This document shows, in pieces, positions 1 to 33,926 of a stretch of 33,926 nt of DNA. How positions within the stretch are numbered: the first letter of the stretch is position 1; every line of letters begins with the position of its first letter. Both the position numbers and the translations under genes were made by a program. The notes beneath the pieces are model-generated. The model saw only the letters and a list, made by a program, of their open reading frames with translations. It was not told where the DNA came from and ran no database searches. The DNA is from Acidobacteriota bacterium (GTDB taxonomy: Bacteria > Acidobacteriota > Terriglobia > Terriglobales > Acidobacteriaceae): positions 1-33,926 of the forward strand of contig QIAH01000400.1 of the NCBI GenBank assembly GCA_003225465.1, written 5' to 3'.

Positions 1-399
1 CAGACTCATGTGGCGATAGTCTTTGTGGAAGAAGAGCCGGTATTGCTCCTCGGTAAACTCCTGCGAACCGCCGCCTGAGCCGAGGATGACTGCAAACCGC
101 CGGCGTTCTTCAAGAGGCAGGGAAGCCTCGTCGAGTCCAGCGTGATTGAGCGCTTCACTGGCCGCCGCGAGCGCCAACGGCAAGACCCGCGAGACGTGCT
201 TGCGCTCACGCTTCTCGACCCAGGCCAGTTCGTCGAAGTCGCGCACCTCGCCTGCAATCTGCACGGGAATTTCGCTGGGATCAAAATGCGAGATGCGCCG
301 GACCCCGGACGTGCCTGCGAGGATAGCCTCGGCAAACGCGTCCCGACCTATCCCATTGGGGCTCACCGCGCCCATGCCTGTGATCAGGACTCGCCGCAA
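1..399 (-). CDS. fabF: Beta-ketoacyl-ACP synthase II-like, N-terminal part (runs off window)
   Basis: This is the first 133 codons of a ketosynthase that would elongate acyl-ACP with malonyl-ACP in cytoplasmic fatty-acid synthesis. The N-terminus reads RRVLITGMGAVSPNG, followed by GTSGVRRISHFDPS and the KRERKHVSR segment, then GSGGGSQEFTEEQY; all are typical of the N-terminal half of the thiolase fold of FabF. The catalytic Cys-His-His residues lie further on, outside the window. I chose a TTG start at 397-399 because GGGAGGG sits five bases upstream; no ATG or GTG is better placed. FabF is the best fit, but a ketosynthase of a secondary-metabolite or aryl-polyene pathway would look the same over this stretch. 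The gene faces out of the window and shares a roughly 500-bp intergenic region with nfo, which is divergent to it. Confidence 0.85.
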   Translation of the reverse strand, partial: MRRVLITGMGAVSPNGIGRDAFAEAILAGTSGVRRISHFDPSEIPVQIAGEVRDFDELAWVEKRERKHVSRVLPLALAAASEALNHAGLDEASLPLEERRRFAVILGSGGGSQEFTEEQYRLFFHKDYRHMSL

Positions 400-680
400 A
401 CCGACCCTCCCGAGGGCGTTTCACCTTGCAAAAGCCACACTGCAACTATACGGGAAAGAATGCTTGACCATGGGTCCGGCTTTGGTTCAGATCAGTGCGA
501 TCACGTTCGGGCAGCTGAATTTTGTGAAATGTCTGAGTCGCCCGTCCCCTGATGTCCCGGGGGCAAACCCAGGTTTGCAGGGCGGGGAAAGTACCGGCTG
601 TCGCGAGGGTTTTCTTGCCCCAGGTGACTCCTAGGGTAGCGTCCAAAGGGCTGCTGCGAACCTGGGCAACCCGGCACCTT

Positions 681-826
681 GCTGGACAACTTTGTTCGGG
701 CAGCCGTACCAGCCCACTCAAGCCAACACCGGGCTTGGGTGGGCCACCTGCCTGCTAGACAATTTTGTTCCGGCGGCCGTACCAGCCCACTCAAGCCAAC
801 ACCGGGCTTGAGTGGGCCACCTGCCA
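681..826. repeat. Two-copy 73-bp tandem repeat with internal hairpins
   Basis: Positions 681-753 and 754-826 are two head-to-tail copies of the same 73-bp unit with about five mismatches. Each copy carries an inverted repeat (712-744 and 785-817) in which GCCCACTCAAGC pairs with GCTTGAGTGGGC around a short loop; copy 1 has one G-for-A change in the right arm. No gene is visible between 400 and 900. The layout resembles REP/BIME-type palindromic intergenic repeats. Without the rest of the genome I cannot say how widespread it is. The two hairpins could also terminate or buffer transcription between the divergent fabF-like gene and nfo, although no T-tract follows them. Confidence 0.75.
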
Positions 827-900
827 TCATCAGCCGTGCTCCCGGCTCTTAGGCTCGGTTGAGCGATGCGAAAGGGAGTCAGGTCTTTTAGAATTTTGAG

Positions 901-1824
901 ATGGCTGTTTTTCGTCCGACGGAAAAGGATCCGCTGAAGTGGCCGAAGGCGGTCAGGCCGCAGTGGCGGACTTCGAGGCGAATCGGGATCCATACCTCGA
1001 TTGCGGCGGGCGTAGAAAATGCCGCGGAGCGAGCTTACCGGCTGGGATGCAATACCTTTCAGATCTTCTCGACCAGCCCGCGGCAATGGCGTCCGTATGA
1101 GCTTGGACGCACCCAGTGCGAAATCATGAACCGCTTGCGGCAGCAGTATGATTTGAAGCCGCTGGTGATTCACTCCAACTATCTGATCAATCTGGCGGGA
1201 ACGAACGAGCCCTTTCTGAAGAAATCGGTCGAAGCGTTTCGTGGTGAGTTGGAACGTGCGCTGGCTTTGTGCGCGGAATATCTCGTGCTGCATCCGGGAT
1301 CGTTTCGTGGTGCAAGCCGGGAAGAGGGGCTTGAGCGTACGGCAATTGCGATCGCCGAAGCGAGCAAAGGGTTGGACCTCGCCAAGGGTGGATTAACAGT
1401 TCTGATCGAGAACACCGCCGGAGCGGAGTATTCGTTGGGTGGCACGTTTGAGCAGGTTGCGGAACTGATCGAAATGCTGTGCCGAACTCTGCCGGTGGCT
1501 GCGTGCATTGATACTTGTCACGTTCATGTAGCGGGCTATGACATCGTCAGCGATGACGGACGGAAGCTCACGCTGCAGCATCTGGAGCGGACCGTAGGAC
1601 TGAAGAACGTCCGCGTTTGGCATTGCAATGATGCGAAGGCGGAGCGGGGATCGAGATTGGACCGGCATGAGCATATTGGCCGCGGGAAATTAGGGCTGGA
1701 GGTCTTCCGCGCTCTATTGAATGATCGCCGGCTGAGAAATGCGGCGTTCATTGCCGAGACGCCGATCGACGATCCTGGAGACGATTTGCGGAATGTGGAG
1801 TCGCTGAAGAAGCTGGTGGTGTGA
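901..1824 (+). CDS. nfo: Deoxyribonuclease IV / AP endonuclease
   Basis: A 307-residue endonuclease IV, which cuts DNA 5' of abasic sites and removes 3' blocking groups in base-excision repair. The TIM-barrel begins at RIGIHTSIAAG (about residue 27). All expected zinc ligands are visible by alignment to the E. coli enzyme: H91 (HSNYLIN), H131 (HPGSF), E170 (ENTAG), D204 and H207 (DTCH), H241 (HCND), D254 and H256 (DRH) and E286 (AETP). Its length is slightly above the usual 280 because of about 25 extra N-terminal residues before the barrel. The true start may therefore lie a little downstream of 901, where no strong Shine-Dalgarno is seen. It stands alone, with repeat-rich intergenic DNA on both sides. 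Confidence 0.95.
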   Translation: MAVFRPTEKDPLKWPKAVRPQWRTSRRIGIHTSIAAGVENAAERAYRLGCNTFQIFSTSPRQWRPYELGRTQCEIMNRLRQQYDLKPLVIHSNYLINLAGTNEPFLKKSVEAFRGELERALALCAEYLVLHPGSFRGASREEGLERTAIAIAEASKGLDLAKGGLTVLIENTAGAEYSLGGTFEQVAELIEMLCRTLPVAACIDTCHVHVAGYDIVSDDGRKLTLQHLERTVGLKNVRVWHCNDAKAERGSRLDRHEHIGRGKLGLEVFRALLNDRRLRNAAFIAETPIDDPGDDLRNVESLKKLVV

Positions 1825-1950
1825 GGTCGTGCTGACACGCCGCGTGGGAACGAGCCAAGCGAGGCTTGCCAACTGAGGTGGGCGGAATGTCGTGCAACGA
1901 GAACTTCGGGCTATCGGGCGCAGTCGCGGGTTTGGAGTTGCTGCGCGAAA

Positions 1951-2040
1951 GTAGCGCCGGCATCTTGCCGGCAGTCGCGAGCGCGTCTCGCGCTAGCGGG
2001 CGAGACGCCCGCCGGACAGCCGCCGGGACGGCGGCGCTAC
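1951..2040. repeat. 90-bp GC-rich palindromic intergenic repeat
   Basis: The element is bounded by GTAGCGCC at 1951 and its reverse complement GGCGCTAC ending at 2040. It contains internal pairs: CCGGCATCTTGCCGG near the left end, CGCCGGGACGGCG near the right end, and GCGTCTCGC against GCGAGACGC in the middle. It lies in the non-coding stretch after nfo and immediately before the tRNA-Ser fragment. Repeats of this kind are common in Acidobacteria intergenic regions; that statement is recollection, not a search. An ORF at 1866-2075 that reads through it is not supported. Confidence 0.7.
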
Positions 2041-2053
2041 AAATTAAAAGGAA

Positions 2054-2112
2054 TGGCGGAGAGGGTGGGATTTGAACCCACGATACCCGTTAAGGTATGT
2101 CCGCTTTCGAGC
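2054..2112 (-). other. tRNA-Ser 3'-half fragment (attachment-site-like remnant)
   Basis: On the minus strand this reads from the anticodon-loop sequence CTCGAAAGCG through variable arm, T-arm (GGGTTCAAATCCC) and acceptor CCTCTCC to an encoded CCA at 2054-2056. The 5' half of a tRNA is missing: bases upstream of 2112 do not form D-arm or acceptor pairs, and the anticodon stem cannot pair. The anticodon loop would be CGA (serine), as in the intact tRNA at 3617-3706, but the sequence differs at several positions and lies in the opposite orientation. The integrase remnant begins 230 bp away on the side where the 5' half should be. I read it as one end of an integrated element; the original intact tRNA may be outside the window, or the segment has inverted. 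Confidence 0.7.
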
Positions 2113-2345
2113 AGGCCCGTAGTTAGGCCGTAAGCGATTGTATTTTCAACGGGTTCGGTTTTTCAAGCGTGCACTAAGGGTGCAAAATTAGATTTCGCTC
2201 GCGCGCTCCTCACGCCGAAAGGCTCGAAAGCAAAGCCGAATGAGTGCCTGGCGGCGTTTCTCTCGGCTGGGTGGCAGTTCTTGATCGCGGCTGTTTGCGC
2301 GAAATCAAGATCTGAGTCATAACCAGCGCGGAAGGGAAGAGCTCG

Positions 2346-3554
2346 ATGGCTCGAGGACGCTCGCGTTATCAGCGAGGCCGCGTGGTCGCGACCGAGGCCG
2401 GCGGCTGGGAGATCCACTACAACGTCTACCTCACCGATCCCGCCTCGGGGAAGCCGAAGCGGCATCATCGTAGTCGCGTGGTTGGCCTTGCCCCGAAAAT
2501 GCGCAAGGCGGAGGCGGAGACCATCCTCGCAGCGGAGCTCGCCGCAGTCAACGGCGGCCCGGTGGCGCGGGTGGCCGACGGCACTCTTAGCTTCGGCGAG
2601 TGGATGCGCAACTTCTATATTCCGATGCGCGGCGCCAACTGGCGGCCGGCCACCCGCCGCAGCAACGACGGCTACCTGAAAAAGCAAATCTATCTCCGTC
2701 TTGAGCACGTGCCGCTCAAAGACATCAGCAAATTCCAGGTGCAGATGCTCTTCAATCAGCTGGCCGCGGCGGGTTACTCGTATAACGTCGTCTATCACGT
2801 GCGCGACATCATCAAAGCGGCTCTCGCCGAAGCCGTCGAGCAGGACGTTCTCGAACGCAACGTGGCGCGCAAAACCGTCATCCCGGAGATCGAAGAGCGA
2901 GAGAAACCGGTCCTGCCGGTGGAGTGGTACGCCAAACTGCTGGCCGGTCTTCGGACGTCCCGCGACCGCGCCATCTTCCTCATCGCCTCGTTCTGTGCGC
3001 TCCGCCCCAGCTAAATCTTCGGGCTGACATGGGGCTCGTACCAGGGCGCGACGTTTAAGGTCATGAACACGGCTTGGCGCGGACAATTTCAGCCGAAAAA
3101 GATCAAACGCAAGAACCGCTACGGGCGCACCAATTACCGCTGGGTTGCGATTCCTGAAGCAGTGCGCCGGGCGATCGACGAATGGGGTAGAGAGTGCGGG
3201 AGCACCGAGGAGAACGCACTCATGTTTTCCGCTATCGGGGCGCGCGGGCGCAAGCCGCTGGATAAGCCCATGCTTCCGGATAATTGGCTGCGGCTGCGCC
3301 TGTACCCGGCCTCGAACAGACTCGGCATTGGATTTCATCCTACGTTTCAGGTCCTCCGGAGGAGCTTCTCCACACATGGCAAGAAAGAAGCACACCCGAC
3401 CGAGATGCAGGCCCAACTCGGACACAGCGACATTCGAACCACGCTGGACATCTACACCCAGATTGCAGACCCGGAAGTGGCAAGGATGGTGAACGAGGTC
3501 ACAAACCGCATCCTGGGCTTGGCTGAAGAAATTGAGCCGGGCTCCGTTCAGTGA
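2346..3554 (+). pseudogene. Tyrosine recombinase/integrase with internal stop
   Basis: A 402-codon reading frame for a phage-type integrase, interrupted at 3012-3014 by a single TAA. The codon follows ALRPS and precedes IFGLTWG, so it most likely replaced GAA in the conserved ALRPSEI box. The frame is the same on both sides. The N-terminal part resembles the arm-binding and SAM-like core-binding domains. The catalytic part has R220 (ALRP), R338 (VLRRS), H360 (LGHSD) and the nucleophile Y370 (DIYTQ). The first histidine of the usual HxxR box is replaced (FQVLRR), as in some integrase subfamilies. The start ATG at 2346 has GGAAGGGAAG upstream. The protein product would lack the nucleophile, so it should be inactive unless the stop is read through. 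It lies between two tRNA-Ser sequences. A long minus-strand ORF over 2163-3425 is only its shadow. Confidence 0.85.
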
Positions 3555-3616
3555 GAGGAGCGGGGAAAATTCGAGCTAACAGCTTCCCTGATAAAATGAA
3601 ATGAAATTGCCGGCGC

Positions 3617-3706
3617 GGAGAGATGGCCGAGTGGCTGAAGGCGCGCGCCTCGAAAGCGTGTATACCTTTACGGGTATCGGGGGTTCGAATCCCTCTCTCT
3701 CCGCCA
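3617..3706 (+). tRNA. tRNA-Ser (anticodon CGA)
   Basis: A complete class II tRNA. Acceptor GGAGAGA (3617-3623) pairs with TCTCTCC (3696-3702), with discriminator G3703 and encoded CCA 3704-3706. The D-arm carries GCCGAGTGGCTGAAGGC. The anticodon stem CGCGC/GCGTG encloses loop CTCGAAA with anticodon CGA at 3651-3653, reading UCG. A long variable arm built from TATACC/GGGTAT follows, then the T-arm with TTCGAAT. A second, partial tRNA-Ser lies at 2054-2112 in opposite orientation, so this tRNA family was an integration target. Confidence 0.95.
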
Positions 3707-3845
3707 GTACTTAAGCCAGGCTGATGCCGAAGGGCATATGGAACCATGCCGGCCAGGTAATCCGACACCCAGTCGCGCAAGTAGGGAAGTACTGTTCCAT
3801 CAGATTCCGTCTGGCTGCTTCTTTGGGCCCAGCCCTGACGCACTA

Positions 3846-4118
3846 TCACCGGCGTTGATCTTGAATAAACTGATGGACGTCTTCTTCACGAAACTTCCAC
3901 AAGCCCTTTCCTTTTGCCGGGCCAAGTTTTATCGCGAACAGCTGCGGTTGTCGGCGACCTGAAGCGTGGTCCCGTATCCATCCTTTGCTGACTCCAAGCC
4001 ATTCGGCCACATCACTGACGTCGAGCAAACGCTTGGGTTTGGCGAAAAATGGAGGCCGCTCCAGGAGTTCGAGGGATGGAGATCTATGCGGTTCGGCTGG
4101 TCTTGGTAGAGTGGCCAT
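3846..4118 (-). CDS. Excisionase-like helix-turn-helix DNA-binding protein
   Basis: A 90-residue protein whose second half is a MerR/excisionase-type winged HTH: RLLDVSDVAEWLGVSKGWIR forms the HTH (about residues 30-49), followed by a basic loop and KGLWKFREEDVHQFIQ, the wing and last helix typical of the HTH_17 class. A Shine-Dalgarno-like AAGGAAG lies nine bases before the ATG. Proteins of this kind act as recombination directionality factors or small regulators in mobile elements. Its place next to a broken integrase fits that, but the chromosomal side of the tRNA is ambiguous. The first 30 residues are proline-rich and show no domain. Confidence 0.7.
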   Translation of the reverse strand: MATLPRPAEPHRSPSLELLERPPFFAKPKRLLDVSDVAEWLGVSKGWIRDHASGRRQPQLFAIKLGPAKGKGLWKFREEDVHQFIQDQRR

Positions 4119-4445
4119 GGACGTAGTCTTCCTTGCGGAGCCTCAAGTTCGATCTTCAGGGGCCGCTTTCGAATGAGGCGTACCACGCCAGAAGGCAAAG
4201 AGTCGACAGCGGGGCTGGTTCCGCGAGTCCTGTTTAAACCGGAAATAGCTTCCAGTCAAACGCGCGCATCGCAACGGGCAGTCAATTCCAGATATAGCGA
4301 GGCGACAGGCGACGATAATTCCCGTATGTACATGGTCTTAGCCTCCGCCATAATCCGGCGCCCGGTGAGTGAAGAGTGTAACCACCCAAAGTGCACTCGG
4401 CCAAAAGAAGTCTCAAGGGGAAATAAAGAATGTTCTGACAGAGGG
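4119..4445. other. Non-coding stretch, no gene recognised
   Basis: Short open frames exist here (for example 4173-4478 on the plus strand), but they have no ribosome-binding site, no domain and an unnatural composition. I see no repeat or RNA gene. The segment separates the HTH gene from the PAS remnant and is probably eroded DNA of the integration region. Confidence 0.4.
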
Positions 4446-4800
4446 TCAGTTTACCCTCTGCTGGTCGTACTCAGGTAAGTCTTCTGACACGGCAAGGATA
4501 CAGGACTGACCGTCGAATTGAATTCTGTCTGCGGAATAAGCCGTCAGCTTGATCTCACCGGACTTGGTGCGAAAGCCGGGTGATCACGTTCTGAATCGGA
4601 CCACCTCGCTGGAGTTGTTCGATCATGAGCACCCGGTCCGCCGGGTCTTCCCAAATTCAGTTCGTGGACAGTGTGGCCAAGCACTTCTTCGCGCGCATAG
4701 CCGTAGCGCCGCTCAAAGGCAGCATTCACGTCCACGAACCGTCTTTCCTTCAGAGTCGTGATGGAGAACGGAATTGGGCTGGCGGCAGCGTTCGGCACCG
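4446..4800 (-). pseudogene. PAS-domain fragment, frameshifted
   Basis: Reading minus from about 4800, NAAASPIPFSITTL, RRFVDVNAAFERRYGY and REEVLGHTVHELN form the first half of a PAS sensor domain. After HELN the frame shifts: EDPADRVLMIEQLQRGG and IQNVITR appear in a second frame. After a TGA the third segment, FRTKSGEIKLTAYSADRI then SCILAVSEDLPEYDQQR, follows in another frame to a TGA at 4446-4448. Together they make one normal PAS fold (about 115 residues) needing two frame changes, near 4647 and 4572. No output domain is attached, so this is a remnant of a larger signalling protein. Its 5' edge abuts the secreted-protein remnant at 4834. Confidence 0.75.
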
Positions 4801-4833
4801 TAATTCTCCTTGGTACGGGGTTCTTGGTTCGTG

Positions 4834-5019
4834 CGCGTCGGCAACGTTGTACTTCTGCACCGACGAGCCGACCTGGAAGCTGATCTCACTCTCGGTACCA
4901 CCCATGAACTTGCCCTTAATCAGGCTGCCATTCTTTAGTTCCAAGGAATCGGCCCACGCAATCGACGCCATCAACTACAGCCCAATGACCACTCCGCAAT
5001 TCAACCTGAACTTCCTCAT
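4834..5019 (-). pseudogene. N-terminal remnant of a secreted KNGSLIKGKF-type protein
   Basis: A good Shine-Dalgarno (GGAGGAGA) precedes ATG at 5019. The frame gives a signal peptide, MRKFRLNCGVVIGL then a TAG stop at codon 15 (probably CAG originally), then LMASIAWA, a plausible cleavage site. The mature start DSLELKNGSLIKGKF, MGGTESEISF and VGSSVQKYNVAD follows, a pattern I associate with periplasmic/secreted proteins of Acidobacteria. Homology-like sequence ends at about 4834 and is followed by unrelated codons and then the PAS fragment. The gene is thus stopped and truncated. Confidence 0.6.
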
Positions 5020-5387
5020 GACTTCTCCTCCGCAACCTTCTGCTTGCTCCCCTATGTTTTATGCGAATTCTACGTCGCGATTGGTTGACGTTATTGGGAA
5101 GTTGAGGAGGCCCGCAGGGCTTCTGGTTGCTTAACCACCAATGTGAAACCTGGCCGATCCTCAGTCCCCCAACTGGTGCCGTCCCCCAATCGAACCCCGA
5201 AAGTCAGGTCTCGGGTAGTCCGCCAGAAGGCTATCAAGAAAGTTGGTGGTGGCCGGAAGGGCGTCTCTCCGAATGGAGATTTCGCCAGGACCCCCATAAA
5301 TTCCTCCGTTGCGTCACCGCACGGCGTTGCCAGACCAAAATCCAGCCCCGCTCGGCTCCAGTGATTCCAACTTCGGGTGTTTCAAAC
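5020..5387. other. Non-coding stretch, no gene recognised
   Basis: Several overlapping short frames occur on both strands, but none has a ribosome-binding site with a recognisable protein. No tRNA, repeat or terminator was found. Confidence 0.35.
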
Positions 5388-5675
5388 CTATTGCAGCGTG
5401 CTAGCCACGCTGGAAAACGCACTATTGGCATTTGAGCCGATCAGGCTCAGAGTGCCAACAACGACCACCAGAATCACCGCCAACATGATTGCGTATTCAG
5501 CGATGTCCTGGCCTTGTTCCTCTGACCATAGCCCGTATAACAAGGCTAGCCATACTGTTCTCCGGACGATGATTTTACGTCGGGTTGGTTCGGCTTTCTC
5601 CTTCCGTCGCTTGCGGCTTCCTGGAGTGTTTGGGACTGCTAGCCGGAAATTCTTTGCTGCAGTCAGACACAGCAT
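5388..5675 (-). CDS. Flp/Fap-type IVb pilin
   Basis: The C-terminal 45 residues are diagnostic of an Flp pilin: SEEQG, then QDIAEYAIMLAVILVVVVG, then SLIGSNANSAFSSVASTLQ. The prepilin peptidase site should be after the glycine of EEQG, leaving glutamate at position 5 of the mature pilin followed by tyrosine, and a single hydrophobic helix. Flp pilins polymerise into tad-type surface fibres. The 95-residue frame has about 50 basic residues' worth of leader, much longer than the usual 15-20, so the real start is probably internal, for example a TTG just before LYGLWSEEQG. No tad assembly genes are in the window, so this is an orphan pilin gene. Confidence 0.75.
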   Translation of the reverse strand: MLCLTAAKNFRLAVPNTPGSRKRRKEKAEPTRRKIIVRRTVWLALLYGLWSEEQGQDIAEYAIMLAVILVVVVGTLSLIGSNANSAFSSVASTLQ

Positions 5676-5823
5676 GCGCCGCCAAGTCCTCCAGAAACTG
5701 AGCGGCGGTTTCGGATTGATCCGTGGTTTCTCCGGAATCCCGGATCAATTTCCGCGAAGCACGTTTCATCGGACGTGCCCGGCATGCCGGGCTATCTACA
5801 GGAAAACCCGGATGCCACTGTAA

Positions 5824-6266
5824 GGGTTTTCGAGGAAGGTCATACAGTGTGCGCCGTACCGTTCCATCACCGTCTTTAATAATTCCGACGGGAAACCTCA
5901 GCGAAGGAACCTAAAATTCTTTAGTTTCGCGAACCAGGGCTCTTGAGGGTCCTCCCTCCCGACCAATTCATCCTTTTATTGATACATAGACTCAGAGCTT
6001 CTACCGCCGCGTTATTCCGCGAGAAAACTAGCCGCGGCAGACAACCCTAGTACCATTCCCAGCATCTTTGCGACGCCAACTGCCCTGCACATAGTCGGAT
6101 GTTACCCGCGATCGGTTGCGCAAAATTAACTTGCTTTCTTATCGCTTCATACACAAACGGGCATATTTCATTTCCCTGGGAACGAGTTGTTTTGAACCTA
6201 TTCCACATCCACTTGGCGTAGTTACAGCTGCGCTTCGCAGTCAAGCGACAGCATTAAGGAGAAGCG
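5824..6266. other. Long intergenic leader before the secreted propeller gene
   Basis: No gene is supported in these 443 bp. The only clear signal is the ribosome-binding site AAGGAGAAGCG immediately before the ATG at 6267. The promoter of the 780-residue gene must lie here or further upstream, but I cannot place it with confidence. Confidence 0.4.
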
Positions 6267-8609
6267 ATGAAAAAAATTCTGATGTTGTCCTTCTGGGGAG
6301 CACTATTGCTGGTTAGCGTGGCTCCTCTCGCCGCTCAGAATAGCGTTGATGTTTTGAATAGCGGACCACAGCCCGCGAACACCGCAGGCTGCGCCGTTAA
6401 CCCGCAATGCATTCCGGCGGTCTGGTCCACGACCTCCAACGCGGGCACCGACATTAGCGCGGCGATAACCGCGAACTTCGTTTTCGATACAAATGGCGGG
6501 GCTTTGCCTACCGACTTTCCACCCGCGACGAGCGGAAAAATCTGCCTGGCCGATACTCGCGATCTCACCGGCACCACGCTGTTCGGCCAAATAGCCGCGA
6601 ACTGTCAGGTGGCGGGGGGCGTCGCCCTCCTGCTCATACGCGACAGTGGAGTCACCGCCCCATCGGCTATACCGGTGTTTGTCATATCTACGGCCAACGG
6701 GGACTTTCTGCGCAGTAATGTCGGATTTAGCACGACGACCGGCGTCTCCAATTACCCGGTCCGAATCAATGTGGCTGTGAACGTTCCCCCCGCCAACCCC
6801 ACTGGCCAGCACAACTGCCCCAACGGCCAGGCGGCTGCAGCATACGTTGGTCCGGGAACCGCAAATTACACGCCGAATGAGAGTCTATGTCTGCCCGCGG
6901 GAGCAGGCCAGGCGGTCGAGCCCAGCATGACCGTGGACTCGCAGGGCAACATCTACGTTGAGTCCATCCGCGGAGTCCCCGGCGGTCTCGACCTGTGGCG
7001 CTGGTATAAAACTGCCGATGGCGGGCCGAACGCTGACGGGACCCTCCCGTTCAAGTACGAAGGCCAGCCCGATTGCGGCATGTTCGTAACCCCGTTTTGC
7101 AGTGAGAGTGGATTTGCGCCGGGAGGAGGCGATGGCGACGTCGCTGTGAATGCTCCGGACCCCTCGAACGCGAACATTCCCAATCTAGCTGTGGTCAGCC
7201 TTAGCGCAGCGGAAGTTACAGGCAGCCACTCCACCAACCGTGCGGATACCTTCAGCACCCCGAATCCGGCCACCACCGGCGTGCCCTTCGACGATCGCAT
7301 GTGGGTCGATGGCTTCAACGATACCTCGCACGTCTACATGGAGTACCACGATTTTGGGACTACGTCCCAAATCTTCGTGCAACGCTCAAGCGATGGCGGC
7401 GAGACCTATAGCGGCGCCTTGGGTGTCGCAATTGACGCTGCGACCGAGCCTAGCGTCGGCCCGCCTTCCGGCAATATCGCAGGACAGATCAAGGTGGACA
7501 ACAGCAGTTGTTCCAGCCACGGCAATCTGTACCAGATCTTTGTGGGTCCAGACAATCCCGTGGACAACTCCAATAACAGCAGCGCCTTCTTCAACGCTGC
7601 TTACGTGGGCGTGGCTACAGGCGTAACTGTTACAAGTCCCGCGCTAACCTTCACCGACTACAAGATTTTCAGTTGTGGTGCTGGTTCCACGTGTCCTTCG
7701 GGGGCCGGTCTCGGCAACCTGTTCCCCGCGCTCGCGGTGGACAACTTCGGGTACGTGTACGCCACTTGGTCGGATAACACTGACGTCTATTACTCGTACT
7801 CGACCACTCTCGGGACGCGCTGGTCTCCGGCCATCAAGGTGACCCGGAACTCGTCCCAAGCCGGAAAGTCGAACGTCTTCCCCTGGATCGCTGCTGATGC
7901 CAACGGGCATGTGGCCGTTGCGTGGTATGGCGCCGATCAAGCCGGGAACTCGAACTCAGTTCCGGCGACCAGCACGCACTGGAACGTGTTCGTTGCCGAG
8001 AGCGTCAATGGTCATGCGATGTCACCGGCTTTCACGGTGAGCCAAGCCACCGACCACTCCAACCACACGGGGCAGATCTCAACCGGCGGTCTGACGGGCG
8101 CCTCCGACCGGAGCCTTGCCGACTTCTTCCAGATTGGGATTGACCCGAACCACCTCATCAACATTGCCTATGCAGATAACCATGCCGGTCCGTCTGTTAC
8201 GTACTTCACGCGGCAGAAGACGGCAACCGGCGGCATCTCTACCAAAGGCAAGTGTGCCGGCACCTCCCACGAAGCTGGCGGCAACGGTCACGTAAACGGC
8301 AAGCATGGCGGCCAGGCTCAGTTCAGCTTCAACTATGACGGGTCTGACCAACAAGCTGGAAGCGCGTCTTTCAGCGATTCCGGCTCAGGCGTCAATTTTC
8401 AATCCACGCAGATCACTGGAGCTACCTTTGATGAGGTCGCGCACACCGTGACCCTGACTGGATCTGGGACTGACAACGGCTCGCCGGTAACGTTCACGAT
8501 TGTCGCTGCCGACAGCTCGCTGGCGCCTCCAGGACTGTTTAGCATCACGCTCAACGATGGGTACAACGACCGTGGCAACCTGCTGGATGGAAGCATTACT
8601 GTCTACTAA
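6267..8609 (+). CDS. Large secreted sialidase-fold (BNR-like) protein
   Basis: A 780-residue exported protein. Residues 1-24 are a signal peptide (MKKILMLSFWGALLLVSV, cleavage after APLAAQ). The centre contains repeated short blades such as EPSMTVDSQGNIYVE, IFVQRSSDGGETYSG, FPALAVDNFGYVYATWSDN and FPWIAADANGHVAVAWYG. These match the Ser/Asp-box (BNR) style of six-bladed sialidase-like propellers. Active-site residues for sialidase activity cannot be identified, so a catalytic role is not claimed. The last 110 residues (from about HEAGGNGHVNG) form a separate beta-rich domain, FSFNYDG ... VNFQSTQITGATFD ... GLFSITLNDGYNDRG, resembling the post-COAP-1 type of C-terminal domain. Start and ribosome-binding site are strong, and a terminator follows at 8630. 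It appears to be a single-gene transcript, probably extracellular or surface-bound. Confidence 0.8.
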   Translation: MKKILMLSFWGALLLVSVAPLAAQNSVDVLNSGPQPANTAGCAVNPQCIPAVWSTTSNAGTDISAAITANFVFDTNGGALPTDFPPATSGKICLADTRDLTGTTLFGQIAANCQVAGGVALLLIRDSGVTAPSAIPVFVISTANGDFLRSNVGFSTTTGVSNYPVRINVAVNVPPANPTGQHNCPNGQAAAAYVGPGTANYTPNESLCLPAGAGQAVEPSMTVDSQGNIYVESIRGVPGGLDLWRWYKTADGGPNADGTLPFKYEGQPDCGMFVTPFCSESGFAPGGGDGDVAVNAPDPSNANIPNLAVVSLSAAEVTGSHSTNRADTFSTPNPATTGVPFDDRMWVDGFNDTSHVYMEYHDFGTTSQIFVQRSSDGGETYSGALGVAIDAATEPSVGPPSGNIAGQIKVDNSSCSSHGNLYQIFVGPDNPVDNSNNSSAFFNAAYVGVATGVTVTSPALTFTDYKIFSCGAGSTCPSGAGLGNLFPALAVDNFGYVYATWSDNTDVYYSYSTTLGTRWSPAIKVTRNSSQAGKSNVFPWIAADANGHVAVAWYGADQAGNSNSVPATSTHWNVFVAESVNGHAMSPAFTVSQATDHSNHTGQISTGGLTGASDRSLADFFQIGIDPNHLINIAYADNHAGPSVTYFTRQKTATGGISTKGKCAGTSHEAGGNGHVNGKHGGQAQFSFNYDGSDQQAGSASFSDSGSGVNFQSTQITGATFDEVAHTVTLTGSGTDNGSPVTFTIVAADSSLAPPGLFSITLNDGYNDRGNLLDGSITVY

Positions 8610-8629
8610 TAAAGGGAGATTCGACAACG

Positions 8630-8666
8630 CTGCGAGGCCGGCTCATATCCGGTCTCGCAGTTTTTT
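8630..8666 (+). terminator. Rho-independent terminator of the secreted propeller gene
   Basis: The stem CTGCGAGGCCGG/CCGGTCTCGCAG (one bulge or mismatch) has loop CTCATAT and is directly followed by six T residues at 8661-8666. It lies 20 bases after the stop codon. Confidence 0.9.
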
Positions 8667-8796
8667 GATTCGGAGAATTCCCGCTACCTCCGAGCTGTTC
8701 TTTTAGTGGCATTGAGAACCCTCGCGTCAAAAAATCCCGCAGTTGGGCGTTGCGGTTTAGGACCAGGGCGTCGGAGGGAGAGCGCCTTTTGGGGAG

Positions 8797-9447
8797 TCAG
8801 AAATTGCAGTGCCGCATCGCTCCGCGTCCGAATGTGGGCCCCAAACTGGAGACCGTGGGAGCGTGTCAAACTCGCGCCTGAGTTTCGAGATAGCAGACCC
8901 CCAGGCTGCGCATGGATTTGCCGACCAGATAATTGAATTCGTTAGTGTCGGTGCAACCGCCAATCCAAGCGATCCCTTCGCATCGGTTGAGCGTGCGACC
9001 GTGTATGTCTCTTTCGACGAAAGTCTCATCCCGCGTTTTCTTTACCCAGTGCGCAATCTCATCAATCGCCTGTTCCCACGCAATATCTTCCCAGTGATCC
9101 GAGCCGGGGCGGCGAACCTGCGGCTTCAAGAGCCGACGCGTGTTCAGGATGTCCTGCTCGAGTGAGGCTCCCTTCGGGCATAGCGTGCCGCGGTTGATGG
9201 GATGGTCGGGGTCGCCTTCGACGTGGATGACCTGGGGCGTTACATTCTTGGCTTTATCGCCAATGGTGTAAATGATGACGCCACAACTCACCGAACAGTA
9301 CGGACAGGTGGAACGCGTCTCCGTCGCTCGCGCAATCTTGAGTTCGCGCAGCTGGGCGTAGGCCGGCGCGAGATCAAACCCGAACAGCGACATGGCCACG
9401 CCTCCCAGCGTGGTCGCCTTCAGAAAACTTCTCCTGGTACCGTCCAT
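8797..9447 (-). pseudogene. Formate dehydrogenase-N/O alpha subunit, selenocysteine-containing, truncated
   Basis: The start is ATG at 9447, giving a twin-arginine signal (MDGTRRSFLKATTLGG ... PAYA). A [4Fe-4S] motif CPYCSVSC and LCPKGASLEQD follow, as in FdnG/FdoG molybdo- or tungsto-enzymes that oxidise formate in the periplasm. The frame meets TGA at 8866-8868 exactly where FdnG has selenocysteine: LETQARV-U-HAPTV, continuing SSLGPTFGRGAM. The bases just after TGA can form GGTCTC/GGGGCC around CAGTTT, a plausible bacterial SECIS hairpin. After GRGAM similarity stops and a TGA follows four codons later (8797-8799). About 800 residues, including most of the molybdopterin domains, are missing, and no beta or gamma subunit follows. 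Regulatory element A lies upstream. Conceptual start at 9489 is less likely because the Tat motif would be displaced. Confidence 0.85.
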
Positions 9448-9576
9448 GGGTCTGACCTTCCTTTTGCGGCAATAGGCGGAGTCATGCAATCAAAGAGTGT
9501 ACGCAGCCCGCGCGGTATTTCAGACGCAGGGTTCCCGAACTGACCGGTGGATGCTAACCGTGGGAGAAGGTCTTCA

Positions 9577-9658
9577 ACAATCCGTCGTGAGATTGAAGGG
9601 CGATTCGGAGCCTACGTCTATGGCGGAGTCCACCTTGCGTGGTAGGTAGCTATACTGC
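9577..9658 (-). promoter_or_regulatory. Element A of the 82-bp GTCGTA-N70-AATTGT family
   Basis: On the minus strand column 1 is at 9658 and column 82 at 9577. It has GCAGTA in place of GTCGTA, preceded by GAA, and GATTGT in place of AATTGT, 76 bp apart as in the six other copies. It also has C at column 20, TA at columns 39-40, T at column 50 and TCTCACGACG before the last motif. It ends 130 bp upstream of the formate dehydrogenase start and points toward it. Confidence 0.7.
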
Positions 9659-10025
9659 TTCGGCAGTAGGACAGGCAGCGGGCACTCTGATCAGAATTGT
9701 TTGGTACGATCTTCAAGAGCCACGCTCGGAATTTGAGACTTCTTGCCATGATAATGTCGTTTTGTGCTTCCGGGTGTTGCGAAAGTACCTGCAGCATCTC
9801 GCGCTGCAATTCAGGGTCCCCGGCTATTCTCGCAAAAAAGCCGCTCCAGGCTTTCGGATTCTGCTCAAGGTGCTGAAAGATGTTCCTCCTGTGGTCGCGC
9901 CTTTGAGTGGAACAACCGGGAAATGCTCCAGCAACGTGACGGCCTGTGCCAGCAGCTCCGCGATCTTGCGTTTGCCAAATGGGTCGAACCAGGCAACGCA
10001 AGCTGGTCTTGAGAGCTGCTTGCAA
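9618..10025 (-). pseudogene. Frameshifted relative of the small helical protein at 28779
   Basis: Two minus-strand frames together resemble the intact gene at 28779. The upstream frame reads WFDPFGKRKIAELLAQ then LLEHFPVVPLKGAT. After a shift near 9890 the downstream frame reads RRNIFQHLEQNPKAW, FFARIAGDPELQREM and LQVLSQHPEAQNDIIM. The intact gene has HFPIVSLRDPTT, IRRIIRKLEREPKLR and KEILTILAKHPTAL in the same order. The repeated pattern of a short helix ending in a (D/N/H)P turn suggests helical-hairpin repeats. The end of this frame overlaps element A. Function is unknown; the frameshift could be real or a sequence error. Confidence 0.5.
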
Positions 10026-10050
10026 TTGGCGCGGTACCTCTAGAGCTAGA

Positions 10051-10132
10051 GTCGTATAAGGACCTCTGACCAGGAGCGTACCCGGCGTTACGCGCCTTCT
10101 CTGAAGCGGATTTCATTCTCACGATGAATTGT
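10051..10132 (+). promoter_or_regulatory. Element B of the 82-bp GTCGTA-N70-AATTGT family
   Basis: GTCGTATAAG starts at 10051 and AATTGT at 10127, with the conserved CTGAC at columns 16-20, TA at columns 39-40 and TTCATTCTCACGATG before AATTGT. It ends 31 bp before the first possible start of the FecR/DUF6600 gene, in the same orientation. Confidence 0.75.
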
Positions 10133-10163
10133 TGTAGGTGTCGGCAGTCACTAGCATCGGAAT

Positions 10164-12047
10164 GTGGGAGGCATTCGAGAAAATCCCACAGCGGTCGTGA
10201 TGGGCCGGCACGCGCGAATGGTTATGCAACATAAGATCAAATCCCAAAGACTGCGGGGCTGGCGGTTGGTGGTGTTTGTGTCGCTGCTGTTGGCTCGTCC
10301 ATCGTGGTGCCTCCCAGCACAAGCTTCTCCCTCCAGCCAAGAGAACGTGCCAGCAAGCGATCCGCCCGCCCGAGTCGCTCGCATCAGCCAGCTAAAGGGA
10401 AAGGTTTCGTTCTTGCGGGCCGGCGTGGATCAATGGAGTGAAGCAGCACTCAACTTTCCGGCAACGACGGGCGATCGCATCTACACCGACAACGGAGCCA
10501 GGGCGGAACTCGAGGTCGGGCCTTACACGATCCGGTTGTGGGAAAAGACGGACGTGACCATAACCAATCTGAACGACCAGATCCTGCAGCTTGGACTGGA
10601 CCAAGGCAAACTCCGCATCAGCGTCTCCCAATTGCCTTCCGGCAATACGGTCGAAGTTGACACGCCCAATGGAGCTCTCACGCTTCTCGCTGCGGGTAAG
10701 TACCGCATTGATTCCGACGCTACGCGCAACCGCACGGTCGTGAGCGTGAGCAGCGGTAATCTGGAAGTCACCGGTGGAGGAGTTTCGCAGATAGTAAACA
10801 CTGGTCAGGCTGTCGAACTCACGGGTCAAGACCCACTCCAGGTCAATTCTGTCACCATGCCTGCTCTTGACGACTTCGATATTTGGAGCGAGGAGCGCGA
10901 CCAGCGTCTGGCATCTTCTACTTCCGCAAAATACGTGAGCCCTTCTACTCCGGGCTACGAGGATCTGGACACCTACGGGCACTGGTCGGTAGTCGCTGAG
11001 TACGGGCCCATTTGGTATCCGGTTGTGCCCGCCGGCTGGGTGCCATACCGCTTCGGTCACTGGGTATGGATTGACCCCTGGGGCTGGACCTGGGTGGAAG
11101 ACGAACCGTGGGGCTTTTGCCCATTTCACTATGGCCGGTGGGTGTTCATTGGAGCTGCTTGGGGGTGGCTACCAGGACCGTTCGTTGCGACGCCAGTCTA
11201 TGCTCCGGCTCTGGTTGCATTTCTGGGAGGCCCGAGCTTCTCGGTCGGCATCGGCGTCGGTTTGGTGGGTTGGTTCCCGCTAGGGCCCGGAGAACCTTAC
11301 TTTCCCTGGTATCACCACAGCGGACGTTATCTGAACGAGGTCAACGTCACCAACATCCGGAACGTGACCAATATCACGAACATCACGAACGTTACGAACA
11401 TCAACAATGTTCACTACGCATATCGAACCATCGCAACCACAGCGGTGCCGAGGGACGTTCTTAGTAGTGGACAGCCAGTGGCTCACCAGGTGGTCCGAAT
11501 CAGTGCCCAACAACTCGCGGGGGCGGAGATTACTCCACATCCGACAGTCAACCCAACGAAACATGCCGCGGTGCCCGGAAAGCCCGTACCTCCTCCTCCG
11601 GTGCGGGCCCAGCACCTGATTGCCGCGAACAGAACCTCCCAAGTTGCCGGAAGACCGGCCCCGCCTGGAAGTCGGCAGCCGAACCCACTGGTAACCAGAG
11701 ATACGCAGCCAGAAGGAAACGCAAAACGGCCTCTTCCCCCTCCGCCAAGTGGAAGAACACCGTCTTCATCCCGGGAGCCTAGTAGTCCGCCACGAGCGAT
11801 ACCGCCGAGACTGACTACGAGGACTGCGCCACCGCCCCCGACGATACCCTTTGAGCAAAGGCGTCCCGCTATGTCGGAGCATCCGGGCCGCCCGCTTGAA
11901 CCGCCACAACTCGAAGACCTGCGAGTTGGAAGAGCGGTCGGCCCGATGCACGACAGGGAATTTCCCCCGCATGTGGCGCCGGTTATTCCCGAGAGACCAG
12001 TTCCGGTCCCAGCAAGACCGAGATTCTCTCAAATGAAACCCAAGTAA
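10164..12047 (+). CDS. FecR-domain / DUF6600 exported protein
   Basis: A protein of up to 627 residues. A hydrophobic stretch at residues 33-48 (RLVVFVSLLLARPSW) is a signal peptide or anchor. Residues about 70-230 form a FecR-like beta-roll (GDRIYTDNGARAELEVG, NTVEVDTPNGALTLLAAGKY). Residues about 270-345 are rich in Trp/Tyr/Pro/Gly (YGHWSVVAEYGPIWYP, GHWVWIDPWGWTWVEDEPWG, YGRWVFIG), the DUF6600 (YXWV) signature. Residues 391-416 are a run of NVTNI-type repeats. The last 160 residues are proline-rich and probably disordered. FecR proteins normally couple outer-membrane signals to sigma factors, but here there is no TonB partner and the role is unknown. Starts at 10200 or 10218 would give a more usual signal-peptide length; none has a good Shine-Dalgarno. 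Element B is immediately upstream. Confidence 0.8.
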   Translation: MGGIRENPTAVVMGRHARMVMQHKIKSQRLRGWRLVVFVSLLLARPSWCLPAQASPSSQENVPASDPPARVARISQLKGKVSFLRAGVDQWSEAALNFPATTGDRIYTDNGARAELEVGPYTIRLWEKTDVTITNLNDQILQLGLDQGKLRISVSQLPSGNTVEVDTPNGALTLLAAGKYRIDSDATRNRTVVSVSSGNLEVTGGGVSQIVNTGQAVELTGQDPLQVNSVTMPALDDFDIWSEERDQRLASSTSAKYVSPSTPGYEDLDTYGHWSVVAEYGPIWYPVVPAGWVPYRFGHWVWIDPWGWTWVEDEPWGFCPFHYGRWVFIGAAWGWLPGPFVATPVYAPALVAFLGGPSFSVGIGVGLVGWFPLGPGEPYFPWYHHSGRYLNEVNVTNIRNVTNITNITNVTNINNVHYAYRTIATTAVPRDVLSSGQPVAHQVVRISAQQLAGAEITPHPTVNPTKHAAVPGKPVPPPPVRAQHLIAANRTSQVAGRPAPPGSRQPNPLVTRDTQPEGNAKRPLPPPPSGRTPSSSREPSSPPRAIPPRLTTRTAPPPPTIPFEQRRPAMSEHPGRPLEPPQLEDLRVGRAVGPMHDREFPPHVAPVIPERPVPVPARPRFSQMKPK

Positions 12048-12123
12048 AAAGTTAAGGAGTGCTCGCCAATCAAACGAAAAAGACGGGCTTGTGCACGGAT
12101 ATATGGGCGGCGGATGAATTCAA

Positions 12124-12270
12124 TTGCAAACGATCCGAACCCTGGTCCCTCAATTCGAGTTTGGCTGGAACCTTGCACCAGTCGTGATCCGAAAACTCAA
12201 ATCCGGAGAATATCGAATCTATTCGCGAAACAAGGATTCCAGAACTGGAAAGCGCCACCGCACGAGCAAG
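12124..12270 (+). pseudogene. Remnant of a small KSGEYR...TGKR protein
   Basis: The frame gives VVIRKLKSGEYRIYSRNK then DSRTGKRHRTSKT. The first part matches a pattern I recall from short basic proteins in Acidobacteria (KLKSGEYRLYSRK...TGKRRNLGTF). After TGKR the expected continuation is not present and the frame runs on into low-confidence sequence until 12411. I treat it as a decayed or chimeric copy; no ribosome-binding site is clear. Confidence 0.4.
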
Positions 12271-12400
12271 ACGGCAGCCGGCAGGCTGGTTCCGGCCAGG
12301 CAATTCATCGTCGATGGAGCACGTCGCGGTTCGACGCGCGCAAATGGGGTCTCGAACGCGTCGGAGGCCGCCGGCGAGAAGTCAAAGGAGCCGGGTCGAT

Positions 12401-12931
12401 ATGCGAAGTGAAACACACAAGATGCGCGGAGGGGCCGCCGGTTGGAGGTGCACCACATGCGGTGGGCTCATCACCAGGATCGAACATGGTTGGGTCGAGT
12501 GGCTCGCCGCTGAGGACTCACGAGGAACCACCACTCTGAAGGGCCTTCGGCTTGTTCACGGTCCCTTGCGGCGGTCGGGAGCGACTGGAGGGTGTGGCTG
12601 CCAGTACGATGCTCGGCGCGAATTTCGAAATCATCGCAGCATCGTGGAAGGCTTACCCCTCGAAAGATTTGTTGGCGCGGATGGGCTTATGTTGCTGCTA
12701 GCGTTCCTGGCGGCGGACGAATTACCTAGAAATGATGTTCTCGAACTCGCAAAGAGAGTGCAAATCCCTGGCTATGAGCAAACCCGCGAGCTGTTCCAAG
12801 GAGCCATCAACAAAGGAGCTGTCGCACCTCTGATCAGACCCGGTTACTACTTGCAGTTCGAGATACAAGCGTTGTTAAGGTGGGCGGACAGAGAATCGAA
12901 CCGGGCGAAGATCGACCCTCTTGATGGATAA
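12401..12931 (+). CDS. Conserved-looking hypothetical protein with CxxC motif
   Basis: A 176-residue protein that I do not recognise. I chose ATG 12401 because AAAGGAG lies eleven bases upstream; an in-frame start at 12314 would add 29 basic residues of poor quality. The N-terminus has WRCTTCGGLITRIEHGWVEW, a zinc-ribbon-like knuckle, with GCGCQYD about 45 residues later as a possible second metal pair. The remainder is predicted alpha-helical (GADGLMLLLAFLAADELP, DVLELAKRVQIPGYEQ, LLRWADRESNRAK). No signal peptide or membrane segment. It ends 57 bp before the convergent APC permease gene. It is probably a cytosolic nucleic-acid- or metal-binding protein, but that is inference. Confidence 0.65.
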   Translation: MRSETHKMRGGAAGWRCTTCGGLITRIEHGWVEWLAAEDSRGTTTLKGLRLVHGPLRRSGATGGCGCQYDARREFRNHRSIVEGLPLERFVGADGLMLLLAFLAADELPRNDVLELAKRVQIPGYEQTRELFQGAINKGAVAPLIRPGYYLQFEIQALLRWADRESNRAKIDPLDG

Positions 12932-12988
12932 TGTGACGCCCTCCTGACCAGAGACGGGGACCCTCAGATGTGTTCTCGACATTGTCGA

Positions 12989-15215
12989 TCAATAATTGGG
13001 ACGATTTTCACGTTCCAACAAGTATCGTCGGAGCCGGTGTATCACCATGTCGCCTTTACCCTCGGAAATCTCTTGCTCCACTTCTTTCAACGCAAAATAG
13101 ACGACGTCGTGGTGATGCAAGTCGTGGCCATCCAGCTTCTGACTCAGTTCGCGCCAAAGATTGTGCAGTAGCTCAATCTCGCGGGGTGTGAGGTGGGGCG
13201 CGTGCGGCCCCAGATAGAAGAAATGCTTTTCTCCCGAATGAGAATAGATCTCCAGAGCCATCCTGGGTCGAGGCTGCGGCAGTCGCTCCCACGCCAGACC
13301 AATCAAGCGAGCTTGTTGATTGATCGACAATTTTGAAGACTTTCCCAATACCACCGTGCGCGACTGGAGACTAGCCGCAGCACGAACGATTCCGTCCCAG
13401 AGATTATTGGCCTCGACAACCGCCAATCGAACCTGTTTACCTTCTTTTTCAGCCAGGGCGACGACTTTGGTGAAGAGCACCTGCTCGATTGCGGTGAACA
13501 GCTGATCGGGAGCCAACTCGTGTTCGCCAGATGAAGCTCGTCTAACCACCCGCATGTGCAGCACAACCACGTCCTGTCGTTCCACGTTTGCCTGCCTAAG
13601 GACGAACTCCAGATGCCAAAGCGCGTGATGGTTGCCGACGCAAACCAGGAGGCCACCAGGTCGGCAGCCCACCGCCGCTGGGGAAAGATCGGATTGCTGA
13701 GTCAGCTGAAACTGGTCGCCATGGGTCCGGAGAAGGCCGTGTTTTTGTGTGAACCTTTCCGAGGCGGTAAAGACCAGGAATAGAAACGCGGAGAAGCTGA
13801 TGCCGGAAATAGTGGCCACTGGCTTCGTAAGGAGATTCGTGGCGGCGATTGCAAGAAGAGCCAGGGTAATGGTTCCCAAACCCAAGGGAATCTCAGTTCC
13901 GTGAAATCTGAAGTTGAGAGGAACCCGAAATTCACGGGGCCCTGGTCTTTTGAAACGAAGTACCAGCACTCCCAGGCTTTTGAGCACAAAACTCCAGAGA
14001 ACGCCGAAGGCATAGGCCTCACCCAGTACATACACATTTCCGCGACTAAGAAAAATCGCAAGGAGCTGGAGAACCGCTACCACATTGATGATCCGGTAAG
14101 TTGTGCCAAACCGCGAATGTGGATGACGGAACCAGTCGGGCAGAACGCCATCTTCCGAGACCCGATTCAAGACCCCATTGGTTCCAACCATGGACGTATT
14201 CACAGCACCGGACAAGATCAAGACTCCGACGAGGACAACAAAGAGATGAAAGACTATCTTCAGTGAGTGCGGACCGGCAACGTACATGGTCAGCCCAGCG
14301 ATGAGGTTGTCAAAGAACGCCGTCCGCATCTGGTCGGGAATAATCATGACCGCAAAGAATGAGACGAGAGAGGTGAATACCAGGCTGTAAGACCAGCTTG
14401 GGGTGCTCGATTTCGCGGTAGACCTGGGCCAGGGTCTCCTCCCCGCTCATGGCCAGTACGGAATGACCGAGACCTATGAGAATTCCTAGGACTCCAATGG
14501 TCGGCAGCCGGCTACCCCGCAGCCAGCCCAGCGCTTCCGGAGAGAAGTGCAGGTTTTGGGGGAGCGGCCAGGGAGGCAAGTGCGCTCCTCGAACAACGAG
14601 AGTATAGGAGCACCACGCGATCAGAAGTGCCACCATGGCGGTGGTGATATACATGATGCGGAGCGCTTTTTCGCTGCTCTCCGGAATGCCCTTGATGTTG
14701 ACCCACCAAAAGTACACAGTCACGAGAGCAGCGAAGGAGGCGGCCGCAAAATCTCTCGACAGGTGCACGTCAAGCCGTGCATAGCGAAATAGCTCATTCA
14801 AAAACCCGACAAGGTACTGGCCTGCCGACACGCCACTTATCGGCCCAGTGCGGACGTAATCAAACAGTAGTGCTGAGACCGAGATCTTGGCCATGGTGAC
14901 GCCCATGGCCTCTTTCACGACCCGGTACACGCCGCCACGGACGAACATGCCGCAACTCTCGATGTAGACCGACCGCACAGCATACGACAGCAGCATAACC
15001 GCCAGAATGAACCAGGGCGCGGCCTTCCCCACGGCTTGCTCAGCGATGCCGCCCGCATAGTAGGCCGAGGACGCCAGATCGTTCAAAACGATCGCGGCTG
15101 CACGCCAAAACGAAATGAAGGTGAGCATAGCTGTGGTCACCACCACGACCTGTGGGAGGTGACTATTAACGCTCTCGCCAGTCTTTCTTGCGGGTGTGAG
15201 CACTATGCGCTCCAT
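12989..15215 (-). pseudogene. APC-family permease with C-terminal USP-like domain, disrupted by a small deletion
   Basis: Two minus-strand frames form one gene. Frame 1 (15215 to about 14370) is the N-terminal half of an amino acid/polyamine permease: VVVVTTAMLTFISFWRAAAI, AYYAGGIAEQAVG, then membrane helices up to SGEETLAQVYREIEHPKL. Frame 2 resumes with YSLVFTSLVSFFAVMIIPDQ and carries the remaining helices, then a cytosolic domain (LLVCVGNHHALWHLEF ... RTVVLGKSS ... INQQARLIG) resembling universal stress proteins. Between HPKL and YSLVF only a few bases remain, whereas the family has about a dozen residues there, so a short non-triplet deletion near 14380 seems to have shifted the frame. 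Frame 2 could start at ATG 14347, but the product would lack half the transporter. Substrate unknown. It converges with the gene at 12401. Confidence 0.75.
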
Positions 15216-15595
15216 GGCCGAAATACCACGCGGACCAGCAACGATGAGACATTGCGGAGAGGTCCGCGCGGTCCGGCTATTTCTTAGACTGCGAATTTCG
15301 TCTTCACGTGCGATTTTCTTACGCAGCTCGCCAGGTGGCTCTACTGCTTAAGTCTTATAACTCGCTGTGACCTGAGGCTAAGCCCTTCCTACGCGTCCTT
15401 GCCGAATCTTCCTTCACTCTCCGGAGGAATTGTGAGAGTGACGTCCGGTTCGTAGCATCCCGGATTGGGAGCGTTGTTCTTCCAGGAGGCCGTTCACCTG
15501 CAAAGGGGGAGCCGGCAACCGTTTGGCGGGCGTCTTTGCATGTGTTCCTCTCAGGAGGCGCGTCTGACATGTCAGCAGAGGATGAAGGAGAGCGA

Positions 15596-16117
15596 ATGAA
15601 AAGCGCAATTTGGTCTCTGATGGCCGTTGCAAGTTTGCTGGTCCTGGCGACTATCGCCTTTTCGCAGGAGATCAGGACGGACTACGACCACCATGTCAAT
15701 TTCTCACAGTACAAGACCTATTCATGGGCCAAGGTCGAGACCCCGGATTCCATCTGGAACGAGCGCGTAAAGGAAGCGGTCGATAGAGCATTAGCAGCGA
15801 AAGGCTGGACCCAGGTCCCGTCGGGCGGCAATGTTTCGATCGTCGCGGTGGGCACCACTCATGAAAAACCCACGCTGCGAACGTTCTATAACGGGTTTGA
15901 TGGCTGGCTCTGGGGAGGCTTTGGTGACGCGACCACCTATGTGGAGAACTACGAAGAGGGGACGCTGATCGTCGACATGTTCGACACAAGTACCAAGAGG
16001 CTGATATGGCGAAGCCCGGCCAGTGACGTCGTCTCCAGTAAGCCTGAGAAGAACATCAGGAAGCTCGATAGGGCAGTACAGAAGATGTTTGAGCACTTTC
16101 CACCCGCACTTGGGTAA
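15596..16117 (+). CDS. DUF4136-type exported protein
   Basis: A 173-residue protein. A signal peptide spans residues 1-23 (MKSAIWSLMAVASLLVLATI, cleavage near AFSQ). The mature part begins IRTDYDHHVNFSQYKTYSW, the hallmark of DUF4136, followed by VKEAVDRALAAKGW and a C-terminal EGTLIVDMFD and KRLIWRS segment. There is no lipobox cysteine, so it is periplasmic or outer-membrane-associated rather than a lipoprotein. The start at 15596 has AAGGAG six bases upstream; an earlier in-frame start at 15536 is less likely. Function of the family is unknown. It precedes dnaK by 134 bp and may be co-expressed in stress. Confidence 0.85.
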   Translation: MKSAIWSLMAVASLLVLATIAFSQEIRTDYDHHVNFSQYKTYSWAKVETPDSIWNERVKEAVDRALAAKGWTQVPSGGNVSIVAVGTTHEKPTLRTFYNGFDGWLWGGFGDATTYVENYEEGTLIVDMFDTSTKRLIWRSPASDVVSSKPEKNIRKLDRAVQKMFEHFPPALG

Positions 16118-16251
16118 TGGACTGTGTGACTCGCATCTGACAACCCTGTCGCCTTGAAAGATGAGCAGATCCGCGACGCTCTGGGGCATTGATTCTTGGC
16201 GGCCTAGAGAAACCTAACCTGGCATTCATAGAGTTATGGGAGGTCTGAAAC

Positions 16252-18186
16252 ATGGGAAAGACGATCGGCATTGATCTCGGTACTACAAACTCAGTCGTGG
16301 CGGTCATGGAAGGTGGCGAGTCCAAGGTCATCCCGAACGAGGAAGGGAGCCGGACGACCCCGTCGGTAGTTGCATTCACGAAGACTGGGGAGCGTCTGGT
16401 CGGGCAGGTGGCCAAGCGCCAGGCGATTACCAATCCCGAAAATACCATCTACTCCATCAAGCGTTTCATGGGCCGCCGCTTTGAGGAAGTTAGCGCAGAG
16501 ATGAAGATGGTTCCCTACAAAGTGGAGCGCGATGGCGACCACGTCGTGATCGTGGCCCAGGGCAAGAAATACACGCCGCCCGAGATTTCCGCTTTGATAC
16601 TCCAAAAACTAAAGAAGGCCGCCGAGGACTACCTCGGAGAAAAGGTCAGCGACGCAGTCATTACCGTTCCCGCGTATTTCAATGATGCGCAACGCCAAGC
16701 CACCAAAGATGCGGGAAAAATTGCTGGCCTGGATGTGAAACGAATCATCAATGAGCCCACGGCGGCCGCTATGGCATACGGCCTCGACAAGAAAAAGAAC
16801 GAGACCATCGCGGTTTATGATTTCGGCGGCGGCACCTTCGACATTTCGATTCTGCAGGTCGGCGAAGGCGTCATCGAAGTACAAGCCACAAACGGCGATA
16901 CGCACCTGGGTGGAGATAACATTGATCAGCGCATCGTTGACTGGCTTATAGTCGAGTTCAAGAAAGATGAAGGCCTGGATCTTCGTAGCAAAGGGAACGA
17001 GATGGCACTGCAGCGTTTGCGTGATGCTGCAGAGCGGGCCAAAATTGAGCTCTCTACCACGATGGAAACCGAGATCAACTTGCCCTTCATCACGGCAGAC
17101 GTTAACGGGCCGAAGCACCTGGTCAAGAAACTGACGCGCGCGAAGCTCGAGGCCATGGTTGAGGACATCATTCAGCGCTCGGTAGGGCCGTGCAAACAAT
17201 GCATGAAGGACGCGGAAGTCGATGCCAGCAAGATTGATGAAGTCGTGCTGGTGGGTGGCCAGACGCGCATGCCGCGCATTCAGCAGCAAGTGAAAGAGTT
17301 GTTTGGAAAAGAAGGCAACAAGAGTGTGAATCCGGATGAGGTGGTCGCGGTCGGCGCCGCTATTCAAGGCGGCGTACTCCAGGGCGAAGTGAAAGACCTG
17401 CTATTACTCGACGTGACTCCGCTGACGCTTTCGATCGAGACCCAAGGTGGCGTGGCCACCCCGATGATTCCGCGCAATACGACGATTCCGACTCGCAAAA
17501 CCGAAATGTTCTCCACCGCGGCGGACAATCAGACTTCGGTTGAAGTACACGTCTTGCAGGGCGAGCGCCCATTAGCCAGTCAGAACCGTACTTTGGGCAA
17601 ATTCCATTTGACCGGTATTCCTCCGGCTCCTCGTGGCGTTCCCCAGATAGAGGTGACTTTCGACATCGACGCCAACGGCATTCTTAACGTGGCCGCGAAG
17701 GACATGGCCACAGGCAAGGATCAGAAGATCACGATCACATCGTCGTCGGGTCTGAGTAAGCAAGAAGTCGAGCGTCTGGCAAAGGAGGCCGAGGCGCATG
17801 CCGCGGAAGATAAGGCCCGACGCGAACAAATTGAAGCCAAGAACCAGCTCGATTCGATGGTCTATAACGTCGAGAAAATGCTTCGCGAACACGGCGACAA
17901 GATCTCAGGCTCGGAACGTGGCGATGTCGAGAACGCGGTTGCCGATGCCAAAAAGGCGCTGGAGTCCGACGACAAACAACAGATGGACCAAGCGCGTGAG
18001 CGGCTTACCCAGGCGTCTCATAAGCTGGCCGAGCAAATGTATAGGGCAGCACAACCCCAAGGCGCGCAGGGTGGAGTTCCGGGTGCTAGTGCGGGCCCGG
18101 CGCCAGGGGGCGACGGTCAGGCTAAAAAGGATGAAGGCGTGGTGGACGCCGAGTATGTCGACGTCGACGACAGAAAGAGTGCCTAG
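16252..18186 (+). CDS. dnaK: Chaperone protein DnaK (Hsp70)
   Basis: A full-length 644-residue Hsp70. The nucleotide-binding domain has [17 protein letters not shown] at the start, [31 protein letters not shown], the phosphate-2 loop [13 protein letters not shown] and [14 protein letters not shown]. The linker [16 protein letters not shown] leads to the substrate-binding domain ([33 protein letters not shown]). A helical lid and a Gly/Pro-rich tail follow, ending DAEYVDVDD, a variant of the usual EEVKD-like acidic end. It refolds proteins with DnaJ and GrpE, neither of which is in the window. Ribosome-binding site GGGAGG lies ten bases before ATG. The next gene begins 13 bp downstream, suggesting an operon with the small protein and probably the sigma factor. 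Confidence 0.98.
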
Positions 18187-18199
18187 CGGAGATGCGAAT

Positions 18200-18430
18200 G
18201 TGACGCCGGTCGACGGTACGTTCTTCTACGGCTCGCCTCCAGGAGAACGCGCGTTCCGCGCGCTCGACAATGTTCGGAATGTGTACGGAATCCGCCAACT
18301 GTCGGTTGATGCGAAAGCGCGCGCCATCCAGGTGGAGTACGATGCGTCCCGCCTGACTCGGGATGATGTCGGAGCGCTGTTGCGCGAGGCTGGAATCGAC
18401 GTTCGCGGCGTACACAGAATTGTTTTGTGA
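18200..18430 (+). CDS. Small HMA/ferredoxin-fold-like protein after dnaK
   Basis: A 76-residue protein starting at GTG 18200, with CGGAG nine bases upstream, and in a different frame from dnaK. Its order beta-alpha-beta-beta-alpha-beta (TFFYGSPPGERAFRALDN, VYGIRQLSVDAKARAIQVEY, LTRDDVGALLREAGIDVRG) matches the ferredoxin-like fold of heavy-metal-associated domains, including GIRQLSVD and IQVEYD in the positions of the second and third strands. The metal-binding CxxC is absent (there is GSPPG at the loop), so metal transport is unlikely. Close linkage to dnaK suggests translational coupling. It may be a stress-adaptor protein; function unknown. Confidence 0.7.
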   Translation: MTPVDGTFFYGSPPGERAFRALDNVRNVYGIRQLSVDAKARAIQVEYDASRLTRDDVGALLREAGIDVRGVHRIVL

Positions 18431-18499
18431 GGCTTCACATCATCCAGAATCTGACGAGAAACCGGGAGAACCGAGTTGAAGGAAAAGGAGCAATCCGGA

Positions 18500-19300
18500 A
18501 TGCGCCCTCAGGTTAGAGAGAGAGCGCGTCAGGGAAAGGAGCTACGGGAAAGAGAAGGCGGACTCGGGCGGTTAGTCGCCCAGCAGAACAAAGAAGAGTT
18601 CTTCCAGCAAATCACGCCTTTCCTTGGGCCTCTCAAGTCCTATATCCAGCGCCGCCTGCGCATCGCGTACCTCACTCTACAGGTCCGTACTCCCGTCTAC
18701 ACCAGCGGTGACATTCTCGACGAGGTACTTTTGCGAGCTTATGAAAACTACGGCAAGAAGCCGGAGACCTTGACGCTGGAGGAGTGGCTCTACCAGATCG
18801 TGAATGAGAGATTGGAGAAATATCTCCGCAAGAGGATGGCGACGGAGGCGCGACTGGAAGGTCTGGAGGCGCTGGAACAGGACGAACTCAGCACGCTAGA
18901 AGAGATACCGTTTACCGCCGATGCAGACGGAGAAGTGTGGTTTCCGGAAGATCTGGATGACAGTGAGTATCAGGCACCGCTGTTTGGCCCGCCAGTTTGC
19001 CAGAGCGATCCTGAGAAACAGCTGGAAAGGAAGGAAGAAGTTCGACGGCTCTGGCAGGCCCTATCCCGCGTTCCTGAGCAAGAGCGAACTGTGTTTGAGC
19101 TCTTCGCGATCGAAGGATTTCCGAAAGAGGCGGTGGCCAGGATCTGTAAGATTTCGCCGAACGAGGTACCGAGCACTGCCGAGAGGGTAAGGGAGCAAGT
19201 GCTCCGCGAGATCAAGGCAGGGGCAGGAGAGGCGGTAAAGCCCCTTCGGGCTGATGAACGCCCCAGAAGTCAAAACGTCCAAGAAGGCTCCAGCGACTGA
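18500..19300 (+). CDS. RNA polymerase sigma-70 family (ECF-like) factor
   Basis: A protein of 266 residues from ATG 18500 (AAGGAG nine bases upstream); TTG 18476 in the same frame is an alternative start. A region-2-like helical segment (SGDILDEVLLRAYENYG, LTLEEWLYQIVNERLEKYLRK) is followed by a long acidic insert (ALEQDELSTLEEIPFTADAD ... WFPEDLDD). A region-4-like HTH follows (LWQALSRVPEQERTVFELFA, EGFPKEAVARICKISPNEV, STAERVREQVLREI). The acidic linker between regions 2 and 4 is longer than in most ECF factors. It lies 70 bp after the dnaK/HMA-like pair, so it may belong to that operon. It is a candidate to read the repeated regulatory elements of this window, which is inference only. No anti-sigma factor is adjacent. 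Confidence 0.75.
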   Translation: MRPQVRERARQGKELREREGGLGRLVAQQNKEEFFQQITPFLGPLKSYIQRRLRIAYLTLQVRTPVYTSGDILDEVLLRAYENYGKKPETLTLEEWLYQIVNERLEKYLRKRMATEARLEGLEALEQDELSTLEEIPFTADADGEVWFPEDLDDSEYQAPLFGPPVCQSDPEKQLERKEEVRRLWQALSRVPEQERTVFELFAIEGFPKEAVARICKISPNEVPSTAERVREQVLREIKAGAGEAVKPLRADERPRSQNVQEGSSD

Positions 19301-19468
19301 GGTCCTCGCATCAATTTGATCTCCCCTCGTTTTCTTGTCATGGGTAAGCGATCGCCAGCATAGCTAATCTTCTCGACCAAGGTCGGTAGCGCGGGCCAAG
19401 AGACTTTCGAGGCGACTATCTAGTCGAGTATCGTGCGCTCTAGAGCGATCCCAAAACGGCAGGACGTA

Positions 19469-20728
19469 CTAGCTGCTCGTCACATAGCGATGAACAAAGG
19501 TTACAGCCATCGCACCTTCCCCTACAGCAGAGGCGCAGCGCTTGACCGAACCGTGTCGCACATCGCCGGCCGCAAACACACCCGGCAGATTCGTTTCCAT
19601 GTAGAACGGAGCGCGGTCTAGGGTCCAGTTTGCCGGGCGCTGGCCCCCCTGCATCAAATCGAGGCCGGTAACGATGTAGCCCGCTTCATCGCATATGATC
19701 CCAACCTCTTGTGCCCACTGCGTGTGAGGCGTGCCGCCGAGGCATAGAAAGAGCCAGTTTGTCTCCACCGTCCACTCCTTGGCCGTCTGCCTGTCGATGA
19801 GCGTGATCGAGCGCAGTACGGTGTCGCCTTGAAGGGCCACAACCTCGGTCAGCAGCAGCACCTCCACTTTCGGTGAAGAACGAATGCGATCGATGAGATA
19901 CTGAGAAACCGTCTTCTTTAATGAGTTGTCTCGCACGACCATAGTTACTTTTGCTGCATAACGGGCAAAGTGCATTGCGGCTTGGGCAGCCGAGTTTCCG
20001 CCGCCAACTACGACGACGTGTTCGGTTCCAACGCAAAGCGACGCCTCGCTTGCTCCCGCGCCATAGTACACACCTGCCCCTTGCAGCCGATCCTCATTCG
20101 GCAGGTTCAGTCGGCGGTACTCTATTCCGGTGGCACAAATCGAAGCACGAGCGATGATCTTCGTCCCATCGGATAAGTGGCCGATGCCTTTGCCGGGAAG
20201 GAACTCGCCGCGAACACTTTCCCGGAGCAACAAGATTTCTGCCCCAAAGTGACACGCTTGTTCACGCGCTCGCTCGGCCAGTTCAGCTCCGCTGATACCC
20301 CCGGGGAACCCCAGGTAGTTCTCAATCTTGGGACTGGTCGCCGCCTGTCCGCCGATGGCGAACCGCTCAACCACAACTGTCTTCAGGCCCTCTGAGGCGC
20401 CATAAAGAGCGGCGCTTAGTCCAGCAGGTCCTGCGCCGTAGATCGCCAGATCGTATTCCGTCTGAGAGGGGCTGCGGAACAGCCCCAGCTTTTCGCTGAT
20501 CTGTCGGACCGTCGGATGCTCCAGCCTGACGCCATCCGGGAAAACACAAATTGGCAGTCGCTTGTCGCCCAACCCGGTTACTTGTGCTTCCGTGTGGGCT
20601 TGTTGGTCGTTGGTGAGCTCAATCCAGTCGAAGGGTTGATCACAGCGGTGCAGAAAGTCACGGATAGCGTATGCATCCGCGGACCCGCGTGTTCCGTAGA
20701 GCTGAATCTTACGCTCGAGATCGCTCAC
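19469..20728 (-). CDS. Thioredoxin-reductase-like flavoprotein with N-terminal glutaredoxin-like domain, no CxxC
   Basis: A 419-residue protein. Residues 1-80 form a glutaredoxin-like fold (IQLYGTRGSADAYAIRDFLH, PICVFPDGVRLEHPT) in which the CPYC active site is replaced by RGSAD. Residues 90-419 are a TrxR-type module with FAD-binding YDLAIYGAGPAGLSAAL, the second nucleotide site HVVVVGGGNSAAQAAMHFAR and the C-terminal GVFAAGDVRHGSVKR. The redox CxxC of genuine TrxR is absent: after RLQGAGVYYGAGASEASLC comes directly the NADPH domain. It therefore cannot reduce thioredoxin by the classic route and more likely transfers electrons from NADPH to another acceptor. Both domains lost their disulfide centres. 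It is convergent with the sigma-factor gene and divergent from element C. It ends 168 bp from the sigma gene; that gap shows nothing else. Confidence 0.85.
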   Translation of the reverse strand: MSDLERKIQLYGTRGSADAYAIRDFLHRCDQPFDWIELTNDQQAHTEAQVTGLGDKRLPICVFPDGVRLEHPTVRQISEKLGLFRSPSQTEYDLAIYGAGPAGLSAALYGASEGLKTVVVERFAIGGQAATSPKIENYLGFPGGISGAELAERAREQACHFGAEILLLRESVRGEFLPGKGIGHLSDGTKIIARASICATGIEYRRLNLPNEDRLQGAGVYYGAGASEASLCVGTEHVVVVGGGNSAAQAAMHFARYAAKVTMVVRDNSLKKTVSQYLIDRIRSSPKVEVLLLTEVVALQGDTVLRSITLIDRQTAKEWTVETNWLFLCLGGTPHTQWAQEVGIICDEAGYIVTGLDLMQGGQRPANWTLDRAPFYMETNLPGVFAAGDVRHGSVKRCASAVGEGAMAVTFVHRYVTSS

Positions 20729-20790
20729 AGGGGCTCCTATTTACGCCTCTTACCGTAGCAAAAGGCGTAGTGAGTGGCACTAATGCAGAA

Positions 20791-20872
20791 GTCGTACAAA
20801 TATCTTGGACTCGAAGCGGACGCGCTCATAGGCACCCTTTCCGAACCGCGATTGATTCTTGCGGGCAATTGT
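20791..20872 (+). promoter_or_regulatory. Element C of the 82-bp GTCGTA-N70-AATTGT family
   Basis: GTCGTACAAA starts at 20791 and AATTGT at 20867. Columns 19-20 (AC), 39-40 (TA) and 50 (T) fit the family; the segment before AATTGT is the most divergent copy (GCGGGC rather than ACGANG). It points to the porin remnant that begins about 60 bp downstream. Confidence 0.7.
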
Positions 20873-20930
20873 TACCAGCCAGACGGGATGGCATGATTGT
20901 GGCTCGGCACTCCGACCATTGCTGGGTGCT

Positions 20931-21363
20931 AGCTACGAAGCCGATTTCCTGGGTGCAGCAACCACCGCGAATGAAGTTGAGAGCAACAGCTTCAACCCGT
21001 GCCAGCGGCAACTATGGGGGCAAGTGGAATTCAAAAACGGCCTCTCTGTCCTTGCGGGGCAGAGCTGGTCCTTGCTGACTACGGATCGAAAGGGCCTGGG
21101 TCCACTTCAAGAAATGATTCCCCTCACCATCGATTTCCCAGTATGCCGTTGGCTACAACTGGGCCCGGCAATGGGGTGCGCGTGTGACTAAGAACGTGAA
21201 TGATCATGTGTGGGCGGCATTTGCGATCGAGAATCCGGAAACTATGGTGGGCGTCATAAATGCGCCGCCTGGAGTTTTTGGGCTCAGCAACTGCGAGGGC
21301 TGGTGGGAGGGCCAGCACGATGAAGTCCCCGAACAGGCCTTCCACATGAATGGGCAGAATTGA
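20931..21363 (+). pseudogene. Outer-membrane porin fragment, frameshifted and truncated
   Basis: From 20931 the frame reads SYEADFLGAATTANEVESNS, RQLWGQVEFKNGLSVLAGQS and EMIPLTIDF. This is the beta-strand pattern of a large porin I associate with Acidobacteria. One extra C near 21139 shifts the frame; in the new frame it continues QYAVGYNWARQWGVRVTKNV, NDHVWAAFAIENPETMVGV and INAPPGVFGLSN, then a non-homologous tail to a TGA at 21361. The signal peptide, the N-terminal strands and most of the barrel are missing. It is a small surviving piece of a gene of about 400 codons or more, lying between element C and dksA. Confidence 0.75.
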
Positions 21364-21395
21364 AGAGGTATGGACCGTGAACAGGAGGTGCAACC

Positions 21396-21785
21396 ATGAA
21401 ACAGCGGGAATTCCGCCAATTCCAGCAGGTGCTTGAACGTCAGCGTGATGAGATTCTGCGCTCCCTTGCCCGTTCCAATAAAGAAGGGCGGGCCCTGGAG
21501 GAAGACTACCCCCAGGATCTCGGCGACCGCTCGATCACGAATCTCTCAAGGGAATTGCTGTTCCAGCAAAGCACACATAGGCGCCAACTCCTCCGCAAGA
21601 TTGAGGTGGCCCTCGAACGAATACGTGAAGGGACGTTCGGCGAATGCACTAGCTGCGGGGAACAAATTAGTGTCAGGCGGCTCGAGGCGATGCCCTTTGC
21701 GGCGTATTGTCGCGACTGCCAGGAGAGCCTCGAACGTGAGCGAGTGACGGAGGATGGAAACGCGTCCCAACGCTCGTTGGCGTAG
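21396..21785 (+). CDS. DksA/TraR-family zinc-finger transcription regulator
   Basis: A 129-residue protein of coiled-coil plus C4 zinc finger. Residues 1-85 are long helices (FRQFQQVLERQRDEILRSLA, STHRRQLLRKIEVALERIRE). The finger is ECTSCGEQISVRRLEAMPF then YCRDCQ, with the full CxxC...CxxC set. DksA-type proteins insert into the secondary channel of RNA polymerase and act with ppGpp in the stringent response. The usual tip-aspartate motif of DksA is not obvious; DLGDRS is the nearest acidic stretch, so it may be a DksA-like paralogue rather than the main one. A very strong ribosome-binding site AGGAGGTGCAACC precedes the ATG. It follows the porin remnant directly and may use element C as its promoter now that the porin is broken. 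Confidence 0.9.
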   Translation: MKQREFRQFQQVLERQRDEILRSLARSNKEGRALEEDYPQDLGDRSITNLSRELLFQQSTHRRQLLRKIEVALERIREGTFGECTSCGEQISVRRLEAMPFAAYCRDCQESLERERVTEDGNASQRSLA

Positions 21786-21915
21786 ATGGTGGCTGGCTTC
21801 TCCCTCCACTGGCTTCGCCGGATCGCGTCAGCTCTTTCAGCCCTCGGTGGCACAAGCAGAAAAATCCGGACTCAAGTGCATACCGCGTCCGACACTACGT
21901 GCGCCTACTTCGGAA

Positions 21916-21997
21916 GTCGTACGAGCGACTGTAACCCTTAGCGAACCCAGTCCTAGTCGTCCCTTCGGTATGTGAGCTCAATCTCATGAAGAATTGT
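21916..21997 (+). promoter_or_regulatory. Element D of the 82-bp GTCGTA-N70-AATTGT family
   Basis: GGAAGTCGTACGAG with GTCGTA at 21916, TCCTAG at columns 36-41, and TCTCATGAAGAATTGTTA at the end (AATTGT at 21992). It ends 114 bp upstream of the outer-membrane barrel gene, same orientation. A CRP-like TGTGAgctcaaTCTCA overlaps columns 56-71 in this copy only. Confidence 0.75.
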
Positions 21998-22111
21998 TAC
22001 AGGCCAAATCTGTCTCTAGCATTCGACCTTGGAGGCTGCAAGTCGCTCGTGGCGAGCTGTCATACATAGATGGAGCCTTCACGAGAAAAGCATGGAAGGA
22101 AGGATAGATAC

Positions 22112-22780
22112 ATGGTGGCAAAGTTCAAGTGGCTATTTGGGCATCTGTCGATCCATCTTGTCACCTCGGCAGTGATTGTCCTCTCGATGGCGGTGTGCAG
22201 CCATGCTCAAGACGAGCATCGCTGGACCGCGAACGTGGGCGGCGGAGTGTCCCCGTTAGTGGGCGATATCAGTAAACGTCTGGACAACGGATGGCACATC
22301 ACCGTAGGCGGTGGATTGAACGTGACACGGCATTTGGAAACAACTCTCGAGTACAGCTACAACGGGTACGGTGTCGGCAGGAAGGTGCTGAACGAAGCAC
22401 AAGTGCCCGACGGTAACTCGCACCTGTGGTCGCTCACGGTGAATCCTAAGCTTCGACTGAACCGAAGGGGGAACTTTAACCCCTATGTCGTGGGAGGCGT
22501 TGGGTACTACCGCCGTACCGTTGAGTTTACGCGCCCAGTGCTCGTGCCGGTCTTCATCTTCGACCCTTTTTTGGGGGGGTTCTTTAACACCTTCGTGCAA
22601 GCAGACCAGAAACTCGGTGACATCACGCGGGACGGAGTAGGGGGAAGCTTGGGTGCGGGGTTTGAAACCAAACTCTCCAAAACCGGCCTGAAGTTCTACA
22701 CCGAAGCTCGATATCACTATGCCGACACCGGCCGGATTCCGACGCGCATGGTTCCCGTGACGTTCGGCATCCGATGGTAG
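22112..22780 (+). CDS. Outer-membrane beta-barrel protein (OmpA/OmpW-like porin family)
   Basis: A 222-residue protein from ATG 22112, preceded by GGAAGGA at seven bases. An N-terminal hydrophobic segment (HLVTSAVIVLSMAVCSHA) is a signal peptide, cleaved before QDEHRW. The mature chain alternates strands typical of an eight-stranded barrel: WTANVGGGVSPLVGD, WHITVGGGLNVTRHLETTLE, NPYVVGGVGYYRRTVEFT, VGGSLGAGFETKL and FYTEARYHYADTG. It ends VPVTFGIRW with the terminal aromatic required by the BAM machinery. An upstream in-frame ATG at 22070 would displace the signal peptide and is less likely. It is followed 86 bp later by htrA, and both may be envelope-stress genes. Ligand unknown. Confidence 0.85.
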   Translation: MVAKFKWLFGHLSIHLVTSAVIVLSMAVCSHAQDEHRWTANVGGGVSPLVGDISKRLDNGWHITVGGGLNVTRHLETTLEYSYNGYGVGRKVLNEAQVPDGNSHLWSLTVNPKLRLNRRGNFNPYVVGGVGYYRRTVEFTRPVLVPVFIFDPFLGGFFNTFVQADQKLGDITRDGVGGSLGAGFETKLSKTGLKFYTEARYHYADTGRIPTRMVPVTFGIRW

Positions 22781-22866
22781 CGTAGAGGGCGTTGCTGACC
22801 TGCGGGAATTGTCCGTGCCCTCGGGATCATTGCCGGGCGGCCTCTAGGAACCAGAGAGGATTGTAA

Positions 22867-24354
22867 ATGCAGCAAACCGTACACATTCGCCAGTCAGCAG
22901 CGTTCCTCGTGCTCTTCTTTGTTTTGGTAACCGGGGGAATGTTGGGCTTAGTGCTGTCGTCGTGGGCGGGCCAGACCGTATTCGGCGAACGCAACGTGCC
23001 GATCTTCACTGCCCGCATTGCAGGTGGAGCCGACGCACGGTCCATGAACCCGATGGGCTTTGCACCTATCCTGAAGCCCGCCTTGCCGGCCGTGGTCAAC
23101 ATTGCTTCGTCGAGGGTTGTGAAGATTCCCCTCGAGCCATTCTTCAACGATCCTTTTTTTCGGCAATTCTTCGGCTCGCGCCATCGGCCACCCGCGGAGC
23201 AGCGTGAGCGCGGCTTGGGTTCGGGCGTCATTGTTAGTCCGGACGGGTACATCCTCACCAACAATCACGTGGTAGATCGAGCCACCGAGATAAAGGTGGT
23301 CCTTCCCGACAAGCGAGAGTTCAAGGGAAAGGTTGTCGGTACAGATCCAAAGACTGATATAGCCGTGGTGAAGATTTCCGCCACTGGCCTGCCCACTTTG
23401 ACACTGGGTGATTCCTCGAAAATCCAGGTGGGCGACTATGCCCTGGCAATCGGAGATCCGTTCGGAATCGGCGAGACTGCCACTCTAGGGATCGTCAGCG
23501 CGACAGGCCGCGGCAATCTTGATATCGAGGACTACGAGGACTTCATCCAAACCGACGCAGCGATCAATCCCGGAAACTCCGGCGGAGCTCTGATCAACGC
23601 ACGCAGCGAGTTGATCGGTATTAACACCGCCATACTCGCGGGCGGCGGAGGCGGCAATCAGGGGATCGGGTTTGCCGTTCCCATTAATATGGCGCGCTCT
23701 GTTATGGACTCGATTCTTAAGCATGGCAAGGTCGTGCGTGGGTACCTGGGTGTCGCTATCCAGGAGGTCACTCCCGATATCGCCAAGGCATTCAATGCAC
23801 CGGCTGGGAAAGGCGCACTGATCGGGGATGTAACACCGGGTGGCCCCGCGGCCAAGGCTGGACTGAAACGAGGGGATGTCATTGAGGAACTCAATGGAGA
23901 GCCGGTGAAGGGACCGAACGAATTGAAACTGAGAATCGGGTCGTTAGCCCCTGGCTCGACTGCAGACTTGAAGATCTATCGCGATGGCCAGCAACGCGAG
24001 GTCTCGGTGCCGCTAGGTGAGCTGCCAGAGAAAGCTGCCAAGAGTGTGCTGGGCGAGAGCGGCGAGAACAGTCCAATGCGCGGCGTGGAAGTCGATGAAC
24101 TCACAGCCGAGGTCGCACGCGAGCTAGGGCTACGACCGGACACCAAAGGGGTCGTGGTCACTGACGTTGATCCTGCAGCGCCGGCGGCCGATGCCGGGCT
24201 GCGCCGCGGTGACGTCATTGAAGAGGTCAATCGTCAAACAGTGAGCTCTGTGTCTGAGTATCAGCGGGCCGTTCGCCAAGCCGGTAAGCAGGCATTGGTG
24301 CTGTCGGTAAGCCGCGAGGGAAGCACGGCCTACATCGTGGTGGAGCCGGAGTGA
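22867..24354 (+). CDS. degP: Periplasmic serine protease HtrA/DegP (Do-like)
   Basis: A 495-residue protease/chaperone of the envelope. One membrane anchor (residues 10-34) is followed by a trypsin-like domain with complete triad: H134 (TNNHVV), D164 (KTDIAVV) and S238 (NPGNSGGA). Two PDZ domains follow, at about residues 290-385 (VRGYLGVAIQEVTPD, GGPAAKAGLKRGDVIEELNG) and 400-490 (RGVEVDELTAEVARELGL, ADAGLRRGDVIEEVN). This is the DegP/DegQ architecture. It degrades misfolded envelope proteins. The start has AGAGAGGA seven bases upstream. The ATPase gene begins three bases after its stop, indicating co-translation. Although close to the barrel gene, it has no clear element of the repeated family of its own. 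Confidence 0.95.
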   Translation: MQQTVHIRQSAAFLVLFFVLVTGGMLGLVLSSWAGQTVFGERNVPIFTARIAGGADARSMNPMGFAPILKPALPAVVNIASSRVVKIPLEPFFNDPFFRQFFGSRHRPPAEQRERGLGSGVIVSPDGYILTNNHVVDRATEIKVVLPDKREFKGKVVGTDPKTDIAVVKISATGLPTLTLGDSSKIQVGDYALAIGDPFGIGETATLGIVSATGRGNLDIEDYEDFIQTDAAINPGNSGGALINARSELIGINTAILAGGGGGNQGIGFAVPINMARSVMDSILKHGKVVRGYLGVAIQEVTPDIAKAFNAPAGKGALIGDVTPGGPAAKAGLKRGDVIEELNGEPVKGPNELKLRIGSLAPGSTADLKIYRDGQQREVSVPLGELPEKAAKSVLGESGENSPMRGVEVDELTAEVARELGLRPDTKGVVVTDVDPAAPAADAGLRRGDVIEEVNRQTVSSVSEYQRAVRQAGKQALVLSVSREGSTAYIVVEPE

Positions 24355-24357
24355 ACG

Positions 24358-25248
24358 GTGGTCTTGGGTGTGCCGGATAACGCGGAGTGTTTGAACTCAT
24401 CGGGCACCGAAACCGTCACTTACCAGTCCGATCGGCCGGTCTCCGTCGCTGAGGGCAGGTCGGTGCCGTACCTGGAACTCAGGCACGTATCGAGATCCTT
24501 TGGCTCGAACCATGTTCTTGAGGACGTGAACTTTAAGGTGATGTCCGGCCAGACGGTCTGCATTCTGGGTCGGAGCGGAGTCGGCAAATCGGTCTGCCTG
24601 CGGATCCTTATGGGTTTCCTAAAGCCGGACGCAGGGCGCGTAATCGCAGCGGGCGAGGACACTACCGACTATTCCGAGGAAGAACTGCGGCGCATCCGCC
24701 AGAAAGTCACCATGGTCTTTCAAAACGGAGCACTGTTTGACTCCCTCACGGTTTGGGATAATGTGGCCTTTCCGCTACGCGAGCGCGGCGCGCTCGATGA
24801 GGAACGGATATCCCCGGTGGTGGACGAATTGTTGGAGATGGTGGGTGCTAAGCATATAGGGGGCCTTTTGCCTTCCCAAATCTCTACCGGGATGAAGCGT
24901 TCGGTGGCCATCGCCAGGGCACTGGCGGCAAAGCCTAAAGCGGTGCTCTTCGACGAGCCTACCACCATGGTGGATCCGTTGATGGCGCGGCGGCTGGGTG
25001 CCTTGATTGAGAAGCTCAAACTCCAATTGAAGCTGACGAGCGTGGTGGTGACCCACGACATGCGGCTAGCCGAGAAGCTCGCCGACCACGTGGTTTTTCT
25101 GGACCGGGGCAAAGTCATCTTTTGTGGAACACCCGCAGAAATGAACCGTTCCCGTGAACGCATCGTGCAACAGTTTCTGCAACTTGACCGATTGGACCTA
25201 CGCGCCCTAGTGGGCACAATAGACCACCCGCACAGAATGCTGGGATGA
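24358..25248 (+). CDS. mlaF: MlaF-like ABC transporter ATP-binding protein
   Basis: A 296-residue ABC ATPase starting at GTG 24358, three bases after htrA. About 35 extra N-terminal residues precede the domain (YLELRHVSRSFG), so a later start is possible. Walker A is GRSGVGKS (71-78), the Q-loop is in MVFQNGALFDSLTVWDNVAF, the signature is ISTGMKRSVAIARAL and Walker B is AVLFDEPTTMVDP, with the switch histidine in VVVTHDMRLA. The FDSLTVWDNVAFPLRE segment is typical of MlaF, which powers lipid transport between inner and outer membranes. No MlaE or MlaD follows. The signature is STGM rather than SGGM, which I recall as common in this group. Coupling to htrA makes sense as an envelope-maintenance pair. 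Confidence 0.85.
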   Translation: MVLGVPDNAECLNSSGTETVTYQSDRPVSVAEGRSVPYLELRHVSRSFGSNHVLEDVNFKVMSGQTVCILGRSGVGKSVCLRILMGFLKPDAGRVIAAGEDTTDYSEEELRRIRQKVTMVFQNGALFDSLTVWDNVAFPLRERGALDEERISPVVDELLEMVGAKHIGGLLPSQISTGMKRSVAIARALAAKPKAVLFDEPTTMVDPLMARRLGALIEKLKLQLKLTSVVVTHDMRLAEKLADHVVFLDRGKVIFCGTPAEMNRSRERIVQQFLQLDRLDLRALVGTIDHPHRMLG

Positions 25249-25316
25249 CACCTAACAAGCAGGGAACTTCATTGTCCCCTTGTGCGTCGCCCATCGCTTT
25301 GTTGATTGTGCTTGCG

Positions 25317-25799
25317 CTAGATTCCCTTGACCTGGGGCTCGACTTCCGCTGCCCTCCAGAAGATCTCTGCGATGTCTTGTCTGTCGTGAGGGTAGTAGTG
25401 AGGGGCGGGATGTTCGAGGAACGGTGTCGGCTGCAAATGCCGAGGGTGGGCGACAACAGTCGCGTGATACAGGCCGACCCCGCGAACGGCGATCTCTGTA
25501 ATCTCAACAGAGTTGAAACCGGACATTCCAGCCATTTCCGTTAACCTCCTCACTGCCCTTTGTGTCGCAGACTGCCGAGTCAGGCCAAAAGCAGTGCACT
25601 TGACGGCTTTCGCGATGTAGGAAAAGTGCCACCCTGCCGCGAGAGCTGTGCGCTCGACGGCACGGCTATCCGCATCAAACAGTTTCTTCCATCTACCGTA
25701 GTCTTCGTAGTTAAAGCGAAACCACTTCGGCAATGGTATGTCACTCTTGATCAGTACGGTGCCGACGGAAAGCGAATGTGCTCGATCACGTGTGGTCAC
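25317..25799 (-). CDS. Conserved-looking hypothetical, second gene of the doxX operon
   Basis: A 160-residue soluble protein starting at ATG 25799, seven bases after the stop of the DoxX gene. Visible blocks are LPKWFRFNYEDYGRWKKLFD, SRAVERTALAAGWHFSYIAK, LTEMAGMSGFNSVEITEIAV and YHATVVAHPRHLQPTPF. I recognise the style as a conserved Acidobacteria protein but no function. It has no signal peptide and no cofactor motif; the histidines HPRH and HPAPHYYPHD could bind metal. It converges with the mlaF gene, leaving 68 bp with no terminator I can see. Confidence 0.75.
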   Translation of the reverse strand: MTTRDRAHSLSVGTVLIKSDIPLPKWFRFNYEDYGRWKKLFDADSRAVERTALAAGWHFSYIAKAVKCTAFGLTRQSATQRAVRRLTEMAGMSGFNSVEITEIAVRGVGLYHATVVAHPRHLQPTPFLEHPAPHYYPHDRQDIAEIFWRAAEVEPQVKGI

Positions 25800-25805
25800 C
25801 CGCCC

Positions 25806-26198
25806 CTACCTCATTCTCAAACTCATGGGCCATGGTTGCGGAAGAAGCAGGAGCATCAAGAGAGCCCCCACCAGCGCCATGTTCTTCATGAAGTTGATCA
25901 TATCGGTCTGCCTCATTTGCGGGTCGTCCATCTTCCAGTAACTGTGGATCTGGAAAGAGACTGCTACTAGAAAGATGACCAGAAGAGCGATCCCGACTTT
26001 GGTGTACACACCGAGCAGCATGCTGAGTCCACCCGCCAGGAGAATGACGCCAGTTCCCGCTACGGCGAGCCTCGGAGATGGCGTTGCTTTGGCCTTCGCG
26101 TATTCGCTCATGGCATTGAGGTCCTTGAAATGGTTGAACCCCGCCATCAACCAATACGCTCCCAAGATGATCCTTCCAATCAGAAAAGCGATGTTCAT
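25806..26198 (-). CDS. DoxX-family membrane protein
   Basis: A 130-residue integral membrane protein with four predicted helices: IAFLIGRIILGAYWLMAGFN, LAVAGTGVILLAGGLSMLLG, VGIALLVIFLVAVSFQIHSY and MALVGALLMLLLLPQPW. The N-terminal FLIGRIILGAYWLMAGFNHF is the DoxX/SURF4-like signature. DoxX proteins are linked to redox or oxidative-stress membrane complexes. GGAGG lies 13 bases upstream of the ATG. Element G ends 52 bp upstream and points to it. The next gene, 25317-25799, is only a few bases downstream. Confidence 0.9.
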   Translation of the reverse strand: MNIAFLIGRIILGAYWLMAGFNHFKDLNAMSEYAKAKATPSPRLAVAGTGVILLAGGLSMLLGVYTKVGIALLVIFLVAVSFQIHSYWKMDDPQMRQTDMINFMKNMALVGALLMLLLLPQPWPMSLRMR

Positions 26199-26250
26199 GG
26201 TAGCTTCACATCCTCCATATCGAGATGCTATGGCTCGCAGGCTACCGGTA

Positions 26251-26332
26251 ACAATTCATCAGAGGGATAACCCGATAACGGAAAAAGGCTCCTAGGAAGG
26301 AATCGAACCCAGGGCGGAGACTCTCATACGAC
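26251..26332 (-). promoter_or_regulatory. Element G of the 82-bp GTCGTA-N70-AATTGT family
   Basis: On the minus strand GTCGTATGAG starts at 26332 and AATTGT at 26256, 76 bp apart. TCCTAGG occupies columns 36-42 and CTGATG precedes AATTGTTACC. It lies between the HAD gene and doxX and drives toward doxX. Confidence 0.75.
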
Positions 26333-26368
26333 CCTAGTACAGCCAAGACCGGCCGTGCCCAGCATCGC

Positions 26369-27055
26369 TCACATCCCGACGCGAACACCGACTTCATCCA
26401 GGTGTTGCAGCAGATCGTACGGGTCCTGGTACACGCGATATGCGCCGGCGCGTTCAAGTTCATCCTGTCCGTAGCCGCCTGAAAGAAGGCCAATCCCAAG
26501 AGCTCTTGCGCGCTGCGCAGCCAGCAGGTCCCAGACGCTGTCTCCGACCACGAAGGAGGTGTGGATATCTGTTTTCAGACGATCCGCTGCAGCCAGAAAC
26601 AGGTCGGGATCGGGTTTTGCGCGCTGTACCTGATCGCGGGTAACGACCGGGACTTCGGGCCCAAGATTGAGCACTTGCAGAGTCTGTCGGGCAGAATCAA
26701 TTCTCCCGCTGGTGGCGATCGCCCAGGGAACAGCGGCCTTGGTTAGGAAAGCCAGCAAATCCCGTGCGCCCGGAAGCGGTCGAACCTGGGCGGCCTGTCG
26801 GGCATATGCCTCGGCATGGCATCGCTGGAGTTGCTCTGCCTGTTCAGTATTTACTGGCTTTCCCGTCTCTCGCAGTAGTGCGCTGGCCAGTAGCCCACCG
26901 CTCATGCCGACACGGCGATGAATGCGCCACACGGCAAGTTCAATGCCGCAGCACTCCAAAGCTTCGCGCCAGGCCAGAACATGGTGGTAGACGCTGTCCA
27001 CGAGCGTGCCGTCAAGATCGAAGAGGAAAGCTGGCAAGTTTCGCGCCTCTTTCAT
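26369..27055 (-). CDS. HAD-superfamily hydrolase (phosphoglycolate-phosphatase-like)
   Basis: A 228-residue HAD enzyme from ATG 27055 (GAAGGGG eight bases upstream). Motif I is FLFDLDGTLVDS with nucleophile and acid/base aspartates, motif II is ATSG in WAIATSGRID, motif III lysine is in RAKPDPDLF, and motif IV is VVGDSVWDLLAAQRA. The helical cap between motifs I and II (AWREALECCG ... LLRETGKPVN) is the C1 type of the phosphoglycolate phosphatase/beta-phosphoglucomutase group. A small sugar or glycolate phosphate is the likely substrate, but the exact one cannot be told. It follows hsp20 by 58 bp on the same strand, so it is likely the last gene of the HdeD-Hsp20 operon. Confidence 0.9.
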   Translation of the reverse strand: MKEARNLPAFLFDLDGTLVDSVYHHVLAWREALECCGIELAVWRIHRRVGMSGGLLASALLRETGKPVNTEQAEQLQRCHAEAYARQAAQVRPLPGARDLLAFLTKAAVPWAIATSGRIDSARQTLQVLNLGPEVPVVTRDQVQRAKPDPDLFLAAADRLKTDIHTSFVVGDSVWDLLAAQRARALGIGLLSGGYGQDELERAGAYRVYQDPYDLLQHLDEVGVRVGM

Positions 27056-27113
27056 CCTTCTATCCCCTTCATCCGCTCGGGGTATGCCCGAAGGGTTGAC
27101 CTGCGTCCATGCC

Positions 27114-27761
27114 TCAAGCAACCTTCTGCCCGGCCGGAGCCTCACTCGTGGCAGGTTTCTGTTCCGTACCCTGCGCCGCCGTTGTGGTTTGAATTGGAAT
27201 TTGGCGCAGGTTGCTCTGAGCTTGCGGAACTGGAATGGTTACGTGCAACACTCCGTTCTGAAACTCGGCGCGCGCGTGTTCTGTATCCGCTCCCTCCGGT
27301 AAAGCGATGGCACGATAAAACTGTCCATATCTCCTCTCGGTTCGCCGGATTCCGCCTTCAGTTTCTTCCTGCTCAACCTTCCGTTCGCCTTGAATGGTCA
27401 AGAAGTCATCATTGACTTCGACCTTGACATCCCTTTCGGTGAGGCCGGGCAATTCGGCAGACACGATGAGATTGCCGTCCCGATAGGCTATTTCCGCAGC
27501 CGGCACCCATGCTGTACTCAAGAATTCATCGCCACGGCTGGAGAAATCGAGTCCCGCCTGCGAAAACACGCGGTTCATTTCCTTTTGCATTCTTCTGACC
27601 AAGGAAAAGGGATCGTCCTCAAAGAATCCAAGCGGATCGAGCAACAGGGATGGCAGAGTAGGCAGAGCAGCTCGGCGGGCCAACCCAGTCTGCTGCCCCT
27701 TTGATTCTCCTCTTGACGTGATTTGTGAAGTTGCCAATTGATTTGATTTTTGCGCTGACAT
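27114..27761 (-). CDS. Small heat-shock protein Hsp20 (internal start)
   Basis: A 215-residue alpha-crystallin protein with its own start at ATG 27761, preceded by GGAGG at seven bases. After a basic N-terminal segment, LDPLGFFEDDPFSLVRRMQK begins the typical N-terminal arm. The crystallin domain spans WVPAAEIAYRDGNLIVSAEL, GLTERDVKVEVNDDFLTIQG, ERRYGQFYRAIALPEGAD and FQNGVLHVTIPV. It prevents aggregation of unfolding proteins independently of ATP. The same frame is open upstream through the HdeD-like gene, so a longer fused product (27114-28541) is formally possible; the strong internal ribosome-binding site argues for separate synthesis. Element E lies upstream of the whole unit. Confidence 0.9.
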   Translation of the reverse strand: MSAQKSNQLATSQITSRGESKGQQTGLARRAALPTLPSLLLDPLGFFEDDPFSLVRRMQKEMNRVFSQAGLDFSSRGDEFLSTAWVPAAEIAYRDGNLIVSAELPGLTERDVKVEVNDDFLTIQGERKVEQEETEGGIRRTERRYGQFYRAIALPEGADTEHARAEFQNGVLHVTIPVPQAQSNLRQIPIQTTTAAQGTEQKPATSEAPAGQKVA

Positions 27762-28541
27762 TGTCTGCCTCCGTAGGATGGATTTTGAAATTCTAGGACT
27801 GAAAATTTCGGGCCAATCAGATGCAGTGACCCCGTATGGATTCATTGTTGCGTGATTGGGCACGCTTGCGTGCCCCTGTGGCCGGCTTCGACTCGGTCTG
27901 CGCCAATCTCGGAGAGCTCGCCCAAACATGATCAAAGACCAGCCGCGAAGAATTAACGAGACCCCCACAGCCAGGCAGACAAACCACGAGTCTAACCACG
28001 GCCGTGTCGTCCAAAACACCGCGCCCAGCAGGAGCATGACAGCTCCGTCAACCACCGCCCATGGCCAACTGCGAAACTTGAGGCGGAGTGCGGCGAGCAA
28101 ACGAAAAAGGCCGACCACGGTGAAGAGACAGGCAAACAGTAGCGTCCAACCGACATCACCCGCAGCAGGGTGTGTGAGGATGAGCAAACCAATCGGAATG
28201 CCGGCGACGCCGGGAACGAGATGGAAAAAGAATGCGTCCGATCTGTGCAGGTACAAGGCGTGAACGGTTTCTGCGAGGCCGCTCACCAGGATGAGCCAGC
28301 CGAGCAGCATAACCACACTGCTGGCCGCAAAACCGAGTATCCCGAATGCCAGAACCCCAAGCATGATCAGGGTCGCTCCAAGCTCCGTACACCAACGCCA
28401 ACTGTGGCGCAGGCTTCCAGTGTCCAGGAACACGACACTCGCGGGATTCTCGTGTGCACTTGAATTCTGTTCGCGTTTGATCATTTCGTGCGCCGTAGCT
28501 CGGAAATCTGATCGATGATCAGGATTCTCCCTCATCTTCAT
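27114..28541 (-). CDS. HdeD-like membrane protein, open in frame into Hsp20
   Basis: The first about 215 residues are an HdeD-type membrane protein with six helices (for example LGATLIMLGVLAFGILG, ASSVVMLLGWLILVSGL, GVAGIPIGLLILTH, VDGAVMLLLGAVFW, VCLAVGVSLILRGWSLIM). HdeD proteins are linked to acid or general stress. The frame does not stop after RALRDWR, as expected, but runs about 45 residues through what looks like intergenic DNA, including an 8-bp perfect hairpin (GGGCACGC TT GCGTGCCC, 27858-27875), and into Hsp20. The likely real HdeD end is near 27900. ATG 28541 is the first start; 28484 is an alternative. Either a natural fusion or loss of the HdeD stop explains this. Confidence 0.75.
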   Translation of the reverse strand: MKMRENPDHRSDFRATAHEMIKREQNSSAHENPASVVFLDTGSLRHSWRWCTELGATLIMLGVLAFGILGFAASSVVMLLGWLILVSGLAETVHALYLHRSDAFFFHLVPGVAGIPIGLLILTHPAAGDVGWTLLFACLFTVVGLFRLLAALRLKFRSWPWAVVDGAVMLLLGAVFWTTRPWLDSWFVCLAVGVSLILRGWSLIMFGRALRDWRRPSRSRPQGHASVPNHATMNPYGVTASDWPEIFSPRISKSILRRQTMSAQKSNQLATSQITSRGESKGQQTGLARRAALPTLPSLLLDPLGFFEDDPFSLVRRMQKEMNRVFSQAGLDFSSRGDEFLSTAWVPAAEIAYRDGNLIVSAELPGLTERDVKVEVNDDFLTIQGERKVEQEETEGGIRRTERRYGQFYRAIALPEGADTEHARAEFQNGVLHVTIPVPQAQSNLRQIPIQTTTAAQGTEQKPATSEAPAGQKVA

Positions 28542-28620
28542 TTTCTGCGATTAGGAACCCGCCCGCGCTTCGTCTTTGCAGTCTCCTAGTTGCCGATGCT
28601 AGTGACGGGCTTTTGTCATG

Positions 28621-28702
28621 GCAATTCGTCGTGAGAATGAAGGGAGAGTCGGAAAAGAAGACTAGGAAGGCATCCCCCGTGGGTCAGAGAGAGTCATACG
28701 AC
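28621..28702 (-). promoter_or_regulatory. Element E of the 82-bp GTCGTA-N70-AATTGT family
   Basis: On the minus strand GAAGTCGTATGAC has GTCGTA starting at 28702, with CTGAC (columns 16-20), TCCTAG (36-41) and TTCATTCTCACGACG before AATTGC (28626-28621). The last motif has C for T at its final base. It ends 79 bp upstream of the HdeD start, same orientation. Confidence 0.75.
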
Positions 28703-28778
28703 TTCGGGGGTAGATTGTTAGACAGTTGCCCGCAATTACTTAAGTAAGGTGAATCTCTATCGGAGGGTGTGAAATTCT

Positions 28779-29060
28779 GTGGGTCGCTCCTTCGCCGCCA
28801 ATTTGAGGACAGCGATGCATTTTCCGATAGTCTCACTCAGGGACCCAACGACGATTCGCCGAATCATTCGGAAACTGGAGCGGGAGCCCAAGCTGCGACA
28901 CGAAATTTTCAGAGAAATAGCTCAGAAGCCGAAACTGCAAAAGGAAATACTCACGATCCTTGCGAAGCACCCCACGGCACTACGGAAGGTCATCATCGAG
29001 CTCGCAGCTAATCTGCGCGTCCGCCGAACCATCCTAGGGAGTGCCAGTCAACGGACTTGA
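28779..29060 (+). CDS. Small helical-repeat protein with HFPxVxLR motif
   Basis: A 93-residue protein starting at GTG 28779 with CGGAGGG upstream; ATG 28815 is an alternative that would start right at MHFPIVSLRD. The body is a repeat of short amphipathic helices, each ending near a K/E/H-P turn: IRRIIRKLEREPKLR, HEIFREIAQKPKLQ, KEILTILAKHPTAL, RKVIIELAANLRV. A frameshifted relative occurs at 9618-10025, and the neighbour at 29068 shares the HFPxVxLR motif. No known domain, signal or catalytic motif. It sits in the stress cluster, divergent from the HdeD-Hsp20 operon. The function is unknown. Confidence 0.65.
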   Translation: MGRSFAANLRTAMHFPIVSLRDPTTIRRIIRKLEREPKLRHEIFREIAQKPKLQKEILTILAKHPTALRKVIIELAANLRVRRTILGSASQRT

Positions 29061-29067
29061 AGAGGGT

Positions 29068-29385
29068 CTAACGTGCCGGGACCGTCTCCCTGTGTTCGAT
29101 TCTTGCAGGAGACCGAAACACGTACAGATGTTTCTCATCCGAGCTCGTAGCCAGGGATAGCTTCTGCTTCTTCGCTGCTCGAAGGAGCGCTGCACGCAGA
29201 TCTGCTTTCTTTTCTCCCGCCTTTACAAGGTCTATTTTGATGGCGCTATGTGGATCGAGCTTCGCCAAGTCGCTGAGGATATCAGAGACAATCTTGTGAT
29301 GCTTGCCTGCGCGTCTGTTGGCTTCCCTCAGAGGAACGGCTGGAAAATGTAGCGCGCTTCTTTGAGTCTTCTTGGGCTTCATCCG
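29068..29385 (-). CDS. Small basic protein with HFPxVPLR motif
   Basis: A 105-residue protein from ATG 29385 (GGAAAGGG upstream); an earlier in-frame start at 29475 is unlikely. The N-terminus reads KKTQRSALHFPAVPLREANR, then VSDILSDLAKLDPHSAIKID, RAALLRAAKKQKLSL and DEKHLYVFRSP. The middle HSAIKIDL...LRAALLRAAKK...LYVFR resembles DNA-bending or sRNA-like small folds only loosely; I do not recognise a family. Lysine and arginine are abundant. It converges with the gene at 28779 with eight bases between stops, and both carry the HFPxVxLR motif. Confidence 0.6.
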   Translation of the reverse strand, partial: RMKPKKTQRSALHFPAVPLREANRRAGKHHKIVSDILSDLAKLDPHSAIKIDLVKAGEKKADLRAALLRAAKKQKLSLATSSDEKHLYVFRSPARIEHRETVPAR

Positions 29386-29505
29386 CGTACCCTTTCCTTC
29401 GTCTGAGCTGTTCCATCGCAGCTTTGTGTAGCGGTCAGTGCACCGGGACCGTACGGGTTCAACTCGCCGTCCCACAAACGTATCTCATCGTACTCCGTGC
29501 ACACA

Positions 29506-29523
29506 CAACTTACATAAAAGTTG
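29506..29523. promoter_or_regulatory. Perfect 6-6-6 inverted repeat upstream of the Crp-like gene
   Basis: CAACTT-ACATAA-AAGTTG is a perfect 6-bp inverted repeat with a 6-bp spacer, 67 bp before the ATG at 29591 and between two divergent genes. Its size suits a dimeric regulator, perhaps the Crp-like protein itself. It does not match the usual FNR or CRP consensus. Confidence 0.4.
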
Positions 29524-29590
29524 GTTCTTAGCGTATCACTGCGTCTCATTTTAAGTCGGCGTATTATTTAGCCGAAGTCCACCAGCCTGC

Positions 29591-30244
29591 ATGATGCGAC
29601 CGACAACCACTAACGCTTTCGACGTCAATGCCTTTTTTGTGGCTGTCGGGTCTGAGAGGAGGATCACCCACTATCGGAAGCGGCAGATCATCTTTTCGCA
29701 GGGTGATGAGAGCGACTCGATCTTCTATATTGAAAAAGGGCATGTGAAGCTCTCGGTAGTATCGGCCGAGGGCAAGGAAGCAATTGTCTCCGTTTGCGAC
29801 GGGGGTAGCTTTTTCGGCGAGAGCTGCATCGAATCAGATTGCCCCGTCCGCTTTCATAGCGTGGTTGCTCTCACGAAGGTGGATCTCGTGAGAATTGAGC
29901 GCGCGGCGATCCTGCATCTCCTGAATGCCGGCGGCCCGGAAGCTCTCAGGTTCATTTCGTTTGTCCTCAGGCGCAACGCGCGAATCCAGGAAGAGTTCGC
30001 GAATAGTCTCGTGGAGCCAAGCGAAGAAAGGTTGGCGAGGATTCTTCTCTCCCTGGACCGGTTCAGACGGGAGGAAGATGGTGAATCGGTCCCGAGATTC
30101 AGCCAGCAGGCCATGGCTGAAATGATTGGCATCAGCCGACAACAGGTCAATGTTCTTATGAAGCGCTTCAAGAAGGGGGAGCTTGCTGCCGGCCCGGCAG
30201 GCTCGAGAGTTCAAAAGTCTCGGCACGACGTCTCGAACCAGTAG
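29591..30244 (+). CDS. Crp/Fnr-family transcription regulator
   Basis: A 217-residue regulator. The cNMP-binding beta-roll covers residues about 20-110 (YRKRQIIFSQGDESDSIFYI, EKGHVKLSVVSAEGKEAIVS, GSFFGESCIE), followed by the dimer helix. The C-terminal winged HTH is RFSQQAMAEMIGISRQQVNV, LMKRFKKGELA. The FGES replaces the FGE(L/M) cAMP-pocket motif partly, and the usual arginine and serine for cAMP are not clear, so cAMP may not be the ligand. There are three cysteines (SVCDGG, GESC, ESDC) within 20 residues in the roll, unlike the N-terminal cluster of FNR; a redox role is possible. It may control the cluster, and an inverted repeat lies upstream. Confidence 0.9.
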   Translation: MMRPTTTNAFDVNAFFVAVGSERRITHYRKRQIIFSQGDESDSIFYIEKGHVKLSVVSAEGKEAIVSVCDGGSFFGESCIESDCPVRFHSVVALTKVDLVRIERAAILHLLNAGGPEALRFISFVLRRNARIQEEFANSLVEPSEERLARILLSLDRFRREEDGESVPRFSQQAMAEMIGISRQQVNVLMKRFKKGELAAGPAGSRVQKSRHDVSNQ

Positions 30245-30694
30245 CCTGAAAAACTGGCAGCCGTGTATTACGACAAGCAACTCAAGAGAGAAGCCTTAGC
30301 CTACCAAGAAATGCACAGAAAGTTTGGTGGTTGTGTCGGCTTCTTGACTGTTTTCGACTGTGTAGTCTCTTCACAATGCACTGTGCTGGCGGAGTTCTCT
30401 TCGCGAGCGCGAACGAACCGAGCCAGTCATGTCAACCCTGACCCGACCTATCGCGGAGGGCCGTTTCGAACCCACCACTCAGTGTTGCTGCACGTCCGCT
30501 TGCTTGATTCACCATTCGTTGTTAAACATCGAAGTCCTGGCCGGTGTTCAACCCGTTTCGAGAAAGTACCAGAGACAATCGTGAACACTGTTGTTCGTTT
30601 GTAGCGGAACTCTGCCTCTGGAATGGCAGAGAATTGAACCGCCGGGATCCCAAAGAAGCGCCATGCGCTACCTATCGCATGCAAAAGAGGAAAT
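30245..30694. other. Intergenic stretch before the response regulator
   Basis: No protein gene is supported in these 450 bp; the small frames at 30263 and 30544 lack ribosome-binding sites and domains. A hairpin CTCTGCC/GGCAGAG at 30610-30631 has no T-tract. The promoter of the response regulator presumably lies here. Confidence 0.4.
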
Positions 30695-31543
30695 ATGGAG
30701 CATGGCATGGCTCGGAATCGCAGGCCGCTTCCATCAGGTGGGCATTATCCAGGTGGAGGTCCCGTCCAAACCGTTACGACTTCCGCAGGAGCGAGAATCC
30801 GAGAGACTCTGCTCAGGGCCAGTTCAGCTGCGTTGTTGGAGAGTAGGAGCGGCCAATCGAGTTCCGCGCTGGATAGTACGGAGGGTCTATCAGACATAGG
30901 AACCAAGAAATCGCTCACAGTCTTGGTTGCTGATAATCATCCGGTGGTGCGCGAGGGACTGGTAGCACTGATTAGTCGTCGATCCGACATGCAGGTCATC
31001 GCTGAGGCCAGTAATGGTCGTGAAGCAGTGGAAACGTTCTTCGCTCAGCGCCCTGACATCGCGCTTCTCGATCTGCGAATGCCCATGCTGGATGGCATCG
31101 ACGCGGCTAGATCGATTTGTGAGAAGGATCCAACCGCGCGCATCGTTATCATTACCAGCTACCAAAATGAGGAGGACATCTATCGGGCATTCCGAGCCGG
31201 TGCCCAGGGATACATTCTTAAAGATGCCATGGTAGACCAGTTGGTCGAATGTATTCATGCAGTGGGAGACGGCAAAACATGGATCCCGGCAGAGGTAGGG
31301 GCGAAGCTTGCCAGGCGAATCGCAGACCGAGAATTGACTCGACGTGAAACTGAGGTGCTTCACGCCGTGGCCGCAGGCAAAAGTAATAAGGAAATTGGGT
31401 CCTCCCTCGACATCAGTGAGGGGACCGTCAAGGTGCACATGACGCACATTTTGGAAAAGCTAAAAGTCACGGGACGTACGGAAGCCATCAATGTGGCTGT
31501 GAAGCGGGGGCTGGTCCGCATCGACGGGCCGACTGACACGTGA
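30695..31543 (+). CDS. NarL/FixJ-type response regulator
   Basis: A frame of 282 residues. The receiver begins at about residue 72 (KSLTVLVADNHPVVREGLVA) with the phosphoacceptor D126 in IALLDLRMPMLDG, then VIITSYQN and YILKDA with the conserved T/S and K positions. A LuxR-type HTH follows (ELTRRETEVLHAVAAGKSNK, EIGSSLDISEGTVKVHMTHI, LEKLKVTGRTEA). The first 70 residues are low-complexity and not part of the family, so the true start is probably downstream, for example near 30890. The kinase gene lies 130 bp downstream, so the pair likely works together. DosR of mycobacterial dormancy belongs to this family. Confidence 0.9.
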   Translation: MEHGMARNRRPLPSGGHYPGGGPVQTVTTSAGARIRETLLRASSAALLESRSGQSSSALDSTEGLSDIGTKKSLTVLVADNHPVVREGLVALISRRSDMQVIAEASNGREAVETFFAQRPDIALLDLRMPMLDGIDAARSICEKDPTARIVIITSYQNEEDIYRAFRAGAQGYILKDAMVDQLVECIHAVGDGKTWIPAEVGAKLARRIADRELTRRETEVLHAVAAGKSNKEIGSSLDISEGTVKVHMTHILEKLKVTGRTEAINVAVKRGLVRIDGPTDT

Positions 31544-31673
31544 ACCGCGGGCCGAGCTAGTGGGACGTTGACGATGTGGGCGTGACCTAAAAGCCGTACA
31601 ACCGCACCAGCCTTGAGTTCATCCCAGCAGCAGCCGCGATCCGCCCGCGGGCAAATGTATTGGAGAAGAGGTT

Positions 31674-32840
31674 ATGAAGGCAAGCGCGTTCTCCAACACG
31701 TTGACGTCCAAAAACTCCGTCGGCAAACTCCCTGCCGCGGTTGGGCGCCTTCCCCGGTTATTTTCGGTGGCAAGCCTCGACACGGGCGCAAACGGTCCGT
31801 TCCCGGGGTCGCTATTGCAGACGCTCTTACGCAGCGCGCCGGATGGTACCGTGGTGTGCGATGGGCGGGGAGCCATAACGATGGTCAACGAGGGAGCAAA
31901 GCGGCTGGCGCAAATGGATCCCGAAGGAAAGACGCTGAAGATGGCGCCCAGCATCTGGGGGGAAATGTTCGATCCCAATGGCCATCGCATTCCAGCAGTG
32001 GAATGGCCTTGCACGAGAGCTCTGGCAGGGAAGGTTACGCTCGGCAGAGAGTGCCACATGGTCCGGTCCGACAACAGTTCTTACGACATCCTCTTTAGCG
32101 CGTCTCCGATCAAGAACACTTGCCGGCGCACAGTTGGTTCAATCGCCACGTTAACCGATATTACCGAGCACAAGCGAAAGGAATTGGTGCTCCGCGAACA
32201 GATGGTGCTGCAGGAGCGTGGCCGGATTGCCGCGGAGATGCATGACACCGTGGTGCAGAGTTTGAACGCAATTGTGGTTCAGCTTGAAGCAGCTGAAGAG
32301 GAATACCTTGAAGACCCGGAGCATGCCCGGCAGCGGCTGCGCCGCGTGCGTGAGGTTGCCCGCGAGAGCCTCGCGGACATCCGACGTTCGATGTGGACCT
32401 TGTCCGGTGAATCCTTCGAGAACGAAGACCCGGCAGCCGCGCTGGCGTTCTTTGCTCAGAAAGTCTTTGCGGATACTCCGGTCCACCTGGAGTTGCGTCT
32501 CGAAGAAGCTGCTTGCGGGTTGACCCCGAAAATGGGCCTCGGGCTCTTGCGCATCGGCAAAGAAGCCCTCGTGAATGTATGGAAGCATGCGCAAGCAACG
32601 AAGGTCCGTGTCGAATTGAATTACGGGAAACAAGACGTGCGATTGTCTGTACTTGATAACGGTCAAGGGTTCTTGTCTGTTCCACTCTCGAGTACCCAAC
32701 GCGGCTTTGGCCTGTTCGGCTTCCAGAGACGTGCCGACAGCCTTGGTGGCAAGGTTGTGGTACATAGCCGGCCAAGGCGAGGGACGCGGGTCGTTGCGAC
32801 CATACCCTTGCGTTTGCCTCGCTTGAGACAAGCTGCCTGA
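31674..32840 (+). CDS. Soluble PAS sensor histidine kinase (HisKA_3)
   Basis: A 388-residue kinase without membrane helices. Residues about 45-165 form a PAS domain (LLQTLLRSAPDGTVVCDGRG, WPCTRALAGKVTLGREC, SIATLTDITEHKRKE). A HisKA_3 dimer domain contains the phosphorylated H190 in AAEMHDTVVQSLNAI. The HATPase domain has GKEALVNVWKHAQATKV (N box), LSVLDNGQGF (G1) and RGFGLFGFQRRADSLGG (G2). It is the natural partner of the NarL-type regulator immediately upstream. The absence of transmembrane helices suggests an internal signal, possibly redox or a ligand in the PAS pocket; cysteines at 62 and 113 lie in or near the PAS domain. GGAG lies seven to ten bases before the ATG. Confidence 0.93.
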   Translation: MKASAFSNTLTSKNSVGKLPAAVGRLPRLFSVASLDTGANGPFPGSLLQTLLRSAPDGTVVCDGRGAITMVNEGAKRLAQMDPEGKTLKMAPSIWGEMFDPNGHRIPAVEWPCTRALAGKVTLGRECHMVRSDNSSYDILFSASPIKNTCRRTVGSIATLTDITEHKRKELVLREQMVLQERGRIAAEMHDTVVQSLNAIVVQLEAAEEEYLEDPEHARQRLRRVREVARESLADIRRSMWTLSGESFENEDPAAALAFFAQKVFADTPVHLELRLEEAACGLTPKMGLGLLRIGKEALVNVWKHAQATKVRVELNYGKQDVRLSVLDNGQGFLSVPLSSTQRGFGLFGFQRRADSLGGKVVVHSRPRRGTRVVATIPLRLPRLRQAA

Positions 32841-32891
32841 TTACGTCGGGCTTTCCATTCGGGCCGCTTGTAGAGCAGGTCTAAAGCTGAA

Positions 32892-32973
32892 GTCGTACAA
32901 CGGCATCGAACCCAGGCAGAATTCACTCCTACTCGTGCTTTCGGAATCTCGATTCATCCGCACGAAGAATTGT
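32892..32973 (+). promoter_or_regulatory. Element F of the 82-bp GTCGTA-N70-AATTGT family
   Basis: GAAGTCGTACAAC with GTCGTA at 32892, CGAAC ending at column 20, TCCTAC at columns 36-41, and CGCACGAAGAATTGTCATG at the end (AATTGT at 32968). It lies about 200 bp upstream of the next recognised gene at 33173, same strand. Confidence 0.75.
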
Positions 32974-33172
32974 CATGGGCGCTTCCGGTCGGTAGCATCG
33001 GTGTCTCCGGAGACGAAGTACACGGCCACGTGCGACAAGCAGGCTATGAGTCTTGCGCACTGGACATGGAGTAACCCAACTCAGAGCAGAAACCGAAAAG
33101 ATGAGGATGCCGCGCAGAGAACCAAGTGCGGGTATTCCGTCTGGGGGTGGCCGCAGTGAATGGCGGAGGTGC

Positions 33173-33397
33173 ATGGTGAGCACAAGTAGCGTGCGACTTG
33201 CTGGCAATATAAGCGAGATCTCTCGGGCGGGACTCTATTCGGACCGACGAGAGCGAGTAACAGTATCCGTCGAGGGGGCCGAGCCACTCTATGCGGAGTT
33301 GCGGCTGCCGAACGACCAAGGATGGTCAGTGGGCCAGAAGGTGATGGTGGCGATTGTCCCGGCCGATTCTGGTGAGGGGTGGGATTCTATTACGTAG
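33173..33397 (+). CDS. Small hypothetical protein, possible TOBE/OB-like fold
   Basis: A 74-residue protein at ATG 33173 with CGGAGGTG directly upstream; GTG 33176 would give more usual spacing, and upstream in-frame starts back to 33053 are possible. The chain looks all-beta: VRLAGNISEISRAGLYSDRR, RVTVSVEGAEPLYAELRLPN, GWSVGQKVMVAIVPADSG. The W-x-V-G-Q-K-V-x-V-x-I ending recalls the TOBE (molybdate/OB-fold) domain, where a similar segment closes the barrel. This assignment is tentative. It precedes the baeRF-like gene by 21 bp, so they may form an operon behind element F. Confidence 0.55.
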   Translation: MVSTSSVRLAGNISEISRAGLYSDRRERVTVSVEGAEPLYAELRLPNDQGWSVGQKVMVAIVPADSGEGWDSIT

Positions 33398-33418
33398 TTG
33401 AGGCCAGCATAGAGTTTT

Positions 33419-33926
33419 ATGGAGGCTTGGTACGCTATCGAAGAGCGAGAACGGCAAATTGCTGTCTTGCGTGAGTCACGCAGGAAACGGCAGCGAAAGC
33501 AGGTATCGCACCCAACGTCTTTGTTCCAGTCTCTGCAAGAGCCAAATATCATATCTCCGCAGAGCATCAGGAGCCTAGCCGAGACCGAGTACAAAGGCCC
33601 AGTCGTGAGCCTTTACTTGCAGTTGAATCCCGAAAAAATGGTGCCTAAAGAAAAGGGACTGGCTCGATTTTTCCGTTCGCTAAAGAACGGTGCATTCGAG
33701 AAGCGAAAGGACTTCATTGCAGGGCTCCCCCGTCCGCAAAAAGAGAGTCTGGACCATGACCTGAAGGAAATAGAAGCCTTCCTGGCGGAGCGCCCTCTGC
33801 CAGCGAAACTCCGCTCAGTAGTCATTTTTAAGTCCGGCAAGGCGCTGAACCGAATTGTCGGGCTACCCGTTAAAACAGCGGACCATTTGGCTATCGATCC
33901 CGATCCCTACATCCTGCCACTGGAAG
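33419..33926 (+). CDS. Probable baeRF-family (eRF1-like) protein, N-terminal part (runs off window)
   Basis: A 169-codon open frame from ATG 33419 with no stop before the window ends. The first 45 residues are basic and charged (MEAWYAIEERERQIAVLRES). Then comes SLAETEYKGPVVSLYLQLNP, LARFFRSLKNGAFEKRKDFI, LDHDLKEIEAFLAERPLPA, RSVVIFKSGKALNRIVGLP and IDPDPYILPLE. This order, a hydrophobic VVSLYLQL strand, an arginine/lysine helix, and VVIFKSG then PDPYILPL, is that of the first domain of the bacterial archaeo-eukaryotic release-factor-like (baeRF) family, often found near Hsp20 and USP genes in stress clusters. Family recognition is by pattern memory. The role would be in ribosome or stress physiology. 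Confidence 0.6.
   Translation, partial: MEAWYAIEERERQIAVLRESRRKRQRKQVSHPTSLFQSLQEPNIISPQSIRSLAETEYKGPVVSLYLQLNPEKMVPKEKGLARFFRSLKNGAFEKRKDFIAGLPRPQKESLDHDLKEIEAFLAERPLPAKLRSVVIFKSGKALNRIVGLPVKTADHLAIDPDPYILPLE

Follow-up and report, generated by a model that had tools for sequence, protein, structure and literature searches.

How does a gene for a selenocysteine-containing formate dehydrogenase come to stop shortly after its UGA codon, far from any contig end? The window in which we followed this question comprises 33,926 nucleotides and corresponds to the whole of contig C579. The draft genome to which it belongs has 590 contigs and a total of 6.15 Mb, with completeness estimated at 95 % and contamination at 2 %. 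Among named genomes, its closest relatives are MAGs that carry the label Acidobacteria and kin.

Anatomy of the fragment and its UGA codon

The fragment starts with the ATG at 9447-9445 (N-terminus MDGTRRSFLK), and 22 codons separate its UGA (8868-8866) from the terminating TGA (8799-8797). A preliminary description had placed a TGA within a QARV-U motif, followed by a real stop, and the coordinates proved correct, with the gene on the minus strand (Table 1). The 216-residue product matched positions 3-213 of the 1009 positions of TIGR01553 (E 2e-82, 277.4 bits), which is below the curated cut-off of 814.2 bits and marks it as a fragment of a family member, not a whole member. The matches to TIGR01553, TIGR01409 and PF04879 mean that this reading is not due to chance. 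The Tat signal was found in place, as previously described, together with the N-terminal Fe4S4 domain of formate dehydrogenase-N alpha, and the molybdopterin domain is merely begun (PF00384 positions 1-86 of 353, 19.4 bits, cut-off 24). The fragment thus shares with the selenocysteine FdnG of TIGR01553 the Tat signal, the Fe4S4 domain, the QARV-U-H.PTV motif, the UGA and SECIS_3, but it ends soon after the UGA and about 80 % of the protein is absent.

Table 1. Coordinates of the features of the truncated gene and its surroundings in the window
Feature	Position	Strand	Remarks
Truncated fdnG-like gene (formate dehydrogenase-N alpha)	8797..9447	-	216 sense codons including Sec, then TGA
Tat (twin-arginine) signal	9379..9438	-	residues 4-23, TIGR01409
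Molybdopterin oxidoreductase Fe4S4 domain	9151..9321	-	residues 43-99, PF04879
Sec UGA, codon 194	8866..8868	-	motif QARV-U-HAPTVSSLGPTFGRGAM
SECIS_3 (RF01989)	8813..8871	-	full-length match, 59.6 bits, gathering 63
Break point, similarity with longer homologs ends at 8815	8814..8815	.	after Met of FGRGAM
In-frame TGA terminating the fragment	8797..8799	-	without homology or SECIS match
Stretch without convincing relative	8686..8814	.	between left block (G015-like up to 8685) and break
Terminator-like hairpin after converging 780-aa gene 6267-8609 (+)	8629..8661	+	one found versus 0.9 expected by chance
PAS-domain protein gene relic	9708..10013	-	residues 208-312 of the sister's open 318-aa frame; out-of-frame stretch

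The Rfam search placed SECIS_3 at the UGA, with all positions of the model matched (1-59 of 59, E 6e-13). The score is under the gathering threshold but falls within the range of five longer homologs that likewise score below it (57.1-60.2), including the complete copy of the same genome; the last two positions of the match lie beyond the break. In one comparison TGA occupied the Sec codon in all 14 loci (13 in relatives, one in the genome itself), and all 14 read on beyond the break, as far as shown. The ARV-U motif keeps the UGA in 78 of 80 named loci; of the two exceptions, L121 ends earlier and L119 lacks roughly residues 184-237, including the Sec codon. Single-sequence folding of the region after the UGA gave a result no better than that of shuffled sequences (z 0.35 and 0.67), and the SECIS assignment therefore rests on the covariance model. 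Judged from the sequence, with the SECIS_3 match and the retention of UGA in relatives, the UGA of the fragment is a true Sec codon, as the preliminary description had held.

A G to A change after Sec-His (HAPTV) was considered as a sign of decay and rejected, as it is also present in the otherwise intact L133 (1054 aa). Two other loci deserve mention. The acidobacterial fdnG L119 (QIBC01000210.1, ~5001-8115) continues in another frame after its gap, which may be a deletion or an assembly error and affects the same region as the break in the window. The congener G001 carries a distant formate dehydrogenase (L192, contig C334, ~3931-6850) that has UGA in frame where Sec is expected and is 43 % identical over the main stretch to the complete copy of our genome (C577); it also has frame breaks and an internal TAG.

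The break point and its surroundings

The previously noted end of similarity after the UGA lies at 8815. All 14 fdnG matches in one DNA comparison start there (the count omits the window itself and weak short matches). In another comparison 79 alignments were counted, and 73 begin at exactly this base; in a third, with a match of any kind in 118 of 398 family genomes, most but not all strong matches stop at 8815. Among the 80 named loci, 63 read at least 1000 aa, L139 among them, which reaches the contig end at 1004 aa. Eleven shorter loci run off their contigs (L121, L131, L132, L155, L163, L168, L172, L176, L183, L185 and L188), five have a broken frame, the remaining part being present in a different one (L110, L119, L162, L169 and L186), and one is masked (L114). 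Loss of the C-terminal part in the middle of a contig is visible in none of the 80. The nearest long relatives of the fragment are L109 (89.2 % identical) and G030 (87.3 %), and trees place it with L109, G012C1, G030 and L110.

At E<=1 the genome contains no repeat of 8610-8814, and a mobile element at the break was rejected on this ground. A similarity of 8739-8784 to G045 (81 %, E 8e-4; elsewhere 30 bases at 90 %) was judged to be chance. GC and tetranucleotide composition fail to distinguish the sequence left of the break from that right of it, a weak test that is blind to a join within the genome. The regulatory element proposed upstream of the gene was not confirmed: Rfam searches at E<=1 over 8600-10200 yielded SECIS alone, with no riboswitch or other known RNA upstream. 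Conservation with some relatives does extend over about 16-21 bases preceding the ATG.

On the upstream side, the window could be compared with contig JAIQFZ010000147.1 (L121/L189) of the sister genome G150, where the order is a DUF6600 gene, about 1.7 kb of extra sequence, the PAS gene and the start of fdnG. The DUF6600 gene shows 91 % DNA identity between the two, and the upstream block 9440-10018 is common to both at 86 %. At window 10018-10037, about 1.7 kb of the sister sequence is missing, which in the sister comprises the larger part of the PAS gene and a gene for a holin-X-like membrane protein. What remains of the PAS gene in the window is partly out of frame, with four gap openings in 419 bases. 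Further upstream, an AA_permease_2 amino-acid permease gene (12989-15215, minus strand) is split into overlapping frames 14310-15215 and 12989-14347, by a frameshift from decay or by a sequencing error.

The sister contig ends inside fdnG at about window position 8897. Identity to it within the gene is ~95 % up to ~9185 and ~75 % beyond. When each segment was given its own tree, the window kept its place beside L109, G012C1, G030 and L110 (clade support 75 and 84). The first segment of the sister is paired with that of the window (UFBoot 100), and the second segment of the sister (last ~300 bases) groups with L186/L124 of gp3/Bryobacteraceae (UFBoot 98-99); in the tree of the whole fragment, window and sister are still paired (97). 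As its two segments group differently, the sister sequence is recombinant or chimeric there. G150 has a complete fdnG elsewhere. A profile search of G150 recovered no orphan C-terminal fdnG piece, which fits truncation or missing sequence.

On the other side of the break, the 780-aa gene has DNA relatives in G015 (82 %), G012 (79 %) and partly G001 (83 %), and G150 gives only short weak matches to 5300-8815. This gene was not seen beside fdnG in G015, G012, G001 or G150; G012 has it and both its fdnG copies on different contigs, and G015 is without an fdnG match. Since the sequences left and right of 8686-8814 are unseen together elsewhere, a rearrangement and a false join fit alike.

The fragment itself shows no decay. 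Its dN/dS against ten other loci over codons 85-207 is 0.037-0.111, compared with 0.030-0.188 among those ten, although these ratios are rough because synonymous distances often approach or exceed 1; the value against the sister (0.098) was set aside over the last ~300 bases because of their other ancestry. Across the first 84 codons, fragment and sister differ by nine silent and one replacement codon differences. The fragment has three clade-unique residues, and the six members of the clade have 3-8 each against the other five. Thus neither dN/dS nor clade-unique residues revealed relaxed selection or damage beyond the break in the fragment, which leaves room only for a very recent break or for no break at all. 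It follows that the gene was under selection until very recently, or that it is still intact in the cell. The 'recent' deletion of the preliminary description was right in direction, the fragment lacking a decay signature; the same lack of decay would also follow from an assembly join.

Paralogs and selenocysteine machinery in the genome

A TIGR01553 search of the genome gave 11 matches, three of which are C577, C190 and the fragment in the window; the other eight are weaker and lie on other contigs. C577 carries a complete selenocysteine FdnG with one TGA (1339 bits). C190 carries a C-terminal fdnG-like part (profile positions 600-1009) that sits right at the contig end; from the genome as a whole, the same search recovered no further orphan C-terminal part. 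The preliminary description had allowed for a rearranged locus with the rest of the gene elsewhere. C190 was considered as this missing half and rejected, as it belongs to another paralog clade: its closest relatives are L181, L164 and L143 (about 90 %), and the 12 best relatives of the fragment rank only 21-62 of 68 for C190.

The lineage was also expected to possess Sec machinery. In agreement with this, we found selA on C495 (TIGR00474, 543.6 bits) and selB on C158 (TIGR00475, 376.4 bits), beside the complete UGA-containing fdnG. The expectation holds less well for selC, of which only the 3′ half was found, from anticodon loop to CCA (C114:1084-1153); neither ARAGORN nor Rfam calls a tRNA there. 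RF01852 gave 11 matches in the genome, of which the best is a tRNA-Ser and the four checked are three Ser and one Leu; with 150 of 821 candidates scored, an intact selC was not found in the assembly. In relatives, where eight best loci were fetched, all five checked are tRNA-Sec. The congener G001 (69 % complete) has no good RF01852 match (best E 1.6e-6). In an Epsilonproteobacteria study (PMC4607533), the part considered here describes selC as easily overlooked in annotations.

The selC half on C114 (L203/L207) shares 80 % identity with an intact selC from a relative; where the 5′ half should be, the sequence is unrelated. It looks like an attachment site that an integrating element left behind, or a broken selC. 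An HNH endonuclease ORF lies at 586-873 of this 4-kb contig, and no integrase was recognised on it by eye.

Probable origin of the truncation and its meaning

We favour, at a probability of roughly 0.55, the explanation that a redundant formate dehydrogenase-N alpha gene was truncated very recently by deletion or rearrangement. On this reading, a bacterium related to uncultured Acidobacteria retains the 5′ fifth of a spare Sec-containing gene. The rest of the gene would have been lost very recently through a deletion or rearrangement, one end of which lies at 8815, in a locus already in decay, and the loss would have been tolerable because a complete paralog exists elsewhere in the genome. Besides that paralog, the absence of a matching remainder in the assembly and the broken PAS and permease neighbours support this explanation; the mid-contig position, the uniform composition (weak test) and the lack of a repeat at the join also count for it. 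Against it, formate dehydrogenase genes often lie at draft contig ends (e.g. C190, G150:C166 and G012:C1). The junction is seen in no second genome, the sister contig stopping before it, and the absence of the left block from the sister beyond short weak matches fits a rearrangement and a false join to the same degree. With the Tat signal, the Fe4S4 domain, the UGA and the SECIS in place, transcription and Sec insertion could still be possible. The predicted product would be missing almost the whole of its molybdopterin-binding domains and is expected to have no activity. We infer both the biological event and the inactivity of the product.

A false contig join at 8815, with the real gene complete and its 3′ part unassembled or dropped, is a less probable but serious alternative, as it would also leave a fragment without decay. 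The genome is a draft in many contigs, the stretch 8686-8814 has no convincing relative, and the sister lacks the left block beyond short weak matches. The sister contig moreover ends in the same gene with chimera-like last ~300 bases (UFBoot 98), and 12 of the 80 named loci run off their contigs within the gene (the 11 shorter loci named above, plus L139). However, the break is 8.8 kb and 25 kb from the contig ends, composition is uniform by the weak test mentioned, 8610-8814 is not repeated in other parts of the genome (E<=1), and two neighbouring genes (PAS and permease) are broken too.

The remaining alternatives are far less probable. A small functional selenoprotein derived from FdnG, a Tat-exported Fe4S4 module with a single Sec near its C-terminus and maintained by selection, would explain the signature of purifying selection, the well-scoring SECIS and a break only two bases short of the end of the SECIS match. 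A very recent break gives the same signature, though, the short form is absent from the loci examined (the 14 and the 80 named), and the last residues, RHCNF, lie beyond all homology. We know of no lone Fe4S4 module that works without cofactor domains, and we regard such a protein as highly unlikely. Least credible is one gene that a rearrangement split, leaving its start in the window and its C-terminal half on C190. The fdnG-like gene of C190 does lack its N-terminal part (profile 600-1009 is present) and lies at the contig end, and apart from the window fragment the assembly yielded no orphan N-terminus of the TIGR01553 family. Yet C190 is nearest to L181, L164 and L143 and the fragment to L109 and G030, trees put the latter with L109/G012C1/G030/L110, C190 is cut by its own contig end, and profile positions 214-599 would be left unaccounted for.

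A recent truncation can be set beside what has been reported on selenoprotein evolution. The part of the survey in Genome Biol. 2006;7:R94 (PMC1794560) considered here describes selenoprotein gain and loss as being in balance, with two FdhA loss events in its Table 1. As in those losses, one selenoprotein gene would be lost in a lineage; unlike them, a complete paralog is kept here, and a half-deleted gene is not described in that part of the survey. As a complete paralog remains, the Sec trait need not be affected. In the Epsilonproteobacteria study (PMC4607533), most of the 40 additional selenoprotein genes that it found were 5′- or 3′-truncated as deposited. Losing one copy while keeping a complete one is in line with the picture given by the two studies.

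The fragment is most likely ordinary and not a new kind of system, and neither a real break nor a join alters what is known of selenocysteine use. If the contig was falsely joined, formate dehydrogenase paralogs would be sites where metagenome assemblies break or misjoin. If the truncation is real, gene callers would annotate the fragment as a short protein terminating at the UGA, and the locus would be a further case of the loss of a spare selenoprotein gene, caught ahead of point mutations.

Follow-up and report, generated by a model that had tools for sequence, protein, structure and literature searches.

The repeated intergenic element found in a contig of an Acidobacteriaceae genome is a promoter with docking sites upstream of it at regular 24-bp intervals. 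These docking sites probably serve one stress regulator of the DosR/NarL type encoded in the same gene island of the analysed stretch of 33,926 nucleotides (hereafter, the window), and with this system some Acidobacteriaceae probably turn on an entire set of genes for protection against heat and stress at once. The best reading of the sequence data is an undescribed two-component stress regulon of the NarL family with strictly phased multi-dimer operators; that the promoter with its phased operator array is driven by the island's own NarL/DosR-family regulator is, in our estimate, likely.

On re-check, the coordinates, strands, boxes, 76-bp register, and invariant columns of the seven copies (A to G) reported in the first-pass annotation all proved accurate. 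The number of copies rises to eight, as leave-one-out scans of both strands with position weight matrices revealed copy H, missed earlier, at 15352-15433 on the plus strand (GTCTTA...AATTGT), upstream of the DUF4136 and DnaK genes. The eight copies score from 20 to 133 bits in these scans, versus approximately −4 bits or lower for the best non-member place in the window. The ungapped alignment of seven copies has 39 columns with identity in at least six of them, compared to the mean of 1.8 and the maximum of 9 in 1000 random sets, and thus the conservation is not due to chance. Within the 82 bp, any two copies are no more than 44–71% identical (59% on average); hence, the copies are not recent duplicates, as had been suggested when a recent insertion repeat was ruled out, and it is the shared landmarks that make the pattern. 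The 82-bp block initially taken for the whole element is indeed conserved, yet it is only the middle part of a longer one, with a CTA box approximately 11–12 bp upstream and a TAGCAT box downstream, 20 bp after the block in five copies and 21 bp in two; copy C has CATGAT instead.

Element A (9551..9669, minus strand, counted from CTA to TAGCAT, spacer of 18 bp) points at a truncated gene of the formate dehydrogenase alpha subunit (8866-9489, minus strand), element B (10040..10157, plus strand) at the DUF6600 gene (10164-12047), and element H (15341..15458, plus strand) at the genes of DUF4136 (15536), DnaK (16252), and an ECF-like sigma factor (18476). The target of element C (20780..20897, plus strand; −10 box CATGAT) is uncertain, the next family-supported gene being DksA/TraR-like (21396-21785). 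Element D (21905..22022, plus strand) precedes the genes of an outer-membrane beta-barrel protein (22070), an HtrA/DegP-type protease (22867), and an ABC ATPase (24358); element E (28596..28713, minus strand), those of a fusion of DUF308 (HdeD-like) and Hsp20 (27114-28541, minus strand) and of a HAD hydrolase (26369-27145, minus strand). Element F (32881..32998, plus strand) lies just 3′ of a histidine kinase gene and is followed by an ORF without Pfam matches (33053-33397) and another one from 33419 onward. Element G (26225..26343, minus strand, spacer of 18 bp) points at the DoxX gene (25806-26198, minus strand); there, GGAGG and the start codon of DoxX are found within approximately 30 nt after TAGCAT.

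The promoter interpretation offered in the first-pass annotation was right in kind, and its boxes were misplaced. The supposed −35-like (A)C at positions 18–20 and −10-like TCCTA at 36–40 are not promoter boxes and fall inside the second and third dyads of the array described below; the “activator site” GAAGTCGTA is one half of a dyad, the most distal one among four; and the “leader box” AATTGT, although conserved, contains the actual −35 box (TTG), whereas the actual −10 box, TAGCAT, 17 or 18 bp away, lies outside the element as first delimited. The element thus reads as a sigma70-type promoter, TTG-N3-N17/18-TAGCAT, preceded by regulator dyads. A promoter of this type is expected to have a −35 TTG and a −10 TANNNT 16–18 bp apart, and here the TTG-to-TAGCAT spacer is 17 bp in 60 and 18 bp in 21 out of 83 assigned sites, this being the only common slip, as expected of a promoter of this type, and A2 and T6 of the −10 box are invariant in the logo of 105 matches. 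A reading of GGAATTG as an ECF-type promoter was rejected, as its spacing to TAGCAT is that of sigma70.

Upstream of the promoter, most copies contain four dyads of 16 bp, T-N4-C-N4-G-N4-A, each exactly 24 bp from the next, with the best form TAC..C....GTCGTA and the distal one CTAc..C.aaaGTCGTA. In the logo of the 105 matches, they occupy columns 2–17, 26–41, and 74–89, and a degenerate one, columns 50–65. In 97 non-redundant sites, the dyad score is highest for starts at −89, −65, −41, and −17 relative to the −35 box, all four dyad letters being present in 67, 52, 6, and 81% of sites, respectively; the mean over all offsets is approximately one out of four letters, and the positions one period outside the array on both sides do not differ from this background. 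Dyads 1, 2, and 4 have the 7-2-7 geometry (7-bp halves, 2-bp gap, TAC/GTA-like ends), while the third one retains the outer T and A without the inner C and G, and thus may be bound weakly or differently. Assuming a transcription start 7 nt after TAGCAT, the dyad centres are predicted at approximately −43.5, −67.5, −91.5, and −115.5.

Between its distal cap and its promoter-proximal site, the element thus holds 24-bp modules whose number varies. The distal dyad is unshifted in 67 sites, and is displaced by −24 bp (one period further) in three, by +24 bp (one period closer) in three, by +48 bp (two periods closer) in three, and by ±1 bp in six, with two found elsewhere; one site, L035:11180, has a 24-bp insertion in the alignment. 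As the displacements are by exactly −24, +24, or +48 bp, the unit is a 24-bp module present two to five times. Since 24 bp correspond to approximately 2.3 helical turns, not to a whole number, dimers bound to consecutive dyads would wind about the DNA instead of all sitting on one side of it, and this predicted winding is the most unusual feature of the model.

When the 6.1-Mb genome was scanned with a model based on nothing but the sequences of the eight copies, 16 matches were obtained. Eight of them are in the window contig, contigs C444 and C417 have four and three, respectively, and the remaining one, in C49, is weak. One of the C444 matches is a truncated copy of F (97.5% identity) at a contig end and may be an assembly effect. 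Four more genomes were positive among 60 relatives, and a model built of 33 matches detected elements in 20 out of 398 genomes of the family, representing 15 genera. Wide distribution in the phylum was rejected, as in a sample of 297 genomes elements were found only in the window's own genome. The fetched loci provided the 105 matches (E ≤ 0.05) and the 97 non-redundant sites used above for the dyad counts. One genome, G150, shares 81–92% identical DNA with the island over several segments, which suggests transfer of the island from one genus to another.

The elements point at genes, as claimed initially: in 78 out of 101 cases, a gene from a recurring family starts no more than 450 bp ahead of the element, a figure favoured by the definition of the families from that side. 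Looking the other way, such a start is found in 16 out of 101 cases, and at random positions, in 49 out of 303. The proposed link to stress is supported as well, genes of chaperones, proteases, and envelope-stress proteins being among the targets. The most frequent first genes are HdeD/DUF308 and/or Hsp20 (13), YfdX (8), DUF4136 (7), BON (7), DUF6600 (6), and HisKA_3 kinases (5), and these same families recur in genomes of different genera; element loci also harbour genes for DnaK, GroES-GroEL, Hsp20, FtsH, phosphoribosyltransferase/erythromycin-esterase-type proteins, and zinc alcohol dehydrogenases.

The candidate activator is a response regulator of the NarL/DosR family (30695..31543, plus strand) with a receiver domain and a GerE HTH domain (recognition helix TVKVHMTHILEKL), and its proposed partner is the adjacent histidine kinase (31674..32840, plus strand; PAS, HisKA_3, and HATPase_c). 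Orthologs of the regulator with at least 64% identity in the best segment are present in nine out of 398 genomes, the window's own included, and all nine are among the 20 element-bearing ones (hypergeometric probability 3e-13 by genome and 2e-8 by genus). Weaker matches come from G100 (63%), G214 (58%), and the element-bearing G034 (55%), with a background of at most 51% in the 398 genomes; G214, negative in the genome scan, has weak elements 3–7 kb from the regulator (E-values 1.3e-4, 1.1e-3, and 1.9e-3). The helix TVKVH[MV]THILEKL is common to all eleven orthologs, the paralogs with at most 51% identity being mostly of the TVKTHINN type. In most genomes the regulator and the elements share a contig; orthologs with 60–75% identity lie within the element loci of G097, G012, G100, G283, G094, and G096, in four of them next to a kinase ortholog. 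Ten element-bearing genomes lack an ortholog (best identity at most 44%). Most of these are incomplete, or their elements are located in short contigs or close to where a contig ends: seven are 74–87% complete. The other three, G131, G226, and G015, are 97–99% complete, and hence the regulator there resides on an unbinned contig or another factor takes its place.

These ten genomes leave some room for a different protein binding the same array, either the CRP/FNR-family regulator encoded next to the regulator–kinase pair (29591..30244, plus strand) or a response regulator from outside the island. The order of the CRP-like, response regulator, and kinase genes is retained in G097, G100, and G028, and CRP-like orthologs are also seen in the element loci of G283. 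However, the 16-bp dyad, T/A on the outside and C/G further in, follows the NarL 7-2-7 geometry, and the half-sites of CRP and FNR, which bind TGTGA-N6-TCACA and TTGAT-N4-ATCAA, respectively, differ from it; moreover, a CRP-like gene occurs in the fetched loci of five genomes, and the response regulator, in those of 11. We thus regard another binder as unlikely, though the most serious of the alternatives.

Still less probable is that the −35/−10 pair is a promoter used by the ECF-like sigma factor that the island itself encodes (18476..19300, plus strand), the upstream block being secondary. The gene is the third one after element H, that is, inside an element-driven operon; its product matches the sigma-70/ECF family (TIGR02937, 64 bits, above the cut-off), and its orthologs, present in only four out of 398 genomes, are all in element-bearing ones (hypergeometric probability 5e-6). 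On the other hand, 16 out of 20 element genomes, including the 98% complete G283 with at least eight elements, have no ortholog, and for this reason the factor was dropped as the main regulator; the spacing of TTG-N3-N17/18-TANNAT is of the sigma70 type; and dyads extending to 115 bp upstream are not explained by a sigma factor. It is a putative regulon member and a weaker candidate for the regulator. A contig scan for its relatives gave one locus only, apparently that of G028.

That the element is a dispersed mobile or non-coding repeat landing between genes by chance is very improbable: copies are indeed confined to few contigs, and the island's apparent transfer between genera would suit such a repeat, but the register and landmarks are kept at 44–71% identity, and the copies are oriented toward genes of the same families in different genera. 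A structured or riboswitch-like 5′ leader RNA, the other option considered initially and compatible with the rigid internal spacing and the dyads, can practically be dismissed, given zero consensus pairs predicted by RNAalifold over 105 sites, no Rfam match at the elements (only a tRNA in the window), a conserved block located upstream of a correctly spaced −35/−10 pair and of the inferred start, and whole 24-bp units gained or lost.

Returning to control by the island's NarL-family regulator, we propose the following mechanism. The PAS-HisKA_3 kinase, responding to a putative stress signal, would phosphorylate the adjacent response regulator; one dimer of the latter would bind each dyad, dimers assembling side by side along consecutive dyads; and the dimer abutting the −35 box would contact RNA polymerase, which, with a housekeeping-type sigma factor, would use TTG(N3)-N17/18-TAGCAT, so that the stress gene is turned on rather than repressed. 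The filling of consecutive dyads and the contact of the proximal dimer with polymerase are suggested by the parallel with NarL at the ogt promoter. A bolder version, which we consider possible but rather doubtful, is that the arrays are the footprint of a cooperative polymer, a helical row of two to five NarL-family regulator dimers between dedicated distal cap and promoter-proximal sites, the number of 24-bp units determining how strong the promoter is; we know of no description of such polymer-type architecture for the NarL family.

For a mobile island of stress-protection genes in Acidobacteriaceae, where little regulation is known, the analysis thus provides a probable regulator together with its operator and promoter, and what was a single repeated motif becomes a testable regulon with approximately 100 target promoters predicted. 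In addition, the exact modularity of 24 bp provides a natural series (two, three, four, and five units) for studying cooperation of response-regulator dimers on DNA.

In Escherichia coli, NarL dimers occupy 7-2-7 dyads, and ogt is activated by NarL from −44.5, directly next to the −35 box, and also from −67.5 or −77.5 (PMC7419079). The elements share with the NarL promoters (ogt, yeaR) the 16-bp 7-2-7 repeats with TAC...GTA ends, a NarL-family regulator, here predicted to be dimeric, and a site abutting the −35 box with a further one upstream, at approximately −43.5 and −67.5. In contrast, ogt has two sites 33 bp apart, whereas the elements usually have four, at exact 24-bp steps, over approximately 100 promoters; the targets are stress rather than nitrate genes; and the full NarL heptamer TACYYMT is not found, the best half-site, AGTCGTA, fitting AKRRGTA at five out of seven positions with differences at two middle ones. 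The initial statement that no such motif had been described holds for the arrangement and not for the single site: the literature covered, which took in few subscription journals, yielded neither a tandem array of four response-regulator sites spaced by 24 bp nor a regulon of this kind in Acidobacteria, while a single dyad resembles known NarL-type sites.

The DosR/DevR dormancy regulon of mycobacteria includes genes of Hsp20-type proteins and phosphoribosyltransferases among its targets, and the DosR half-site contains AGTC. The island has the same kinds of genes and the same AGTC, placed as far from the dyad centre as in the consensus 20-bp DosR palindrome, whose outer bases differ, and, like DosR/DevR, combines a NarL-family regulator with a HisKA_3 kinase. 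The ends of the operator, the 24-bp array, and the phylum differ, and the link to hypoxia belongs to the DosR side; the heme-binding GAF domain of DosS/DosT was not found in the window kinase, which has PAS, HisKA_3, and HATPase_c domains only.

Control of yfdX by NarL-family regulators is known in enterobacteria, where EvgA induces it via inverted repeats (PMC3720670) and RcsB is needed for YfdX production (PMC6394985); the arrangement of operators and the lineage differ from those of the elements. In its gene content, the island is close to the horizontally moving tLST, or locus of heat resistance, with its genes of HdeD, YfdX, sHsp20, FtsH, and DegP-type proteins (PMC8290217). No Clp gene of the tLST core dna-shsp20-clpK/clpG was seen among the selection of ORFs scanned, while HdeD+Hsp20, YfdX, FtsH, and HtrA are present. 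Compared to tLST, the island adds genes of DnaK, GroES-EL, BON, DUF4136, DUF6600, and two-component proteins, and has its own array for each transcription unit. Judging by the genes of the element loci, the island resembles tLST with DosR-like additions.

G150, a family genome from another genus (loci L091-L094), has long segments of the island in common with the window (8897-28339) and with contig C444 of the window's own assembly, at 81-92% DNA identity, and the comparison suggests that the island was transferred horizontally. At its end, C444 (locus L017, 7641-7720) carries an 80-bp near-copy of element F (window 32879-32958), with 97.5% identity across the 80 bp and divergence beyond, which may be a contig-junction artefact or a duplicated element. 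A second, broken copy of the response-regulator gene lies on contig C49 (locus L019, 6438-7070), disrupted within the DNA-binding domain after GKSNKE, and a weak element remnant (7997-8066) is found about 1 kb from it.

An ECF-like sigma factor (window 18476-19300, plus strand; further loci L035:962-1753, L103, and L099) follows DUF4136-DnaK in the gene order, and its region-2-like and region-4 parts are separated by a conserved insert, ADA[DE]GE.W.PEDLDDSE. Its orthologs occur in only four out of 398 family genomes, all four element-bearing.

Elsewhere in the window, positions 680-825 hold a 73-bp tandem duplication (93% identity), and two overlapping amino-acid permease frames (12989-15215, minus strand) are apparently a single frameshifted gene.

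Element A is oriented toward a gene remnant, a truncated formate dehydrogenase alpha (window 8611-9489, minus strand), whose frame is closed by TGA, the sequence decaying about 20 codons past it; the context of this stop, QARV-TGA-HAPTVSSLGPTFGRGAM, is typical of a selenocysteine FdhA.
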